Source: Sphingosinicella sp. LHD-64 (lineage in GTDB: Bacteria > Pseudomonadota > Alphaproteobacteria > Sphingomonadales > Sphingomonadaceae). Taken from it: a stretch of DNA of 64,000 nucleotides. Under the pieces are notes generated by a model. The model searched no databases, was not told the DNA's origin, and saw nothing but the letters and a program-made list of their open reading frames with translations. Shown piece by piece: positions 1 through 64,000 of this stretch (the stretch's first letter is position 1; the number at the start of each line of letters is the position of its first letter). The position numbers and the translations under genes are program-made. The stretch spans positions 124,001 to 188,000 of the forward strand of contig NZ_JAVIFV010000004.1 in the NCBI RefSeq assembly GCF_031157375.1. The letters run 5' to 3'.

Positions 1-2878
1 GCAGCGCAATCGCGGCGGCGCCGCAGTCTCGATCGAGCTTGAGGAAAATCAGACGGCGACGATCGATATCGCCAACAGTGGCGCGATACGTTCCGATGCC
101 GGCGCCTCGGTCATCGACGGGACGCTGGTCGGCCTGGAGGAGGGCACGCAGGCGGTGAATGTCAGCGTCGGGCTGGCGGTATCGGCGGGCGAAGGCGGGC
201 GGGCCGATATCACGATCGACAACCGCGCGGGCGGGACAATCTCGGCATCGGGCGCATATGCCTTCGCCTCGGCGGACGGGGAGACCCCGGCGCCGGGCGG
301 CAGCACCGCCTACTCCACCGCGCTGCTGGTGGACGCGGATTCGCTCACCCTGACCAACGCCGGCACGATCAGCGGCGGGGAGGGGGCGACGCTTCCCGAC
401 GGCTATGTCCTGACCAGAGACTTCGCCCTGCCCGACAATTATCTCGCCGGCGCGATCCAGACCGGCGCATCGGTCGATCGTGTGACCAACACCGAAACCG
501 GGGAGATCACCGGATCGGTCGACCTCGGCGCGGGGGACGACAGCTTCGCCAACTATGGCACGATCACCGGCGACATCTTCCTGCGCAACGGCAACGACAG
601 CTACATCCATCTGCTCGCCGCGAGCTTCACCGGCACCGCCGATGGCGGCGCGGGCGAGGATTCGCTGGCGATCGACCTGACCGGCAGCGACGGCGTGGTC
701 AGCAACGCGCTCTACGAACAGTTCATCAATTTCGAGCTCTTCTCGCTGATCAGCAACGGCACGGGCATCGTCCTCGAAGACGGCGGCACGCTCGATCTGG
801 GCGAGGACTCGCGCATCGACACGCCGGGGGAGACCGCCATCCAGGGCGGCGACCAAGGCGACACGGTCAGCAACAGCGGCACGATCAACGGCAATGTCGA
901 TCTGGGCGGCGGGGGCAACACATTCACCAACAACGGCACGATCACCGGCAACATCGCGACCGGCGCGGGCAACGACAGGTTCAGCAACACCGCCGGCGGC
1001 ACTATCACCGGCAATGTCGATCTGGGCGATGGCGACGACAGCTTCGCCAACGCGGGCGAGATCATCGGCGATGTCGCACTGGGCGGCGGCGCCGATACCT
1101 ACGAGCTCGGCGCGGGGAGCGTCAGCGGCGTGGTCGACCTCGGCCAGGGCGACGATCGCCTGACGCTCGGTTCCGGCGCGAGCTTTGGGGGGGCGGTGAG
1201 TGGAGGGGCGGGCACCGATGTGCTCGGCCTCGCCACCGCTGGCACGGCCGCAGCGCCCTATGAGTTCAATGCCGCCGGATTCACAGATTTCGAACGCCTG
1301 ACCAATGTGTCCGGGACTGCGGCGATCTCCGGCACGGTGAGTTTTGGTCAGATCGAAGTCGCCGCCGGCCGGCTGATCGGCCGCGCGGGATCGGTGCTGA
1401 CCGGCAATGTCGCGGTCGCGAACGGCGCGACCTTCGGCAGCGCGGGTACCGTCAACGGCAACGTCACGGTCGCCTCGGGCGGCACCTTGTCGCCGGGCGC
1501 CTCGCCGGGGGTGATGACGGTGAACGGCAATGTCTCGCTCGCCGGCGGAACGACGACGATATTCGAATTCCAGCCGTCGCCGCTGCAGAGCGATCAACTG
1601 CTGATTTCCGGCACGCTTACCATCGCCGGCGGCACCACGCTCCGCCTGACCGGCGACCGCCCGCTCACCCCGGGCGTGGCCTATGACCTGATCGTCGCGA
1701 CCGGCGGGATCACCGGGACCTTCACCACGGTCGACCAGGCGGCGACAGTGCTCGGTTTCCTGCGCTATTCGGCCGATCGCCTGCAGCTGCTCGGCACCTT
1801 CCAGGCGGGCGCGGGCGTCTCGCCGCAGGTGGCCGCGTCGATCGACTATGTCAACGCGGTGCTGGTCGCCGGCGCCAGCACGGACCTGCTCGCCGCGGTG
1901 CCCGCGCTGCTGGCGAGCGACGGCACGGCCAATGCCGCGGCTTTCGCGCTGATCGGACCCGAAGCTTATGCGAGCGCGTCCGAGCTGGGATCGGAGCGCG
2001 GGCTGGGCCTGGTCAAGGCTGCCCGCGCCGGGCTGGGCAGCACCGGCCGCGCCGCGCCCGGTCCGTTCGCCTTCGGACAGGCGCAAGGCGGCTGGCGCGA
2101 CCTCGAGGGCGAGGCTCAACTGGGCATTTCGGGCGCCGACATCGAAAGCTACGGCGTGTTCGGCGGCATGGGCTACGGCAGCCGGAACGGGTCGATTGCC
2201 GCCTTCGTCGGCACCGTCGACAGCGAGCAGCGCCTTCCCGGGATCGCGGCGCGAACCGACGCGAATGGCATCGTCGTCGGCTTGGTCGGCCGCTTCGCCA
2301 GCGGCGGTTTCGATCTGTCGGCCATGGCCGCCTATGACTGGGGCGACGCCGAGACCGAGCGGGCCGTCCCCGCCAATGGCAGCGTCTCCGCCAGCTACCG
2401 CCTGCGCAGCCTGGTTCTGGACGCCGCCATGGGCTATGCGTTGCCGATCTCGAACGGCTGGGCCCTGCGTCCCGAAATCGGCATCACTCATGTCGCCACC
2501 GAACGCGGCGCGACCGGCGAGACGGGCAGCCCCGCCTTCGCCCTTGCGGTAGAAGGGGATGACCGCAATGCGACCTTTGTCGACGGCAGCATCGGGCTGA
2601 AGGGCGGCCTGGAGGCCGACGCGGCGTCCCGCCCGTGGATTCAGGCCGGAGTCCGGCACCAGGTGAGCGGCGGCCGCGCATCGGCGACCGGTGGATTCGC
2701 CGGCAATCCGCTGACATTCGCGCTGCCCGGAGCCGCGCGCGCCGAAACTCTGGCGCTGTTCGGCGCGGGAGCAAGTTTCGATATCGGCTCCGGCACCAGC
2801 CTATACGCAGCTTATCAGGGTGAGCTCGGCGAAGGGGGCAGCCACAATGTCAACCTGGGGATCCGCATTGCCTTCTGA
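1..2878 (+). CDS. Autotransporter (type V secretion), 5'-partial
   Basis: The reading frame is open from base 2, so the start codon lies before the window; an internal GTG at 155 is not the true start. The protein has a long passenger of glycine/asparagine/aspartate-rich repeats with recurring units such as GTITGNVDLG and GDDSFAN, typical of a right-handed beta-helix. A linker follows, then a C-terminal beta-barrel of about 270 residues that opens near FAFGQAQGGW and ends in an aromatic residue (GIRIAF), as outer-membrane barrels do. By family knowledge the barrel sits in the outer membrane and carries the passenger to the cell surface, where it may act in adhesion. No catalytic domain is visible in the part present. 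The signal peptide is outside the window. Confidence 0.93.
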   Translation, partial: QRNRGGAAVSIELEENQTATIDIANSGAIRSDAGASVIDGTLVGLEEGTQAVNVSVGLAVSAGEGGRADITIDNRAGGTISASGAYAFASADGETPAPGGSTAYSTALLVDADSLTLTNAGTISGGEGATLPDGYVLTRDFALPDNYLAGAIQTGASVDRVTNTETGEITGSVDLGAGDDSFANYGTITGDIFLRNGNDSYIHLLAASFTGTADGGAGEDSLAIDLTGSDGVVSNALYEQFINFELFSLISNGTGIVLEDGGTLDLGEDSRIDTPGETAIQGGDQGDTVSNSGTINGNVDLGGGGNTFTNNGTITGNIATGAGNDRFSNTAGGTITGNVDLGDGDDSFANAGEIIGDVALGGGADTYELGAGSVSGVVDLGQGDDRLTLGSGASFGGAVSGGAGTDVLGLATAGTAAAPYEFNAAGFTDFERLTNVSGTAAISGTVSFGQIEVAAGRLIGRAGSVLTGNVAVANGATFGSAGTVNGNVTVASGGTLSPGASPGVMTVNGNVSLAGGTTTIFEFQPSPLQSDQLLISGTLTIAGGTTLRLTGDRPLTPGVAYDLIVATGGITGTFTTVDQAATVLGFLRYSADRLQLLGTFQAGAGVSPQVAASIDYVNAVLVAGASTDLLAAVPALLASDGTANAAAFALIGPEAYASASELGSERGLGLVKAARAGLGSTGRAAPGPFAFGQAQGGWRDLEGEAQLGISGADIESYGVFGGMGYGSRNGSIAAFVGTVDSEQRLPGIAARTDANGIVVGLVGRFASGGFDLSAMAAYDWGDAETERAVPANGSVSASYRLRSLVLDAAMGYALPISNGWALRPEIGITHVATERGATGETGSPAFALAVEGDDRNATFVDGSIGLKGGLEADAASRPWIQAGVRHQVSGGRASATGGFAGNPLTFALPGAARAETLALFGAGASFDIGSGTSLYAAYQGELGEGGSHNVNLGIRIAF

Positions 2879-2934
2879 ATCGACACGGCGATCGATCCAG
2901 CCAAAAGTGGACGTGAAACAGCTATTCACGAGGC

Positions 2935-2990
2935 CAAGAATGGCCGCTTTTTCGTGACCGCGCCCAGAAGCGGACGGTCGGCTTTCGGCC
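2935..2990. repeat. Dispersed intergenic repeat, copy A
   Basis: A stretch of about 56 bp that resembles 12625-12679. Both copies run from an AATGGC(C/G)GCTTT block through CCAGAAGC to a GCTT(T/C)CGGCC end. The core AGAAGCGGACGGTCGGCTTT contains a short inverted repeat. It lies between the autotransporter and the broken recombinase. Related sequences are, from memory, frequent between genes in sphingomonads; function unknown. Confidence 0.55.
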
Positions 2991-3054
2991 ATGCACGTTC
3001 GTTGCGCTCCATAGTTTTCTTCGCGGTCAATCCTGGCCGGATGGAGAAATCCTA

Positions 3055-3528
3055 ATGGGACACTCAATTCATGACCCTGTCGAGCGCCCACCGTGGAACG
3101 TAGGGCGCACACCCGGTGCGAAGCGCGCCCTCAAGCCGCAGCAGATCTGGGCGATCCGATTTTGGTTGGACCGCGAGAAGCGCATGCGAGACCGGGCGCT
3201 CTTCGATCTCGCGATCGACAGCAAGCTCCGCGGCTGCGACCTAGTGAAAGTCCGCATCGGCGATCTTGCCAGCGGCGGCCGGGTCCGGAACCGCGCGATT
3301 GTCGTCCAGCAAAAGACCGGTCGGCCGGTCCAGTTCGAATTGCTCGAGCCGGCCCGCGGAAGCCTTCTGGCGTGGCTGGGACGTCGAGGCGGTTCACTGG
3401 AAGACTATGTTTTTCCCAGCCGGATCAATCACTCGGATCATCTCAGCACGCGGCAATATGCACGGCTCGTTGATGAGTGGGTGACCGGCATCGGATTGCG
3501 ATGCGACGATACGGCACGCACTCCCTAG
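3055..3528 (+). pseudogene. Tyrosine recombinase/integrase remnant
   Basis: The 157-residue product has the N-terminal catalytic part of a phage-type integrase: a helical segment KRALKPQQIWAIRFWL and the first catalytic arginine in KLRGCDLVKVRIGDL. The reading then shifts: the expected YGTHSLR segment appears as YGTHSLG in another frame from about 3510, and the H-x-x-R and tyrosine motifs that should follow are absent. The frame shown ends in the unrelated tail CDDTARTP. It is therefore truncated and catalytically dead. The 280 bases after it, up to the convergent glycosyltransferase, hold no gene I can support. Confidence 0.8.
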
Positions 3529-3811
3529 GCCCTCCCCTGATCTGGCCGTGCGCCAGACTGTCATTCGCGACCGTAGCGAGCGATCACTTCGGCGAGTTTG
3601 ATGTGACCGACACAAGCTCCAGTCGCGCGCGGACGCGCCGCCGGCTCAATCGTGCCGCGCCGTGTTGCGCGTTGCCCAGAGCAGAAGGCGGCCGAACAAT
3701 GCCCAGCCGCCACGTTCCGATCGGGAAACGAGACGCAGGAACGGCGGGCCGGGAACGTCCTCCGGCTCTTGCCGGCGTTCGCCATAAATTCCTGGTTCTT
3801 CCCCGCACATC

Positions 3812-4969
3812 TCAGGCCGCCCGACGATGCGCGGTGGCCAGCTGCCGGTAATGGGCGAAGAGCTCGCTGAAATGGTGGGCCATGGTTCGCACAGCCCGCG
3901 CCCCGGGCCGGATCCTCTGGCTTCGGACGAAGGCGCGTATGACGCGCGCGGCGTCGGTGGGATCGGCGGAGGCGAAGCAGAGGCCGCCGCCAGCGCGGGC
4001 ATGATCGGAGGCGCCGCCGCGATCCGGGACGATGAGCGGCAGGCCCGAGGCTGCCGCTTCTGCTGCGACCATCGAGAACGTCTCTGCCTCGCAGCCGTGG
4101 ATGAGCGCATCGGCGCTGGCGAGCAGACGCGCAAGCTCGACGCGGTCGGCGATCGGTGACAGGAGGTGGATGTGCGGGTTGCCGTCGATCTCGCGGACGA
4201 TGCGCAACCGATCGCGCCCGTCGCCGACAAGGACGAGGCCAATGGGATGATCGAAGCTCACCGCCATCACGGCCTTCACGATCATCGGCCAGCGCTTCTC
4301 CGGCGCGTGCCGGCCGACGCCGACGAGAAGGGTCGCATCCGCCGGCAGCGCGCAGCGCGCGAGCAGGCGCGCGCGCAGGGCCGAATCGCGCAGATCGGGC
4401 GAGAACAGGCCCGCCTCGACGCCCATCGGGTGGGTGGCGATGCGGCGAAGACCCGCCTCGGCGAGGCGCCCCGACAGGCTTGCGCTGGCGCTCACGACCA
4501 GATCGAAAGTAGGGTTGATGCGGCGCAGGTGACGCCAGATCCAGTCGAGGTTGCGGTCGATGGTGGCGGAGCTCGCCAGCCCCTCGAACCAGCGATAGGC
4601 ATAGGCCGCCATCGGATCGGCATGCATGACGAGCGCGCGCGGCGCATCGCCCGGCCAGCTCGCCACCGCCGAAGCGCTGCGCCAGGGCGAGGAGGCCTCG
4701 ACGAAGTCCGGCCGTTCCCGGTCGAGATGACGGTGGATCGTCGCGGCGTCGGCGAAGTAGCGATATTTCCGGTCGAACGGGAAACGCGGCGAGGCCACCC
4801 ACTCGATCCGCGCGCCGGAGCCGCGCACTTCGCTATGGTCCTCTGCGCCCGGCGCAAGGATCACGATCTCGTGACCGAGCGCGGGCTCGGCAACGAGCTT
4901 CTGGTCGACATAGGTGCGTACGCCGCCGCCCTCGGGCGCGTAGAAGGCCGAAACATCCACGATCTTCAT
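3812..4969 (-). CDS. Glycosyltransferase family 4 (GT-B)
   Basis: A 385-residue GT-B protein. The N-terminus MKIVDVSAFYAPEGGGVRTYV carries the glycine-rich acceptor-site loop of GT4 enzymes. The C-terminal half has VGVGRHAPEKRW (nucleotide-sugar side), LVLVGDGRDR, and the E-x7-E-like donor motif HGCEAETFSMVAAEAAASGLPLI. It should transfer a sugar from an activated donor to a lipid-linked or surface glycan in the cytoplasm or at the inner membrane face. It is the last gene of the minus-strand run that begins with a FecI sigma factor near 12377 and starts 4 bp after the DUF2141 gene. Donor and acceptor cannot be told from sequence. Confidence 0.88.
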   Translation of the reverse strand: MKIVDVSAFYAPEGGGVRTYVDQKLVAEPALGHEIVILAPGAEDHSEVRGSGARIEWVASPRFPFDRKYRYFADAATIHRHLDRERPDFVEASSPWRSASAVASWPGDAPRALVMHADPMAAYAYRWFEGLASSATIDRNLDWIWRHLRRINPTFDLVVSASASLSGRLAEAGLRRIATHPMGVEAGLFSPDLRDSALRARLLARCALPADATLLVGVGRHAPEKRWPMIVKAVMAVSFDHPIGLVLVGDGRDRLRIVREIDGNPHIHLLSPIADRVELARLLASADALIHGCEAETFSMVAAEAAASGLPLIVPDRGGASDHARAGGGLCFASADPTDAARVIRAFVRSQRIRPGARAVRTMAHHFSELFAHYRQLATAHRRAA

Positions 4970-4973
4970 CGCG

Positions 4974-5483
4974 TCACCTTTCCAATGGGCCGAAGGAGAA
5001 CATGCCCCGGCGGTAGTTCATCACGATCCGGATCCGGGTGATCCCCTGTCCCGCCACCACCCGGGTCGCCGCCGCGCGCGGCCGCGAGAGGCCAAGCCGC
5101 GGATTGTTCGGAAAGCCCGCGCCATCCACCGACAGGCCGAACCGGCGGTTGGAATCGCGGTCGTGGAGAAGGGAGAGGCTGTAGGCGCCGGGCGCGGGCA
5201 CGCGGATGCAGAGCTGCACATTGCCGCGGGCCGGGACAGGGCCCGCGACCCGGCGGAAGACCTTGCCGGCCATGATGAGGACATTGTCGTCGGCGAGGAA
5301 ATCCTGATCGTTGGAGGGGTAGGCCTCCAGCTTCAGCAGTCCCTGGCGGTCCTTGAGCCCGGCGACATCGACCAGGATGGCCGGCCCGGACTCGTTGGCG
5401 CGGCAGCGCCCTTCGGCCACGCCTAGCGACGGGCTGGACGGGAGCTGGGCTGCGGTGGCCGCGAGCAGAAGGGCGAGAGTCAT
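4974..5483 (-). CDS. DUF2141 domain secreted protein
   Basis: A 169-residue protein with a hydrophobic N-terminal signal (MTLALLLAATAAQL) and a DUF2141 beta-sandwich-like body: GLKDRQGLLKLEAYPSNDQDFL, a central VQLCIRVPAPGAYSLSLLHDRDSNRRF and a C-terminal FGLSVDGAGFPNNPRLG. The family is exported and of unknown biochemical role. It overlaps the flippase-like gene by 4 bases (ATGA), so the two are probably translationally coupled. Its place between a flippase and glycosyltransferases suggests envelope glycan work, but this is inference from context. Confidence 0.82.
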   Translation of the reverse strand: MTLALLLAATAAQLPSSPSLGVAEGRCRANESGPAILVDVAGLKDRQGLLKLEAYPSNDQDFLADDNVLIMAGKVFRRVAGPVPARGNVQLCIRVPAPGAYSLSLLHDRDSNRRFGLSVDGAGFPNNPRLGLSRPRAAATRVVAGQGITRIRIVMNYRRGMFSFGPLER

Positions 5484-6430
5484 GAACGCTCCTTGAGGCC
5501 CGCGAGCTCGCTGCCCGTCAGCAGGGCCCCGAGAATGACGTGGGTTGCGAGCAGCAAGGCCGCGATCATGCCGAGCAAGGCCGCGATCTGGCTGTCATGG
5601 CCGATCGCGACCACCGCCAAGGCGACGAAGGCGAGGTCCTTGTTCGGCAGGAAGGGCAGGCGCGAGAGCAGCAGGCGGAGCGCGGCGAGGATGAGCCACC
5701 AGCCGATCGGCACCTGCGGAAGGACGAGGTGCCACATCAGCGCGGCCAGCGCCGTCTTGACGACGATTCGCGCGGCATGCGCGCCGATCACGAAGCGCAG
5801 GTCGGCGGCGGGAAGGCTGAACAGCCGACGCCGGAAGAGCAAGGCGGCGAGCGAGGTCGCGACCAGCACGAAAGTGGAAAGATAGAAAGCCCTGCCCCCC
5901 AGGCCGAACTGCAACTCCCCCAGGAGCGGGAAGGCGATGGCCATCAGGACCAGAGTGGCGACATTGCCGACGACCGCCGACAGGATGGTGACGTCCTTGA
6001 TCGCGCCGAACGGCGCCCCGGTCATCCGCGATCGCTTGCGCGCCCAGGTGTAGAAATAGACCTCGCCGATATATCCGAAGAGAATCTCGTTCCCGATATA
6101 TTTGCGGGTGAGTGCGACGAGCCCCGAAGCGGAGATTTTCCAGAGGCGCCGGTAGATCGCCCATTCGCTGACGACCTGGACGAAATAGTAAGCGGTGAAG
6201 GTGAGCCAGAAGACGGCCGAAGCCGGCAGGAGCGCGACCAGCTCGGCCGGCCGGATGTCGCGCAGCTGAACGAGGATGGCGGCGAGAACCGCGCCGGAAA
6301 TCGCGAGCCCGAGCCAATGCAGCCAGCCCTGCCGCGACGCGTCGAGCGGCGCGGGATCGGGCCGCGCCGGATCGGGCGCCCGATATGTGCCTCCGGCCAG
6401 CTCGCTTGCCGCGGCGTCAGTCCGATACAC
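5480..6430 (-). CDS. Flippase-like membrane protein (LPG synthase/AglD TM type)
   Basis: A 316-residue polytopic protein with about 7-8 hydrophobic segments, starting with WLHWLGLAISGAVLAAILV. It contains the patterns of the lysylphosphatidylglycerol synthase TM / UPF0104 family (KYIGNEILFGYIGEVYFYTW, then ILSAVVGNVATLVLM). Members are thought to move or modify lipid-linked substrates across the inner membrane. The start codon is GTG and the gene overlaps the upstream glycosyltransferase by 14 bases. A start further downstream is possible since the first 35 residues are polar and poorly conserved in style. The substrate is unknown; neighbours suggest a surface glycan. Confidence 0.75.
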   Translation of the reverse strand: MYRTDAAASELAGGTYRAPDPARPDPAPLDASRQGWLHWLGLAISGAVLAAILVQLRDIRPAELVALLPASAVFWLTFTAYYFVQVVSEWAIYRRLWKISASGLVALTRKYIGNEILFGYIGEVYFYTWARKRSRMTGAPFGAIKDVTILSAVVGNVATLVLMAIAFPLLGELQFGLGGRAFYLSTFVLVATSLAALLFRRRLFSLPAADLRFVIGAHAARIVVKTALAALMWHLVLPQVPIGWWLILAALRLLLSRLPFLPNKDLAFVALAVVAIGHDSQIAALLGMIAALLLATHVILGALLTGSELAGLKERS

Positions 6431-7625
6431 GGGGGGCTCCGGAGGTGCTCATACCCGTAGACGGAGTGCCTTCGGGATTTCCCCACATCGCCGCCGCCGG
6501 GTCCGCATCCGCGGCTCGTCGCAGGAGGTGGAGATAGGCGGGCGCCGCCCGCTCGACGCGGAACCGGCGGGCGTGGGCGCGAAGGGCGCCGACGTCTGGC
6601 GCCCCACCCGGTGCCGCCATCGCGGCTGCAAGGGCATCGACGTCGCCGCGTGCGACGAGCCGGCCGAAGCGGCCGTGGCCGAGCAGCTCGTCCATGCCGG
6701 CGCTGCTGCGCATTGCGACGATGGAGACACCCGCCGCCATCGCCTCGACGACGACGCCGGGCATGCCTTCATAGTCGGACGAGAGGACGAACATGTCGGC
6801 GCGCGCGAACCAGATCGCCGGGTCGCCGCTGTGCCCCGGCAGCGCCAGGCGCGCGGCGATGCCGAGGCGGTGCGCCAGCGTCTCGAGGGCGCGCCGGCAG
6901 GGCCCTTCGCCCAGAATGACCAGCCGGTCGTCGGGGCCGCTGGCGCGCGCGAAGGCGGCAAGGAGAAGATCGAACCGTTTCTGCGGCGCGAGGCGGCCGA
7001 CGGAAAGGAACAGGCGGCCCTTCGTGCCGTCGCGGACGGCCCGGTCGCGTGTGTCGGCGAGGCGCCGGGCGGCCGCTTCGTCGAGCACGGGATTGTCGAT
7101 GACGGTGACCCGCGCGGGCGCAATGGCGAGCGCGTCCGCAATACTCTCGCGCATCGATTCCGCCATCGCCACCCAATGGGGGATCAGCCGGCCCTGGACC
7201 TTGAGCCAGCGCCGGTAGGCGTGACGGGCGAGGGCGTTCATGTCGGGTCGGCCGAGGTCGTTGCTGACCTTGGCCACGACCGGTGGGCAGACGCGCCCCA
7301 ACAGCAGGCGCAGCGCCACCGCGACCACCGTATAGCTGTTGCCCGCGCAGAAGATCACATCCGGGCGGACCGCGCGGATCCGGCGCCAGGCGCAGACGAT
7401 CATCCAGAGCGTTTCGAAACGGGCAGTCGAGATGGGGCCGGACGAATGGCGGTCATAGTTCAGCGCCGGCGCCTCATCGCGCATCGCACCGTCGGGCCGC
7501 CCGAGAAGCACGGTCACGTCGGCGCCGGCCGCCTGCCAGGACTTGCAGAGGCGCAATGCGACCCGCTCGACGCCGCCGGGCTCGAAGCTGTGAAGGCAGA
7601 CGAGGATGCGCAGCGGCGGCGGCAA
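6417..7625 (-). CDS. Glycosyltransferase family 4 (GT-B)
   Basis: A 402-residue GT-B enzyme. The N-terminus ILVCLHSFEPGGVERVALRL has the typical glycine-rich GGVER loop. The donor half contains LFLSVGRLAPQKRFDLLLAAF, LVILGEGPCR, and the acidic motif SSDYEGMPGVVVEAMAAGVSIVA. It lies in the same minus-strand run as the second glycosyltransferase (3812-4969), with a flippase-like protein between them. The start is a TTG preceded by a GGAG-like ribosome site; no better start is visible before the DUF2334 stop 45 bases upstream. Likely role: assembly of a cell-surface glycan; sugar specificity cannot be read. Confidence 0.88.
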   Translation of the reverse strand: MPPPLRILVCLHSFEPGGVERVALRLCKSWQAAGADVTVLLGRPDGAMRDEAPALNYDRHSSGPISTARFETLWMIVCAWRRIRAVRPDVIFCAGNSYTVVAVALRLLLGRVCPPVVAKVSNDLGRPDMNALARHAYRRWLKVQGRLIPHWVAMAESMRESIADALAIAPARVTVIDNPVLDEAAARRLADTRDRAVRDGTKGRLFLSVGRLAPQKRFDLLLAAFARASGPDDRLVILGEGPCRRALETLAHRLGIAARLALPGHSGDPAIWFARADMFVLSSDYEGMPGVVVEAMAAGVSIVAMRSSAGMDELLGHGRFGRLVARGDVDALAAAMAAPGGAPDVGALRAHARRFRVERAAPAYLHLLRRAADADPAAAMWGNPEGTPSTGMSTSGAPRVSD

Positions 7626-7670
7626 TCTTGGGCTCCGTTCGGACGTTCAATCCGAGACGGAGCCGTCCGC

Positions 7671-8426
7671 TCAGTTCCCCATCAGGTCGCCATAACGGCC
7701 AGGCGCCCGGCCGGTGAGGAAGGCCGCGAGCGTCCGGTCGATATCGGCCAGCAGGGCCGGCGACCTCGTGTCGCCGGGATGCACCGCCAGCCGGACGACC
7801 GGCAGCGGCCGAAGCGCGCGCCTGGCGAGCGCGGCAAAAGCGAACGAGCTTGCCTTGCGCGCAGGGCTGCGGCTGGCCCAGGTGACGACCGGCCCACGTG
7901 CCAGCACCTCGCCGTTTGCGGGCCGCCAGACCTTCATATGGTCCTCGGCCAGCGCGAAGCCCTCATCGGCGAGCGCCCGCATGGCGCCCTCGCCATAAAG
8001 CCAGGCGGGGGCGATGAAGCCCGCGACCGGGCGGCCGATCGCGTCCTCGACCAGCGCGCGGCCGTCCCGCATGCGCCGGGCGGCCTCGGCGCGGTCGAGG
8101 CCCAGGAACTCGCCCTCGCCGGCGGTCATGCGCTTGGCCTTGAAGACGGCAAGGGCGCTCTCATGATGCTGGTCGTCGCGGTGGCTCCAGCCGTGGAGGA
8201 ACATCTCCACGCCCCGATCGGCCCAACCGCGCAGCCGCGCCTTGAAGGCGCCGTCGCGCTTAAGCGGCGCCGCGTTCCAGTGATCGGGAACGACCAGCAT
8301 CGCGAAATGCGGACCGCCGAGCCGGCGCTCGAACCGTTCGGCGAGCATGTCGACCTCGGCTTCGAAGCGTGGGCCCACATCATGGATCGAGGCCAGCAGT
8401 CGTTTGGCCGGCTCAGTAGCGGACAT
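7671..8426 (-). CDS. DUF2334 polysaccharide deacetylase-like protein
   Basis: I place the start at the ATG at 8426, giving 251 residues (MSATEPAKRLLASIHDVGP); the frame is open further upstream but that part overlaps the receptor gene. The order of blocks matches DUF2334 / carbohydrate esterase 4-like folds: ASIHDVGP, VVPDHWNA, MFLHGWSHRDDQH (metal-site H-D-x-x-H region) and GFIAPAWLYGEGA. By family it would remove acyl groups from sugars in a zinc-dependent way. It overlaps the TonB receptor stop by 14 bases. No signal peptide is visible, so action in the cytoplasm or a non-classical location is open. Confidence 0.82.
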   Translation of the reverse strand: MSATEPAKRLLASIHDVGPRFEAEVDMLAERFERRLGGPHFAMLVVPDHWNAAPLKRDGAFKARLRGWADRGVEMFLHGWSHRDDQHHESALAVFKAKRMTAGEGEFLGLDRAEAARRMRDGRALVEDAIGRPVAGFIAPAWLYGEGAMRALADEGFALAEDHMKVWRPANGEVLARGPVVTWASRSPARKASSFAFAALARRALRPLPVVRLAVHPGDTRSPALLADIDRTLAAFLTGRAPGRYGDLMGN

Positions 8427-10791
8427 CGAGGCCGATCCTGAAAGTGCGGGGCCGCAGCGGCGTGATCTGGTTGCCCTGGGCCAGGGTGAAAGGGTTGCCG
8501 AAGGAGAAGCGGTTCCCGCGCACGTCCCCGACATTGTCGACGTCGAGCGTCATCCCGACCCCGCCGAAATCGATCCGCGCGCCGATCCGGCCGTTGACGA
8601 AGCCGCCCTGGTTGAAATCGGCCGGACCGACAGCAACGAGGCGGGAGCGGCCGACATAGCGCGCCGAGCCGTCGATGGTGAGCGAGGCTGTGGACGTGAG
8701 CTGCGTCCGATAGCGCGCGGCGACGCGGGCGCCGGCACGGGCGATATTGGGAAGATCGGGGCTGTCGTCGTCATCGATCGCCTCGCCCGCCGGCGCGGAC
8801 AGCTCGCTGTCGTTGAGGAACCCGGCCATTTCCAGGCTGAGCGACGGCGTCACGCGCCACGTGAGATCCAGTTCCAGACTGAGGATGCTGCCGTTGCCGA
8901 TATTGGTCGTATAGAGCAGGCCGCTCGCATCGACGAGGTCGGCCTGGATGTTCTTCCAGGTCGCATAGGAGGCCGCAGCGGCGAGCGAAAACCGGTCGAC
9001 CCCGCGCCGGCCGTAGCGCAGGCCGATATCGAACGACCCGAGATTGTCGGAGAGGAAACGCTGCGCCGCGGACGGCGCGCCGGTTGGCGACAAGGCGAGC
9101 CCGCCGGCGCGGAAGCCCTCTTGATAGCGTGCATAGACGGTGAGCCGCGGCCCCGCTCGCCAGGTCATTTCTCCCATCGGGGCGGCCCAGACGTCCATCC
9201 GGCTGGCCTCCCCTTCATCATCCGGATCGTCGATCGGCGCGCCGGTCAACGAGGCGAAGGTGAGGCGCCCGCCGAGCGTGAGGTTCAATCGAGAGGTCAG
9301 GCGAAGGCCATATTGGCCGAACAGGGCGGCCTCCCCGGTCTCGTTGCGTATACCGGTGATGGCGACCTGCGCCCCTGGCGGACCGAGATCGCGTGAGATG
9401 CGGTTCTCGCTGAGAAGGAGGCTCCATCCGATCAACCAGCCGAGGCCGTCCCGATCGGGCCGCGACAATCGAGTCTCGTTCGACACGAGCGTGATGCCGA
9501 CCGTCTCGTCATAGACTTGCGGCCCCGTCGTGCCCGGAAAGCCGGTCGCGTCGAACCGGTTCTCGAGGCTGTGATTGACGAAGCCGATGGCCGAGATGAG
9601 CTCGGTCCGGTTCCACCGCTTGCGGACCGTAAGTTCGCCCATCGTATAGTCGTTGTTGTAGGGCTGCGCGAAATTGGTCCACCGCGTCAGCGGCGGTGCA
9701 TCGCGCAACGCATATTGGCCGTCGCGCCCGACAATCGTCTGGGCGAGGGCACCGACCTCGATCCGCCAAGCGTCCCCGGCCTCCCAGAGCAAGCGGGCCC
9801 GGCCGCCATAGGTGCGCGTCCGGTTGACGTCGCGAAGGCTGCGCTGGAGATCGTCGATATAGCCGGCATCGTTCGATCCGTAGCCGACCAGGCGCAGCCC
9901 GATCCGGTCGCGGGCCAGCGGCACATTGACCATGGCCGCCAGGTCATTTCCCCAGCCGCCACCCTGTGTGACGAGAAGCCCGGTTGCGGCCGAAGCGGCA
10001 TGGCCCGACGGATCGGGTGCGTTGGGGATGAGACGCAGGATACCGCCGAGCGAGCCCGAGCCGTAGAGCGTGTCCTGCGGCCCTTCGAGCACCTCGACCC
10101 GGTTCATATCGTAGAGGTTGATGTTGGGATCGGGGGCATTGAAGATGAGCCGCGCCTCGCCGAGATACTGGCCGACGATCGACTGGCTGGGACCATTGAA
10201 GCTGCTGTCCGCAAGACCACGGATATAGATCTTGTCGCGCCCGGGACCGAGGCTGGTCGAGGCGAGCATCGGCAACCGCTCGAGGATCGCGTCGGTGCCG
10301 CGCGCGCCGAAGCGGCCGGCGTTCCCCTCGTCGAGATCGACGGCATGAGCGGTCCCGCCGAAGCGGTCGAGCGCGATCCCCCTCTTGCTGGCGGTGATCA
10401 CGATGTCCGGCTCCGGGGGAGATGGCGGCGGCAGGGCGGGTAAGGGGATCGCAGACGGGGGCGGGCGGCGCCGCGCCGCGCGGGCTGGACGGGGCGCGCG
10501 CGTGATGCGGACGATGCGGGGGCCGGCGAAACCGTAGCGATAGCCGGTCCCGGCCAGCAACCGGTCGAGCGCGGCACGCAGCGTCATGCGGCCGCGCAGC
10601 GGCGACGTTCGGATCGCGGCAAGGCCGGTGTCGCTCGTGCCGATGCTCGCCCCTGTTTGTTCGGCAAGGGCGATGAGCGCGTCGCTGAGGCGTCCGCCGG
10701 GAAGGTTGACCTGCACGGTCTCCTGCGCCGCCACTGGCGTGGCTGCGGCGCAAAAGAGGATGGGGGCTAGAAGCAGGTCAGCGCGGCGCAC
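8413..10791 (-). CDS. TonB-dependent receptor with N-terminal STN domain
   Basis: With the GTG start at 10791 the protein has 792 residues: a signal peptide (LLLAPILFCAAATPVAA), then an STN domain (VNLPGGRLSDALIALAEQTG ... RITRA), a plug domain (DILERLPMLASTSLGPGRDK, VEVLEGPQDTLYGSGSLGG) and a 22-strand barrel ending in a terminal aromatic (IGLDVRY). The longer open frame upstream overlaps FecR and lacks a signal peptide, so I rejected it. The STN domain implies transenvelope signalling to the FecR/FecI pair just upstream. The ligand is unknown; downstream glycosyltransferase and deacetylase genes suggest a glycan-related role rather than siderophore uptake. Confidence 0.92.
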   Translation of the reverse strand: MRRADLLLAPILFCAAATPVAAQETVQVNLPGGRLSDALIALAEQTGASIGTSDTGLAAIRTSPLRGRMTLRAALDRLLAGTGYRYGFAGPRIVRITRAPRPARAARRRPPPSAIPLPALPPPSPPEPDIVITASKRGIALDRFGGTAHAVDLDEGNAGRFGARGTDAILERLPMLASTSLGPGRDKIYIRGLADSSFNGPSQSIVGQYLGEARLIFNAPDPNINLYDMNRVEVLEGPQDTLYGSGSLGGILRLIPNAPDPSGHAASAATGLLVTQGGGWGNDLAAMVNVPLARDRIGLRLVGYGSNDAGYIDDLQRSLRDVNRTRTYGGRARLLWEAGDAWRIEVGALAQTIVGRDGQYALRDAPPLTRWTNFAQPYNNDYTMGELTVRKRWNRTELISAIGFVNHSLENRFDATGFPGTTGPQVYDETVGITLVSNETRLSRPDRDGLGWLIGWSLLLSENRISRDLGPPGAQVAITGIRNETGEAALFGQYGLRLTSRLNLTLGGRLTFASLTGAPIDDPDDEGEASRMDVWAAPMGEMTWRAGPRLTVYARYQEGFRAGGLALSPTGAPSAAQRFLSDNLGSFDIGLRYGRRGVDRFSLAAAASYATWKNIQADLVDASGLLYTTNIGNGSILSLELDLTWRVTPSLSLEMAGFLNDSELSAPAGEAIDDDDSPDLPNIARAGARVAARYRTQLTSTASLTIDGSARYVGRSRLVAVGPADFNQGGFVNGRIGARIDFGGVGMTLDVDNVGDVRGNRFSFGNPFTLAQGNQITPLRPRTFRIGLDVRY

Positions 10792-11755
10792 CGGGGCCCG
10801 GCTCGATCCGCCACCCGTCGCCGGTGCGCCGCGCCCTGAGGTCCAGCGTCGCGGCCAGCGTGTCGACACTCTCCCGGGCGCCGCGATCGACGCGGAGCGA
10901 GCCGGTGAACGGCAGCGCGGCGACCGCGGGATCGACCATCACCCGCGTACCGAGCGTGCGCGACAGATCGCGCGCCACCTGCTCGAGCGGCGCGGCGCTG
11001 TAACTGAGGCGTCCGCGCCGCCAGCCCGCCATCTCGGCGGGCGTTCGCCGGCCGGTCCGGACGCGTGCGCCCGGATCGTCGCCGGTCTCCAGCGTCTGGC
11101 CGGCCGCGAGGGCGACGGCGGTGCCGGCCCGTTCATAGGACACCGCGCCCTCGATCACCTCGACGGCAAAGCGCCGGTCGTCGCGCGCGATGTTGAAGGC
11201 GGTGCCGACATCGACGACGCGGTGGCTGCCGGCGGTGACGACGAAGGGACGGGCCTCGTCGTGGCGGATGACGAACGTGGCCTCGCCCGCCGCGATCTCC
11301 GCCGAACGCGGATCGTTCCGATCGAGGATCAGGCGCGTACCGCCATTGAGCACGGCCGTGTCGCCGTCGCCGATCGCGATCGTGCGCTGCTCGCCAGGGC
11401 GGGTCACGACCTCATATCTGTTCGCACCTTGCGTGAACAACGGGATGGCGATGGAGCCGATCAGAAAAATGGCGGCGATGGTCGCAAGCGCAGTCGCCCA
11501 GCGTCGCAGGCCGCGCCTCGGTTCCTCAGTGGGTTCGGTCGCATCATTGGCGGCGAGCGGGGCGGTGGCGGCCGGGACCATCTGGGGCGTGATCGCGGCG
11601 TCGGCGAACTTCACCTGGTCATAGGCCTCCGACCGGGCCGGATCGGCCTCCAGCCAGGCCATGAATGCGTCCCAATCCTCGGCGCTGCCTTCTTTCAGGC
11701 GCAGATGCCAGGCAATTGCCTCTTCCCGGATCGCCAGCAGCTTCTGCTCAGTCAT
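10778..11755 (-). CDS. FecR-family anti-sigma/sigma regulator
   Basis: A 325-residue protein starting at ATG 11755 (MTEQKLLAIREEAIAWHLRL), 8 bases inside the sigma gene. It has the cytoplasmic DUF4880-like N-terminus (DWDAFMAWLEADPARSEAYD), a single membrane helix (ALATIAAIFLIGSIAIPLF) and the periplasmic FecR domain (YEVVTRPGEQRTIAIGDGDTAVLNGGTRL). The C-terminal part resembles a secretin/STN-like fold (LEQVARDLSRTLGTRVMVDP). It would pass the signal from the receptor STN domain to the FecI-type sigma. Translational overlaps with both neighbours support one operon. Confidence 0.92.
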   Translation of the reverse strand: MTEQKLLAIREEAIAWHLRLKEGSAEDWDAFMAWLEADPARSEAYDQVKFADAAITPQMVPAATAPLAANDATEPTEEPRRGLRRWATALATIAAIFLIGSIAIPLFTQGANRYEVVTRPGEQRTIAIGDGDTAVLNGGTRLILDRNDPRSAEIAAGEATFVIRHDEARPFVVTAGSHRVVDVGTAFNIARDDRRFAVEVIEGAVSYERAGTAVALAAGQTLETGDDPGARVRTGRRTPAEMAGWRRGRLSYSAAPLEQVARDLSRTLGTRVMVDPAVAALPFTGSLRVDRGARESVDTLAATLDLRARRTGDGWRIEPGPGAPR

Positions 11756-12377
11756 TGTCGCCCCCTCTCGCTTGAGAACGGAGCAGATGCGGAGTCTCCG
11801 CATCCAGGCTGGACTGGGCCGCGACGACCGCCTGATAGGCTTTGTGCAGATGCTTCTCGACCGCGCTGACGCTGATCTCGAGCTCGTCAGCGATCTGGCG
11901 CTGCGGCGCGCCTTCAATTCGATAGCGCCGGAAGATATGGATCGTGCGCTCCGGCAGCTCCGCCAGCGCGCGGGTCATCGCCGCCAGCGCCTCGCGACCG
12001 ATCAGATGCCGCTCCGGCGAGGGGCTGTCATCCACCTCCGATCCGAACTGCGTATCGACCCAGGCCTCTTCCCGGACCGTGCGGGCCGCGGCCGAACGAC
12101 GGTGGTCGACCAGCAAATTGTCTGCCATCCGGCAGAGATAGGGAATGGGTTGTGCGACCGGGCCGACCGCATGCGTCTCGAGCCTCACGAACAGGTCCTG
12201 AAGCACGTCCTCCGCTTCATCCGGCGTCGCCCGCCGCGCGGCAAGAAACCGCAGCAGGATCGGACGGTTCTCGAAGAACAGCGCCTTCAGACCCCCATCC
12301 GCTGGTTCCACCTTGCGATGAATGAGACGAATCCTTGATGATCCAGGGTCGGGAGCGGCGTCGAAGAAAACTAGCAT
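11748..12377 (-). CDS. FecI-type ECF sigma factor
   Basis: A 209-residue ECF sigma factor starting at ATG 12377 (MLVFFDAAPD). Region 2 is seen in LLRFLAARRATPDEAEDVLQDLFVRL and YLCRMADNLLVDHRRS, region 4 in LPERTIHIFRRYRIEGAPQRQIADELEISVSAVEKHLHKAY. It is the first gene of the minus-strand run down to 3812, so it probably controls its own operon with the receptor and glycan genes. Its promoter would lie in the intergenic stretch above 12377. The next Met upstream (12425) is less likely, as it adds a Cys-rich, unconserved-looking extension. Confidence 0.9.
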   Translation of the reverse strand: MLVFFDAAPDPGSSRIRLIHRKVEPADGGLKALFFENRPILLRFLAARRATPDEAEDVLQDLFVRLETHAVGPVAQPIPYLCRMADNLLVDHRRSAAARTVREEAWVDTQFGSEVDDSPSPERHLIGREALAAMTRALAELPERTIHIFRRYRIEGAPQRQIADELEISVSAVEKHLHKAYQAVVAAQSSLDAETPHLLRSQARGGDND

Positions 12378-12624
12378 CGCCGGGCCTGTCCAGCAACATG
12401 TGCGGACTGTGCCTTTGCACCGCAAATGTCAGGTTCACGCAACGAATCTGCCTCCACTCACGTCTGGAGACGGAGACGTTCTCAAAACGCCACACCGCGC
12501 CCAAGCGGTTCGATCCTCCGCGCGTCGCCAATGACATCCGGCGCATGGCCGCGCCCGCTTTGTCGCGATCGCGCATTTCCTGCAAAGCCCGGCGAAACTA
12601 GTCTCGGACGTTTGCTGCCGGCCC

Positions 12625-12679
12625 CAAAATGGCGGCTTTCGCGAGTTTTGAACCAGAAGCAGACAGACTGCTTCCGGCC
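12625..12679. repeat. Dispersed intergenic repeat, copy B
   Basis: Diverged copy of 2935-2990: AATGGCGGCTTT, then CCAGAAGC, AGACAGACTGCTTCCGGCC. The central part of about 12 bp differs between copies while both ends are kept. No coding sense. Confidence 0.55.
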
Positions 12680-12873
12680 AAAGGCGCCTTGAGGAGAGCC
12701 TAGATTTGGCCCAAGGTCTCTAAGCTTGGGGCCGATCTAGATTTCACAAATAATTACAATGGTTTGAGGAAACATCAGTGTCGCTCGGAGTAAGACAGAG
12801 CTTCTAGAGATTACACTGAGAATTCCCCCGCCTAAATCAATGGAGAAAAACACAAATTAAAACAGTAGTTTAA

Positions 12874-12911
12874 TGGCGCGCCCGGCAGGATTCGAACCTG
12901 CGACCCCAAGC
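12874..12911 (-). other. tRNA 3'-end fragment (integrase attachment site)
   Basis: Read on the minus strand this is a T arm (stem GCAGG, loop TTCGAAT, stem CCTGC) followed by the 3' acceptor strand CGGGCGC, discriminator G and an encoded CCA end at 12874-12876. The D arm, anticodon arm and 5' acceptor strand are missing; the sequence upstream is A+T-rich and cannot fold as a tRNA. It starts 157 bases from the integrase, so it reads as the att copy left at one end of an integrated element. The acceptor sequence fits a tRNA-Arg of alphaproteobacteria (from memory). The geometry predicts the intact tRNA at the other end of the element, at higher coordinates. Confidence 0.85.
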
Positions 12912-13068
12912 TTAGAAGAAAAAAACGTTAATGTTCATGTAGGTTCGAGTAGTTTCAATAACATTCTCAAATCAATAACTTCACGTCAAGTGGATTTTCC
13001 GCTATATTCGCCCAAATGCCCCTGATTTCGACTCAAATGATTACGTGGCGATTACGTGGGAGAGTGGC

Positions 13069-14385
13069 GTGACGTCGACTAGGATCACCAAAACAGCCGT
13101 TGAATCCGCCGAGCGCGATCCAGAAAGAGACACCTTCTATTGGGATGACAAGCTGGCCGGCTTCGGCATTCGTGTGACGCCCAAGGGCATACGCAGCTAT
13201 GTTGTCCAGTACAGGCTGGCAGGTCATCCCGCGCGCCGCGTCACTATCGGCCGGCACGGCAATCCCTGGACGGCCGAGCTCGCGCGGCGTGAAGCGACCA
13301 ACATTCTCGTCGGGATCCGGCAGGGGATCGACCCTATCGATGCGAAGCGAGAGGAGGCGCGCGTCGCCAAGACGATGCGCTTCGACGATTATGTCACGTT
13401 CTTCGTTGAGAACCATCTCAAGCTTGCATGGCCGAGTTCGTGGGAACTGGCAAAACGGCGGCTCGAACTCTACGCCGTGCCACACCTCAAGGCGCGGCCG
13501 CTGCCCAAGGTGCGCAAAGCCGATATCGCAACAATTCTCGATCCTGTCCGCGCGCAGCGCGGCACAGCCCGTAATCTCCATGCCGTGCTTCGGTTGCTGT
13601 TCAACTGGGCGGTCGATCGCGACGATCTTGCCATCTCCCCAATGCATGGGCTCAAGGCGCCGCCGGCGCCAAAGGCAAGAAAGCGTGTGCTCTCACCGGA
13701 CGAGATCCTCGCCCTGTGGTGGGCCACGTTCGAAGTTCCGGTACCCTACAGCCATTTCGTCCGCTTGCTGATCTGCACGCTTCAGCGGCGCAATGAAGTA
13801 GCCGGGCTGCCTTGGGAGGAGCTTAACCGCGGCGCCGCGCAGTGGCATCTGGAGGGCGAACGCGCCAAGAACGGCGTGGAGCATATCATCCCGCTCAACG
13901 CGCTCGCGAGGATCGAATTCGACCAGCTCGGGTGGCGGCAGGTAGGCCTCGTTTTCAGCACTACCGGGGAGACGCCGATCAGCGGCTTCAGCAAATGGAA
14001 GACGAAGATCGATGAACATATGCGGCAGACCCTGCAGCACTTGGCGGATCTGCGCGCAATCGCGGCTGGTGAACGCCCTCATCCGGTGGTCCTGAGGCAC
14101 TGGGTGATTCATGATATCCGCCGCTCGGGCACGACGCAGATGCAGGCGCTGGGCATCCCGATCGAAGTGACCGAGAAATGTCTCAACCACATCAGCGGCG
14201 AGACCAGCGGCATTCGCGGCGTCTACAATCTCTACCAGTACCTGCCGGAGAAGAAGGCCGCTTTCGACGCGTGGGGGAATTTCCTTGAGCGGCTGATTGC
14301 CGATGGCGAGCGCCTTCTCGTCGAACGACTCGGGGCACGAGTCGATCCGGTCATTCCTGACAGGCCGGCGAGGTGGGCTGCTTAG
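13069..14385 (+). CDS. P4-type tyrosine integrase (DUF4102 N-terminus)
   Basis: With the GTG at 13069 (ribosome site GGGAGAG before it) the protein has 438 residues; a GTG at 13045 would add eight. The N-terminal arm-binding DUF4102 domain is seen in FYWDDKLAGFGIRVTPKG ... VTIGRHG, followed by a SAM-like core-binding domain. The catalytic domain holds the arginine in RLLICTLQRRNEVAGLPWEEL, the H-x-x-R in HDIRRSGTTQ and the tyrosine in RGVYNLYQYLPEK. All catalytic elements look intact. It lies next to a tRNA 3' fragment, the usual target of this family, and so probably drove entry of the element to its right. Confidence 0.93.
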   Translation: MTSTRITKTAVESAERDPERDTFYWDDKLAGFGIRVTPKGIRSYVVQYRLAGHPARRVTIGRHGNPWTAELARREATNILVGIRQGIDPIDAKREEARVAKTMRFDDYVTFFVENHLKLAWPSSWELAKRRLELYAVPHLKARPLPKVRKADIATILDPVRAQRGTARNLHAVLRLLFNWAVDRDDLAISPMHGLKAPPAPKARKRVLSPDEILALWWATFEVPVPYSHFVRLLICTLQRRNEVAGLPWEELNRGAAQWHLEGERAKNGVEHIIPLNALARIEFDQLGWRQVGLVFSTTGETPISGFSKWKTKIDEHMRQTLQHLADLRAIAAGERPHPVVLRHWVIHDIRRSGTTQMQALGIPIEVTEKCLNHISGETSGIRGVYNLYQYLPEKKAAFDAWGNFLERLIADGERLLVERLGARVDPVIPDRPARWAA

Positions 14386-14435
14386 GACGGGGGCCGGCCC
14401 CCTGCGGATCGACGGCTGGCCGCGGTCCTGAGCCC

Positions 14436-15656
14436 TCACTGGTGCGATGGCGAGAAATCGTGATCATCATCGTCGCCAAACAGACGCCCCTCGCGGAAGC
14501 GGGTTTCCAGGCCCTCGGCCGTTAGCTTGGCTTCGCGGGCCGCAAGGCGTTCAACCGACCACCGGAGAAACTCCGACAGGCGTCCATCGTCGACCGCGCC
14601 CTGACTTTGCAAATTGCCTACGAACTGACGCAGCCTTTCGACCTGTTCGAGTTCGCGCAAGATTTCCTGCAATGCGGCGTCGCGTCGCTCCTCGACATGC
14701 CTCGTCCGTCGCAACAGCTCGCGCCGCTCCTCCTCCTCTTTCCGTCGCTGCTGCTGCGCCTCGCGCAGCAACCGCTGCTCGGTCTTCGCGGCGGCAAGCA
14801 CGGCCAGGCCGACCGCGATGTCGTCCGCCATATTCTCGAGACGCTGGATCTTGGCGTCGCGAAATGCGCGGCGCGGCGACGGTCCTCTCGGCACGTAGAA
14901 ATTTTGGAGTTCAAACGAGAACTGGCCCGTCGGCAGGTAATCCCAGTCCGGGAAGCGAGGCCGAGGGACGAACAAGGTGTCCCATTCGTTCGCAAAGTGG
15001 CGGCGCGCGATCTTGCGGTGCCATTTCTCTTCCTCGGCCTGCTCGCTCGCGCTGAGCTCGTGCTTGATCCGTCGGACTGTCTCGGCCACCGAAAAGCCGA
15101 CATTTTCGATATCGCTTTGGAATTTCGCAGCTCCGGAATCCGCAACGAGGCGAAAGCCCTGAAGCGCACATGCGGCGACAACCGCATTCAGGATGGCCTC
15201 CAAGCGGTCGACGGATGTCGGCGCGACCTCGCACTTGACGAGGCCGGGTTCGTTCAGGGCTATCAGCCCGTTCGGTGCAGCTTTCCTTTTCCGCAAGAGA
15301 GCGATCGTTCGCGCAACGAGCGGGTGAGTTGGCGTATCTTTTTCGGCCCCCGCCGAGGCAAGCACGCGCGCCCGTTCCCTCACCTTGGCCAGTGCTTCCG
15401 GTTCCCGCAGCAGCTCGGCACCGGCAATGACGATCTTCTCGGAGATTCCCTCCCTGGCTTTGGGCAATGCCGTCTGGCGGACTTTACGGCCCGCCGTCTT
15501 CTTGGCCCACCAGCCGACCGGTGGCTTCGGGATGTCATGCTTCCGGCAAACCTTGTGGAGCGCCACGTCAGAGAGCGCGAACTCTTTCGCGAGGTGCGTC
15601 ATGGGCTTTGACCACACCAAGTCGTAGAATTCCTGCCGCGAGAATATTCTCGACAT
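14436..15656 (-). CDS. HTH-bearing protein of unknown function
   Basis: A 406-residue protein when started at ATG 15656 (MSRIFSRQEFYDLVWSKPM). The N-terminal 60 residues look like a helix-turn-helix: LAKEFALSDVALHKVCRKHDIPKPPVGWW, a pattern I know from hypothetical proteins on integrative elements. The middle is of unknown fold, and residues near 300-380 form a charged coiled coil (EAQQQRRKEEEERREL and a following Arg/Glu-rich helix). The end is acidic (GDDDDHDFSPSHQ). It faces the integrase gene tail to tail. A role in element maintenance or DNA binding is a guess. Confidence 0.7.
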   Translation of the reverse strand: MSRIFSRQEFYDLVWSKPMTHLAKEFALSDVALHKVCRKHDIPKPPVGWWAKKTAGRKVRQTALPKAREGISEKIVIAGAELLREPEALAKVRERARVLASAGAEKDTPTHPLVARTIALLRKRKAAPNGLIALNEPGLVKCEVAPTSVDRLEAILNAVVAACALQGFRLVADSGAAKFQSDIENVGFSVAETVRRIKHELSASEQAEEEKWHRKIARRHFANEWDTLFVPRPRFPDWDYLPTGQFSFELQNFYVPRGPSPRRAFRDAKIQRLENMADDIAVGLAVLAAAKTEQRLLREAQQQRRKEEEERRELLRRTRHVEERRDAALQEILRELEQVERLRQFVGNLQSQGAVDDGRLSEFLRWSVERLAAREAKLTAEGLETRFREGRLFGDDDDHDFSPSHQ

Positions 15657-15908
15657 GCCGCGAGCCCTCGATTCCGACGTGAAACGACAATTTTGCGCGC
15701 TATTTTCCCAACGATCGATTTGAGACACAAGAGTCCAGCGCCGACCTAACAAGGCTTGCGATCAGGCAGACCTGCCGTGTCGCGTTGCAGGCGCGACCAG
15801 GATCAGTGCGGGCGCGCGGTACGAAGCTGCGACAATCCTGCGCGACTCAGGGAACACGACGTCCTCGCCCGAGGGCCGCACATGGGCTCGACCAGCGTCG
15901 CTATGTCC

Positions 15909-16424
15909 TCAATGCGCGTGATGCTGGTGCACCACTGCATGGCCTTTGCCGCGCGAGATCAGCCAGCGGTTGATCGGAAACGCGGCGGCACCCGCGATCA
16001 GCAGGGCGACCACCAGGCTTCCCCAGAACAATGGGCTCGCGAGGCCGGCATCCATCGCGCCCGGAATGACGAGCATGATCCCATTGTCCACGGTCTCCAT
16101 GATCGCGATCGAGATCGTGTCGGCGGCAAGCGCGAGCTTGAGCACCGCTCCAAAGGCAAGGCCGGCCTTGAGCAGCGGAATCATCGTGAAGGCGTAGCCG
16201 AACAGGAACGCCAGCACGACGGCGAGGGCGATCGTCGCGCCCATCGCCAGCCCGAGCGCCGTGCCGATCACCAGGCCGAGGACTTCGCCGGTCGCGCATC
16301 CCGAGAGGCAATGCGCGGTGGCGGTAAAGGCGAGCCGGTTGAGCGAAGTGTCGTGCGCATGCGCCTGAGCGCGGGCTTCGTCGTGATGAACATGCTGAGG
16401 GGCTGAATGGTCGTGATCCATCAT
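15909..16424 (-). CDS. DUF4396 membrane protein
   Basis: A 171-residue membrane protein. The His-rich N-terminus (MMDHDHSAPQHVHHDEARAQ, with HAH after it) and C-terminus (HAVVHQHHAH) frame about four membrane helices. The segment HCLSGCATGEVLGLVIGTAL is typical of DUF4396. Family members often sit beside metal genes; here it is next to a copper chaperone and a copper ATPase. The histidine ends suggest metal binding, but the role is unknown. A start at the second Met (16421) is equally possible. Confidence 0.85.
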   Translation of the reverse strand: MMDHDHSAPQHVHHDEARAQAHAHDTSLNRLAFTATAHCLSGCATGEVLGLVIGTALGLAMGATIALAVVLAFLFGYAFTMIPLLKAGLAFGAVLKLALAADTISIAIMETVDNGIMLVIPGAMDAGLASPLFWGSLVVALLIAGAAAFPINRWLISRGKGHAVVHQHHAH

Positions 16425-16479
16425 TCGTCTCCGCCTGGAGCGTGCTCGCGGCGCTCGGCCGCCCGCGCCTCACCGCCGC

Positions 16480-16683
16480 TCAGACCATCTCGGGGTCGAC
16501 CTTGTAGCCAGCCTCGTCGATCGCGGCCTTGATGCGGTCAAGATTCCCAACGGAATCGATTGCCACCAATTTGGTTCCAAGATCGACCTTCACCTCCGCG
16601 TCCGGATCGACGCTTCGCACCGCCTCGGTGACGGCCTTGGCGCAGGGGCCGCAATTCATGCCGCGAACGGTCAGTACCACCAT
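16480..16683 (-). CDS. copZ: CopZ-like copper chaperone (HMA domain)
   Basis: A 67-residue single heavy-metal-associated domain with the metal motif GMNCGPC at residues 8-14 and the usual beta-alpha-beta pattern ending in [10 protein letters not shown]. It should bind Cu(I) in the cytoplasm and hand it to the CopA ATPase, whose gene is divergent 155 bases away. A strong ribosome site (GGAGGA) precedes the ATG. Its promoter region has a MerR-like spacing (see 16718-16748). Confidence 0.88.
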
Positions 16684-16717
16684 GTCATTCCTCCAATTCG
16701 GACTGTCGGGAATCGCG

Positions 16718-16748
16718 GAGGTCGGGCTTCACACCGTGACAAGGTCAA
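16718..16748 (-). promoter_or_regulatory. Possible MerR-type promoter of the chaperone gene
   Basis: On the minus strand TTGACC (16743-16748) is followed by a 19-nt spacer containing an imperfect palindrome (CTTGTCAC / GTGTGAAG) and then the poor -10 GACCTC. The long spacer resembles MerR/CueR promoters, but the weak -10 lowers confidence. Confidence 0.4.
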
Positions 16749-16774
16749 GAGGTGGGCGAGAATTTCGCCGCCCC

Positions 16775-16805
16775 TTGACCCTGACATCATGTCAGACTCC
16801 ATATG
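16775..16805 (+). promoter_or_regulatory. CueR-type promoter/operator of copA
   Basis: TTGACC (-35, 16775-16780), a 19-nt spacer and CATATG (-10, 16800-16805). The spacer holds a perfect inverted repeat CTGACAT-C-ATGTCAG (16781-16795). A 19-20 nt spacer with a dyad between the promoter boxes is the hallmark of activation by MerR-family regulators through DNA distortion. The regulator is probably the CueR encoded downstream at 19300. Confidence 0.8.
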
Positions 16806-16837
16806 AGGCGTCGACTCTGGTTACGAGGAGACGAGCC

Positions 16838-19285
16838 ATGGACGCGCAAGTGCTGCGCCGACCCGAAGAAGGCGACACGCTCATCCTGCCCATCGAGGGC
16901 ATGAGCTGCGCCTCCTGCGTGGGTCGAATCGAAAATGCGATCCGCCAGGTGCCGGGCGTTGCCGACGTCTCGGTCAATCTCGCCACCGAGCGTGCAAAGG
17001 TCACGTTCGAGGAAGGCCGAGCGCAGACCGCAGCGGTGGCCGAAGCCGTCCGCAAGGCGGGCTACACGCCGAAATCGGAAGCGGTCGACCTTTCGATCGA
17101 GGGCATGACCTGCGCCTCGTGCATCGGCCGGGTCGAAAAGGCGCTGCGGTCCGTGCCGGGCGTCCTCGACGCGCAGGTCAACCTCGCGACCGAGACCGCG
17201 CGCGTAGAGGCGCCGTCGGGCGTGAGCCGCGCTTCGCTCATCGAGGCGGTCGCCGGCGCCGGGTACCAGGCGACGGTCCGCGCCGCGCCGCAGCCGAACC
17301 AGCTCGAAGCCGACGAGGCCCGCTATGCCAAGGCGAGCGAGAAGGAGCTGCGCCATGTGATTGTCGCGGCGGCGCTGTCGCTGCCGCTCGTCGTGCCGAT
17401 GCTGCTTGAACCGTTCGGAATCGCCTTTGCGCTGCCCGGCTGGCTGCAGCTGTTGCTCGCGACGCCGGTGCAGTTCTGGTTCGGTGCGCGTTTCTATCGC
17501 GCCGGCTGGAAGGCCCTGCGTGCGCGGGCCGGCAACATGGACCTGCTCGTCGCGATCGGCACCAGCGCCGCCTTCGGCCTCAGCCTGTATCAGCTCCTGG
17601 TCCCGCCAATGAGCCACGGCGCCGGCGCCCCGCATTATTATTTCGAAGCGGCGGCGGTGGTCATCACCCTCGTGCTGCTCGGCAAATGGCTCGAAGGGCG
17701 GGCCAAGCGGCAGACCGGCGCCGCGATCCGCGCGCTGATGGCGCTCCGGCCCGACACGGCGCGGGTCGTCGAACCCGGCGGCGCCGAGGTCGAGATGTCG
17801 GTCGAGCAGGTTCGGGTCGGCGACGTCGTCCGTGTCCGCCCGGGCGAGCGCATCCCTGTCGACGGCCGTCTCGCCCAGGGACTGACCAGCGTCGATGAAT
17901 CCATGCTCACCGGCGAAAGCCTGCCCGTCGCCAAGGTCGAGGGCGACAAGGTGACCGGGGGCTCGATCAACGGCGAAGGCCTGATCGAGATCGAGACCAC
18001 CGCGATCGGCGCCGAGACGACGCTCGCGCGCATCGTCCGTCTGGTCGAAAGCGCCCAGGGCGCCAAGGCGCCGATCCAGCGGCTCGTCGACAAGGTGAGC
18101 GCCGTGTTCGTGCCGATCGTGCTTGGGGTGGCGGCGCTGACCTTCGCCGGCTGGCTCGCTGCGGGCGCCGGCGTCGAAGTCGCCATTCTCAACGCCGTGG
18201 CCGTCCTGGTCATCGCCTGCCCGTGCGCGCTCGGCCTTGCCACGCCGACGGCGATCATGGCGGGGACCGGCGTTGCCGCCCGTGCCGGCGTGCTGATCAA
18301 GGACGCCGAGGCGCTCGAGACTGCCCACCGGATCGACACCGTGGCCTTCGACAAGACCGGCACGCTGACCGAGGGCAAGCCCTCGCTGGTTGCCGCGGTC
18401 GCGCTGACCGATGCCGGCGAGCCTGAGCTCCTGGAACTCGCCGCCAGCCTGCAGCAGGGCAGCGAGCATCCGCTGGCGCGCGCGGTCATGTCTGCCGCAG
18501 CGGAGCAGGGCATTCGACCGCGCGACACGCGCTTCATCCGCGCCCTGCCCGGGCGGGGCATCGCCGGCCAGGTCGGCAGCCGGAGGATCATCCTCGGCAA
18601 CGCCCGGCTGCTGGGCGAGGAAGGCATCGACCTCGCGCCCGTCGCGCCGCGCGCCGGGCCGTTCGAAGAGGAGGGACGGTCGGTCTCGTGGCTGGCCGAA
18701 ACCGCGCCGACGAGGCAGGTGCTGGGGCTGCTTGCCTTCGGCGATGCGACCAAGGCCTCGGCGCGCGAGGCGGTCGCGACGCTGCATGCCCAGGGCATCC
18801 GCAGCGTGATGATCACCGGGGACAATCGCGGCAGCGCGATGGCCGCCGCGCGCCAACTCGGCATCGACGAGGTGATCGCCAACGTGCTGCCGGAAGGGAA
18901 GGCCGACGCCGTGGCGAAGCTCAGGGGCGACGCGGCGACCGTCGCGATGGTGGGCGACGGCGTCAACGACGCGCCGGCGCTCGCCGCCGCCGATGTCGGC
19001 ATCGCCATGTCGACCGGGACCGATGTCGCCATGCATGCCGCCGGAATCACCCTGATGCGCGGCGACCCGCGCCTGGTGGCGGACGCGATCGACATCTCGC
19101 GGCGGACCTATGCCAAGATAAGGCAGGGGCTGTTCTGGGCGTTCATCTACAATATCATCGGCATCCCGCTCGCGGCGCTCGGTTTCCTCAGCCCGGTCAT
19201 CGCCGGCGGCGCCATGGCGCTGTCCAGCCTCAGCGTCATTGCCAATGCGCTGACGCTCCGCCGCTGGCGCCCCAGCGCTTCGTGA
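16838..19285 (+). CDS. copA: Cu(I)-exporting P1B-type ATPase
   Basis: An 815-residue copper pump starting at ATG 16838 after a GAGGAG ribosome site; the frame is open further upstream but lacks a start signal. Two N-terminal metal domains carry GMSCASC (Cys24, Cys27) and GMTCASC (Cys92, Cys95). The core has TGES (actuator), the membrane metal motif CPC ([13 protein letters not shown]), the phosphorylation motif DKTGT and the hinge [10 protein letters not shown], with eight membrane helices in P1B order. It moves cytoplasmic Cu(I) out across the inner membrane. The gene lies behind a CueR-type promoter and 14 bases before cueR, so regulator and pump are probably co-transcribed. Confidence 0.96.
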
Positions 19286-19299
19286 GGAGGATCGGGACA

Positions 19300-19695
19300 A
19301 TGAAGATCGGTGAGGCCTCGAAGCGCTCCGGCGTCAGCCAGCGGATGATCCGTCACTATGAGGGCCTGGGTCTCATCCCCAAGGCGGCACGGCGGGAGTC
19401 CGGCTATCGCGACTATGACGTGCAGGACATTCATACATTGCGCTTCATCCGGCGCGCCCGCGATCTCGGCTTTCCGATCGAGGAGATCCGGCAGCTGGTG
19501 GCGCTTTGGCAGGATCGCAGCCGGTCGAGCGCCGACGTGAGGGCGCTGGCGCTCGCCCGCGCCGCCGAACTCGATCGAAAGGCGCGCGAGCTCGACGAGA
19601 TGCGGCGGTCGCTCGAGCATCTCGCCGCGACCTGCCATGGCGACGACCGGCCCGACTGCCCGATCATCGAGCGCCTCGAAGGGCAGGACGCGTAG
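19300..19695 (+). CDS. cueR: CueR, MerR-family Cu(I) regulator
   Basis: A 131-residue MerR-family activator with winged helix MKIGEASKRSGVSQRMIRHY, a long dimerisation helix and the metal loop CHGDDRPDC. The two cysteines fall at residues 112 and 120 and a serine at 77, the same positions as in E. coli CueR, where they give selectivity for monovalent ions. A GAGGAGG ribosome site precedes the ATG. It should activate the copA promoter (16775-16805) and perhaps the divergent chaperone promoter when Cu(I) rises. Confidence 0.93.
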   Translation: MKIGEASKRSGVSQRMIRHYEGLGLIPKAARRESGYRDYDVQDIHTLRFIRRARDLGFPIEEIRQLVALWQDRSRSSADVRALALARAAELDRKARELDEMRRSLEHLAATCHGDDRPDCPIIERLEGQDA

Positions 19696-19788
19696 GGCCT
19701 GCTCCGGCCGGCGGGCGGATCGTACGCCGCGACGGGATCGCCTCGCCGGTCGTTCGACAGGCCCGGGCTTCCGCCATGACGTCATCGG

Positions 19789-20538
19789 TCAGTGCAGGAT
19801 CTGGCCCAAAAAGGCCTTTGCGCGCGGGTGGTGCGGATCTGCGAAGAAGTCGGCGGGCGCGCGGTCCTCGACGATCCGGCCCGCGTCCATGAACAAGATC
19901 CGGTCCGCCGCCTCGCGTGCAAAGCCCATTTCGTGGGTCACGCACAGCATCGTCCGTCCCTCGCCGGCGAGGCCCGCCATGACGTCGAGCACTTCCTTGA
20001 TCATCTCCGGATCGAGCGCGGACGTCGGCTCGTCGAACAGCAGGATCGTCGGCTCCATGCTGAGCGCGCGCGCGATGGCGGCGCGCTGCTGCTGGCCTCC
20101 GGAAAGCTGGCCCGGATATTTGTCCGCCTGATCGGCGATCCGCACCCGTTCCAGATAGCTCGCCGCCCGCGCCTCGGCCTGGGCGCGCGGCTCCTTGCGC
20201 ACCAGTCGCGGCGCCAGCGTGCAGTTTTCGAGAATGGTCATGTGGGGAAAGAGGTTGAAATGCTGGAAGACCATGCCCGTCTCGCGGCGCGCGGCGGCGG
20301 CGCCGGCCGCGCCGCCGGCGACCGAGACGCCATTGATCCGCACGCTTCCCTGGTCGACCGACTCCAATTGGTTGACGCAGCGGATCAGCGTCGACTTGCC
20401 CGACCCGGAAGGCCCGCAAATGACCACCCGTTCGCTTGGCGCGATCGTCAAATTGATGTCATGCAGCGCCTGATAGGCGCCATACCATTTGCTGACGCCG
20501 GCAAATTCGATCGCGCATGGGTGAGGCTGCGGGCCCAT
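19789..20538 (-). CDS. aapP: Amino-acid ABC transporter ATP-binding protein (AapP/GlnQ type)
   Basis: A 249-residue ATPase with Walker A GPSGSGKST, Q-loop VFQHFNLFPHMT, signature LSGGQQQR, Walker B ILLFDEPTSALD and H-loop CVTHEMGFA, closest in pattern to polar amino-acid importers. I prefer the ATG at 20538, one base after the MetC stop and preceded by a G-rich ribosome site; ATG 20553 would overlap metC by 14 bases. It powers the fused permease at 21814-24108. It is the last gene of a four-gene minus-strand operon. Confidence 0.92.
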   Translation of the reverse strand: MGPQPHPCAIEFAGVSKWYGAYQALHDINLTIAPSERVVICGPSGSGKSTLIRCVNQLESVDQGSVRINGVSVAGGAAGAAAARRETGMVFQHFNLFPHMTILENCTLAPRLVRKEPRAQAEARAASYLERVRIADQADKYPGQLSGGQQQRAAIARALSMEPTILLFDEPTSALDPEMIKEVLDVMAGLAGEGRTMLCVTHEMGFAREAADRILFMDAGRIVEDRAPADFFADPHHPRAKAFLGQILH

Positions 20539-20539
20539 C

Positions 20540-21784
20540 TCAACCCCCACCATGTCCGGCGCGCGCGTCGCGGCCGTGGCGCAGGCGGCCGAATGCGGCC
20601 TCGAGATCGGCGACGAGATCCTCGGTCGCCTCCAGCCCGGCATGAACCCGGATCAGCGCCCCTTCGGGGACCGGGATGCAACTGCGCACCGGCGCCGGCC
20701 AGGCCGGGACCATGAGGCTTTCGAACCCACCCCAGCTCGCGCCCAGCTTGAAGTGAGACAGGTGGTTGAAGAAGGCCGAGCTTTCCGGCCCGGACATCCC
20801 GTCCAGCAGCACGCCGAACAGGCCCGAGGCACCGTCGAAATCCCGTTTCCAGATCGCATGACCGGGATCGGAGGGAAGGGCGGGATAAAGGATGTGGTCA
20901 ACTTCGGGCTGCTCCTGAAACCATTCGATCAGGGTCATCGCATTTTGCTGATGGCGTTCGAGGCGGACGTCCAGCGTGCGCAGACCTCGGTGGACGAGAT
21001 AGCAATCGTCGGCGCTGACGCAATTGCCCCACCGCGCGGCCGCGTCCTTGAGCTTCTTGAACACCTCTTCATTGGACGCCGCCATCGTGCCCAGCATGAC
21101 GTCGGAATGGCCCGACAGATATTTGGTCGCCGCGGAGATCGAGACGTCCACGCCGTGCTCGATCGGCCGAAAGAAGAGTGGCGTCGCCCAGGTGTTGTCG
21201 AGCATGGTGACGATGCCGTTCGCCCGCGCGACCGCGGTGATCGCCGGGATATCCGCCATCTCGAAGGTGAGAGACCCCGGCGACTCGAGGAAGATGACGC
21301 GCGTATTCGGACGGATAAGGTCGGCGATGCCGCCGCCGATCTCCGGCTCGAAATAGGAAATCTCGATGCCGTAGCCGGCCAGCACCTCGTCGCAAAACCG
21401 GCGAGTCGAGCGGTACACGGTATCGATGATCAGGGCGTGATCGCCGGCCTTGAGGAACGCCGAGAAGCTGAGCGAGATCGCGGCCGTCCCCGATGACGTG
21501 ACGACGGTGTCGTATCCCCGCTCGAGCTCGGTGATCGCTCCGGCCAAGGCGAATGCGGTCTCCGTCCCGTAGAGCCCGTAGATGACGCCGTCATAAAGGC
21601 GGCTGTGCCGTCCGATATAGTCTTCGACGGTTTCATAGACGATCGTCGAGGCGCGATGCACCGGGGGATTGAGAAGCCCCGCCGCCTTGGCCGAGGACGA
21701 ACCGGAATGGATGAGCCTCGTCCTTGCCGACAAGGCGTCCTCATCCTGTCCGGGGCCGGTTACGCGGGAACGATGGTCATTCAT
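20540..21784 (-). CDS. metC: Cystathionine beta-lyase-like PLP enzyme
   Basis: A 414-residue enzyme of the Cys/Met metabolism PLP family. The PLP lysine is Lys221 in SAATKYLSGHSDVMLG and the ring-stacking aspartate is in TMLDNTWATPLFF (Asp196). SGTAAISLSFSAFL and YRSTRRFCDEVL follow the MetC subfamily rather than MetB. It would cleave cystathionine, or more broadly cystine-like beta-substituted amino acids, to pyruvate, ammonia and a thiol. Its place between permease and ATPase genes of an amino-acid importer suggests that the imported substrate is a sulfur amino acid, which is inference. Confidence 0.9.
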   Translation of the reverse strand: MNDHRSRVTGPGQDEDALSARTRLIHSGSSSAKAAGLLNPPVHRASTIVYETVEDYIGRHSRLYDGVIYGLYGTETAFALAGAITELERGYDTVVTSSGTAAISLSFSAFLKAGDHALIIDTVYRSTRRFCDEVLAGYGIEISYFEPEIGGGIADLIRPNTRVIFLESPGSLTFEMADIPAITAVARANGIVTMLDNTWATPLFFRPIEHGVDVSISAATKYLSGHSDVMLGTMAASNEEVFKKLKDAAARWGNCVSADDCYLVHRGLRTLDVRLERHQQNAMTLIEWFQEQPEVDHILYPALPSDPGHAIWKRDFDGASGLFGVLLDGMSGPESSAFFNHLSHFKLGASWGGFESLMVPAWPAPVRSCIPVPEGALIRVHAGLEATEDLVADLEAAFGRLRHGRDARAGHGGG

Positions 21785-21813
21785 TCGTCAGATCCTCTTG
21801 GGGTGGATTGCAG

Positions 21814-24108
21814 TCATGTGTTCTGGCCGCGCCCGAAATGGCGCTCGACCCGCAGGCTGAGGCGCGACAGCGCGAGGCACAGCGCAAAGAAAATGGCACC
21901 GGTGAAGGTGTAGGCTTCGACATAATAAGGGCGCCATTGGACCTCCACGAACGCCATTCGGGTGGTCTGCAGCAGGTCGTAGATGCCGACGATCAGCACG
22001 AGCGTCGTGTTCTTGACCTCGCTGATCGCGGTGCTGACGATGCCTGGAATGCTGGCCTTGAGCGCCTGCGGGAGCCGCACGTGCCGCAGGCTCTGCCAGC
22101 GCGTGAGGCCGAGCGCCGCGGCGGCCTCGTTCTGGCCCGGCGGGACAGCGAGCAACCCGCCGCGCACCGCCTCCGCCATATAGGCGGCCGTGAACAGCAC
22201 GAGCGCGATCTGGACACGCATGAAGCTGTCGATGTTGAGCCAGTCCGGCACGAACAGCGGAAACATGACCGCCGCCATGAACAGCACCCCGATCAGGGGC
22301 ACGCCGCGCATGACTTCGATGAAGCCGATGCAGAGCGCGCGCGGCAACGGCAGGTGCGACTGGCGCCCCAATGCCAGCAGCACGGCCAGCGGGAAGGCGC
22401 CGACGACCGCAATCGTGGCGAGCAGGAACGTGACCGGAAGGCCGCTCCATTTGTCGGGGGGGACAACGGCCAGACCGGGAAGACCCCCGCTCATCAGGAT
22501 CAGCGAGAGGACCAGCACGCCGAGCCAGATGAAGAGGAGGGCGCGCGACCAGAGGACCTTGACGAAGGACGCCGCGAGCGCGGCCGGAAAGAGCAGGCAG
22601 ACGAGCGCCGGCCGCCACTGCTCCGCCTGCGGATAGGTGCCGAACAGGATCAGGCGATGCGTTTCCCCGATGAACAGCCAGCACGCGCCGTCGCGCTGCC
22701 GGCAACGCTCGGCGCCGCCCACGAACGTGCTGTCGAGGATCGCCCAGTTGACCAGCGACGAGAGGGCAGTTCCGAGCGCCGCCAGGAGAACCACCGTTGC
22801 CAGCACTTGGGGCCAGGTGCCGAAGAGGCTCCGCCGCGCCCAGGCGACGAACGCCGGGACGGAGGTCAAATCCGGAGTTTCGGCCCGCGGCGGCGCGCGT
22901 CCGGCGACGCTGGCTGTGCCCGGCGCCCACGGCCGGCGCGCGCCATAGAGGTTGAGCGCGGCGGACAGCAGCAGGGAGAGGGCGAGGAAGGTTGCGACGA
23001 TGATCGCGACCCCCTCGATCGCCTGGCCGGTCTGATTGATGATCGTGTCGACCACCGAGACGAGCTCGGGAAAGCCGATGGCGACGGCGAGCGAGGAGTT
23101 CTTGATCGTATTGACGTGCCAACTGGTCATTGGCGGAATGATGATGCGAAGCGCCTGCGGAAGGACGACATGTCGCAGGCGCTGCCAGGAGGACAGCCCG
23201 AGCGCGGCCGCCGCTTCGCTCTGGCCCTGCGCCGTCGCGGCGATGCCGCCGCGCACGATCTCGCCGATATAGGCCGACGTGTAGACGGTGAGCCCGACCA
23301 GAAGGGTGACGAACTCGGTCGAAAGGGCGCCGCCGGCCTCGAAGTTGAAGCCCGCCAGCCGGGGCGGCACCAGCCGGGGCGACCCGCTCAGCAGGATCGC
23401 GGCAGCAGCGCCGATGACGATCGCGACCATGATCGGCACGGCGCGCGCGCCGGCGACGCCCTGCCGCGCCGCTGGGCGCAGCCACCAGGCCGTGGCGAGA
23501 CCGGTCGCTGCCGCTCCGGCGGCCGCCAGGATCAAAGCGGCGGGATGGTCGAGACCGGGAAGATAGATCGCGCGGTTGGTGACGGTGATGCCGAACAGGC
23601 CGGGTTGGGCCGTCTCGACGGAGGGCAAGCCGAAGAGGAACACCGCATACCAGACGAACAGCTGCAGGAGCAGCGGCAGGTTGCGGACGATCTCGACATA
23701 GGCCGACGCCACGCTGGCCAGCAGCCAGTTGGTCGACAGCCGCGCGAGCCCGATCGCAAAGCCGAGCACAGTGGAGCACAGGATCGCGAGCGCCGACACG
23801 AGCAGGGTGTTGAGCAGACCGACCAGAATCGCCCGGCCGAAACTGTCCGTCGCCGCATAGGCGATCAGCTTGTCGCCGATCGCAAAGCCCGCCCTGTCGT
23901 CGAGGAAACCGAAGCCGGTCTGGATGTTGCGCGCTGCGAGATTGGCGCGGGTCAGCTCGACGAGGGCGAAGATGGCGAGCGCGAGCGCGGCAAGGAGGAT
24001 GGCCTGCCCGCCCCAGCGCGCCCACGGCCGCGCAACGCTGCGCGACGCGGACGAACTGTGTGCCGCTGGCAGGAGATGCGCGCCGGACCCGGGCGCCGCC
24101 GCATCCAT
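21814..24108 (-). CDS. Fused AapQ-AapM amino-acid ABC permease
   Basis: A 764-residue protein containing two complete permease units that are normally separate genes (AapQ about 400, AapM about 384 residues). The first unit has the coupling motif EAAAALGLSSWQRLRHVVLP near residue 315, the second EAAAALGLTRWQSLRHVRLP near residue 675. Between them is a proline/alanine-rich linker (around GTASVAGRAPPRAETPDLTS) with no start codon. It abuts the binding-protein stop directly (24108/24109). As both halves belong to one heterodimer, the fusion would fix the subunit ratio. No frameshift is involved: the frame is continuous. Confidence 0.92.
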   Translation of the reverse strand: MDAAAPGSGAHLLPAAHSSSASRSVARPWARWGGQAILLAALALAIFALVELTRANLAARNIQTGFGFLDDRAGFAIGDKLIAYAATDSFGRAILVGLLNTLLVSALAILCSTVLGFAIGLARLSTNWLLASVASAYVEIVRNLPLLLQLFVWYAVFLFGLPSVETAQPGLFGITVTNRAIYLPGLDHPAALILAAAGAAATGLATAWWLRPAARQGVAGARAVPIMVAIVIGAAAAILLSGSPRLVPPRLAGFNFEAGGALSTEFVTLLVGLTVYTSAYIGEIVRGGIAATAQGQSEAAAALGLSSWQRLRHVVLPQALRIIIPPMTSWHVNTIKNSSLAVAIGFPELVSVVDTIINQTGQAIEGVAIIVATFLALSLLLSAALNLYGARRPWAPGTASVAGRAPPRAETPDLTSVPAFVAWARRSLFGTWPQVLATVVLLAALGTALSSLVNWAILDSTFVGGAERCRQRDGACWLFIGETHRLILFGTYPQAEQWRPALVCLLFPAALAASFVKVLWSRALLFIWLGVLVLSLILMSGGLPGLAVVPPDKWSGLPVTFLLATIAVVGAFPLAVLLALGRQSHLPLPRALCIGFIEVMRGVPLIGVLFMAAVMFPLFVPDWLNIDSFMRVQIALVLFTAAYMAEAVRGGLLAVPPGQNEAAAALGLTRWQSLRHVRLPQALKASIPGIVSTAISEVKNTTLVLIVGIYDLLQTTRMAFVEVQWRPYYVEAYTFTGAIFFALCLALSRLSLRVERHFGRGQNT

Positions 24109-25194
24109 CTACTGCATCGGCAGCGGATAGAGGAGCCCGCCGTCCCTGTAGAGCCTGTTGTAGCCGCGCGGTACGCCGAGCGGTCCGATATGGCGGGACC
24201 AGATCTCGCCATAATTGCCGGTGGCGCGGATCGCCCGATAGGCCCAGTCCTCGTCGAGCCCGAGCGCGCGGCCATAGCCGGGCACGGAGCCAAGCAGGCG
24301 CTGGATTTCGGGATCGCGCGACGTTGCGCGCAACGCGGTCACATTGTCGCGATCGATCCCGTACTCCTCTGCCGCGAGCAGCGCGTTCAGGACCCATCGA
24401 TTGATGTCCTGCCATTGCGGGTCGTCGCTGCGCACCACGATCCCCTGGGGCGCTTTCGATATGAATTCGTCGAGAACGACATAGTCGTCCGGCCGCTCCG
24501 CGTCGGCGAGACGGTAGGTCGTCAGCGTATAGGCGTCGGTGGTCATGGCATCGCAGCGGCCGGCGAAGAAGGCGAGCTTGGCCTCGTCGGGGTGCTCGTA
24601 GACGACCGCCCGGTAGCGCAGCCGGTTGCGGGCAAAATAATCCGCCGTGGCCAGTTCCGCGGTCGTCCCCTTGCTGATGCAGATCGTCGCGCCGTCGAGG
24701 TCGCGGGTGCGCCGCACCCCGCTCGCCCGCCTGACGAGGAAGCTCTGGCCGTCGAAATAGAAGATGCCGGCATAGTCGACGCCAAGACCCGCATCGCGCA
24801 TGAGCGTCCAGGTCGTCGTTCGCGAGAGCAGATCGGCCTCGCCGGTCTGGACGATCGTGAAGCGCCGGTTCGAGGCGACGGGAAGAAAGCGGACCTTGGC
24901 AGGATCGCCCAGCACCGCCGCCGCCAGCGCGCGGCAATAGTCCACGAACAGCCCCTGCCAGACGCCGCGCTGGTCGAGATAGGACATGCCCACCTGTCCG
25001 GTATGAATCGCGCAATGGATCACCCCGCGCGCGCGAACGCGCCGCAAGGTCTCGCCGGCGCTCGCCGCGATCGCCTCGGACTTTGCGGACGTCGTCTGGC
25101 CCGCCGGCTGGCAGGCGGCGAGCAGGCCTGCCAGGCCGATGGCGAGGAATCGATCGAGCCTATTCCAAAACCCTCTCTTTCGGCGGTAAGTCAT
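24109..25194 (-). CDS. aapJ: Amino-acid ABC transporter substrate-binding lipoprotein (AapJ type)
   Basis: A 361-residue binding protein with lipobox LAAC (Cys28), so it is anchored to a membrane rather than free as usual in AapJ of rhizobia. The body shows SBP_bac_3 patterns: RVRARGVIHCAIHTGQVGMS, VDYCRALAAAVLG, GEADLLSRTTTWTLMRD, DGATICISKGTTAELATADYF and CDAMTTDAYTLTTYR. It delivers the amino acid to the fused permease. Start ATG 25194; the open frame continues far upstream through antisense sequence but that part is not coding. The divergent LysR begins 30 bases away. Confidence 0.93.
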   Translation of the reverse strand: MTYRRKRGFWNRLDRFLAIGLAGLLAACQPAGQTTSAKSEAIAASAGETLRRVRARGVIHCAIHTGQVGMSYLDQRGVWQGLFVDYCRALAAAVLGDPAKVRFLPVASNRRFTIVQTGEADLLSRTTTWTLMRDAGLGVDYAGIFYFDGQSFLVRRASGVRRTRDLDGATICISKGTTAELATADYFARNRLRYRAVVYEHPDEAKLAFFAGRCDAMTTDAYTLTTYRLADAERPDDYVVLDEFISKAPQGIVVRSDDPQWQDINRWVLNALLAAEEYGIDRDNVTALRATSRDPEIQRLLGSVPGYGRALGLDEDWAYRAIRATGNYGEIWSRHIGPLGVPRGYNRLYRDGGLLYPLPMQ

Positions 25195-25224
25195 AGATAA
25201 ATGTAATTGAGGGGACGCCGCGTC

Positions 25225-26190
25225 ATGAACCTGCGACAGCTCGACGCCTTCCGCGCCGTCATGATGTCCGGGTCGATCACCCAGGCCGCCCAGGCGATGC
25301 ATCTGTCCCAACCGGCGGTGAGCAAGCTGATCGCCGATCTCGAACATGCCCTGGGCTTCAGGCTGTTCGTTCGGGCGCGCGGCAGCGCCCTGACCGTCAC
25401 GCCGGAGGCCGAATTCTTCTTCCACGAGGTGGAGCGCAGCTTCATCGGCGTCGAGAATTTGAAGCGGGCGGCGAACGACATCCGCAATCTGTCCGCGGGC
25501 AACCTTCACATCGCCGCGCTGCCGGCCTTGTCCTACAGTTTCCTGCCCCGGGTGATCCGCGAATTCCGCCAGCGTCACCCGGGCATCTTCATCCGCTTCT
25601 ACACGCACAGTTCGTCGACGGTTCGCCAGTGGGTCGCCAACCAGCAGTTCGACATCGGCCTTGCGACGCGCGCCCACGAAATCCCGGGCGTGGCCTCCAG
25701 CAGCTTCCTGCGCTCGGTCGGCGCCTGCGTGCTGCCCCCCGGCCACCGCCTCGCCGGCCGCGACGTGATCGAGCCCGCCGATCTCGCCGGCGAGCCGTTC
25801 ATTTCCCTGATGTCGGGCGATCCCACCCGCCGCCGCATCGACCGGATCTTCGAGGATGCCGGCATCGCGCGCGACCTGGTCGTCGAAACCCAGTATGCGA
25901 TGACGGTCTGCAGCCTGGTCATGCAGGGCGTCGGCTGCTCGATCGTCAACCCGGCGACGACCAGCGACTTCCTCGCCCACGGCATCGTCGTGCGGCCGTT
26001 CAGACCGCGGATCGAATTCGAGTATCTGCTTCACACGCCCTCGCTCAGACCGCTGTCCCAAACCGCCATCCGCTTCATCGCGCTCATGTCCGAGGTTCGC
26101 GACGAGATGATCGCCGAAGGCGCATTCGGCGAGCTGGCGCCCGAGGGCGGCGCTGCCGGCTCGCCCCGGCGTCGACCGCCTTCGGCCTGA
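25225..26190 (+). CDS. LysR-family transcriptional regulator
   Basis: A 321-residue regulator beginning MNLRQLDAFRAVMMSGSITQ with the classical LysR helix-turn-helix (AAQAMHLSQPAVSKLIADLE) and a C-terminal effector domain of the periplasmic-binding-protein fold. It is divergent from the aapJ-permease-metC-aapP operon with only 30 bases between starts, so a shared operator is expected there. The effector is probably an amino acid or a sulfur compound, judged from context only. The ATG at 25225 has GAGGGG upstream; an in-frame start at 25207 is less likely. Confidence 0.92.
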   Translation: MNLRQLDAFRAVMMSGSITQAAQAMHLSQPAVSKLIADLEHALGFRLFVRARGSALTVTPEAEFFFHEVERSFIGVENLKRAANDIRNLSAGNLHIAALPALSYSFLPRVIREFRQRHPGIFIRFYTHSSSTVRQWVANQQFDIGLATRAHEIPGVASSSFLRSVGACVLPPGHRLAGRDVIEPADLAGEPFISLMSGDPTRRRIDRIFEDAGIARDLVVETQYAMTVCSLVMQGVGCSIVNPATTSDFLAHGIVVRPFRPRIEFEYLLHTPSLRPLSQTAIRFIALMSEVRDEMIAEGAFGELAPEGGAAGSPRRRPPSA

Positions 26191-26213
26191 CGCTCGCCAC
26201 GATAGCCGCGATC

Positions 26214-28724
26214 TCAGAACCGCGCCGTGCCGCGAAGATACCAGAAGCCGCCATTGAAACCGATCGGCGAGAAACGCAGATATTTGAAGCCGTTCACGAG
26301 CTGGCCGGGGCGAACCTCGCGGTCCGGATAATTGTCGAAGATGTTGCTCCCTCCCACCGCCAGGGTGAAGGTGTCGTTCAACCGATAGGAGATCTCCGCA
26401 TCGACGAGGATTTCCGCGCTTCCGGTCTGGTCGTTGGCCGGATCGGGCCCATAATCGGTCCACTGCCCATAATAGCTCGCCGTCGTCGAAAAGCCGATCC
26501 GGTCGCCCTGGTAGTTGAACGCCAGGCTGCCGCGCCAGTCCGGCACGAAATTCTCGAGCTCGAGCAGCCGTTCGCGATCGCCGGTGATGAGCGGGCCGGC
26601 GCGCGTCACTTCGTTCTTGGTGTAGTTGAGATTGGCGGCCAGCGTCCCGTTGCCGCCGAGCAGCGGGAACCCCCAGGTGAGGACGGCGTCGAAGCCTTGC
26701 GTGCGGCTGTCGAAGGCGTTGCCGAAGAAGAGGATGGTGCGAAAGTCGCCGCCGCCGGGGACGCCGGCCGCGACGAGCTGGTCGCGCTGCGCCTGGGTCA
26801 GCGTGAAGTTGCCGGACAGCCCGATCCGGTCCTCGATCTTGATGTTGAAATAGTCGATCGTGAAGGTGAGCCGGTTGGCCGGCGTCAGCACCAGGCCGGC
26901 GGTGACGTTGAACGACTTTTCCGGCTCGAGCGGGCGAGCGCCGAAGAGCTGGGCCACCGGATTGAGCGGCGAGACGATCCCCGTGATGAAGCTCTGTCCG
27001 GTGAGCGCGTCGATATTGGCAAAGGCCTGGGAGACGTTGGACTGGCCCGGCGTCGGCGCGCGAAAGCCGGTGTTGACGCCGCCGCGCACGGCGATCGCGT
27101 CCGAAAACTCGATGCGGCTGTTGATCCGCCAGGTGAAGGTCGACCCGAAGTCGGAGAAATCCTCGTAGCGGGCGGCGATGCCGCCGCTCAGCCATTGCGT
27201 GAGATCGCCCTCGATCGCCGCATAGGCGGCCCAATTGTCGCGCGCGAACGTACCGGCCTGAAGCGGACCGAAGCCCGGAAAGCCGCTCGCCCCCGCCGGG
27301 AGACCGATCCGGTCGTTGGGATTGGGGGTGTCGGGATCGGGCACCGAGGCAAAGGGTCCGACCTGATAGGAAGCGAGATCGCCGGGGGTCACCTCCCAGG
27401 TCTCACGCCGATATTCGAGGCCGCCGGCCAGGTTGAGCGGACCGGCGAGCCCGACCTCCAACGGATAGGTGAGGTCGAAATTGGCGTTGAGCTCACGCTG
27501 TTCGAGCGCGCCGGCCCGGAACTCGGTCGGCGACTGCGGACCGAGCGACGGGTTGACCGTGTTGGTGATCCGGTAGGATGCCTTGTTGCGCCCGAAGCTG
27601 CCGCTCAGGTCATAGGCCAGATCGCCGATCAGGTTGCCGCGCACGCCGCTCACCAGCGACATGTCGCGGATCGTCGCGGAGAAGTCCGGCGAGAAGCCGC
27701 CGGGAAACCAGGTCCGGAACGTGAAGCGCGGCCCGCCGGGCGTGTTGGTGAGCGGGACGCTGGCGAACAGGGGATTGGTGACCGGGTTGCGGTAAAAGAA
27801 GGCGGTCGTTCCGGCGCTCCAGCTATAATTGCCGAACGTGTAGAACTCCATCGTGTCGCCGAGGTCGACCCCGGCGTTGAAGAACATGCGCGCCGCCTCG
27901 GTATCGGGATTGCCGGTCCGCTGTGCCGGAACGGGGACCCCGGGGACGCCCGCGTCGATCAGCGCCTGGGCGTCGGGCCGCTGGTTCTGACGAGAGGTGA
28001 TACTGGCGTTGGTATATTCGCCGCTGATATTGACGAAGCCGTTCGCCGTGAACGGCAGGCCGACATTGCCCTGCAGCAGCACGTCCTCGCCGTCGCCGGC
28101 ATAATATTGACCATAGCGGGCGATCACTGTGGCGCCGTGATTGTCATCGCGCAGCCGGAAGTTGAGCACGCCGGCAATGGCGTCCGAGCCGTAATTGGCG
28201 GACGCGCCGTCGCGCAGCACTTCGAGCTGGCCGATCGCAATGGAAGGAATGGTCGACAGGTCCGGACCCTGCGACCCTCTGATATAGGGAATGTTGGAGA
28301 GCTGGACGGTCGCGCCGCGATGCCGACGCTTGCCGTTGACCAGCACCAGCGTCTGATCCGGCGGCAGGCCGCGCATGCTGTACGGCCGGGTGAACACCGC
28401 GCCGTCGTTGCTGGTGAAGCGCTGGATGTTGAGCGCCGGCACCTGCTGGCGCAGGATGTCATTGACGTCCGACGAGCCCTGGCTGAGCAGTTCGGCGGAA
28501 CTGATGATGTCGATGGGGGTCGGCGACTCGGCGGCGGTAAGGTCGGCCCGCCGGGTGCCGGTGATGATGATCTCGCCGCCGTCGGCGGGACGGGCCTCCT
28601 GCGGCGCGGCGGACGGCACAGGGACCGCCGCATTCTCCTGCGCCGCGGCGGCGTTCGCAAGGTTGAGACTGAAACCCGAGACCGTTGCCCATAAGGTCAA
28701 GCTGAGCGCGCGACGCCTCTCCAT
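26214..28724 (-). CDS. TonB-dependent receptor
   Basis: An 836-residue receptor starting at ATG 28724, after a strong AGGGGAGA ribosome site. It has a signal peptide, a TonB-box-like EIIITGTR, a plug (NDILRQQVPALNIQRF, IEVLRD-type motif as QLEVLRDGASANYGSDAIAG) and a barrel ending in LRGTARF. The many extracellular-loop features suit sphingomonad receptors for large organic substrates. It is tail to tail with LysR (23 bases). No STN domain is present, so it probably lacks transenvelope signalling. Substrate unknown. Confidence 0.92.
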   Translation of the reverse strand: MERRRALSLTLWATVSGFSLNLANAAAAQENAAVPVPSAAPQEARPADGGEIIITGTRRADLTAAESPTPIDIISSAELLSQGSSDVNDILRQQVPALNIQRFTSNDGAVFTRPYSMRGLPPDQTLVLVNGKRRHRGATVQLSNIPYIRGSQGPDLSTIPSIAIGQLEVLRDGASANYGSDAIAGVLNFRLRDDNHGATVIARYGQYYAGDGEDVLLQGNVGLPFTANGFVNISGEYTNASITSRQNQRPDAQALIDAGVPGVPVPAQRTGNPDTEAARMFFNAGVDLGDTMEFYTFGNYSWSAGTTAFFYRNPVTNPLFASVPLTNTPGGPRFTFRTWFPGGFSPDFSATIRDMSLVSGVRGNLIGDLAYDLSGSFGRNKASYRITNTVNPSLGPQSPTEFRAGALEQRELNANFDLTYPLEVGLAGPLNLAGGLEYRRETWEVTPGDLASYQVGPFASVPDPDTPNPNDRIGLPAGASGFPGFGPLQAGTFARDNWAAYAAIEGDLTQWLSGGIAARYEDFSDFGSTFTWRINSRIEFSDAIAVRGGVNTGFRAPTPGQSNVSQAFANIDALTGQSFITGIVSPLNPVAQLFGARPLEPEKSFNVTAGLVLTPANRLTFTIDYFNIKIEDRIGLSGNFTLTQAQRDQLVAAGVPGGGDFRTILFFGNAFDSRTQGFDAVLTWGFPLLGGNGTLAANLNYTKNEVTRAGPLITGDRERLLELENFVPDWRGSLAFNYQGDRIGFSTTASYYGQWTDYGPDPANDQTGSAEILVDAEISYRLNDTFTLAVGGSNIFDNYPDREVRPGQLVNGFKYLRFSPIGFNGGFWYLRGTARF

Positions 28725-29032
28725 CTTTCTCCCCTCTCCGTTTGGCCCTCGGCGACTTGCGCGCCGATGAGGCGGATCCGTTGCCGGCAGGGGTAATGCG
28801 ATTGCGCCGCGATCCCCAAGAATAAATCGAACCGCATCGCATGTTTCGAGAAGGCAATAAGAAAAGGTTATTAATTCCGCCGATGCGGGCCATGCCAGAT
28901 CGCGGACGGATGCGGGGAGAGCCGCAGGCCGCCACCCGCGAAATGCCGTGAGGGGCTGGCGGGCCCGCCGCGTATCCATGACGAGCGCCATCAGAAACGG
29001 AAAGTCATGCGCGTCTGACGTCGCCGGGTGGA
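28725..29032. other. Divergent intergenic region
   Basis: About 308 bases between the TonB receptor (minus) and the DUF411 gene (plus). The middle part (28800-28890) is A+T-rich and probably holds the receptor promoter, but I see no convincing -35/-10 pair. The right part holds the ECF-type promoter at 28950-28976. Confidence 0.5.
28950..28976 (+). promoter_or_regulatory. ECF promoter motif upstream of DUF411
   Basis: GAGGGG (28950-28955), 15 nt, CGTATC (28971-28976). It is one of eight sites of this exact architecture in the window and ends 56 bases before the DUF411 start. Confidence 0.75.
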
Positions 29033-29563
29033 ATGGAGACTGAAGTGGGACCAACTCATCGGCTCTCCAGGCGCGGCCTGCTTGCCGGTGCCGGGGCCTT
29101 GGGAGCCTATGCTCTGATCGGCTGCTCGGCCGAAGAGGGGCGTCGCACCGCCGCCGGCGAAAATGCCGTTGCGCCGTCTTCCGCCGCGCGACGGGCCGCG
29201 ATGGTGGTTTACCGCGAGCCGAGCTGCGGATGCTGCGAAGCCTGGGCCCGAATGGCGCGCGCGCACGGCTATGCGGCGGAACTGGTCGATCGAACCGACA
29301 TCGCTGCCCTGAAGCAGCGCCTGGGCGTTCCCGCGCCGCTGACCTCCTGCCACACGGCTGTCGTGTCGTCTCTCGTGGTCGAAGGTCATGTCCCGCTGGA
29401 GCATGTCGACCGGCTCCTGCGCGATCGACCGACGGGCATATTGGGAATCGCCGTTCCCGGCATGCCGAGAGGGTCCCCGGGGATGGAGATGCCGGATGGC
29501 GCTCGGGACGACTTTCAAGTCATCGCCTTTGGCGCATCGGGCAGACGCTTTGTCTTCGCCTGA
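29033..29563 (+). CDS. DUF411 copper-associated protein with Tat-like signal
   Basis: A 176-residue protein with a twin-arginine signal (SRRGLLAGAGALGAYALIGC, the cysteine suggesting a lipoprotein) and a DUF411 domain: VVYREPSCGCCEAWARMARAHGY with the metal-type C-x-C-C motif, LTSCHTAVVSSLVVEGHVP and GIAVPGMPRGSPGMEMP. DUF411 proteins occur in copper and silver clusters and are thought to bind metal in the periplasm. A GTG at 29045 has a better-spaced ribosome site (GGAG) and would only shorten the N-terminus by four residues. An ECF-type promoter lies just upstream. Confidence 0.88.
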   Translation: METEVGPTHRLSRRGLLAGAGALGAYALIGCSAEEGRRTAAGENAVAPSSAARRAAMVVYREPSCGCCEAWARMARAHGYAAELVDRTDIAALKQRLGVPAPLTSCHTAVVSSLVVEGHVPLEHVDRLLRDRPTGILGIAVPGMPRGSPGMEMPDGARDDFQVIAFGASGRRFVFA

Positions 29564-29586
29564 GCAATTCGATGAGGGGGAAAAGC

Positions 29587-30355
29587 ATGACCTGCACTGG
29601 CTTACGAACCGCACTGGCTTTCGCCGCAGGCCTCACCGCCACAACCGCCTACGCGCACGATTTCTTCCTGCTGCCAGAGCGCTTCACGTCGCCGGCGCCC
29701 GGTGAGACGGCGATCCGCGCAACCGTTTCGGCGAACTTTCCGCGCTCGAAACTGTCGTGCCGGCGGATCGGGTGGGCCAGGTCGTGGCGAACGGGCCCGC
29801 CGACCCGCGCCTGCGCATTGTCGGACCGGGCGCCAACGCGCTCGACCTGAGCCTCTCCGTCCCGGCATCCGGGATCGTTGTCGCCGGGGTCGGTGCACGC
29901 CCGCGCGACGTGGACTATGGCGAAGACCGGATCGGCGCCATCCTGGAAGAATATCGCATCCCCGCCTCCGCCCTGGCCGCGCGCGAGGCCATGCCGCGAC
30001 CGGGGACGCTGCGCGTTTCCTCGAGGCGTTTTGCCAAGACGATCCTCTGCGCGGCCGCATGTACGGATCGGTCGGCGGCGAGCCGGCCTTTGGGCGCCGA
30101 CCTGGAATTTGTCGGCGTCGATGGCGGCCCGGACCATTTCGTGCTGTTCAGCCAGGGTCGACCGCTGCTCCAGCATCCGGTGGACATCGTGACGTCGGAC
30201 GGCAATCGCCGCCACGTCAGCAGCGACGCGCAAGGGCGCGTCCGCTTGCCCGACGAGGTGCGCGGAGCCGTGATGCTGTTCGCGGCGCTGATGGCGCCGC
30301 CGGCCCAGGGGACCGGTTCATTCTGAACCTGACCTCCCTCACCCTCTCGCGATGA
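29587..30355 (+). pseudogene. DUF4198 protein gene with two frameshifts
   Basis: Three frames together spell one DUF4198 protein. Frame one runs from ATG 29587 with a signal peptide and AHDFFLLPERFTSPAPGE. Near 29752 one base appears to be missing and the next frame continues VPADRVGQVVANGPADPR ... PRDVDYGEDRIGAILEEYRI ... SRRFAKTILC. Near 30308, in a G run, a second base is missing and the last frame gives DRFILNLTSLTLSR before the stop at 30353. Both shifts are -1 at or near G runs, so sequencing error is as likely as real decay. If repaired it would be a periplasmic protein of the kind found beside nickel and copper genes. Confidence 0.8.
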
Positions 30356-30429
30356 CATCGAAGGTTCTATCGGGGCGGCGGCGCGATTCAGCGAGGATCC
30401 GGCTCCGTCTGCGCGCGGGCGGCGCATGG

Positions 30430-30666
30430 CTAGAGATCGCGCGCATGCCAGAAGGCATCCAGCATCGAGGCGATTCCCAGGAGCGCCAGAACGATCGCAT
30501 CGTTGAACAGGTGCGGCTGGGACAGGCCCGCCACCGCGCCGTCCGTGGCGTCCGCCAGCCACGCGCCGAGCAGGGCGAGGAAGGCCAGGACCAGCAACAC
30601 CCGCCCGATCGCCACCATCGCGGCCGCGCCGCGACGCGAGTTCGGGCCATTCGATGCAGCGTTCAT
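30430..30666 (-). CDS. Small two-helix membrane protein
   Basis: A 78-residue protein starting at ATG 30666 after a strong AGGGAGGT site. It has two hydrophobic helices (AMVAIGRVLLVLAFLALLGAW and FNDAIVLALLGIASMLDAFWH). I recognise no family. It follows the secreted His/Tyr-rich gene on the same strand by 60 bases, so it may share the ECF-type promoter at 31093-31119. Confidence 0.6.
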   Translation of the reverse strand: MNAASNGPNSRRGAAAMVAIGRVLLVLAFLALLGAWLADATDGAVAGLSQPHLFNDAIVLALLGIASMLDAFWHARDL

Positions 30667-30726
30667 TGCGACCTCCCTGGTCAGCCGCTGTCCCTTCGGC
30701 ACCCTTTCGGGATCCGATGCAGCGGA

Positions 30727-31038
30727 TCAGTGGTGGCGATGGCGTCGCCAATTCCGGTTGTGGTGCCGCGCGTGACGGCGATAGGGCCGATAATGCCGGT
30801 CATAGCCGTCATAGGCGTAGCGATCGTAATAGCGCGATCGGTCGCGATAGCCGTATCCATAGCCATAGCCGGCATAATAAGGGTCGCCATATCTATAGGG
30901 GGCGCCGTATCCGAAGCCGCCGATATGGATGGACGTATGGCCGCGATTGTGACCGCCACCATGATGGCCCTGCGCAAGTGCCGAAGCGGGCGCCGCCAGG
31001 AACAAGGCCGCGACGCCGATTCCGATAAGCCGTTTCAC
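30727..31038 (-). CDS. Secreted Gly/Tyr/His/Arg-rich small protein
   Basis: A 103-residue protein from a GTG at 31038 with TAGGAGAA before it. A signal peptide (LIGIGVAALFLAAPASALA) is followed by a low-complexity mature part rich in Gly, Tyr, His and Arg (QGHHGGGHNRGHTSIHIGG, repeated YGYGYGYRDR, ending RRHRHH). The histidines could bind metal in the periplasm; this is inference from composition and from the ECF promoter upstream. No catalytic domain. Confidence 0.72.
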   Translation of the reverse strand: MKRLIGIGVAALFLAAPASALAQGHHGGGHNRGHTSIHIGGFGYGAPYRYGDPYYAGYGYGYGYRDRSRYYDRYAYDGYDRHYRPYRRHARHHNRNWRRHRHH

Positions 31039-31092
31039 CGAGGTTCTCCTACTGGCCCGCGCGAGGCGGGCGATCACCCCTGTCTGTCCAGT

Positions 31093-31119
31093 TATACGCG
31101 CCAGGACGCTCCAGCCCTC
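31093..31119 (-). promoter_or_regulatory. ECF promoter motif upstream of the His/Tyr-rich gene
   Basis: Minus strand GAGGGC (31119-31114), 15 nt, CGTATA (31098-31093), 54 bases before the GTG at 31038. Same spacing as the other sites. Confidence 0.75.
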
Positions 31120-31244
31120 GGATTCAAGCCCCCTGACCGAGGCTCGCGCGCCTCCAGCCGGCGCACCTGGACGCTCTTGATATTTGTGAACGGCAGGCGA
31201 CCGGCGGTCCGGCTGATCGTTGACAGATGCGTGGAGAGGTCTAG

Positions 31245-31565
31245 GTGGGAAGCGTGATCAGGGCCGTCCTCATGGCCGTGCTGGCTTTGTCCCTGGCGAG
31301 CGCCACCAGCTCCGCTCTTGCCGGCATTTCGGCCGATTGTCCGATGGCGGCGGCCGGCATGGTCGCTCATGAGAAAATGGACTGCTGCGCACCGCACTGT
31401 GCGCCGGATTGCGCGATCGTCTGCCCGGGCGCGATATTGCCTCCCGCCATCGGCGCACTGACTCCCGCGCCACGTGCCGCGCCGACCTTGGTCCGCCTCG
31501 CGGATTGGCCTTCGTCCGCGGGACCCGAGTCCACGGATCCGCCGCCCCGAACCACCCTCAGCTGA
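31245..31565 (+). CDS. Small secreted Cys-rich protein, likely metal-related
   Basis: A 106-residue protein with a signal peptide (VLMAVLALSLASATSSALA) and a Cys/His/Met cluster (CPMAAAGMVAHEKMDCCAPH, then CAPDCAIVC). The rest is Pro/Ala-rich. I know of no named family. Its position before cusF and cusCBA fits a periplasmic metal-binding role. GTG at 31245 (GGAGAGG upstream) or GTG 31254 may be the start. Confidence 0.6.
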   Translation: MGSVIRAVLMAVLALSLASATSSALAGISADCPMAAAGMVAHEKMDCCAPHCAPDCAIVCPGAILPPAIGALTPAPRAAPTLVRLADWPSSAGPESTDPPPRTTLS

Positions 31566-31608
31566 AGCTGTAGCGCCTGCCGGCGCCAAGCCGGCGCGCG
31601 CCGCAATA

Positions 31609-31690
31609 GTCTGACCTGGACCAGACCGCCTGCCGATTTGCCGGCAGACGGTGACAGGCCGGAGCCCCGCGCCCGCGCGGCCCCGGGGCT
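31609..31690 (+). other. Cluster of hairpins before cusF
   Basis: Three inverted repeats follow each other: GTCTG/CAGAC (31609-31626), CTGCCG/CGGCAG (31630-31647) and AGCCCCG/CGGGGCT (31663-31690). None is followed by a T run. They could end the upstream transcript partly, or shape the cusF leader. Confidence 0.4.
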
Positions 31691-31710
31691 GCTGACGAGG
31701 TGAAACACAC

Positions 31711-32058
31711 ATGAGAGCATTTTCGATTGCCGGCGCGTTCGCGCTGCCGCTTGCCCTTGCCGCCTGCACAGAGCCCGCGGCGACCGTCCAGAACCAGCAG
31801 GGCGCGATCGGCGCCAACAGCCCGGCGGAGGCCGCCCGACCCGTCCATGCCGGGCAAGGCAATGTGACCGCGATCGCCGGCGACCAGGTGTCGATCGCGC
31901 ACCGCCCGATCGAGAGTCTCGGCTGGCCGGCCATGACCATGGCGTTCCGCGCGCCCGCGACACGAATGATCGAGGGGATCGCGGTGGGCGATGCGGTCGC
32001 GTTCCAGTTCCGCGAAAGCGACGGCGGCTACGAGCTGACGTCGATATCCAGGCGATAG
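31711..32058 (+). CDS. cusF: CusF-like periplasmic copper-binding lipoprotein
   Basis: A 115-residue protein with a lipobox-like LAAC and a CusF domain: GNVTAIAGDQVSIAHRPIES, LGWPAMTMAFRA. The Cu(I)/Ag(I) ligands of E. coli CusF (His36, Trp44, Met47, Met49) are matched with the same spacing by His64, Trp72, Met75 and Met77. It would pass copper to the CusCBA pump encoded just downstream. Confidence 0.9.
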   Translation: MRAFSIAGAFALPLALAACTEPAATVQNQQGAIGANSPAEAARPVHAGQGNVTAIAGDQVSIAHRPIESLGWPAMTMAFRAPATRMIEGIAVGDAVAFQFRESDGGYELTSISRR

Positions 32059-32076
32059 GACGCAAGGAAGAGCGTG

Positions 32077-32385
32077 ATGGACGGCAAGCTTCGCACAATC
32101 TGCTTCGTCCTGTCATGGACGGCATTGATGGGACTGGCGGGGTGCGCGACCGCGCCCGGTGAAGCGGGGTCACGATACCTATTGGTGTCGACGCCAGGGC
32201 CGCGCGGGACCACCCGCGTCGTGGCGGCCGCTCCCGACCCGGTTGCCGCCGCCCTGCGGGATCGGACCTGCGGATCTCCCTCGGCGCGACCGGAGCGACC
32301 CGCATACCGGCTGGTGACGACACCAGGCCCTCGCGGCACGACCCGCGCGGTGCGCGTCAATGGGACCGACCCCTCATGTCGCTGA
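32077..32385 (+). CDS. Small lipoprotein with internal duplication
   Basis: A 102-residue predicted lipoprotein (lipobox LAGC) between cusF and cusC. It contains the segment YLLVSTPGPRGTTRVV near residue 34 and a near copy YRLVTTPGPRGTTRAV near residue 76. I recognise no family. ATG 32077 has AAGGAAG before it; the last 10 bases overlap cusC, so it is in the operon. Confidence 0.6.
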   Translation: MDGKLRTICFVLSWTALMGLAGCATAPGEAGSRYLLVSTPGPRGTTRVVAAAPDPVAAALRDRTCGSPSARPERPAYRLVTTPGPRGTTRAVRVNGTDPSCR

Positions 32386-33698
32386 TCGGCCCGAGCATCG
32401 AGAGGCGCGCACGCCTTGCGCGCGTCGCCACCGGCCGGTGGGCATGCCGCCTGGCCGCCATCGCATTGCTGGCGGTCGCGGCGGTGCCGGCCGCCGCCCA
32501 AGCCGTGCCTGGCGAGGGCGGTGCGGTCCTGACCATGAACGACGCCGTTGCCCTGGCGCGCGGCGACCAGCTGGCCGTCGCCGCCTTCGCGCGCGAGGCG
32601 GCCGCGTCCGAGGACGCGGCGGTGGCGGCGGGCACCTTGCCCGATCCGCAGATCATCGGGGGCGTGCAGAACTATCCGGTCACCGGCGATGTCGCCTTCC
32701 ATCCCACGCGCGACGACATGACCATGTACACGATCGGGGTGATGCGCGAGCAGGTCCGCCGCGCGCGGCGCGAGGCTGCCGCGGCGCAGCTGCAGGCGCA
32801 GGCGGTCGTCAGCCGCGCCGAAGGCACGGCCCAGGAGCGCCGGATCCAGCGCGAGGTGATGATCGCCTGGATAAATGCGGTCGAAGCCGCGGCCCGGCAG
32901 CGGCTGCTGGCGCGCGTGATCAATGACCTCGATGCCGGCCGTCGGATCATGGAGGCCGGCATTCCGACCGGCGCTTCGACCCCTGCGCTTGCGCTCCAGG
33001 CGCAGGCGGAGGTTGCGCTGGCGCAGTCGCAGCTCGCCGAGGCGCGTGGCCAGGAGGCGCGGGCGCGGGCCGAGCTTGCCCGCTGGATCGGCCCCGCCGC
33101 ACATCAGGCCCTGCCAAACGATGTTCCGGACCTCACGCTTCCCGCGATGCCGGCGGAGGTGCCCTCCCTGGAGACGCATCCGAATGTCCGTCTCGCCGAG
33201 GCGCAGGCGCAGGCCGCGCGGCGGCAGGTCGATGCGGCGCGCACCGAACGGCGGCCCAACCTCAGCTGGTCGGTCATCTATGGCTGGCGGCCGGACTATG
33301 GCGACATGGTGAGCGCGCAGGTCACGATTCCGCTCCAGATCAACCGGGGCCGACTGCAGAACCGGCGCATCGCCGAGGCCGAGGCGCGCGCCGATGCCGC
33401 GCGGCTTCGCGCCGAAGACGCGCGGCGCGAGCTGGACGGCGCCTATGGCGCCGCGCTCGCCGATTATCGAGCCGCGGACGCGCAGCTGACGCTCCTGCGC
33501 GCACAGGCGATCCCTGCGCTCGAGGCGTCCTTCGAAACCGCCGAAGCCCGCTATGCGGGCGGGCAGGGGAGCCTCGAACTGCCACTCGCGATCGTGCGCC
33601 GCTACGTCGAGGCAAACATCCAGGCGGTCGAGCAGCAGGGACGGCGCGCACGCGCGGCGGCCGAGCTCATCTATCTGACGGGGGAGGCGGGCCAATGA
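32376..33698 (+). CDS. cusC: Outer-membrane efflux channel (TolC family, CusC/CzcC type)
   Basis: A 440-residue TolC-family protein with signal peptide (AAIALLAVAAVPAAAQA) and two OEP repeats: MNDAVALARGDQLAVAAFA ... PDPQIIGGVQNYPV and ETHPNVRLAEAQAQAARRQ ... LSWSVIYGWRPDYGDMVSAQ. Long amphipathic helices rich in Ala, Arg and Gln are typical. It forms the outer-membrane duct of the tripartite metal pump. It overlaps cusB by four bases (ATGA). Confidence 0.9.
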   Translation: MSLIGPSIERRARLARVATGRWACRLAAIALLAVAAVPAAAQAVPGEGGAVLTMNDAVALARGDQLAVAAFAREAAASEDAAVAAGTLPDPQIIGGVQNYPVTGDVAFHPTRDDMTMYTIGVMREQVRRARREAAAAQLQAQAVVSRAEGTAQERRIQREVMIAWINAVEAAARQRLLARVINDLDAGRRIMEAGIPTGASTPALALQAQAEVALAQSQLAEARGQEARARAELARWIGPAAHQALPNDVPDLTLPAMPAEVPSLETHPNVRLAEAQAQAARRQVDAARTERRPNLSWSVIYGWRPDYGDMVSAQVTIPLQINRGRLQNRRIAEAEARADAARLRAEDARRELDGAYGAALADYRAADAQLTLLRAQAIPALEASFETAEARYAGGQGSLELPLAIVRRYVEANIQAVEQQGRRARAAAELIYLTGEAGQ

Positions 33699-34948
33699 CT
33701 CGCGACACACTGTTCTTGCGCCTGCGCGACACCAACCGGCGGACGATCATAACGGCCGCGGTCGCCGTCGCGATCGCTTTGGCCTCCGGGACGGCGGGCT
33801 ATCTGATCGCGGCCGGCGGCGGCGCGGCGAGCCCGTCCGGCCGGCCCATCCTCTACTGGTACGATCCGATGATCCCGCAGGAGCGCTATCCCGGTCCCGG
33901 CAAGTCGTCGATGAACATGGACCTCATTCCCAAATATGCCGACGAGGCGGACGAAGCCGGGGTGCGGGTCTCGCCGGCAATGCAGCAGAATCTCGGCGTC
34001 CGGCTGGCGATGGCCCGGATGCAGGACATTGCGCCGAGCCTGCGCGCGGTCGGCCGGGTCGAGCTGGACGAGCGGCTGATCGCGGAGGTGCAGACGCTGA
34101 CGGCAGGGTTCGTCGAGAGCCTGGCGGTGCGGGCGGTGGGCGAGCCGGTCGCGCAGGGGCGCCGGATCGCGAGCGTCTATTCGCCGGAGCTCCTGACGGC
34201 GCAGAACGAATATCAGGCGGTGCTTGCTGCGCCGCGCGGCGCCGGATCGCCTGGCCTCAGGCAAGCCGCCCGCAGCCGGCTGCGCCTGCTCGGGCTGCCG
34301 CCGGCGATGATCGCGGCTCTCGAGCGCGGCGCACCGCCCCAACGTACTTATCCGATCACCGCGCCGGCGTCCGGCATCGTCACCCAGATCGGCGTCCGGC
34401 CCGGCGGCCAGGTCGCTCCCGGCCAGTCCCTCCTGACGATCGCGGGCTTCGCGCGCGTGCTGGTGATCGCCGAGGTGCCGGAAACGATGCTCGCCGATAT
34501 GCGGGTCGGCCTTCCCGTCGAGGTCAGCTTTCCCGCTTATCCGGATGAGGTCCGCACGGGGCGGATCGACTATATCTACCCGCGCCTCAACCCCGAGGCG
34601 CGCACGGCGCGCCTGCGCGTGACGCTCGCCAATCCGGGCGGGCGGCTGCGCGAGGGCATGTTCGCCAACCTCGATATTCAGGGCACCGGGGCAAGCGCCC
34701 TCGTCGTCCCGAGCGAAGCGGTGATCGACACCGGCCGGCGCAAGGTGGTGGTGGTCCGGCGCGGCACGGTCTTCCGCCCGGCGGAAGTGCGCACAGGCCG
34801 GGACGCCGGCGCGTGGACGCAAATCCTGGCCGGCCTCCAGCCCGGCGACCAGGTGGTCGCCTCCGGCCAGTTCCTGATCGATTCCGAGGCGTCGCTTTCG
34901 GGGTTCCTCGATCGGCTGCAGTCACCCGCCGCGCGGCCCGGGCGATGA
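33695..34948 (+). CDS. cusB: RND efflux periplasmic adaptor (CusB type)
   Basis: A 417-residue membrane-fusion protein. After an N-terminal membrane anchor it has the heavy-metal YHS-like segment [32 protein letters not shown], with Met residues typical of CusB. A lipoyl/barrel-hybrid part follows ([41 protein letters not shown]) and a C-terminal membrane-proximal domain. It links CusA to CusC and takes metal from CusF. Overlaps ATGA at both ends. Confidence 0.92.
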
Positions 34949-37900
34949 TCGCGCGGATCATCCGCTGGTCGGCGGCCAACCGCTTCCTGATCCTGCTCGG
35001 CGCCCTGTTCCTGGCCGCGAGCGGCACCTATGCGGTGATGCGCACGCCGCTCGACGCCATACCGGATCTGTCCGACGTCCAGGTGATCATCCGCACCCCC
35101 TATGCGGGTCAGGCGCCGGACGTCGTCGAAAGCCAGGTCACTTATCCGCTGGCGACGACGATGCTCTCCGCTCCGCGGGTGCGGGCGGTGCGCGCCTTCT
35201 CCTCGTTCGGCGACAGTTTCGTGACCGTCCTGTTCGAGGACGGGACCGACCTCTACTGGGCGCGCTCGCGCACCCTCGAATATCTGAGCCAGGCGTCAGG
35301 CCGGCTGCCGGCGGGCGTGACGCCGACGCTCGGGCCGGATGCCACCGGCGTCGGCTGGGCCTATCAATATGCGCTGGTCGACCGCAGCGGGCGGCACGAT
35401 CTCGGGCAGCTTCGCGCGCTCCAGGACTGGTTCCTCAGATTCCAGCTCAAGGAGATCGACGGCGTCGCCGAGGTTGCCAGCATCGGCGGCATGGTGCGCG
35501 CCTATCAGGTCCAGATCGATCCGCAGCGGCTGCAGCTCTACCGCATCCCGGTCGGCCAGGTGATCGATGCGATCCGCGACGCGAACCAGGCGGCCGGCGG
35601 CTCGGCGATCGAACGCGCCGGGGCCGAATATATGGTGCGGGTCGGCGGCTATCTTCAGACGCTGGACGAATTTCGCAGCATCCCCCTGACCGCGAGCGGC
35701 GGCACGCCGGTGACGGTGGGCGATGTGGCGCGGGTGCAGATGGCGCCCGACTTCCGGCGCGGGATCGCCGAGCTCAATGGCGAGGGCGAGGTCGCGGGCG
35801 GGGTCATCGTCGTCCGGCAGGGCGCGGATACGCTCGCGGTGATCGACGCGGTCAAGGCGCGGTTGGCGGATTTGCGGGCCAGCCTGCCGCCCGGCGTCGA
35901 GGTGGTGACCGTCTACGACCGCTCGAGCCTGATCGAGCGGGCGGTCGCCAATCTGTGGGAGAAGCTCGCGGAGGAGTTTGTCGTCGTGGCACTGGTCGTG
36001 GCGCTGTTCCTCCTCCATGTCCGATCGTCGCTGGTGGTGATCGTCACCCTTCCGCTCGGCGTTCTGGCAGCCTTCATCGTCATGGACCTCCAGGGCGTGA
36101 ACGCCAACATCATGTCCCTGGGCGGCATCGCGATCGCGATCGGCGCGATGGTCGACGCCGCCATCGTCATGGTGGAGAACGCGCACAAGAAGCTGGAGCA
36201 GGCGCGCGCAGGCGGCGAGATCAGCGAAGCGCAGCGCCGGCAGGTGATCGTCGCGGCCGCCGTCGAGGTCGGGCCGGCCCTGTTCTTCTCGCTCTTGATC
36301 ATCACCTTGTCGTTCCTGCCGATCTTCACCCTGGAGGCACAGGAAGGCCGGCTGTTCCGCCCGCTCGCCCTCACCAAGACCTATGCGATGGCCGCGGCGG
36401 CCGGACTGTCGATCACCATCGTGCCCGTGCTGATGGTGATGTTCATCAAGGGGCGAATCCGGCCGGAGCTGGACAACCCGGTCAACCGCGCCCTGATCGC
36501 CGCCTATCGGCCGGCTTTGCGTCGAATCCTGAAATGGCCCCGGCTAACGCTCGTCGTCGCCGCGCTCGCGCTCGCGCTCACCGCGCTCCCGCTGACGCGG
36601 CTCGGCGCGGAGTTCATGCCGCCCATGGCGGAAGGCGACCTCCTCTACATGCCGACGGCGCTGCCGGGCCTGTCCACTTCGGACGCGGCGCGCCTTCTCC
36701 AGGTCAGCGACCGTATCATCATGACGGTGCCGGAGGTCCTGACCGTGTTCGGCAAGGCCGGCCGGGCCGATACGGCGACCGACCCGGCGCCGCTCGAAAT
36801 GTTCGAAACCACCATCCAGCTCCGACCGCGCAGCGAGTGGCGGCCCGGGATGACGATGGACGGGATCATCGCCGAGCTCGATTCCCGGCTGCGGATTCCT
36901 GGCCTGTCCAACGTCTTCGTGCAGCCGATCCGCAACCGGATCGACATGCTGGCCACCGGCATCAAGAGCCCGGTCGGGGTGAAGATCTCAGGGCCGGACC
37001 TCGCCACGCTCCAGCGCCTCGGCGAGGAGGTCGAACGCGCGGTGCGACCAGTGCCGGGGACCGTGTCGGCGGTCTCGGATCGCATTTCCGGCGGGCGCTA
37101 TGTCGACGTCCAGGTCGACCGGCTGGCCGCCGCGCGCTACGGCCTGTCCGTCGCGCAGGTGCAGCAGACCGCGGCCGCCGCCGTCGGCGGAATGCCGATC
37201 GGGGAGAAGATCGAGGGCCTTGCCCGTTTCCCGATCAACCTGCGCTTCGCGCGCGAGACCCGCGACAGCGTCGAGGCGCTGGGTCAGTTGCCGATGGTCG
37301 CGCCGAACGGCGCGATCGTGCCGCTCTCCGCGGTCGCCGACATCCGCATCGCCAGCGGGCCTTCGATGATCAAGAGCGAGAATGGGCGGCCCGCGGTCTG
37401 GGTCTATGTCGACGTGCGCGACCGCGACCTGGTGGGCTTCGTCAACGAGGCCCGCCAGCGGGTCGCGCAGTCGGTGCGACTGCCGCCCGGCTATTCGATC
37501 TCCTGGTCCGGACAGTTTGAATATGCCCAGCGCGCCGGCGCGCGCCTGAGATGGGTCGTGCCCGCGACGGTCGCGATCATCTTTCTCCTGCTGTTCCTCG
37601 CCTTCCGGCGCGTGCGCCAGCCATTGATCATCCTGCTGACCTTGCCGTTCGCCCTGGTCGGCGGGGTCTGGCTGATCTTCCTCCTCGGCCACAATGTGTC
37701 GATTGCCACAGCGGTCGGCTTCATCGCGCTCGCGGGCCTGGCGGCCGAGTTCGGTGTGGTCATGCTCGTCTATCTCGACCATGCGATCGAGGACCGGATC
37801 CGCGCGCGCCGGTTCGCCGGGTCGGGAGATCTCGACGCCGCCCTGGTCGAGGGCGCCGTCCTGCGTGTCCGCCCCAAGGCCATGACGGTGGCGGTCATCC

Positions 37901-38112
37901 TCGCCGGCCTGTTCCCGCTCCTGGTCGGCCAGGGCGCCGGCTCGGAGGTGATGCAGCGCCTCGCCGCACCGATGGTCGGCGGCATGATCACGGCGCCGTT
38001 GCTGTCGCTGTTCGTTCTGCCGGCTCTCTACAAGCTGCTCGGCCGAAAGCGGTTCCTGCCGGACCGGGATGCCGAGGGGCCGCTGACGGCCATGCCCGCG
38101 GCCGGCGTCTAG
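34945..38112 (+). CDS. cusA: Heavy-metal RND pump (CusA/CzcA family)
   Basis: A 1055-residue HME-RND transporter starting at the ATG that overlaps the cusB stop ([20 protein letters not shown]). It has the 12 membrane helices of the family, a helix-4 motif [19 protein letters not shown] and [20 protein letters not shown]. The usual HME signature around helix 4 favours metal over drug substrates, and the CusF partner points to Cu(I)/Ag(I). It uses the proton gradient to push metal through the CusC duct. The longer frame from 34813 is overlap with cusB. Confidence 0.95.
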
Positions 38113-38190
38113 GGAAAAGTCCAGCGAATGAGCGATGCGCGTACCCGACACGGTGCGGTTTTCCTGAACGATCCAAGCCCTATGTTGGGC

Positions 38191-38217
38191 GAGACAGTCC
38201 GCTGCTTTTTTCGTAGA
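38191..38217 (+). promoter_or_regulatory. Weak ECF-like promoter before cnrYXH copy 1
   Basis: GAGACA (38191-38196), 15 nt, CGTAGA (38212-38217). Spacing equals that of the strong sites but the -35 shares only GAG with them. It may reflect a different sigma specificity, or chance. Confidence 0.3.
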
Positions 38218-38279
38218 AAAAGGGGCAAGGGCAGGCCGCGAGGTCGGCATGCCGGATCGAAGGTCCTGGAGGCAGAGGA

Positions 38280-38555
38280 ATGGCGGAAATAGACACGCTG
38301 CTGGCGCGACTGCGCGAAAGCCCGGTCCATCCGGGGCTGGACGGGCTTGATGCGGCGGTCATGGCGGAGCTGGCGGGGCGGCGGGCCGGACCGCAGCTGG
38401 GCGGCGGGGCGTTCATCCTTGCCGCGACCTTGGCGCTCGCGATCGGTATTGTCGGGTCGGCCGTCCCCGGCGCCCCGGCCAGGGCCGCGCCGGTCGCGCC
38501 ATTCGGCACCGCCCCGATGCTGGCGCCCTCGACGCTGCTGGGCACCGGGGAGTGA
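38280..38555 (+). CDS. CnrY-like membrane anti-sigma protein, copy 1
   Basis: A 91-residue protein with a cytoplasmic N-terminus (EIDTLLARLRESPVHPGLDG), one membrane helix (AFILAATLALAIGIVGSAVPG) and a short periplasmic tail ending PSTLLGTGE. It matches copy 2 at 45977-46252 in layout, and the tail of both ends in P-S-(T/S)-L-L. GGAGG precedes the ATG. By analogy with CnrYXH it would hold the sigma factor at the membrane until the sensor is metal-loaded. Overlaps the sensor gene by four bases (GTGA). Confidence 0.78.
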   Translation: MAEIDTLLARLRESPVHPGLDGLDAAVMAELAGRRAGPQLGGGAFILAATLALAIGIVGSAVPGAPARAAPVAPFGTAPMLAPSTLLGTGE

Positions 38556-38992
38556 GGGACTATAAGCGCCTGACCCTCTTCGCGGTCATCGCCTTCGCGG
38601 CGGCGATCGCCGGCGTGGTCGTCGGCCGTACCTTCGTCGTCCCCGACAGGCCGGTCGAGAATGAACTGCATGACCTGCTGCACAGCCAGCTCGACCTCGA
38701 CCCGCAGCAGCGCGCGCGGATCGAGGTGATCGAACGGGACTTCGCGACCCGGCGGCACGCGCTCGAGCGCGAACTCAGGGACGACAATGTCCGCCTTGCC
38801 GCCGCGATCCAGGCCGAGCGAGGCTACGGACCCAGGGTCGCCGCCGCCGTCGACCGCTCGCACGCGGCGATGGGGCAGCTTCAGAAGGAAACGCTCGAGC
38901 ATATTTTCGCTATGCGCGGCGTCCTGCGCGCCGATCAGGCCACGCGGTTCGACGAGGCGGTGGTGAAAGCGCTGACCGCCGGCGACAGGTGA
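38552..38992 (+). CDS. CnrX-like periplasmic metal sensor, copy 1
   Basis: A 146-residue protein with an N-terminal membrane anchor and a helical periplasmic Metal_resist domain (ELHDLLHSQLDLDPQQRARI ... LQKETLEHIFAMRGVLRADQ). The five metal ligands reported for CnrX (His42, His46, Glu63, His119, Met123) are all present at a constant offset of two: His40, His44, Glu61, His117, Met121. It would sense periplasmic metal and release the sigma factor from the Y protein. GTG start, coupled to genes on both sides. Confidence 0.88.
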   Translation: MRDYKRLTLFAVIAFAAAIAGVVVGRTFVVPDRPVENELHDLLHSQLDLDPQQRARIEVIERDFATRRHALERELRDDNVRLAAAIQAERGYGPRVAAAVDRSHAAMGQLQKETLEHIFAMRGVLRADQATRFDEAVVKALTAGDR

Positions 38993-39552
38993 CGTTCGAC
39001 CTTGCCGGCTGCACCGATGGCGAGCTCGCGACCCGCGCCCTGGCCGCAGAGCAGACGGCCTATCGCGAGCTGGTCCGGCGCCATCGCGACTGGATCTACC
39101 GTCTCATCCGCCATCATGTCGGAGATCCCGACGAGGCGCTCGACGTCACCCAGAATTGCTTCGTCGCCGCCTTCTCGGCGCTCGGGCGGTACGATCCCGG
39201 GCGGCCCTTTCGCCTGTGGATCGCCCGGATCGCGATCAACAAATGCAATGACTGGGCAAGACGGCGTGCGGTTCGAAAGTTCCTGACCTTCGGGGCGCAG
39301 CGCGGCGACGTCGAACAGATGGCCGACGATGCGGTGCCGGTCGATGAGACGCTCGGCGGCAAGCAGGAGCTTGACCGCGCGATGCGCGCCATCGCGAACC
39401 TGCCCGCCGCGCTCAAGGAACCGCTGATCCTCAGAACCCTGGAGGGCCTCGGCCAGGCCGAGACGGCACGGGTCCTGCGGATCAGCGAAAAAGCCGTCGA
39501 AACCCGGCTCTATCGGGCGCGCAGAAAGCTGGGCGAGATGCTGGCGGATTGA
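38989..39552 (+). CDS. CnrH-like ECF sigma factor, copy 1
   Basis: A 187-residue ECF sigma factor from a GTG overlapping the sensor stop. Region 2: LVRRHRDWIYRLIRHHVGDPDEALDVTQNCF and FRLWIARIAINKCNDWARRR; region 4: LPAALKEPLILRTLEGLGQAETARVLRISEKAVETRLYRARRK. It is closely similar to copy 2 at 44960-45538. It probably controls the adjoining cusCBA operon or its own module. Its promoter target is not clear (see the weak site at 38191). Confidence 0.9.
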   Translation: MTFDLAGCTDGELATRALAAEQTAYRELVRRHRDWIYRLIRHHVGDPDEALDVTQNCFVAAFSALGRYDPGRPFRLWIARIAINKCNDWARRRAVRKFLTFGAQRGDVEQMADDAVPVDETLGGKQELDRAMRAIANLPAALKEPLILRTLEGLGQAETARVLRISEKAVETRLYRARRKLGEMLAD

Positions 39553-39671
39553 GAAAGGCTTGCGCGGGCCGGCGACGCGCACAGTCGAATCGCAGTTTTC
39601 AGAGCAACGCGGCAAGTAGAATCGGATGGAAATACGTGGCGCAAGGCAGATCGAGACAATATAGACGGACG

Positions 39672-40469
39672 ATGAGAAATCTCGATGCCGGGCTCGCGTC
39701 CTTCGCTTCTTCCCCGTCGGCCGAAAACGGCCGCAAGGCCGGGGACGAGGACAGGCAAGGTCCGCCCTCGCCACGTTATGCCGCGATCAAGCAGTTCCTC
39801 ACCGATGCGGTGCGCGACGGGACGCTGAAACCGGGCGATCGCGTCCCGTCCGAAGCCGAGCTCGTCGCCCGCTTCAGCGTCTCGCGCATGACCGCCAACC
39901 GGGCGCTGCGCGAACTCCAGGGGACCGGCCTGCTGGTTCGCCGCGCCGGGATCGGGTCCTTCATCGCCGAGCCCAAGCCGATCGGCCAGATGATCGAGAT
40001 CCGCAACATCGCCGACGAGATACGCGCGCGCGGGCACGCCTATCGGGCGACGGTGGTGCACAATGCCGGCGAGAAGGCGACCGCCGAGACCGCGGCGCTG
40101 CTCGAGGTGTCCGTCGGCACCCACCTGTTCCACTCGGTCATCGTGCACCACGAGGCCGACCTGCCGATCCAATTGGAAGAGCGTTTCGTCCTGGCCTCGA
40201 TCGCGCCCGACTATGGCGAGATGGATTTCACGCAGACCACGCCCAACGAATATCTGACCCGCATGGCGCCGCTGGAGCGCTTCGAGCACCGCGTGACGGC
40301 CGCGATGCCGGACGCAAGGGTCCGCGCCATGCTCGGCCTTGGACATGCCGAGCCGGTCCTGGTCATGACGCGCCGGACATGGAGCCGCGCCAGGCTCGTC
40401 TCCCATGCCTGGCTGACCCATCCGGCCAGCCGGTTCGAACTCTCCGCCGCCTTCTCGGTCGATCGATAG
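39672..40469 (+). CDS. GntR-family regulator (HutC subfamily)
   Basis: A 265-residue GntR/HutC protein. The winged helix is at YAAIKQFLTDAVRDGTLKPGDRVPSEAELVARFSVSRMTANRALRELQG, followed by a UTRA effector domain (NIADEIRARGHAYRATVVHN ... HLFHSVIVHHEADLPIQLEE). It resembles the histidine-utilisation repressor, yet no hut genes are near. The palindrome TGTATATACA, a HutC-type operator, lies at 44709-44718 before the TonB receptor of the facing operon, so that operon is its likely target. Start ATG 39672. Confidence 0.9.
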   Translation: MRNLDAGLASFASSPSAENGRKAGDEDRQGPPSPRYAAIKQFLTDAVRDGTLKPGDRVPSEAELVARFSVSRMTANRALRELQGTGLLVRRAGIGSFIAEPKPIGQMIEIRNIADEIRARGHAYRATVVHNAGEKATAETAALLEVSVGTHLFHSVIVHHEADLPIQLEERFVLASIAPDYGEMDFTQTTPNEYLTRMAPLERFEHRVTAAMPDARVRAMLGLGHAEPVLVMTRRTWSRARLVSHAWLTHPASRFELSAAFSVDR

Positions 40470-40477
40470 CCGCCGCG

Positions 40478-41221
40478 TCAGGGCGCGAGCGCCGGCCCCT
40501 TCTTGGGCGCCGGCCGGCGCCGGCGCAGCCAGCGAAAGTCCGCCCGCCCGAAGCTCTTGAACAAGAGGTAGAAGCCGGTTCCCGACAGCCAGAGCGCGCT
40601 CAATCCGACGAAGATGATCAGCGGATGGTTGAAGCTCGTGCGGCCGACATAGTCCATATTGTGGAGCATCCAGAAAAAGTCCCAGGTGCGCCACGTATCG
40701 CCCCGCATCACCAGGAAACGGCCCGTCTCGGCGGAGACATAGGCGCTGCTGTTGGCCTCATCGGCGAAATTCACGCGCCACATGCGCCCCGCATGCTCGC
40801 GCGCCTCGAGATTGGGCCGCGCGAGCGCCTCGACGCTGCGGATGGGCGCGCCGTTCATGCCATTGGCGACCGCGCGTGCGATCCGTTCATCGACCGTCAC
40901 CGGCGCGCCATTGGTGGCGTCGGCAAGGCGCAGACCGCGGGCGGTGTGCAGTTCGTAGACCGGCCGGCCGGCGAGATTGCGCAGGGTCACCCCCGACACC
41001 GGCCCCGTGCCCGGGATCGCCGCCGGATCGATGAAGGCGGCATTGGCCGGAAGCGGCGGCGCCGCCGCCATGGCCATGTCATGACCGCCGACCTCGTCCA
41101 TGTCGAGCAACGCCATCATCGAGCCGCTGAACGCCCAGAGCACGAACTGGAGGCCGAGGATCAGTCCGACCCATTTGTGGATGCGGCGGAACAGGAGCGG
41201 GGACAAGCGAATGCGTTTCAT
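40478..41221 (-). CDS. PepSY-domain membrane protein
   Basis: A 247-residue protein starting at ATG 41221 (MKRIRLSPLLFRRIHKWVGL). It has an N-terminal membrane helix, a periplasmic PepSY-like part (YELHTARGLRLADATNGAPV ... WRVNFADEANSSAYVSAETG) and a second helix before a basic tail. Such pairs sit beside TonB receptors, often for iron or other metals, and some act as reductases. It overlaps the neighbouring PepSY gene by ATGA. Confidence 0.83.
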   Translation of the reverse strand: MKRIRLSPLLFRRIHKWVGLILGLQFVLWAFSGSMMALLDMDEVGGHDMAMAAAPPLPANAAFIDPAAIPGTGPVSGVTLRNLAGRPVYELHTARGLRLADATNGAPVTVDERIARAVANGMNGAPIRSVEALARPNLEAREHAGRMWRVNFADEANSSAYVSAETGRFLVMRGDTWRTWDFFWMLHNMDYVGRTSFNHPLIIFVGLSALWLSGTGFYLLFKSFGRADFRWLRRRRPAPKKGPALAP

Positions 41222-41934
41222 GCGGCCGCCTTCTTTTTCTTCTTGCGTCGGGGGAAGGACCACAAGAGCAGCCAGGCGCCGCTCAGCGCCATCGCCAGCG
41301 CGCTCCAGGTTGCGATCCTGAGGAGCGGGTTGTTGACGTTGGTGCGGTCCTCATAGTCCATGATGTGGAGCATCCAGGCAAAGTCGAAGACGCGCCACAA
41401 TGCGTGCCGGCGCGAGATCAGCTCGCCCGTCATCGGTGACAGGTACAAGGTTGGGCGGTTCCAGCCTTCGAACTCGACCTGCCAGTAAGGCGGGGCGCGC
41501 GATTGCATCTCGAGCGGCGCTTCGGTCAGCAGGCGGACCGCCACGATATCGCCGCGACCCGCATAGATGCGTCGCGCGAGCGTCCGGATGGCCCGCTCGG
41601 CGAGCGGCGCGAGGCGCGCACCCGATGCCGCGTCGTAGAGCGCGGCGCCATCGGGCGTCTCGACCCGCCAGACCGGGCGATCCAGCAGCCGCTGGAGACG
41701 CAGTTCCGAGGCCCCTGGCGCCGCCGCCGCGATCCGCGCCGGCGGCGTCACGGCGGCGAGGTCGAATGGCTCGGCGATGGGCGCGCGCACGAGATGGTCG
41801 CCATGGATCGTGTCGATATGGACGACCACCATGTAGACCCCCGTCACCGTCCACAAGACGACCTGGACGCCGACGATGAGGGCCAGCCATTTGTGGAACC
41901 GTCTGACGACGAGCGGCCATCGAACCTTTGCCAT
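41218..41934 (-). CDS. PepSY-domain membrane protein (second copy)
   Basis: A 238-residue paralogue of the neighbouring protein (MAKVRWPLVVRRFHKWLALI), with similar layout: helix, PepSY part (WRVETPDGAALYDAASGARL), second helix and Lys-rich end. Both have the motif (W/H)MLH(I/N)MDY before the last helix. It starts 17 bases after the receptor stop and is part of the receptor operon. Function as for the neighbour. Confidence 0.83.
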   Translation of the reverse strand: MAKVRWPLVVRRFHKWLALIVGVQVVLWTVTGVYMVVVHIDTIHGDHLVRAPIAEPFDLAAVTPPARIAAAAPGASELRLQRLLDRPVWRVETPDGAALYDAASGARLAPLAERAIRTLARRIYAGRGDIVAVRLLTEAPLEMQSRAPPYWQVEFEGWNRPTLYLSPMTGELISRRHALWRVFDFAWMLHIMDYEDRTNVNNPLLRIATWSALAMALSGAWLLLWSFPRRKKKKKAAA

Positions 41935-41950
41935 GATCCCGCCTCCCCGA

Positions 41951-44659
41951 TCAGAACGCGGTGCGGAAGCCGACATAGAACCGGCGACGGAGCAGGTCGT
42001 AGGTCATCGTGTCGGTGTTGGCGTCGGTGAAGCTCTGGATATAGGGCGCCCGCCTGTCGAACAGGTTGTCGACGCCGATCTGGAAGCGGGTCCGCTCGTC
42101 GAGTTCGAAGGCGACCTGGAGGTTGTGATAGAAGACGTTCGGCGTGCGATAGCCGATGTCGCCCGGCGCCGCGTTGAAGTCGGTCGCCCGGCCGATCCAC
42201 TGGGTCGACCAGGTCAGGCTCATGCCGTTGCGCTCGGCCGTCAGCACGCCATAGCCGCGCCATTTCGGATAGCCGCCATTGCCCCCGCCGATGAAGCCGT
42301 CGAAATCGATCGGGTCGCCGCCGGGGAAGGGAAGGACGACATATTTGTTGAGCCAGGTGACGTTGAGATCGAGGCTGATCGCGACGTCGCCGATCGTCCG
42401 GTTGTAGACCAGGCCGAGGTCGAGCCCGTTCATCTGCTCGCGGCCGGTGTTGATCGGCTGGGCGGACAGATAGGTGACCTCGCCGGTCAGCGCGCTGCGC
42501 GTGAAATCGTCGCAGAACTCGCTCGAAAGGTTGGTGCTGGCATAGCAGACCGCGAGCTTGGTCGAACCGGGGATCGCCCGGATGGCGTCGCGGATATCGA
42601 TGTCGAACCAGTCGGCGGTCAGCGACAGGCCGGGCACCAGGCCGCGCGGCTGGATCACCGTCCCGATCGTCCAGGTCTGCGAGCTTTCCGGCCGCAGATT
42701 CTCGTTGCCGCCGGCCGTGGTCAGGATCGTCGTGCCGAGCTGGACATAGTTGGTGGGAACGCCGGACGCCTGGCAGTTGGCGATCAGCGTCGCATTGCCG
42801 CTCGTGGCATAGCGGCTGCACGGGTCGGTGGTCGTGAGATTGCCTTCCGACACCCCGCCGAACAGCTCCGGCACATTGGGAATGCGAAAGCCGGTCCCGT
42901 AGGTGCCGCGCAGCCGGATGGCGTCGTTGATCACCCAGTTGGCGCTGAGCTTGTAGTTCCAGTCGCCGCCGAACAGATCATAGTCCGAATAGCGGATCGC
43001 GCCGCCGAGCGTCAGCGCCCGGACGAAGGGCATGTCGGCGAGCACCGGCACCGACAGTTCGAGATAGCCCTCCTTGGCCGTGCTCGAGCCCGAGATCGGA
43101 TCCTGCTGGTTGGTGTTGGCGATGCCGAGCACGGTTAGTGGATCGGGGTCGCGCCAGCCTTTCTCCCGTCGATAGACCGCGCCCGCGGCGAACGAGACCG
43201 GCCCGGCGGGCAATCGGAAGAGGTCGCCGGTGAGGTCCGCGGTGACGCTCGCCAGCTCGTTGCCGCCCCGGTCGCGCGACGTGAACAGGATATAGTCGAG
43301 CACCTGCGGCGTCAGGTCGCCAAAGCCGAGATAGTCGCCGCACGGAATGGCCGCGCCCGCCGCCAGGCTGCACTGGCTGGTGTCCAGCGTGTTGCGCACC
43401 CGCTCGAGATTGGCGATGTTGGTCGAGCCGTCGACCGCGGTGTTGCGCCCGAAGCTGCCCGCGACCTCCCACGACCAGCCATTCTCCAGCCGGCCGCGCA
43501 GCCCGAGCGTGCCCTGCCAGGTGTCGGTGTCCTGAAAGAATTGACGCGGCCCCGGCTCGGCGAGCCGGCGCTGGATGAGGACGATGTCCTGGCCCGTCGG
43601 GTTGGTCGGATTGCTCGCCGGGATGGCGAGGTTGCGCAGCACCCCCGGCGTCGCGATCTGCCGCGACTTGCGGAAGGTGTAGAGGAACTCGCCGAACGCC
43701 TCGATATCGTCGGTGACGTCGTAATTGGCGAAGAAGGCGGTGCTGACGCGCTCGACCGGGCTCACCGCATTGAGGAACGGGTTCGAATTGAAATTGTGCT
43801 TGGCGGCGCTGTAGGGCTCGTAGAAATCCCCGTCGCCGCCGGCGACCTGGTTGAAGTTGATCTGCTGCCCGTTCGGCAGCACGGCGCGGCCGCCGATCGT
43901 CGCGGCGCTGTTGACGCAGGCGAGCGTGCCGGGGGTGGTCTCGGCGAGCGAGCAGGGTGCGCGGCTTGCCATGTTGACCGCGCGGGTCCGCTGATAGGTG
44001 ACGGCGGCCAGGAACCCGCCGCGATCGTTGCGCAGGCCCCACAGGAGATCGACCGTGAGGTCGGAGCCGTCGCCGCGCTCGGTGAGCCCGTAGCGCGCGC
44101 TGATGCCCAGGCCCTCATAGTCGGTGCGCGTCACCAGATTGACCACGCCCGCCATCGCGTCCGCACCATAGATCGCCGAGGCCCCGTCCTTGAGCACGTC
44201 GGTGCGCGCGAGGGCGACGACCGGGATCATGTTGAGGTCGGGAGACGAGTTGGCGCCGGTGCCGCCCGCGACGAGGCGGCGCCCGTTCAGCAGGACCAGG
44301 GTGCGCTTGATGCCGAGGCCGCGCAGATTGACCTGCGCCGTGCCATAGCCGTTATTGGCCCAATAAGCCGAGGTCTGGTTGCCGGCGAAGCCGGCATTGG
44401 CGGGCAGGCGCTGCAATACGGTCTCGATATTGACGAGACCGGTATTCTCGATCTGCTCGGCGGAGATGACCGTGGCCGGACCGACGCCGGCAAGGTCCTG
44501 CCGGCGGATGCGCGAGCCGGTGATGACGATGTCGCCCGCCGCGGCGTCCGCGCCTTCGGCCGGCGCGGGCGTCGCCGGGGGGTCCGCTTGCGCCATAGCC
44601 GGCGCGGCCACGCCGGCCGCCAAAGCCGTTCCAAGCAAAAGAGCCGTCCTTGCCTTCAT
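41951..44659 (-). CDS. TonB-dependent receptor of the PepSY operon
   Basis: A 902-residue receptor; I choose ATG 44659 since GGGAGA is well spaced there. Signal peptide (ALLLGTALAAGVAAPAMA), TonB box-like DIVITGSRIR, plug (IETVLQRLPANAGFAG, RTDVLKDGASAIYGADAMAG) and a barrel ending in LLRRRFYVGFRTAF. No STN domain. Upstream lie a HutC-type operator (44709-44718) and an ECF-type promoter (44788-44814). This points to regulated uptake of a metal complex or organic ligand; which one is unknown. Confidence 0.92.
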   Translation of the reverse strand: MKARTALLLGTALAAGVAAPAMAQADPPATPAPAEGADAAAGDIVITGSRIRRQDLAGVGPATVISAEQIENTGLVNIETVLQRLPANAGFAGNQTSAYWANNGYGTAQVNLRGLGIKRTLVLLNGRRLVAGGTGANSSPDLNMIPVVALARTDVLKDGASAIYGADAMAGVVNLVTRTDYEGLGISARYGLTERGDGSDLTVDLLWGLRNDRGGFLAAVTYQRTRAVNMASRAPCSLAETTPGTLACVNSAATIGGRAVLPNGQQINFNQVAGGDGDFYEPYSAAKHNFNSNPFLNAVSPVERVSTAFFANYDVTDDIEAFGEFLYTFRKSRQIATPGVLRNLAIPASNPTNPTGQDIVLIQRRLAEPGPRQFFQDTDTWQGTLGLRGRLENGWSWEVAGSFGRNTAVDGSTNIANLERVRNTLDTSQCSLAAGAAIPCGDYLGFGDLTPQVLDYILFTSRDRGGNELASVTADLTGDLFRLPAGPVSFAAGAVYRREKGWRDPDPLTVLGIANTNQQDPISGSSTAKEGYLELSVPVLADMPFVRALTLGGAIRYSDYDLFGGDWNYKLSANWVINDAIRLRGTYGTGFRIPNVPELFGGVSEGNLTTTDPCSRYATSGNATLIANCQASGVPTNYVQLGTTILTTAGGNENLRPESSQTWTIGTVIQPRGLVPGLSLTADWFDIDIRDAIRAIPGSTKLAVCYASTNLSSEFCDDFTRSALTGEVTYLSAQPINTGREQMNGLDLGLVYNRTIGDVAISLDLNVTWLNKYVVLPFPGGDPIDFDGFIGGGNGGYPKWRGYGVLTAERNGMSLTWSTQWIGRATDFNAAPGDIGYRTPNVFYHNLQVAFELDERTRFQIGVDNLFDRRAPYIQSFTDANTDTMTYDLLRRRFYVGFRTAF

Positions 44660-44708
44660 ATCCATTCTCCCTGTCTGTCCATTCTGTTTTCGGGCAAAGA
44701 GCATCAGT

Positions 44709-44718
44709 TGTATATACA
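44709..44718. promoter_or_regulatory. HutC/GntR-type operator
   Basis: Perfect palindrome TGTATATACA, 49 bases before the receptor ATG. This is the core recognised by HutC-subfamily regulators in other bacteria. The GntR gene at 39672 is at the far end of the operon and faces it. Confidence 0.7.
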
Positions 44719-44787
44719 GGTCAAGTCAGATTCTTGCTTTTATTTCAATAGCTTAGGCGGGCTGCGGGAGGCGCAAAAAGCACTGGT

Positions 44788-44814
44788 AATACGCGCCGCC
44801 AAGCCGAACCCCTC
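44788..44814 (-). promoter_or_regulatory. ECF promoter motif upstream of the receptor
   Basis: Minus strand GAGGGG (44814-44809), 15 nt, CGTATT (44793-44788). Transcription would pass over the HutC-type operator, so the operon appears to have two inputs. Confidence 0.72.
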
Positions 44815-44959
44815 ACGCGCCGCGACGTTTATTTTGTAGGGAATCGACCAAAGGTGGCCGCGACGGGCCGACCGGCCGCGATGCGACGCAGCGGGCAGGG
44901 CGAGGTCGAAGGTGCGCCTGGCCTCGCGGCAGGAACTCCGCCGCGCGGACGATCGTCGG

Positions 44960-45538
44960 TCAACGCGCGCGATATTGGGCGAGCTTGTTGCGGGCCCGAT
45001 AGAGTCGGGTTTCGACCGCCTTCTCGCTGATCTTGAGCACCTGCGCGGTTTCCGCCTGCGAGAGCCCCTCGATGGTGCGCAGGATGAGCGGCTCCTTGAG
45101 CGCCTGGGGCAAGTCGGCGATGGCCCGCCACAGCCGCTCCAGTTCCTCCTTGTCGGCCGCGCGCTCGCTGACCGAGGGGGCCGGATCGGGCACTTCGGCA
45201 GCGGCCTGCGTCAGCGCGCTCGCGCCGAACAGCAGCCTGCGGACCGTGCGGCGGCGCGCCCAGTCGCGGCATTTGTTGATGGCGATGCGCGACAGCCAGG
45301 CCCGCAGCGGCCGGGCCTGGTCGTACCGGTCGAGATGGAGATAGGCGGACGTGAAACACTCCTGCACCAGGTCGAGCGCGTCGTCGGGATTGCCGACATA
45401 GCCGCGGATCAGCCTGAAGATCGGTTCGCGGTGGCGCCGCATGAGCTCGGCGAAGGCGGTCTGCCGGCCGGCAAGCGCGAGTGCAGCAAGTTCGCCATCG
45501 GTAAATTGCTCGCGATCCACGTCATTCCGGGTCCGCAT
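44960..45538 (-). CDS. CnrH-like ECF sigma factor, copy 2
   Basis: A 192-residue ECF sigma factor, similar to copy 1: region 2 (LMRRHREPIFRLIRGYVGNPDDALDLVQECF; LRAWLSRIAINKCRDWARRR) and region 4 (LPQALKEPLILRTIEGLSQAETAQVLKISEKAVETRLYRARNK). It is last in the Y-X-H module and overlaps the sensor gene by 17 bases. The module is preceded by GAGGGC-15-CGTATT (46281-46307), so this sigma is the best candidate to read the eight-site motif. Confidence 0.9.
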   Translation of the reverse strand: MRTRNDVDREQFTDGELAALALAGRQTAFAELMRRHREPIFRLIRGYVGNPDDALDLVQECFTSAYLHLDRYDQARPLRAWLSRIAINKCRDWARRRTVRRLLFGASALTQAAAEVPDPAPSVSERAADKEELERLWRAIADLPQALKEPLILRTIEGLSQAETAQVLKISEKAVETRLYRARNKLAQYRAR

Positions 45539-45980
45539 TGGCGGTGAGCGCCTGGACCACCGCGCGATCGAACCGTTCCGCCTGGTCGGGTCGCAGGACC
45601 GCGCGCATCGCGAAAATATGGGCGAGCGTCTCCTTTTGCAGGTCCCCCATCACCGCATGCGACCGGTCGACTTCGGCCGTCACCTGCGGGCCATAGCCAT
45701 GCTCCGCCTGGATGGCGGCCGCGAGCCGCGCATTGTCGGCGCGGATCTCCAGCTCCAGCGCCTGGTGCCGGACCGCGAAACGCTCCTCCAGCGCCGCGAT
45801 CCGGACGCGTTGCTGGGGATCGAGATCGAGCTGGTCGTGGAGCAGCTTGTGCAAGGCGGTGGCCTGCTCGGCCCGTGGATCGGGCAGGCTTCGACCGACC
45901 AGCACGCCGGCCAAAGCGGCGAGAAACGCCACGGCGGCGAGGATGACGAGGGTGCGGCCGAACCTGCCGGTCGTCCTCAT
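45522..45980 (-). CDS. CnrX-like periplasmic metal sensor, copy 2
   Basis: A 152-residue sensor with a membrane anchor (TLVILAAVAFLAALAGVLVG) and the helical Metal_resist domain. The CnrX ligands are matched at an offset of two: His44, His48, Glu65, His121, Met125. It keeps the QLDLDPQQR and KETLAHIFAMRAVLRPDQ blocks of copy 1. All five ligands being kept in both copies argues that both still bind metal. ATGA overlap with the Y gene. Confidence 0.88.
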   Translation of the reverse strand: MRTTGRFGRTLVILAAVAFLAALAGVLVGRSLPDPRAEQATALHKLLHDQLDLDPQQRVRIAALEERFAVRHQALELEIRADNARLAAAIQAEHGYGPQVTAEVDRSHAVMGDLQKETLAHIFAMRAVLRPDQAERFDRAVVQALTANADPE

Positions 45981-46252
45981 TCGGACAGCAGGCTCGACGG
46001 CGTCAGATGTGCCGACGTCAGCGGATAGAGCGCCGGCTCAGGGGCGGTCGCGCGGCCGGGCAGGGCGCCGCCGACGATCCCCATGGCGAGCGCGGCGACG
46101 GCCATCCCGGCAGCATAGCGCGTCGGGATCTCGCGAAGCCGCGGGCCCAGCTCGGCGATCCGCTCGAGCACCGTCGCGTCGATCCGGGCCAGGGCTTGCG
46201 GCACGGGCTGTCTGGAAAGCACGTCCAGGGCGCGGTTGATATCGTCGTTCAT
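45977..46252 (-). CDS. CnrY-like membrane anti-sigma protein, copy 2
   Basis: A 91-residue protein from ATG 46252 (GAGGTGAAG before it). N-terminal cytoplasmic part (NDDINRALDVLSRQPVPQAL), one helix (AAGMAVAALAMGIVGGALPG) and a tail ending TPSSLLSE. First gene of the second Y-X-H module. The upstream frame to 46327 lacks a start signal. Confidence 0.78.
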   Translation of the reverse strand: MNDDINRALDVLSRQPVPQALARIDATVLERIAELGPRLREIPTRYAAGMAVAALAMGIVGGALPGRATAPEPALYPLTSAHLTPSSLLSE

Positions 46253-46280
46253 CTTCACCTCCGCCCCGCAGGGCATTGAT

Positions 46281-46307
46281 AATACGCGCCCGGGTCGCCG
46301 CGCCCTC
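46281..46307 (-). promoter_or_regulatory. ECF promoter motif of cnrYXH copy 2
   Basis: Minus strand GAGGGC (46307-46302), 15 nt, CGTATT (46286-46281), 28 bases before the Y gene. It suggests that the sigma factor activates its own module. Confidence 0.8.
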
Positions 46308-46341
46308 GCCCTCGCGGCCGCCAGCACCGTTCGGGTGAGGT

Positions 46342-46368
46342 CAGGGAAGGCCCGTCCGGCTGCGTATA
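46342..46368 (+). promoter_or_regulatory. ECF promoter motif before the NTF2-like gene
   Basis: CAGGGA (46342-46347), 15 nt, CGTATA (46363-46368). The -35 departs from the consensus at its first and last base, but the AGGG core, the -10 and the spacing are kept. It is divergent from the cnrYXH site. Confidence 0.62.
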
Positions 46369-46490
46369 GAGGCGTGGGACCGGTGTCGGCATGATGGCCG
46401 CATCGCCGGATCGCGCCTGCGCGTTGTCAAACGGGTGCGATCGACCAACCGCGGCGCCGCGTGCGCTGCTACAACAAGGGGAACGCTTTG

Positions 46491-46976
46491 ATGCATATGT
46501 TCATCGCCGGGGCCATGGCCGCGGTCAGCCTGGTGGCCGCGCAATCGGCCAACGCCCATGAAACGTCCCGCGCCGCCGACGTGGCCGCGGTGACGGCCGT
46601 GCTTGGCGAATATCGATCCGCCATCGAGCGGCTCGATGCCAGTGGCACGGAGCGCCTGTTCGTCGCCGATTCGCAGATCTTCGAAAATGGCGGCGTCGAA
46701 GGCTCCTACACCAATTATCTCAGCCATCATCTGGGCCCGGAGCTTCGCGCCTTTCGCAGCTTCCGCTTCTCGGAGGTCAATGTCGACATTCGCTTCGAAG
46801 GGCCGGTCGCGCTGGCGACGGAGAGCTACGGCTTTCGGATCGAGCCCGCGCAAGGCGATCCGGTCGAGCGCCGCGGCGTGACCACCAGCGTGCTGCGCAA
46901 GGACGGCAATGTCTGGCGCATCGTCTCCCTGCATGGCTCGTCCCGGGCGCCGCGACGGCCCGCCGCAAGCAACTAG
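46491..46976 (+). CDS. Secreted NTF2/SnoaL-like protein
   Basis: A 161-residue protein from ATG 46491 with a signal peptide (MFIAGAMAAVSLVAAQSANA) and an NTF2-like fold (DUF4440/SnoaL type): VAAVTAVLGEYRSAIERLDA, LFVADSQIFENGGVEGSYTNY, VATSVLRKDGNVWRIVSLHG-like end. Such domains bind small ligands; the exact role is unknown. The ECF-type promoter upstream places it in the metal regulon. Confidence 0.78.
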   Translation: MHMFIAGAMAAVSLVAAQSANAHETSRAADVAAVTAVLGEYRSAIERLDASGTERLFVADSQIFENGGVEGSYTNYLSHHLGPELRAFRSFRFSEVNVDIRFEGPVALATESYGFRIEPAQGDPVERRGVTTSVLRKDGNVWRIVSLHGSSRAPRRPAASN

Positions 46977-46978
46977 TC

Positions 46979-47016
46979 GATCGGCCGGGGCTCCGGCTGC
47001 AGAGCCCCGGCCGATC
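46979..47016. terminator. Bidirectional hairpin terminator
   Basis: A perfect 15-bp stem (GATCGGCCGGGGCTC at 46979-46993 with its complement at 47002-47016) and an 8-base loop, placed exactly between two convergent genes. There is no T run, but the stem strength and place fit a shared terminator. Confidence 0.75.
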
Positions 47017-47017
47017 C

Positions 47018-47365
47018 TCAATGCGACATGTTGGCCATGTTGCCCATGTCGTGACCGGCATGCGGGTCGGTGGGCGGCGGCGCAGGCCGCGCCTTGGCGG
47101 GCGGCGCGGGCCGCTCGCGCGGCGGCGTCGCGCTCTTCTCCGCAGTCCGCGGTTCGGCGGCCGCCTCATGGTCCGGCTCGGCCGGCATGTTGGTCTCCGC
47201 GGGCATGGCCGGTTCGGCGGGGGCGAAATCGGTCGTCAAATTCTCGTTCGATGTCGCCAGTCGATTGATGTCGTCCTGCGACGCCTGATTGGCCTCATCT
47301 GCTCCGCCGCAGGCCGAAAGGGCCGGCAGAGCCGCCAGGGCCAGCGCCGCGATGATCCGTTTCAT
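47018..47365 (-). CDS. Lipoprotein with Met/His-rich C-terminus
   Basis: A 115-residue lipoprotein (lipobox LSAC). The mature part is disordered, Pro/Ala/Glu-rich, with Met-rich spots (EPAMPAETNMPAEPDHE), and ends DPHAGHDMGNMANMSH, the same kind of motif repeated in CopB. This suggests copper binding in the periplasm. Last gene of the copA operon. No named family. Confidence 0.7.
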   Translation of the reverse strand: MKRIIAALALAALPALSACGGADEANQASQDDINRLATSNENLTTDFAPAEPAMPAETNMPAEPDHEAAAEPRTAEKSATPPRERPAPPAKARPAPPPTDPHAGHDMGNMANMSH

Positions 47366-47422
47366 TGTTCGTCTCCCGTCTGATGTGCGATTCTGAAATG
47401 TTGCTGGGTGCGTGCGCGGGGC

Positions 47423-48058
47423 TCAGATCATCATATGCTCGAGCCCGTGCGTGAGTGCCCCGCCCAGCCAGCCCTGGACGAGCAAAGCGAGGGTGACGAG
47501 GCCGAGCGTCCAGACCATGGCGCGGCTGTTCACCACCGACGCCTTGCGCCAGGCCAGAAGGGCGATGGCGGCGCCGATCACGCCAAGGCCGGTTCCCGCC
47601 CAGCGATGGGACTCCAGCAGCGGTCGCGCCGACAGCGAAAAGCCGGCATTCAGCCATCCGAGCAAGGCCGCGCCGAAGGCGGCGACGCCGGCAAAGATGA
47701 GGATGCCCCGAATGAGGTCGACCGTATCGCCGCGCCGTCGTGCGATGATCAGCGCAAGCCAACTGACCGGAATGAGGGCAATGGGGAAATGGACGGCAAA
47801 CGGGTGCATGCGCCCGGCCCAGTCGAGGATCCGTCCCGGCCAGGTCTTGGGCGCCTCCTCGGCCATGTCGTGCCCGGGCGACATCGTGCCGTCCATGGTC
47901 ATGCCCGGCATCGCATTCGCCGGAGCGTCGGCGGCCTTGGCTTCGGCCTGCTCGTTGTGATTCTTGTGCGCGACGGCCGGTATGGTCGCCGCCGCGAAGC
48001 CGGCGAAAAGCAGCAACATCAGCAGCGCAAGACGCGCGGTCAGGCGTTTCAAAACCAT
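47423..48058 (-). CDS. DUF2231 copper-cluster membrane protein
   Basis: A 211-residue protein with an N-terminal signal, a His/Met-rich stretch (HKNHNEQ; MPGMTMDGTMSPGHDM) and four membrane helices carrying the DUF2231 pattern GRMHPFAVHFPIALIPVSWL. It overlaps copB by 10 bases. It could handle copper or a haem-linked redox step at the inner membrane, but the function of the family is open. Confidence 0.82.
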   Translation of the reverse strand: MVLKRLTARLALLMLLLFAGFAAATIPAVAHKNHNEQAEAKAADAPANAMPGMTMDGTMSPGHDMAEEAPKTWPGRILDWAGRMHPFAVHFPIALIPVSWLALIIARRRGDTVDLIRGILIFAGVAAFGAALLGWLNAGFSLSARPLLESHRWAGTGLGVIGAAIALLAWRKASVVNSRAMVWTLGLVTLALLVQGWLGGALTHGLEHMMI

Positions 48059-49386
48059 GTTCTTACCCCCATGAGAAAGCTCCAGCCGCCGACGTCGTCG
48101 CCGGCGAGACGTCTGAACCGCGCCGTGTCGCCAAAGGCGCGCTCATATTGGACGCCCACATAGGGCGCGAATTCCGGCACGAACTCGTAGCGCAGGCGAA
48201 GCCCCGCCTCGGCCGTCGACAGACCGGAGCCGATGTTAAGCTCGGGCACGTCCTGGAAGGAAAGGTCGAACTCGGCGGTGGGCTGGAGGATCAGCCGCTG
48301 CGTGATCCGCAGGTCATATTCCCCCTCGAAACGCGCGGACAGGTCGCCCTTCTGCGACACGAAGACGGCGCCGTCGACCTCGAACCAATAGGGCGCCAGT
48401 CCCTGGATGCCGAGCACGAGATAGCTCCGGTTCGGCTCCGGGCGGATGTCGTAGCGAACGCCCGCCTGCAGGTTGAACCAGGGATCCAGCGCCCGGCTCC
48501 ACAATGCCTGGACCTCGACCTGTTCGGGTGTCTCCCCGAAGGTCCCTTCGCCCTCGGTCTTGAGCCAGAGGCGGTTGATCGCGCCGCCATACCAGGCCTG
48601 GGCATCCCAGGCGTAGCCGTCGCGACCGTTCTGGATGCGCGCTTCGAGCTGATCGACGAGGACACGGTAGGAGCGGATCGAGCCGTGCTCGGTCAGGAAA
48701 ATGTCGCGCGCGACAACCATCTCCCCGCCCGGATAGACGGTGTCGGCGGCGTGGGCCGGGCCGGCGAGCGCGGCCGGGGACGGCGGCGCGACGGGCGGAT
48801 CGGCCGCGTCCATCGCGCCCATGTCGTGCCCCGGCATCTGGCCGGCCGGCGCCGACGGCTGGGCTGGCATATTGCCCATGTCATGTCCCGGCATCTGCGC
48901 GGGCGGGCGCTGGGCGCCACTCATGTCGTGCCCGGCATGCGGATCGGCGGCCGGCGGCGAAGGCGGGTTCGCGCCCCCCATCCGGCTCATGTCATGGCCG
49001 GACATGGGTGGGGTAGGCGGCGGCGTCCCCGGCATGGCGTGGCCCGCATGCGGGTCCGTGGCGGGCGGCGTCCCGGTCCGGCCCGTCGGCATCGCGCCCA
49101 TGTCATGGCCTTGCGGCATCTGGCCGCCCGTGCCGGCCGGCATGGCATGGCCGGCATGCGGGTTGGCCGCCGGCGCGGGCGGGCATTGCGCCGGGGCAGC
49201 CTGGGCGCCGTGGCCGGCATGACCCGGTTGTCCGGCCGGACCGGCCTGCGGGCAGGGCGCCGCCTGTGCACCGCCCGCCTGGGGCCGCGCCTCAGCGGCC
49301 GGGGAGGCCGGCATGGCATGGCCGCTATGCTGCGCGATCGCCGGCGCCGACACGGAGGCGGCGAGAAGAACTAGAAAGCGCGTCAT
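48049..49386 (-). CDS. copB: CopB-type outer-membrane copper resistance protein
   Basis: A 445-residue protein from ATG 49386, overlapping the copA stop (ATGA). A signal peptide is followed by about 190 residues of tandem copper-type repeats (DPHAGH..., MPGHDMG), then the CopB barrel (DTVYPGGEMVVARDIFLTEH ... LSFQDVPELNIGSGLSTAEA ... FLMGVRTWF). It sits in the outer membrane and binds or exchanges copper. The repeat region is unusually long and rich in Pro, His, Met. Confidence 0.92.
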   Translation of the reverse strand: MTRFLVLLAASVSAPAIAQHSGHAMPASPAAEARPQAGGAQAAPCPQAGPAGQPGHAGHGAQAAPAQCPPAPAANPHAGHAMPAGTGGQMPQGHDMGAMPTGRTGTPPATDPHAGHAMPGTPPPTPPMSGHDMSRMGGANPPSPPAADPHAGHDMSGAQRPPAQMPGHDMGNMPAQPSAPAGQMPGHDMGAMDAADPPVAPPSPAALAGPAHAADTVYPGGEMVVARDIFLTEHGSIRSYRVLVDQLEARIQNGRDGYAWDAQAWYGGAINRLWLKTEGEGTFGETPEQVEVQALWSRALDPWFNLQAGVRYDIRPEPNRSYLVLGIQGLAPYWFEVDGAVFVSQKGDLSARFEGEYDLRITQRLILQPTAEFDLSFQDVPELNIGSGLSTAEAGLRLRYEFVPEFAPYVGVQYERAFGDTARFRRLAGDDVGGWSFLMGVRTWF

Positions 49387-51218
49387 GCGGCGTCTCCATC
49401 GAGCGGACGGACCGACACGACACGCATCATCCCGGCATGCATGTGGAACAGCAGATGGCAATGGAACGCCCAGTCGCCGGGCGCGTCGGCGGTGAGATCG
49501 AACCGGACGAACCCGCCCGGAAGGACGTTCACCGTATGCTTGAGCGGCTGCGCGCCATCATGCCCGTTCACGATCTCGAAAAAATGGCCGTGAAGATGGA
49601 TGGGATGCGCCATCATGCTGTCGTTGACGAGCTTCACCCGCACCCGCTCGTTGCGCTCGAAGCGGATCGGCTCGGCGCCCTCGCTCATGCGCACGCCGTC
49701 GAACGACCACATGAACCGCTCCATGTTGCCGGTCAGGTGAATCTCGACGGTGCGTGCGGGCGGCCGCTGGTCGGGGCCGGGCGTCAAAGCGACGAGGTCG
49801 CGATAGGTCAGAACCTTGTGGCCGACATCGTCCAGCCCGAGGCCGGGATCGCCGGTCCGGTCCTGCGGCATCGGCGCGATCATGTCGACGCCGGGTCCGA
49901 GCCGGACCTGCGGCGCGTTGGCCGGGTCGCGCATGCTGTGGCCGCCCATCGCGGCCATCGCGCCGTCCGGTGCGGCGCCGGCCGGGGCCGCGGCGGGCGC
50001 GGCGCCATGATCCATGCCCTGCATCGATCCATGGTTCATTCCGGGCATCGATCCGCCCTGCGCCCCGGGCGGCGCGCCATGGTCCATGCCGCCCATGTCC
50101 ATGCCCATGTCGCGCATGGTCAGGACCGGCCGCTCGCGCAGCGGCGGCACCGGTGCGGTCATGCCCAGGCGCGGCGCCAGGGTGGCCCGGCCGAGCCCCG
50201 AGCGGTCCATCGCCTCGGCAACGAACGTATAGGCGCGGTCTTCGCCGGGCTGCACGACGACGTCATAGGTCTCGGCGACCGAGATCTGGAACTCGTCGAC
50301 GGTGACCGGCCTCACATTCTGCCCGTCGGCGTTGACCACCGACATCGGGAGGCCGGGGATGCGGACGTTGAAGATGGTCATCGCCGCGGCGTTGATGATC
50401 CTGAGACGAACGCGCTCGCCGGGCCGGAACAGTCCGGTCCAGTTCTCGTCCGGGCCGTGGCCGTTGATCAGGAACGTGTAGGTCGTGCCGTTGACGTCGA
50501 GGATGTCGGTCGGGTCCATCCGCATCTGCGCGAACATCGCGCGGTCGGCGGCGGGCATCTGCTGGTCGCGACGGCCCGAGGCGCGGCCGGCCAGCGTCAT
50601 CCGGTTGCGGTTGAAATAGCCGCCCTGCTGCCGCAGCTTGGTGATGATCTGGTGCGGGTGGAGGAAGCTCCAGTCGCTGAGCACGATCACATGCTCGCGA
50701 TCATAGGCCACCGGGTCGGGACCGGCGGGATCGATCACCAGCGGGCCGTAATGGCCCTGTTGCTCCTGCAGGCCGGAATGGCTGTGAAACCAGTAGGTGC
50801 CGGACTGGCGGACCGGGAACTCGTAGGTGAAGGTCTCGCGCGGGCGGATGCCGGGAAAGCTGACCCCCGGCACCCCGTCCATCTGGAACGGCAGGATGAG
50901 GCCGTGCCAGTGGATCGAGGTGTCCTCGTCGAGCGTGTTGGTGACGCGGAGGCGGACGTTCTGGCCCTCGCGCAGGCGAATGAGCGGCGCCGGCACGGTG
51001 CCGTTGATGGTCACGGCGTGACCGGTGCGCCCGCCGGTGGTGAACGGCGCATGGCCGATGGTGAGGCGGATGTCCTCGCCCGACAGCGTCGGCATGTCCG
51101 CCGCGATCCCGGCCGTGCCGCTCTGCGCCCAGGCCGGAAACAGGCCGCCAAGGCCGAGGCTGGCCGCGCTGAGCGCTCCGGCGCGAAGCAGCGTCCGGCG
51201 ATCCATCATGTCGTTCAT
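49383..51218 (-). CDS. copA: Copper-resistance multicopper oxidase (CopA/PcoA type)
   Basis: A 611-residue Tat-exported oxidase (MDRRTLLRAGALSAASLGLG). Copper ligands are visible: HWH (His103, His105), HSH (His145, His147), HPIHLHGH and HCHLLFHMHAGM near the end. A Met/Gly/His-rich insertion (MDMGGMDHGAPPGAQGG; MPGMNHGSMQGMDHG) lies between residues 370 and 430. It oxidises Cu(I) to Cu(II) in the periplasm. It shares a symbol with the ATPase at 16838 but is unrelated. First gene of the operon running to 47018. Confidence 0.95.
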   Translation of the reverse strand: MNDMMDRRTLLRAGALSAASLGLGGLFPAWAQSGTAGIAADMPTLSGEDIRLTIGHAPFTTGGRTGHAVTINGTVPAPLIRLREGQNVRLRVTNTLDEDTSIHWHGLILPFQMDGVPGVSFPGIRPRETFTYEFPVRQSGTYWFHSHSGLQEQQGHYGPLVIDPAGPDPVAYDREHVIVLSDWSFLHPHQIITKLRQQGGYFNRNRMTLAGRASGRRDQQMPAADRAMFAQMRMDPTDILDVNGTTYTFLINGHGPDENWTGLFRPGERVRLRIINAAAMTIFNVRIPGLPMSVVNADGQNVRPVTVDEFQISVAETYDVVVQPGEDRAYTFVAEAMDRSGLGRATLAPRLGMTAPVPPLRERPVLTMRDMGMDMGGMDHGAPPGAQGGSMPGMNHGSMQGMDHGAAPAAAPAGAAPDGAMAAMGGHSMRDPANAPQVRLGPGVDMIAPMPQDRTGDPGLGLDDVGHKVLTYRDLVALTPGPDQRPPARTVEIHLTGNMERFMWSFDGVRMSEGAEPIRFERNERVRVKLVNDSMMAHPIHLHGHFFEIVNGHDGAQPLKHTVNVLPGGFVRFDLTADAPGDWAFHCHLLFHMHAGMMRVVSVRPLDGDAA

Positions 51219-51364
51219 TCAACTCCATCCCACAGATGTCGCGGCATGCACGCGACACACGATCCGATTTTGCCGGCCATGCGACCCGCCTTGGCGGGCG
51301 CGCCCGGCCGGCGGCGCAATATCCGGTGGCGCCAAAGCGTCGCCCAAAACGGCTATTGCAGACC

Positions 51365-51391
51365 TATACGCGGCTCGGGACGCTGGCCCTT
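51365..51391 (-). promoter_or_regulatory. ECF promoter motif upstream of copA
   Basis: Minus strand AAGGGC (51391-51386), 15 nt, CGTATA (51370-51365), 147 bases before the ATG. One mismatch in the -35. Confidence 0.7.
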
Positions 51392-51442
51392 GCCTCGAAC
51401 GGGGAGAAAGATGCTTTGTTTCATGGACCGGCACCCGCGGAG

Positions 51443-52066
51443 TCACGGATGCGATCCGCCCGCGGCGCCGTCGTGCATCGCCCCGCCGGCGAGCGCCTCA
51501 TGGTCCGGCATGCCGAGCAGCGAATTGCCTTCGGTATAGAGCAGGAACTGGAAGCCGAGCAGCAGCACGATGAGCGGCGTCGCCAGGTTCTGCAGGCGCG
51601 CGCCGCCGGTCGGCGCGAGCGCGACGGCCAGCGCCAGAACGAGAAGGGTCGCGGCGATGAACCGGTGCTGGGTGACGAGCAGCACCATCGGCGCGGCGGC
51701 GTCGTGCTGGGCATGGAGGGCGAAGATCAGGCTCGCGCCGATCAAGGCCAGGATGAGGGGCAGGCGCCACGCGAAGGCCTGGCGCCCGCTGGCGGCGCGA
51801 TAGAGTTCGAGCGCCGATGCGACGAGAAGCGCGAGACCCAGCAGCAGATGCTGCGCCGTCTCCGCGCCATAATCGCCGGGCGCGGCTTCGCCATGGAGCC
51901 AGGGATCGAACACCAGCGCCAGGCCAAAGACGAGCAACGCTCCGCCGACGAGAAAATCGGGCCAGGGTCGCCTGACGATGTCGCCGGCCCGCAGCAGCAG
52001 GACGGCCGCGACGAAGATCAAAGCGGCACCATAAAGCCAATGCACCTGTTCAGACGTCAGTCCCAT
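51443..52066 (-). CDS. Polytopic membrane protein of unknown function
   Basis: A 207-residue protein with about six membrane helices. It carries His/Met-rich spots in loops (LHAQHDAAAPM) and at the end (PDHEALAGGAMHDGAAGGSHP). No family recognised. It follows the epimerase-membrane fusion by 36 bases and belongs to that operon. Copper involvement is inferred from residues and place. Confidence 0.65.
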   Translation of the reverse strand: MGLTSEQVHWLYGAALIFVAAVLLLRAGDIVRRPWPDFLVGGALLVFGLALVFDPWLHGEAAPGDYGAETAQHLLLGLALLVASALELYRAASGRQAFAWRLPLILALIGASLIFALHAQHDAAAPMVLLVTQHRFIAATLLVLALAVALAPTGGARLQNLATPLIVLLLGFQFLLYTEGNSLLGMPDHEALAGGAMHDGAAGGSHP

Positions 52067-52102
52067 GATCCATCCCCTTGTCTGCGGCCGCGCGCGGCCG
52101 GG

Positions 52103-54724
52103 TTAGATGACGAAGCGGTCCCAGCCGGCATAATGCTCCCGGCTCCGGTTGCCGCGCGGCGGGCTGAGCCAGATCACCAGCAGGCCCAAGATCTCGCAGG
52201 CGATGGTGGCGGTCGTCCCGCCGCCGTCCAGCCAGAAGGGCGCCGCGATCAGCCAGAAGCCCAGGAGGGTGTTGACGAAGCGCAAGGCGCGAACCGCCTC
52301 GCAGGTCGCGATGATCGACACGGTCACCAGCAGCGCGCCGACGACATGGTCGCTATTGGCCATCGCCCCGGTCGTGCCGAAGATCGGGCGGGTCAGCATC
52401 AGGAAGAGGCCGATGAGAATGGTGAGGAACAAGGTTCGCGGCAGGGTCATGCCCCGGATCGCATCCGCCCACCAGATGGCCGGGCTCGCCATCATGTCGG
52501 TATCGTCCGGCGCGCCGGCCTCGACCGCGTCGCCCTTGAAGAAGGTCCGCACCAGCGGCTTGCCGCGGCAGCGGGCCCAATAGAGGAACTGGCCCATCGC
52601 GATCACCTCGTCGATGGCGAAGGGCACCATGATCAGCATCGCGAGCGCCGCGATCAGCGCCAGCGTGCTCCAGGTCCCGATCATGATCGGCTGGATGATG
52701 ATGAAATAGATGCTGATGACGCCGAGCGGGATCACGAGGATGCCGAAAAAGGTCACCATCCAGGGCATGGTGCGCCAGCGATCGCGCGTGCCCATCACCG
52801 CCATCAGGATTTCGAGCAGGTAGCTGATTGCGCCGAGGCCGGCGTCGGGGATCGGCCAGGCCTGCGACACCGAGGAGGTGATGATCTCCTCCGTGCCGTT
52901 GCGCGGATCGGCCGCCGCGCCGGCGAAGAACGGCTCCCACACGCCGTCGATATGCCCGAGCTGGTAGGCGGTGAGATAGCGCGAGATGACGAGGCCGACG
53001 AGACCCATCGCCACGATCGGCAGCCGCTGCGCGTCGGTCGACGGCGAATAGGTCCAGCCGGGCGGGATGGTCTTGGGATCCATCATCCCGGCCATGCTCA
53101 TCCCGGGCATCATCGGCACCACCACCGCAAAGGCGATGGCGAGCGCGCCGACGATGAGGTCGGTATTGTACTGCGCCGCCGACGGGCTCCACAGCAGCAG
53201 CGGCGCGAACAGGAGCCAGATGCCGACAAAGGCCGCGCCCCACTGCCCCCACCAGCGGGTGCGCTTCGACAGGGAGGCCGCGCCGAGCAGGGCGAGCGCG
53301 AGGCCGCTCACCATATCGCTCATCGCGAGCATGTCCGCCCGCCATTCGATCGGCGCGAGCCCACGCTCGATCGTCACCGCCCGGACCGTCTCGGCAACGT
53401 CCTGGGTTGAGAAGGCGTCATAGATGAACGGGCTCGACGCCAGCCACAGGCCGAGCCCGATATTGGCGAAATGGGCCCAGCGCGAGCGCCGCTCGTCGCG
53501 CGCCATCATCGCCATATGGCCGTCATGCGGGTCCGGCCCGTCGGCGCCATGGGCCGTCGGGCTGGCGCCCGGGGCGGTCTTGCCGGCCCCCTCCGAATGA
53601 CCGTCATGGGAGACCGGCTTCTTGTACCAGGCGACGAGATTGGCGTTGAGCTTGTTCGCCTTGTACCACCCTTGCGGATCGCGCTTCAGCGCCTCGATCA
53701 TGTCGGGAAGCGTGGCGCGCAGGCGATGCGCCGGCGCCCAGTCGAGCAGTGCCTTGGCGCGCGAAATGTCGAGAATATAATGGTCGTTGCTGGCCTCGAT
53801 CATCCACGGCCGGATGAAGCTTTCGCTGCCCAGTGCCTGGTCCTGGAGCATGACGCCCGCTTTGGCGAGCGGCTGCGGAATGCGCAGCGTCGCCCAGTCC
53901 TCGCCGTGCAGCTGGCGCCCGACGATGTCCTGGATTTCGGCATAGCCGGGCGCCTCGGGCTCGCCGAGGAGCAGGGGCAGCTCCGAAGGCAGCGCCTTGC
54001 GGCGCTCGACCAGCCGGGAGATCGCGTCGGTGAGATCGTCGCGGTGGAGGAAGGACTGCGCCGCGCACAGCATGCCCGGATAAAAATGCGAGGTCAGCCG
54101 ATGCTCGTAGATCCGGGCGATCTGCTCGGCAAGAAACGGCGCCCGGCCCTCGTCCTCGTAGACACCGGCGATGCGCAGGAACACGACCGGGACCTTGCCG
54201 CGCCGCGCATGCAGCAGCGCTTCCGCCTTCGCCTTGGATTGCGGATAGGGCCAGCGCGGATCGAGGGGGGAATCCTCGTCGATCCGCGCCTCGGGCCTGC
54301 CGGTCGGGCGGTGGACGAGCATCGTGCTCGCATAGATGAACTGCTCGACCTCGAACGACTGCAGCGCGTCGATCAGCCGGCCCGTCCCGGCCACCGTGAT
54401 CTCGTCGTAGAGCGGATTGGGTTCGCCCGAGACGTCGTAATAGGCGGCCAGGTGGACCACCGAGGCGATGCGCCCGCCGAAACGCGCGCGAACCTGCTCG
54501 AGCGCGGCGTGGACGCTGGCGTCGGAGCTCAGGTCGATATCCACCGCGATCGCCGGCTCGGGCGGCGCCGGCGGGCCGGCCCGGTCGAGGCCGACGATCT
54601 CATAAGCGCCGGCCAGGCGAGCGATGACCGCCGATCCGATGAAGCCGCTCGCGCCGGTGACGAGGACGACGCCGTGCGGCTGTTGCGGGCCGCTCGTCCG
54701 ATCGGTGCGGTCGGATTGTGCCAT
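52103..54724 (-). CDS. Fused NAD-dependent epimerase, SPW and VKOR-like membrane protein
   Basis: An 873-residue fusion. Residues 15-330 are a short-chain epimerase/dehydratase: GxxGxxG as VTGASGFIGS, catalytic Y-x-x-x-K as YPQSKAK. A His-rich linker (SHDGHSEGAGK; DPHDGHMAMMARD) follows, then SPW-type helix pairs (LGLWLASSPFIYDAF) and a domain like the vitamin K epoxide reductase relatives (VWEPFFAGAA, SDAGLG-like PDAGLGAISYLLEIL, FAIDEVIAMGQFLYW). Where such relatives have a C-x-x-C (as I recall CTLCL), this one has STLAL, so thiol redox activity is unlikely. It begins at the ATG overlapping the small gene's stop. Confidence 0.82.
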   Translation of the reverse strand: MAQSDRTDRTSGPQQPHGVVLVTGASGFIGSAVIARLAGAYEIVGLDRAGPPAPPEPAIAVDIDLSSDASVHAALEQVRARFGGRIASVVHLAAYYDVSGEPNPLYDEITVAGTGRLIDALQSFEVEQFIYASTMLVHRPTGRPEARIDEDSPLDPRWPYPQSKAKAEALLHARRGKVPVVFLRIAGVYEDEGRAPFLAEQIARIYEHRLTSHFYPGMLCAAQSFLHRDDLTDAISRLVERRKALPSELPLLLGEPEAPGYAEIQDIVGRQLHGEDWATLRIPQPLAKAGVMLQDQALGSESFIRPWMIEASNDHYILDISRAKALLDWAPAHRLRATLPDMIEALKRDPQGWYKANKLNANLVAWYKKPVSHDGHSEGAGKTAPGASPTAHGADGPDPHDGHMAMMARDERRSRWAHFANIGLGLWLASSPFIYDAFSTQDVAETVRAVTIERGLAPIEWRADMLAMSDMVSGLALALLGAASLSKRTRWWGQWGAAFVGIWLLFAPLLLWSPSAAQYNTDLIVGALAIAFAVVVPMMPGMSMAGMMDPKTIPPGWTYSPSTDAQRLPIVAMGLVGLVISRYLTAYQLGHIDGVWEPFFAGAAADPRNGTEEIITSSVSQAWPIPDAGLGAISYLLEILMAVMGTRDRWRTMPWMVTFFGILVIPLGVISIYFIIIQPIMIGTWSTLALIAALAMLIMVPFAIDEVIAMGQFLYWARCRGKPLVRTFFKGDAVEAGAPDDTDMMASPAIWWADAIRGMTLPRTLFLTILIGLFLMLTRPIFGTTGAMANSDHVVGALLVTVSIIATCEAVRALRFVNTLLGFWLIAAPFWLDGGGTTATIACEILGLLVIWLSPPRGNRSREHYAGWDRFVI

Positions 54725-54915
54725 CAATCTTCCTCCGTGCGGCCGGCGAACCGCGACGGGGGCTTTGCGCCGCCGTTCGCGGCCGCGACCCGCGCCAGAT
54801 AGAGCTCGGAAAGGGCATAGTGGACGGCAACGGCATGCCGGTTGCTCGAGCGCCGGGCGCACTCGATCTCCTGCTCCGCCCTGCGCTCGAAATAGACCCG
54901 ATCGTCATCGGACAT
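54724..54915 (-). CDS. Small conserved-type hypothetical protein
   Basis: A 63-residue protein from ATG 54915 after GGAGGA: MSDDDRVYFERRAEQEIECA, then helix HAVAVHYALSELYLARV. The pattern is common in sphingomonads as a small helical protein of unknown role. It overlaps the epimerase fusion by ATGA. The ECF-type promoter at 54947-54973 is 31 bases upstream. Confidence 0.72.
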   Translation of the reverse strand: MSDDDRVYFERRAEQEIECARRSSNRHAVAVHYALSELYLARVAAANGGAKPPSRFAGRTEED

Positions 54916-54946
54916 GAAGAGGTCCTCCCGGACCGTTGCCTTGAGG

Positions 54947-54973
54947 ATTACGCGCGGGCGCCGCCAACCCCTC
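54947..54973 (-). promoter_or_regulatory. ECF promoter motif of the epimerase operon
   Basis: Minus strand GAGGGG (54973-54968), 15 nt, CGTAAT (54952-54947). Same spacing as the other sites. Confidence 0.72.
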
Positions 54974-55007
54974 AGGGCGCCGCCCGTCAGGCTGGCAGGG
55001 ACGGAGC

Positions 55008-55034
55008 GAGGGCTCGGCCGCGCCGGCGCGTATC
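55008..55034 (+). promoter_or_regulatory. ECF promoter motif facing the lasso operon
   Basis: GAGGGC (55008-55013), 15 nt, CGTATC (55029-55034), plus strand, with no other plus-strand gene before the lasso precursor 348 bases further on. It forms a divergent pair with 54947-54973, 34 bases apart. Confidence 0.6.
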
Positions 55035-55142
55035 GGTTGGCGAGGGACCGCGGTCGAAGGGCGTGAGGCGGTCCGGCCCCGCCCACGCAAAAGCGGCTTT
55101 CGGCCCCAATTTCCGTTTCGGCGCGCCCCGGCGGCCGGGTGG

Positions 55143-55193
55143 CCGCCGCACATGTCCAGGCCCAACGGCTAAAGGCGGCGGCACATGTCCAAG
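55143..55193 (+). repeat. Two direct repeats around CACATGTCCA
   Basis: CACATGTCCA occurs at 55149-55158 and 55182-55191, each within a longer similar unit (GC-rich CCGCCG/CGGCGG before, (G/A)GC after). The period is 33 bp, about three helical turns, and the core ACATGT is palindromic, which would suit a paired binding site. Confidence 0.5.
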
Positions 55194-55289
55194 CATGGTC
55201 TCGACACCCGGCCTCGCCGTCGGCCGGCGACCCCGTGCCCGGCGGACCCGGCCGACGCCGCGCCCCTCGCTCCCGAGCACGCAGGCGAA

Positions 55290-55311
55290 GCGATTATTTG
55301 GCGATTATACT
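55290..55311 (+). promoter_or_regulatory. Possible local promoter of the lasso operon
   Basis: The octamer GCGATTAT occurs twice (55290-55297, 55301-55308) and the second runs into TATACT (55306-55311), a good -10. No clear -35. It lies 70 bases before the precursor ATG. Confidence 0.4.
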
Positions 55312-55381
55312 CCCCTTATAGCCTGGGGAGGCGCAGCTTGGCGGGGTCATGGCCATGACGATTCATGTGAAGGAGCAAGCC

Positions 55382-55513
55382 ATGAACCGCGAACATCACA
55401 ACGAGAGCCTGATCGAGCTCGGCGCCGTCAGCGTCGAGACCAAGGGCGGCTTCGTGACCAAGGAGGATCAGGAGGGCGCCAAGCGGGCGTTCCCCGGCCT
55501 CACCGACGACTGA
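55382..55513 (+). CDS. Lasso peptide precursor (A protein)
   Basis: A 43-codon gene with a strong ribosome site (AAGGAG at 55369-55374) before the ATG at 55382. The leader (residues 1-21) ends GAVSVETK, with Thr20 at position -2 to the core, the invariant leader residue in proteobacterial lasso precursors. The core (residues 22-43) starts GGFVTKEDQE and ends AFPGLTDD. Gly1 can link to Asp8 (8-residue ring) or, less usually, Glu7. Lys13, Arg14 or Phe16 could be steric locks in the tail. The B and C genes follow directly. It is below the size usually called as a gene and so easy to miss. Confidence 0.9.
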   Translation: MNREHHNESLIELGAVSVETKGGFVTKEDQEGAKRAFPGLTDD

Positions 55514-55571
55514 AACGCGCTGGCGCGCGTTCGCTTCCGCGGGCGCGCGCCCGTTTCCCGGCAGGCCCGTC

Positions 55572-56231
55572 ATGCCCTTCAAAATCCGCCGCGGCCTCTC
55601 CTGGTGCCGCTGCGCCGGCCGCATCGTCTTCCTCGACCTGGCGGCGGACCGCTATTTCTGCCTGTCGCCGTGCGTGCAGCCGGCCTTCGAGCGGATGCTG
55701 GCCGGCGACGACCGGCCGGACCGGGCGGTCCAAGCCCTCATCGACCAACGCGTGCTGGTTCCCGCCGGATCCGGTAGCGGTGATCCGCGGCCGGCGCCCC
55801 GGCCGGCGCGCGGCGATCTGCTCGCCGGATCGCCGCTTGCCGCGCCCCCGGCCGCGCTCGTCGCGGCCTTCGCTGCGCATTACAAGGCGATGGCGCTGCT
55901 GCGCTGCTATCGCCTGGCCGACATCGTGGGGCGGATCGAGGCGGATCGCCGGCGCCCCGGCCTGCACGGCGAAGCGGCGCGGGAGAAAGCGCGCCGCATT
56001 GCCGCCGCCTTCGCGATCGCCGGTGCCTGGCTGCGCGTCGACGGCCGCTGCCTGCCGCGCGCTTTGGCCCTCCTTTCGGTCTGCCGCCGCCACGGCGTGC
56101 GCGCCGATCTCGTCTTCGGGGTGCGTCTCGACCCGTTCACCGCCCATTGCTGGGTCCAGCTCGGCGACGAGGTGCTGGTCGGCGACTATGAGCAGGTCCG
56201 CGTCTACACGCCGATCCTGGCGGTCCGGTGA
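55572..56231 (+). CDS. Lasso peptide B protein (B1-B2 fusion: recognition domain plus protease)
   Basis: A 219-residue protein. The N-terminal 70 residues (GLSWCRCAGRIVFLDLAADR YFCLSP) form the PqqD-like leader recognition part; the C-terminal part is the transglutaminase-like leader peptidase. The catalytic triad is visible as Cys160 (VDGRCLPRALAL), His192 (FTAHCWVQLGDE) and Asp205 (VGDYEQ). It would cut the leader before core Gly1. It lies 58 bases after the precursor and overlaps the cyclase gene (GTGA). Confidence 0.92.
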   Translation: MPFKIRRGLSWCRCAGRIVFLDLAADRYFCLSPCVQPAFERMLAGDDRPDRAVQALIDQRVLVPAGSGSGDPRPAPRPARGDLLAGSPLAAPPAALVAAFAAHYKAMALLRCYRLADIVGRIEADRRRPGLHGEAAREKARRIAAAFAIAGAWLRVDGRCLPRALALLSVCRRHGVRADLVFGVRLDPFTAHCWVQLGDEVLVGDYEQVRVYTPILAVR

Positions 56232-57973
56232 AGCCCTCCTATCTCATTGCGCTGCGGCCGGAGGGGCCCGGTGGCGCCGGCCTGACCGAGGATTTGCACG
56301 TGCGCACCGGCCTTCCAGTCCGGTTCAACCATCCCCGCGCCGCCGTCCTGGCAAGCCCCGACTGCCCGGTCCTGCCGCTCGCCGGCGAGGGCGCGATCCT
56401 GGGCGCGCTCTTCCATCGCCATGGCCCGGCCCGGAGAATCGACGCGCTCGCTCCGGACGAGGCGGCGGGCCTGCTCGAGGGTCGCGGCGCGCGCCTGCTC
56501 AAATCCTGCTGGGGCGGCTATGTGGCGCTGCTGTGCGGCCCGGGTCCGCCGCGCGTGCTGCGCGACCCGTCCGGCGCGCTGCCTTGCTATGTCGCGCGCC
56601 TGGGGCCGGCCCCGCTATTCGCGTCCGACGCCGCGCTCCTGTGCACGGCCGCGCGGCTTCGCCCCGTCGTGGACTGGCCCGCGCTCGCCCGCCACCTCCA
56701 TGCGAACGGCCTGCCGGTTGCCGAGACGGCGCTCGAAGGCGTGGGCGAGCTGTTGGCCGGCTTCGCCCGCGACGGCGACGAGACCGCGCCCTGCTGGTCG
56801 CCCTGGAACCATGTCGCGAGCGCGCTGCCGCCCGATCCGGTGCAGCTTGCCGAGCGGCTGGCCCGCTGCGTCACGGCCTGCGTCGGCGCCTGGACGGCGC
56901 CTTTTCCCCGCCTGCTGCTCAGCGTCTCCGGCGGGCTCGACAGCTCGATCGTCGCCGCCTGCCTTGCCGGCACGACCCACGAGATCCGGTGCCTCACCAT
57001 GTATTCGGACGATCCGCGCGGCGACGAGCGGCCTTATGCCCGCGCCTTGTGCGCCGCGCTCGGCCTGTCCTTGCGCGAGACGCGTTATGACCGAGGCGAC
57101 GTCGACATCGCCGAACCCCTGAACGCGCACCTGCCGCGTCCGGTCGGCCGGACCCAGGCGCTCGCTTATGAGCGGGCCCATCTCGTCGCCGCGCGCGCCT
57201 ATGGCATCGATGCCTTCGTGACCGGTCATGGCGGCGACAATGTCTTCGCCCATTCCCAGTCGGCCTCGCCGATCGTCGATCGCTATCTGCGCGAGGGCCT
57301 CGGCACGGGCCTGTTCCACACGCTCGTCGACACCTGCCGCCTGACCGGCTGCGGACCGCTTGATGCGGCGCGGCGCGCGCTGCACCTGCGGCGGCGCTGG
57401 CCGCGGCCCTATCGCTGGCATGTCAGCCCCGACCTCCTCCATCCCGACCTCCTCGCCGGGCTCGGCGCAACCCGTCCCGGCCATCCCTGGCTCGCACCGC
57501 CGCCCGGCGCGCTGCCCGGCCAGCTCGCCCATATTGCCGGCCTGCTGCGCAGCCAGCAGAGCCTGGAGCCGATGCGCGCCGCGCGCGCGCCGGTGCTCCA
57601 TCCGCTGCTCTCCCAGCCGGTCGTCGAACTGTGCCTCGCCATTCCGAGCTGGGCCTGGCGAGCGGGCGGCATCGACCGCGCCGTCGCGCGGCGCGCCTTC
57701 GCGGGCAGGCTGCCGGACGCCATCGTCTCCCGCCGGGTCAAGGGCGGTCCCGACGGGTTCAGCGCCGCCTTGATCCACGCCTGCCGCGCCCCGATCCGCG
57801 AACGCCTGCTCGGCGGTCGGCTGGCCGCCCAGAGTCTCGTCGATCGCGCCGCGCTCGAAGCCGTGCTCGCCGAGGAGCGGCCGATGCCCGAGGATGCACC
57901 AGTGCGCCTCCAGGAACTGTTGGTCGCCGAGGCCTGGCTCGATCACTGGCTGTCGCGCGACCTGGCCTCCTGA
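56228..57973 (+). CDS. Lasso cyclase (C protein, asparagine-synthetase homologue)
   Basis: A 581-residue protein from GTG 56228. The C-terminal synthetase domain carries the PP-loop SVSGGLDSS (residues 232-240) that binds ATP, and further ASNase-type blocks (DAFVTGHGGDNVF; RRVKGGPDGFSA). The N-terminal half resembles the glutaminase domain without the catalytic Cys at position 2. In lasso pathways it adenylates the acidic ring residue and forms the isopeptide bond with Gly1. Its last 31 bases overlap the end of the convergent isopeptidase gene. Confidence 0.93.
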   Translation: MKPSYLIALRPEGPGGAGLTEDLHVRTGLPVRFNHPRAAVLASPDCPVLPLAGEGAILGALFHRHGPARRIDALAPDEAAGLLEGRGARLLKSCWGGYVALLCGPGPPRVLRDPSGALPCYVARLGPAPLFASDAALLCTAARLRPVVDWPALARHLHANGLPVAETALEGVGELLAGFARDGDETAPCWSPWNHVASALPPDPVQLAERLARCVTACVGAWTAPFPRLLLSVSGGLDSSIVAACLAGTTHEIRCLTMYSDDPRGDERPYARALCAALGLSLRETRYDRGDVDIAEPLNAHLPRPVGRTQALAYERAHLVAARAYGIDAFVTGHGGDNVFAHSQSASPIVDRYLREGLGTGLFHTLVDTCRLTGCGPLDAARRALHLRRRWPRPYRWHVSPDLLHPDLLAGLGATRPGHPWLAPPPGALPGQLAHIAGLLRSQQSLEPMRAARAPVLHPLLSQPVVELCLAIPSWAWRAGGIDRAVARRAFAGRLPDAIVSRRVKGGPDGFSAALIHACRAPIRERLLGGRLAAQSLVDRAALEAVLAEERPMPEDAPVRLQELLVAEAWLDHWLSRDLAS

Positions 57974-60054
57974 GCTTGCGTCCGCCGGTCGTTTTCCTGC
58001 CGCAGCCGGTCCCAATGGCGGAGCTCGGCCTGGTGCGCGGGCGACGCCGGGCGGAGGCCGCGCAGCCAATAGTCGAACCAGTCGAGCGCCCGGCGATAGA
58101 CGGCGAGCCGGTGCGCCGGCTGCCATTTGACATGATGCTCGTCCGGAAAGACGTACATGTCGATCGGCGCGCCGACCTCGCGCAAAGCGGTGTAGCTCTC
58201 CAGCGTGCTCAGGAACTCGTCGTCTGAGACCTGGAGCAGGATCGGCGTCGCGATGCGCCGGGCATTGCGCGACAGCGAGAGCGCCGCCCAGAAGGCGGCG
58301 CCGTCGTCGGTCAGTCGCGGATAGCCCACCGCGTGGAAATAGCGCGCCGCGGCCGGCCCGACCCGGAGCGGCAGGGTCGTATCGAGACAGCAATTGCTCA
58401 TCGCCGCGGCCGCGAACAGCGAGCCGTGGAGCAGCGCGAAGGTCGCGGTCGTCGCGCCGTCGCTCATGCCCGTGATGCCGATCTGCTCCGGATCGGCGAT
58501 GCCGCGCGCGATCAGCATCCTGACCCCGGTCTCGACCGAGGAGAGCGCACTGCGCCGGTCGGCGAAGCCGGCGAGGTTGGCGCGGCCGATCGCGATCTCG
58601 TCGTGGCCCTCGCGCTCGCCGATCGATTCGGGCCGGCTGACGCTCAGCACCGCATAGCCGCGGGCCGCGAAGGCCTGGATCGGATATTCATCGCCGGTGC
58701 CGCCGCGCAGGAAGCCGCGCGTGTCATACTGGACGACGATGAGCGGATAGCGCCGGCCCGGCCGGTAGCCGGCCGGCAGGACGAGATCGCCGATCGTCTC
58801 GAGGCCCGACGCATTGGTCCATTCGAGGCGCTCCACCTGGCCGAGCCGCAGGCGGGCGAATTCCGGATTGGGATCGAACAGGATGTCGCGCCGGCCGCTC
58901 GCCGGATCGAGCCATTCGAGGCGTCGGGGCACGAGCGCGCCTTCGCGCAGGCACAGGAGCCGCGTGTCCGCGGGCACGCAGTCGGCGAGCTTGTCGCGGG
59001 TGAGATGGAGCCGGCGCGGCGGTCCGGCGCCCGGCGTCCATTCGTAGATCGCCGTGGCGCCCCGCGCCCAGCCTTCGCGCCGCAGGAAGCGCAGCCGCTC
59101 GCCCGCCACCCACCAGGGCCGCTCGGCGTCGCGGCAGGCCGGCGCGGTGCAGACCAGGCGGCGGCCGGTGGCGTCCTCGACGACCGGCCGCGACGCCGGG
59201 TCGATCCAGGCCTGCGCACCATGCGGCGCGCGGACGGGATCGCGCGCGCCGTCGGGATCGTCGGGCGCCCCGAGCAGCCCGGCCTCGGCCTGGCGCGCCG
59301 GCCGCACGGCGCCGGTCGCGATGTCGACGACCTGGGTCTCGGTCGGCACCGGCGCGGCGGGGAAGGGGCGGGAGCCGGCCGTCGGCGCATAGCGTTCGTC
59401 ATAATGAAAGCCGGAGCGGCCCTCGCGCGCGATCGCGGCGTAGGCGGCGGCGAGCGCCGGCCGGGACGCATAGACGATTCCCCGCCCGTCCGGCGCGATC
59501 CGGAAATCCTCGACGTCGACCGGGCTGCGGGTGAGAGGCGCGCTGCCGCTGCCGTCGGCAAAGGCCCGCCACACCTGGACGGTGCCGTCGGTCCGCTTGA
59601 GGAAGGCGATCCAGCGTCCGTCCGGCGACCAGTGCGGCGTGATCACCGCCGCGATGCCGGTCGGAAAGGCCGCCTTGCCGCGAAAGTCGTAGCGGACCTG
59701 GATGCGCGCGCCGCCCTGGTCGACGACTCGCGGCGGGCCGCCCCGCAGGTCCTGGACCAGCATGGCGAGGCAATGGCCGTTCGCGTCGGGATCGGCCCGG
59801 GCGAGCTGGAACGCGACCCGGGTGCCGTCGGGCGACACAGCGAGCAGCCGCGCGCCGGGAGGTGCCACGTCGGGCGGGCCGATGTCGCGCAGGCGCACGA
59901 GGTCCTCAGCCGTCGGCGGCCGCGGCGCCATCGCCGCGATATCGGCAGGCGGCAGGAGTAGCGCACACATGCCGGGCGATGCCGGCGGACCGGCGGCGGC
60001 ATTCGCCGGCGTCGCGGCGAGCGCCGCGATCGTGAACAGCGATGGCCCTACCAT
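57943..60054 (-). CDS. Lasso peptide isopeptidase (AtxE2 type, S9 family)
   Basis: A 703-residue prolyl-oligopeptidase relative with a signal peptide (SLFTIAALAATPANA), beta-propeller part and alpha/beta-hydrolase domain. The nucleophile is Ser531 in GITGMSDGATTA; the acid is Asp611 or Asp612 (VSDDEF) and the base His641 (PDEHHVKW), close to the positions known in AtxE2. It should open the ring of the producer's own lasso peptide after import. It overlaps the TonB receptor stop by 7 bases. Confidence 0.92.
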   Translation of the reverse strand: MVGPSLFTIAALAATPANAAAGPPASPGMCALLLPPADIAAMAPRPPTAEDLVRLRDIGPPDVAPPGARLLAVSPDGTRVAFQLARADPDANGHCLAMLVQDLRGGPPRVVDQGGARIQVRYDFRGKAAFPTGIAAVITPHWSPDGRWIAFLKRTDGTVQVWRAFADGSGSAPLTRSPVDVEDFRIAPDGRGIVYASRPALAAAYAAIAREGRSGFHYDERYAPTAGSRPFPAAPVPTETQVVDIATGAVRPARQAEAGLLGAPDDPDGARDPVRAPHGAQAWIDPASRPVVEDATGRRLVCTAPACRDAERPWWVAGERLRFLRREGWARGATAIYEWTPGAGPPRRLHLTRDKLADCVPADTRLLCLREGALVPRRLEWLDPASGRRDILFDPNPEFARLRLGQVERLEWTNASGLETIGDLVLPAGYRPGRRYPLIVVQYDTRGFLRGGTGDEYPIQAFAARGYAVLSVSRPESIGEREGHDEIAIGRANLAGFADRRSALSSVETGVRMLIARGIADPEQIGITGMSDGATTATFALLHGSLFAAAAMSNCCLDTTLPLRVGPAAARYFHAVGYPRLTDDGAAFWAALSLSRNARRIATPILLQVSDDEFLSTLESYTALREVGAPIDMYVFPDEHHVKWQPAHRLAVYRRALDWFDYWLRGLRPASPAHQAELRHWDRLRQENDRRTQAQEARSRDSQ

Positions 60055-62630
60055 TGCCGCGACACCGCGATCCCGACGAACCGGCCGACCGCCGACTGGT
60101 TGGTCGAATCGAAGGGCGGTGCGGCCGGGTCGGCGTTGCGGATGCGGTCGGGCTGTTCGTTGAGCAGATTGAGCGCGGTGAGCCGGATCTCCAGACCCTC
60201 GAGCGGCCCGCGTGCGGCCGTCAGCCGGATCCGGGCCACCGCGTCGAGGGTCACGAAGGCGCCGACCTCTTCGAACGGCCGGGAGCGGTCGTCGCGCGTG
60301 CCGCCGACATAGCTCAGGGCCCCGCTGAGGCTGACATTGGCATGCTGCCAGCTTGCCCCGGCGCGCGCCCGCACATGGGGCGGGTTGAAGATGCGCCCGG
60401 CCCGTTCGACGATCGGCTGGCCGGCGCTGAGCTGCCGGTCGCTGGCGAGATAGCTCCCCGCCAGGCTGAGCGTCAGGCTGTCTTCCGGGCCGAAGTCGCG
60501 GCGATAGTCGGCCAGGACGTCCACCCCGCGGGCCCGCTCGCGCGCGGCGTTGCGCAGCGAGGCGTCGACGATCGCGACCACCCGGGCCGGGTCGAACGGC
60601 GCGCTGGTCAGGTTCTCGAGCGGCAGCGGCAACGATGCCACCAGTGCCGCCACCTCGGCGGATGGCGGGTTGAAGCGGATCAGCTCGCGGTAGATCGGGT
60701 TGGCCAGGGCGCTGAACAGGCCGGAAAGCGGCTCGGCGACCCGGTCGCGATAGCGGATGTCGAACCAGCTGGCCTGGAGCCGCAGCCCTGCCAGGACGCG
60801 CGGCCGCAGCTCGAGGGTCGCCGTCCAGGTCGTCGCGCGCTCGGAGGTGAGGTCGGGATTGCCGCCGTCCAGCACCAGCACGGTCGCGCCCGGCGGCAGC
60901 GCCGGCACCGGCGACGGCGTGAACTGGCTGCCGTCGAACAGCGAGGCGCCGCGCAGCTGGTTCACCTGGAACAAGGTCGGGACCTTGAACGCGCGGCCCC
61001 AGCTCGCCCGGATGGTGACGTCGCGGTGCGGGTCGTAGACGAGCCCCAATTTGGGAGTCGTGACCGCGTCGATCCCCTGATAGCGCTCGTAGCGCAGTGC
61101 CGCGCTCAGCCGCAGCCGCTCGACCAGCGGCAGCCTGTTTGCTTCGCCGACCAGCGGCACCGAGAGCTCGCCATAGGCGAAGCGGATGTCGCGCGCCTCG
61201 GTGAAGCTGCGCGTCGCGGTGGTGACGTCGAGCGAGACCCGCCGCGCCCCGCCGCCGATCGCCAGCCGGGCGGCGCCGCCGGGCGCGCGGAACAGCGGTC
61301 CCTCGGCCGCGACCTCGGCCGTCTGGAGCGTATTTTCATAGATGACGCGGCCGGGCGTCTCGACCCCGCCGAAGAAGAAGCGCGTGCGCAGCTCCGACCG
61401 GCTGGTGCCCTGGGTCGCGCTGACCCGCCCCTCCCAGCGCGACGGCAGGGCGACGCGCAGGCTCGGGGTGATCGAATAGGTGGCGACGCGGGGCCGGTTG
61501 ATCAGGCCGTTTTCGAACACGTCGGTGTCGGTGAAGAACACGTTGGTCTTCCTGGACCGGCGCAAGCTCGCCTGCGCGTCGAACTCGAACGTGATCCTCT
61601 CGGTCAGCCGCAGATGGCCGGCCAGCGCCGCGCTCGCCTGACTTTGGCGCGGCAGGATCGTCGCCGAATCGTCGAGCCCCCTTGTGTAGGTGCGCTGCGG
61701 TGCGAGGATCGCGCTCGACCGGTTATAGTCCACCGCCGCCATCACGCCGCCGGACGACCAGCGCGTGCCGGCGACCGCGCTATATTGCTGCTGGACGTTG
61801 CCGCCGTCGGTCGCGGCGCCGAACCGGGCGCTGGTAAGGACGCCGTCGAAATCGCGCCGCAGGATGATGTTGGCGACCCCGGCCACCGCGTCCGAGCCAT
61901 AGAGGGCCGACGCGCTGTCGGCGATCACCTCGATCCGCTCGACCGCGGCCAGCGGTATCGCCGAAATGTCCATGCCCTGGTTCGCCGCATCATAAGCGAC
62001 GCGGTGCCCGTTGATCAGGGTGAGCGTCGCGTCGGGGCCGAGGCCGCGCAGGTTCAGCGTCGTCGAATTGTTGACATTGCTCTGGCCGCCCTGGCCGGAG
62101 CCGACCACGCCGGGATTCTGGCCGCCGGTGAAATTCTGCGGCAGCATCCGCGCGAAGCCGCCGAGGTCGGCGACGCCGGCCTCCGCCAGCGCCTCGCGCG
62201 TCGAGACGATCACCGGCGAGGCGCTCGCGCCGCCGCGAATACGCGTGCCGGTGATGGTGATGGCGCCGTCGGGGGCGCTGGCGGGGGCGGGGTCGCGCGC
62301 CGCATCGGCGCCGACGCGGATCAATGTCGCGCCGCCCCGCTGCTCGGCGACGAGGCCGCTGCCGGCGAGGACGGCGCGCAGCGCCTGGGCGAGCGTGAAC
62401 CGGCCGGTCAGGGCCGGCGCCCGGCGCCCGGCCACCGCCTCGGCCGGAAACAGGATGTCCGGGCCGGTGCGGCGCGCGATTGCGCGCAGCGTATCGCCGA
62501 GGTCCTGCGCCGGCAGGTCGTAGGCGAGCACCGTCTCGCGCTGCGCCGCGACCGGCGGCGCGGCGATGCCCGTCGCGACCGCGGCGGCGGCCAGGCAGGT
62601 GGCGCGCAGCGCCCCTTTGGAAAATGTCAT
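60048..62630 (-). CDS. Lasso-cluster TonB-dependent receptor with STN domain
   Basis: An 860-residue receptor from ATG 62630 (AGGAGGGG before it). Signal peptide, STN domain (VLAYDLPAQDLGDTLRAIAR ... TLIRVG), TonB-box-like ITITGTRIR, plug (IEVIADSASALYGSDAVAG) and barrel ending in GRFVGIAVSRQW. The STN part should signal to the FecR/FecI pair upstream. In related clusters the receptor imports the mature lasso peptide for cleavage by the isopeptidase. Confidence 0.93.
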   Translation of the reverse strand: MTFSKGALRATCLAAAAVATGIAAPPVAAQRETVLAYDLPAQDLGDTLRAIARRTGPDILFPAEAVAGRRAPALTGRFTLAQALRAVLAGSGLVAEQRGGATLIRVGADAARDPAPASAPDGAITITGTRIRGGASASPVIVSTREALAEAGVADLGGFARMLPQNFTGGQNPGVVGSGQGGQSNVNNSTTLNLRGLGPDATLTLINGHRVAYDAANQGMDISAIPLAAVERIEVIADSASALYGSDAVAGVANIILRRDFDGVLTSARFGAATDGGNVQQQYSAVAGTRWSSGGVMAAVDYNRSSAILAPQRTYTRGLDDSATILPRQSQASAALAGHLRLTERITFEFDAQASLRRSRKTNVFFTDTDVFENGLINRPRVATYSITPSLRVALPSRWEGRVSATQGTSRSELRTRFFFGGVETPGRVIYENTLQTAEVAAEGPLFRAPGGAARLAIGGGARRVSLDVTTATRSFTEARDIRFAYGELSVPLVGEANRLPLVERLRLSAALRYERYQGIDAVTTPKLGLVYDPHRDVTIRASWGRAFKVPTLFQVNQLRGASLFDGSQFTPSPVPALPPGATVLVLDGGNPDLTSERATTWTATLELRPRVLAGLRLQASWFDIRYRDRVAEPLSGLFSALANPIYRELIRFNPPSAEVAALVASLPLPLENLTSAPFDPARVVAIVDASLRNAARERARGVDVLADYRRDFGPEDSLTLSLAGSYLASDRQLSAGQPIVERAGRIFNPPHVRARAGASWQHANVSLSGALSYVGGTRDDRSRPFEEVGAFVTLDAVARIRLTAARGPLEGLEIRLTALNLLNEQPDRIRNADPAAPPFDSTNQSAVGRFVGIAVSRQW

Positions 62631-62728
62631 GATCACCCCTCCTCGCCGGCGCGGATGTGGCCGGCTTGCGGAAGGGCTTGACGGCGCAAATGCCGAACTA
62701 CGGGGTGCGCGCCGCGAAAATTTTCGCC

Positions 62729-63724
62729 TCAGCGCCGGCGCAGCACCAGCACCTGTGGATCGCCGCGATCGACGGCGAGGTCGAACAGGGACGCGAGCCG
62801 GTCGGCGAGGAGCGCGCTGTCGTCGATGCGAAACCGGCCCGAGACGCGCCTCTGGCCGATCGCCGCGTCCGTGAGCCGGATCGGCCGCGCCGCGCTGCGA
62901 TTGGCCTCGGCCACGAGTTCGGCGAGGGTCACCGCGTCATAGTCGCGGGTGGCCGGTCCGCTCGATGCTTCCGGGGTCGGCGGCGTCGCGCGCGGGGGAT
63001 CTGACGCGGTCGCCGGGTCCGCCGCGAACGCGACCGCTTCGCCCGGCGCCAGCCGCCGGACCGCCCGACCCTGGCCAGGATCGGGTGCGGGGAGGGCGAC
63101 GTCGATCGCCCCTTCGAACAGGCGGACCTCGACGCGCCGGCCGCGCAGCGCGACCTCGAAGACCGTGCCGCGCGCCGTCACCCAGCCGGTGCCGGCGCGC
63201 ACGACGAAGGGCTGCGGCCCGCGCGCGACCTCGAACCGCGCGGCGCCGCGCGCGAGGCGCAGCCGGCGACGCTGGGCCTCCATGTCGACCTCGAGGAGGG
63301 TGTCGCCATCGAGCCGGACCCGCGAGCCGTCGGGCAATCGCATCGTGCGCGTCTCGCCGGCCCTTGTGGCGAGCTGCCGCGTGCCGCTCGCGGCGATCGT
63401 CCCGCCGGGCGCGATCGTGCGCGCCGCGAACCAGCCCAGCGCGAGGGTCAGGCCGAGCGCGCACAGCACGGCCGCGGCGACCAGCGCCCGGTGTCGTTGC
63501 GGGGCCGCCGCCGGCGCGGGCGCGTCGGCGAGCAGCTTGCCCAGGGCGAAAATCTCGGCGGCGCGGTTATAGGCGCGCCGGTGCGCCGCGCCGCGCGCCA
63601 GCCAGGCCTCGAACGCGGCGCGATTGGCCTCGGCCTTGGGCCCGCGCATCCGGGCGAACCAGTCGGCCGCTTCGCGGGTCAGCGGGTCGTCCGGCATGGT
63701 CGGCGATGCGGTGGGTTCGTTCAT
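62729..63724 (-). CDS. FecR-family regulator of the lasso cluster
   Basis: A 331-residue protein from ATG 63724, overlapping the sigma gene (ATGA). Cytoplasmic N-terminus (LTREAADWFARMRGPKAEAN RAAFEAWL), one helix (ALVAAAVLCALGLTLALGW), periplasmic FecR domain (TRQLATRAGETRTMRLPDGS) and a C-terminal STN-like part (LAELVAEANRSAARPIRLTD). It relays receptor occupancy to the sigma factor. Confidence 0.92.
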   Translation of the reverse strand: MNEPTASPTMPDDPLTREAADWFARMRGPKAEANRAAFEAWLARGAAHRRAYNRAAEIFALGKLLADAPAPAAAPQRHRALVAAAVLCALGLTLALGWFAARTIAPGGTIAASGTRQLATRAGETRTMRLPDGSRVRLDGDTLLEVDMEAQRRRLRLARGAARFEVARGPQPFVVRAGTGWVTARGTVFEVALRGRRVEVRLFEGAIDVALPAPDPGQGRAVRRLAPGEAVAFAADPATASDPPRATPPTPEASSGPATRDYDAVTLAELVAEANRSAARPIRLTDAAIGQRRVSGRFRIDDSALLADRLASLFDLAVDRGDPQVLVLRRR

Positions 63725-64000
63725 GCCTCGTCCAACCCCTTGCCGATCCGCACGATCGCCTCGGCGACATGCCATTCGACCGTGCGCACGCTGATCCCGA
63801 GCCGCTGCGCGATCGCCTTGTAGCTCAGCTCCTCGACCCGGTGGAGGGTGAACACCTCGCGCGTGCGCGGCGGCAGCGCGGCCACCGCCGCGCGATAGCG
63901 CGTCCGCATCTGGTCGAGCTCGATCCCGTCCGCCTGGGTCGGCCGCACCGCGATCTCGGCCTCCACGTCGATCGGCAGGTGGGGCGCGCTGCGCCCGCGC
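63721..64000 (-). CDS. FecI-type ECF sigma factor, 5'-partial
   Basis: The frame is open to the window edge, so only the C-terminal 92 codons are seen. Region 4 is clear: LPPRTREVFTLHRVEELSYK AIAQRLGISVRTVEWHVAEA. The GTG at 63966 is internal and not the start. It heads the minus-strand FecI-FecR-receptor-isopeptidase operon. Confidence 0.88.
   Translation of the reverse strand, partial: RGRSAPHLPIDVEAEIAVRPTQADGIELDQMRTRYRAAVAALPPRTREVFTLHRVEELSYKAIAQRLGISVRTVEWHVAEAIVRIGKGLDEA

Follow-up and report, generated by a model that had tools for sequence, protein, structure and literature searches.

The window, that is, the whole stretch of 64,000 nucleotides of Sphingosinicella sp. LHD-64 DNA that was analysed, contains an island of 26 kb whose genes were assigned mainly by Pfam matches. 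At its left end lie a DUF411 gene (29033-29563, plus strand) and a gene for a small secreted protein rich in His, Tyr and Gly (31038-30727, minus strand; no Pfam match). A first cnrYXH-like module (38280-39552, plus strand) follows the cusCBA genes. On the minus strand come two PepSY_TM genes (40478-41937), located after the gene of a TonB-dependent receptor with Plug and barrel domains, here called tonB2 (41951-44704), and then a second cnrYXH module. Further on there are a SnoaL/DUF4440 gene (46461-46976, plus strand), the copA-copB pair (48049-51218, minus strand; copA at 49383-51218 with 836 bits to TIGR01480, copB at 48049-49461 with the CopB domain) and a gene for an epimerase-VKOR-SPW fusion protein (52103-54724, minus strand), preceded by a small gene (54915-54724). 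The island is followed by a lasso operon (55382-57973, plus strand), which consists of the precursor gene (55382-55513, assigned by alignment of precursors from plus-strand lasso loci only), gene B (55572-56231, lasso_biosyn_B2) and gene C (56228-57973), and by the gene of an AtxE2-family lasso isopeptidase (57943-60054, minus strand; NF033523, 814 bits).

All three genes of the second cnrYXH module are on the minus strand. The product of cnrH2 (44960-45538) is an ECF sigma factor of the CnrH type (Pfam Sigma70_r2/r4_2), and among solved structures, the only ones compared, its best match is CnrH (4cxf, E-value 9.6e-31; the next one is 8.5e-17). The gene cnrX2 (45522-45980) encodes a periplasmic metal sensor with a Metal_resist domain and matches to the NccX/CnrX structures. 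Its putative ligands H44, H48, E65, H121 and M125 are invariant in 60 of 60 distinct CnrX sequences, and we take them to be equivalent to H42, H46, E63, H119 and M123 of CnrX, and the His/His/Glu/His/Met set to be that of the nickel/cobalt sensor. From the gene order, cnrY2 (45977-46252) is assigned as a putative membrane anti-sigma factor of 91 residues with one hydrophobic stretch discerned by eye; it has no Pfam match and no meaningful structure match.

Eight predicted ECF promoter sites of the form GAGGG-N15-GCGTAT are found at the positions listed in the initial annotation, except that the left ends on the minus strand are one base higher. Five of them are exact: 28950..28975 (+) before the DUF411 gene, 31094..31119 (-) before the gene of the small secreted protein, 44789..44814 (-) before tonB2 and the two PepSY_TM genes, 46282..46307 (-) before the second cnrYXH module, and 55008..55033 (+), which points at the lasso operon and whose target is uncertain. 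The other three have a single mismatch each, namely 46342..46367 (+; C for G in the -35 box) before the SnoaL/DUF4440 gene, 51366..51391 (-; A for G in the -35 box) before copA-copB, and 54948..54973 (-; A for the last T of the -10 box) before the small gene and the epimerase-VKOR-SPW gene. The sites at 46282(-) and 46342(+) form a back-to-back pair. The previously given tolerance of up to two -35 mismatches thus overstated the spread. At seven sites the distance from the -10 box to the start codon is 29-147 nt (55 nt for 31094(-)), in agreement with the 28-150 bases proposed earlier. The site at 46282(-) lies 29 nt before cnrY2, which confirms that one of them precedes a module encoding an ECF sigma factor and suggests autoregulation. 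The eighth site does have the direction of the lasso operon, and it is 348 nt away from the precursor ATG at 55382.

The 15-nt spacing holds throughout: a scan of gaps of 9-22 nt in the window gives eight sites at 15 nt and at most one at any other gap. A position weight matrix, built from the eight sites themselves, ranks them as the top eight of the window with scores of 18.7-21.9, followed by 14.7 at 3509(-) and then 10.8. When each site is left out in turn the scores are 12.0-21.1, and those of 46342 (12.0) and 54948 (14.3) drop below that of 3509(-). The latter site (3509-3534, minus strand) was overlooked in the initial list; it is an exact GAGGG-N16-CGTAT outside the island, has CCGTAT as in C. 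metallidurans, and has no clear target gene.

In the 3.89 Mb genome the pattern AGGG-N15-GCGTAW has 16 matches, eight of which are the island sites within 26 kb, while the reversed control has 10 matches genome-wide. The corresponding binomial probability is 5e-14, a figure that is flattering because the pattern was drawn from the same sites. Exact GAGGG-N16-CGTAT gives 11 matches in the genome, six of them in the window, compared to two for the control. When two mismatches are allowed in this form, the window has 48 matches against 56 expected, that is, no enrichment. The signal is in the tight form, in which CGTA is preceded by G, and only this form was therefore used. The eight sites are genuine and exceed what chance would give.

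Outside the island there are eight matches over 3.86 Mb, roughly what the reversed control gives, and the regulon therefore looks local to the island rather than genome-wide. All eight outside matches lie within open frames of at least 100 codons, but so do the island sites, such that this does not place them inside genes; a crude count of covering frames (3-4 for the outside sites, 1-3 for the island sites) separates the two groups poorly in G+C-rich DNA. One motif copy outside the island, with ACGTAT (G000:C4:215030-215055, L010), is followed, after ca 360 nt, by a further TonB receptor gene.

We now turn to the relatives of the second sigma factor. A scan of 84,980 species genomes yielded 171 such relatives. 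The 80 best ones were retained, and 72 of these carry Sphingomonadales names. Around these best 80 of 171, the motif has 306 matches (187 distinct contexts), compared to two for the reversed control. Among the distinct sites, 179 have the 15-nt gap and at most five have any other gap of 9-22 nt, many of the loci being near-identical and hence non-independent. In 72 of the 80 relatives a codirectional strict motif precedes the sigma gene by at most 1.6 kb, at a distance of 500-1000 nt in 53 cases and 1510-1548 nt in 19; the remaining eight have none in this range, and one of these loci ends early. For 172 of the 187 distinct sites the start of a recurring open reading frame lies within 250 nt, a count that includes some wrong frames and has no control set. 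The recurring genes downstream are cnrY, CopC, CopD, a CopA-type multicopper oxidase, DUF305, a cytochrome and a pyridine nucleotide-disulphide oxidoreductase, and a heavy-metal P-type ATPase is downstream at three sites in the 80 loci. The motif recurs before cnrY, copA and copC-copD, and also, at a near-fixed distance, before one TonB receptor.

The number of motif copies tracks the presence of the sigma factor across 148 other genomes of the family. With the pattern YRAGGG-N14-YGCGTAW, the mean is 3.77 sites in the 64 genomes with the sigma and 0.73 in the 84 without it, and the corresponding values for the reversed control are 1.19 and 0.64 (p ~2e-17 for site number versus sigma presence, uncorrected for kinship). 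At least two sites are found in 12 of the 84 genomes lacking the sigma, compared to 8 of 84 for the control. The 64 sigma-bearing genomes have 241 sites in total, and among the matches listed (104), 81 are within 8 kb of a sigma match.

The known system closest to this arrangement is CnrYXH of C. metallidurans. According to PMC9045368, transcription begins 23 bp upstream of cnrY and 24 bp upstream of cnrC; cnrYp and cnrCp are described as CnrH-dependent, and an RpoD-dependent promoter is also named at cnrY. In the pMOL28 sequence we read the boxes AAGGGGG...CCGTATA before cnrY and GAGGGG...CCGTATA before cnrC, and in both cases there are seven bases from CGTAT to the published start. The two systems share the Y-X-H order, the homology of sigma and sensor, and the RAGGG and CGTAT boxes. 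They differ in that the gap between the boxes is one base longer in C. metallidurans, that CGTAT is preceded by C there and by G here, and that a nickel/cobalt RND efflux operon is controlled there, whereas the gene set here is for the most part one of copper genes, along with a TonB receptor.

Because the sites are clustered, have a fixed gap, co-occur with the sigma factor in the family and resemble the boxes at the CnrH start sites of C. metallidurans, we assign them as a promoter set of the CnrYXH type. The most probable explanation, to which we give a probability of roughly 0.8, is that they are the -35/-10 promoters of a CnrH-type ECF sigma factor, most likely that at 44960-45538, which would control the 26-kb island. 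Three features of CnrYXH systems are present, namely a sigma factor closest to CnrH, the CnrX ligands and a CnrH-type promoter before the Y gene. In the proposed mechanism, the periplasmic CnrX would bind excess metal, probably copper, upon which CnrY would release CnrH. RNA polymerase with CnrH would then start ca 8 bases after CGTAT at the GAGGG-N15-GCGTAT promoters, each of which is predicted to be active, and turn on cnrYXH itself, copA-copB, the TonB receptor together with its two PepSY membrane proteins, as well as some accessory genes. Copper is the putative signal, the counterpoint being the CnrX ligand set, which we take to be of the nickel/cobalt type. The initial annotation had proposed a single metal-stress regulon read by the second CnrH. 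An ECF promoter set, autoregulation and a copper-type gene set are supported and the second CnrH is favoured as the reader, while the lasso operon as a member is so far unsupported.

The conservation of the individual promoters differs considerably. A motif is found upstream of copA in 49 of the 77 relatives that have this gene; tonB1 and gntR were left out of this survey of homologs, as their query intervals contained stops. For tonB2, orthologs were collected regardless of the sigma, and 17 of the 24 loci, window included, have the motif 72-86 nt before the start, exact in 16 and with one mismatch in L189. This applies to 16 of 16 loci at 79-100% identity and to one of eight (L180) at 67-74%. 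In this set, L188 and L191 come from a single gene that is split in two, and L171-L174 have one site sequence in common.

The accessory sites, on the other hand, are poorly conserved, which counts against the explanation given above. Before DUF411 homologs the motif is seen in only two of the 53 loci having one, which is weak conservation, and before SnoaL homologs in one of five. The latter locus, L101 from Sphingomonas sp. ID1715, has the motif before tonB2, the SnoaL gene, the epimerase gene and cnrYXH, with a differing gene order. In none of the 80 loci is there a homolog of the small secreted protein (31038-30727). For the epimerase/SPW orthologs, 2-3 of 29 other loci have a site: L140 (exact, 99 nt), L139 (one mismatch, 77 nt) and perhaps L159, whose exact site is only 11 nt from the start, which makes it unsure. 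Eight of 30 loci had been flagged; three with a site at -58 were dropped since these are inside the gene, and L146 was dropped because of a mismatch in the -10 core and a distance of 291 nt. The convincing sites are thus those of the window, L139 and L140.

Control of RND metal efflux is another trait of CnrYXH systems, and here no motif is found at the cus genes. In the relatives, none of 37 loci with cusA and none of 32 with cusC have a motif within 250 nt, and in the window no variant with fewer than two mismatches is found upstream of the cus genes or cnrY1 when gaps of 13-19 nt are scanned. Compared to the classic CnrH regulon, the efflux half is accordingly absent.

Two explanations can be considered for the site at 55008(+), for which any role is conjectural. 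The first is that it is the leftover half of a divergent pair, the original gene having been replaced by the lasso cassette. Back-to-back motif pairs are common near these sigma factors, and the block shared by the lasso operons begins ca 100 nt downstream of the site. However, the epimerase ortholog of L101 has a single site with none opposite, an opposite site is present in 0 of 29 other epimerase loci, and no relic gene is seen. This history is quite possible, although we lean against it.

The second, that 55008(+) truly drives the lasso operon and that the peptide is made within the metal response, we find doubtful. The motif is exact and correctly oriented, and a simple scan of 54700-55600 gives neither a sigma-70-like promoter nor a terminator-like site. 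Nevertheless, the start codon is 348 nt away, and the leader common to three lasso operons starts at ca 55131, downstream of the site, which is not shared. Furthermore, the strict motif is absent upstream of lasB in all 28 other lasso loci that have 676-850 nt there, enough for a placement like that in the window. These loci come from the best 29 of 72 genomes with a match; the 29th, L122, also has none, with only 104 nt upstream of lasB covered. For these reasons the link to the lasso operon is weak and a minority reading. One motif copy in L109 lies within lasC and does not count as an upstream site. The leader block (55131-55230) contains a repeated GCACATGTCCA-like word, possibly the site of a regulator. 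Since AtxE-type lasso clusters have been described beside FecI/FecR-type sigma genes, a link between lasso peptides and sigma factors is as such not new. In the open-access literature searched we found no report tying a lasso peptide to an ECF sigma factor in Sphingomonas, and none of a GAGGG/CGTAT sigma-factor promoter; a broader query on lasso peptides pointed to one review (PMC9266682).

As to which sigma factor reads the sites, the second CnrH is the likelier candidate, favoured but unproven, because the motif precedes its own operon, while the first CnrH (38989-39552) has none that we could find and carries Asn where CnrH2 and 59 of 59 other rows of the alignment have Arg. This column is presumably within region 2.4, which reads the -10 box. 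These two differences speak against the alternative that the first CnrH, or both, read the sites and that the island is a regulon shared by two sigma factors. With 62% identity and a region 4 that does not differ over ISEKAVETRLYRAR, which we take to be the recognition helix, both proteins might read them, but on balance we consider this unlikely. Finally, that the motif is the binding site of some other regulator and no promoter is very improbable in view of the two boxes at a fixed gap and the likeness to the sequence 7 bases before the published CnrH-dependent starts, even though the promoter role is here predicted from sequence.

If the sites are indeed promoters of the CnrH-type sigma, they amount to a precise promoter code, open to test, for a sphingomonad family of metal-stress sigma factors. 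The predicted copper regulon would include a TonB receptor, and induction by excess metal is unexpected for an importer. One can speculate further that a sphingomonad CnrH-type sigma was rewired from nickel/cobalt efflux to copper, capturing the TonB receptor and its PepSY_TM partners and, here, also switching on a lasso peptide. We regard this complete scenario as improbable; if true, production of a threaded peptide would belong to the copper response.

The promoter boxes of Sigma-F from Caulobacter crescentus probably differ from the present motif. Sigma-F is likewise an alphaproteobacterial ECF factor of metal stress (PMC3511200). CorE of Myxococcus xanthus is also an ECF sigma tied to copper genes, but as described in PMC10141476 its copper sensor is a Cys-rich C-terminal extension of the sigma factor itself, whereas a separate CnrX/CnrY pair is present here. 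In nickel-adapted Sphingobium sp. ba1, copA, copB and copC are raised and TonB-type genes are differentially expressed, as given in PMC5557971, a pattern that would fit such a regulon.

Two further arrangements of the motif were observed in the relatives. In L073 (15171-15201), L076 (15174-15204) and L085 (15135-15165) there is a palindromic promoter-like element, GAGGGATACG...CGTATCCCTC; on its far side no open reading frame of at least 60 residues is nearby in two of the three loci, and on the other it precedes a gene that by eye is DUF305-like. In L084 (4548-4579), L095 (4538-4569) and L082 (5248-5279), two copies on opposite strands are interleaved in a segment of 32 bases that has a methyltransferase gene on one side and a heavy-metal P-type ATPase gene on the other. 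L084 and L095 have both copies in the strict form, the minus copy of L082 ends in GCGTAG, and the element could serve both directions.
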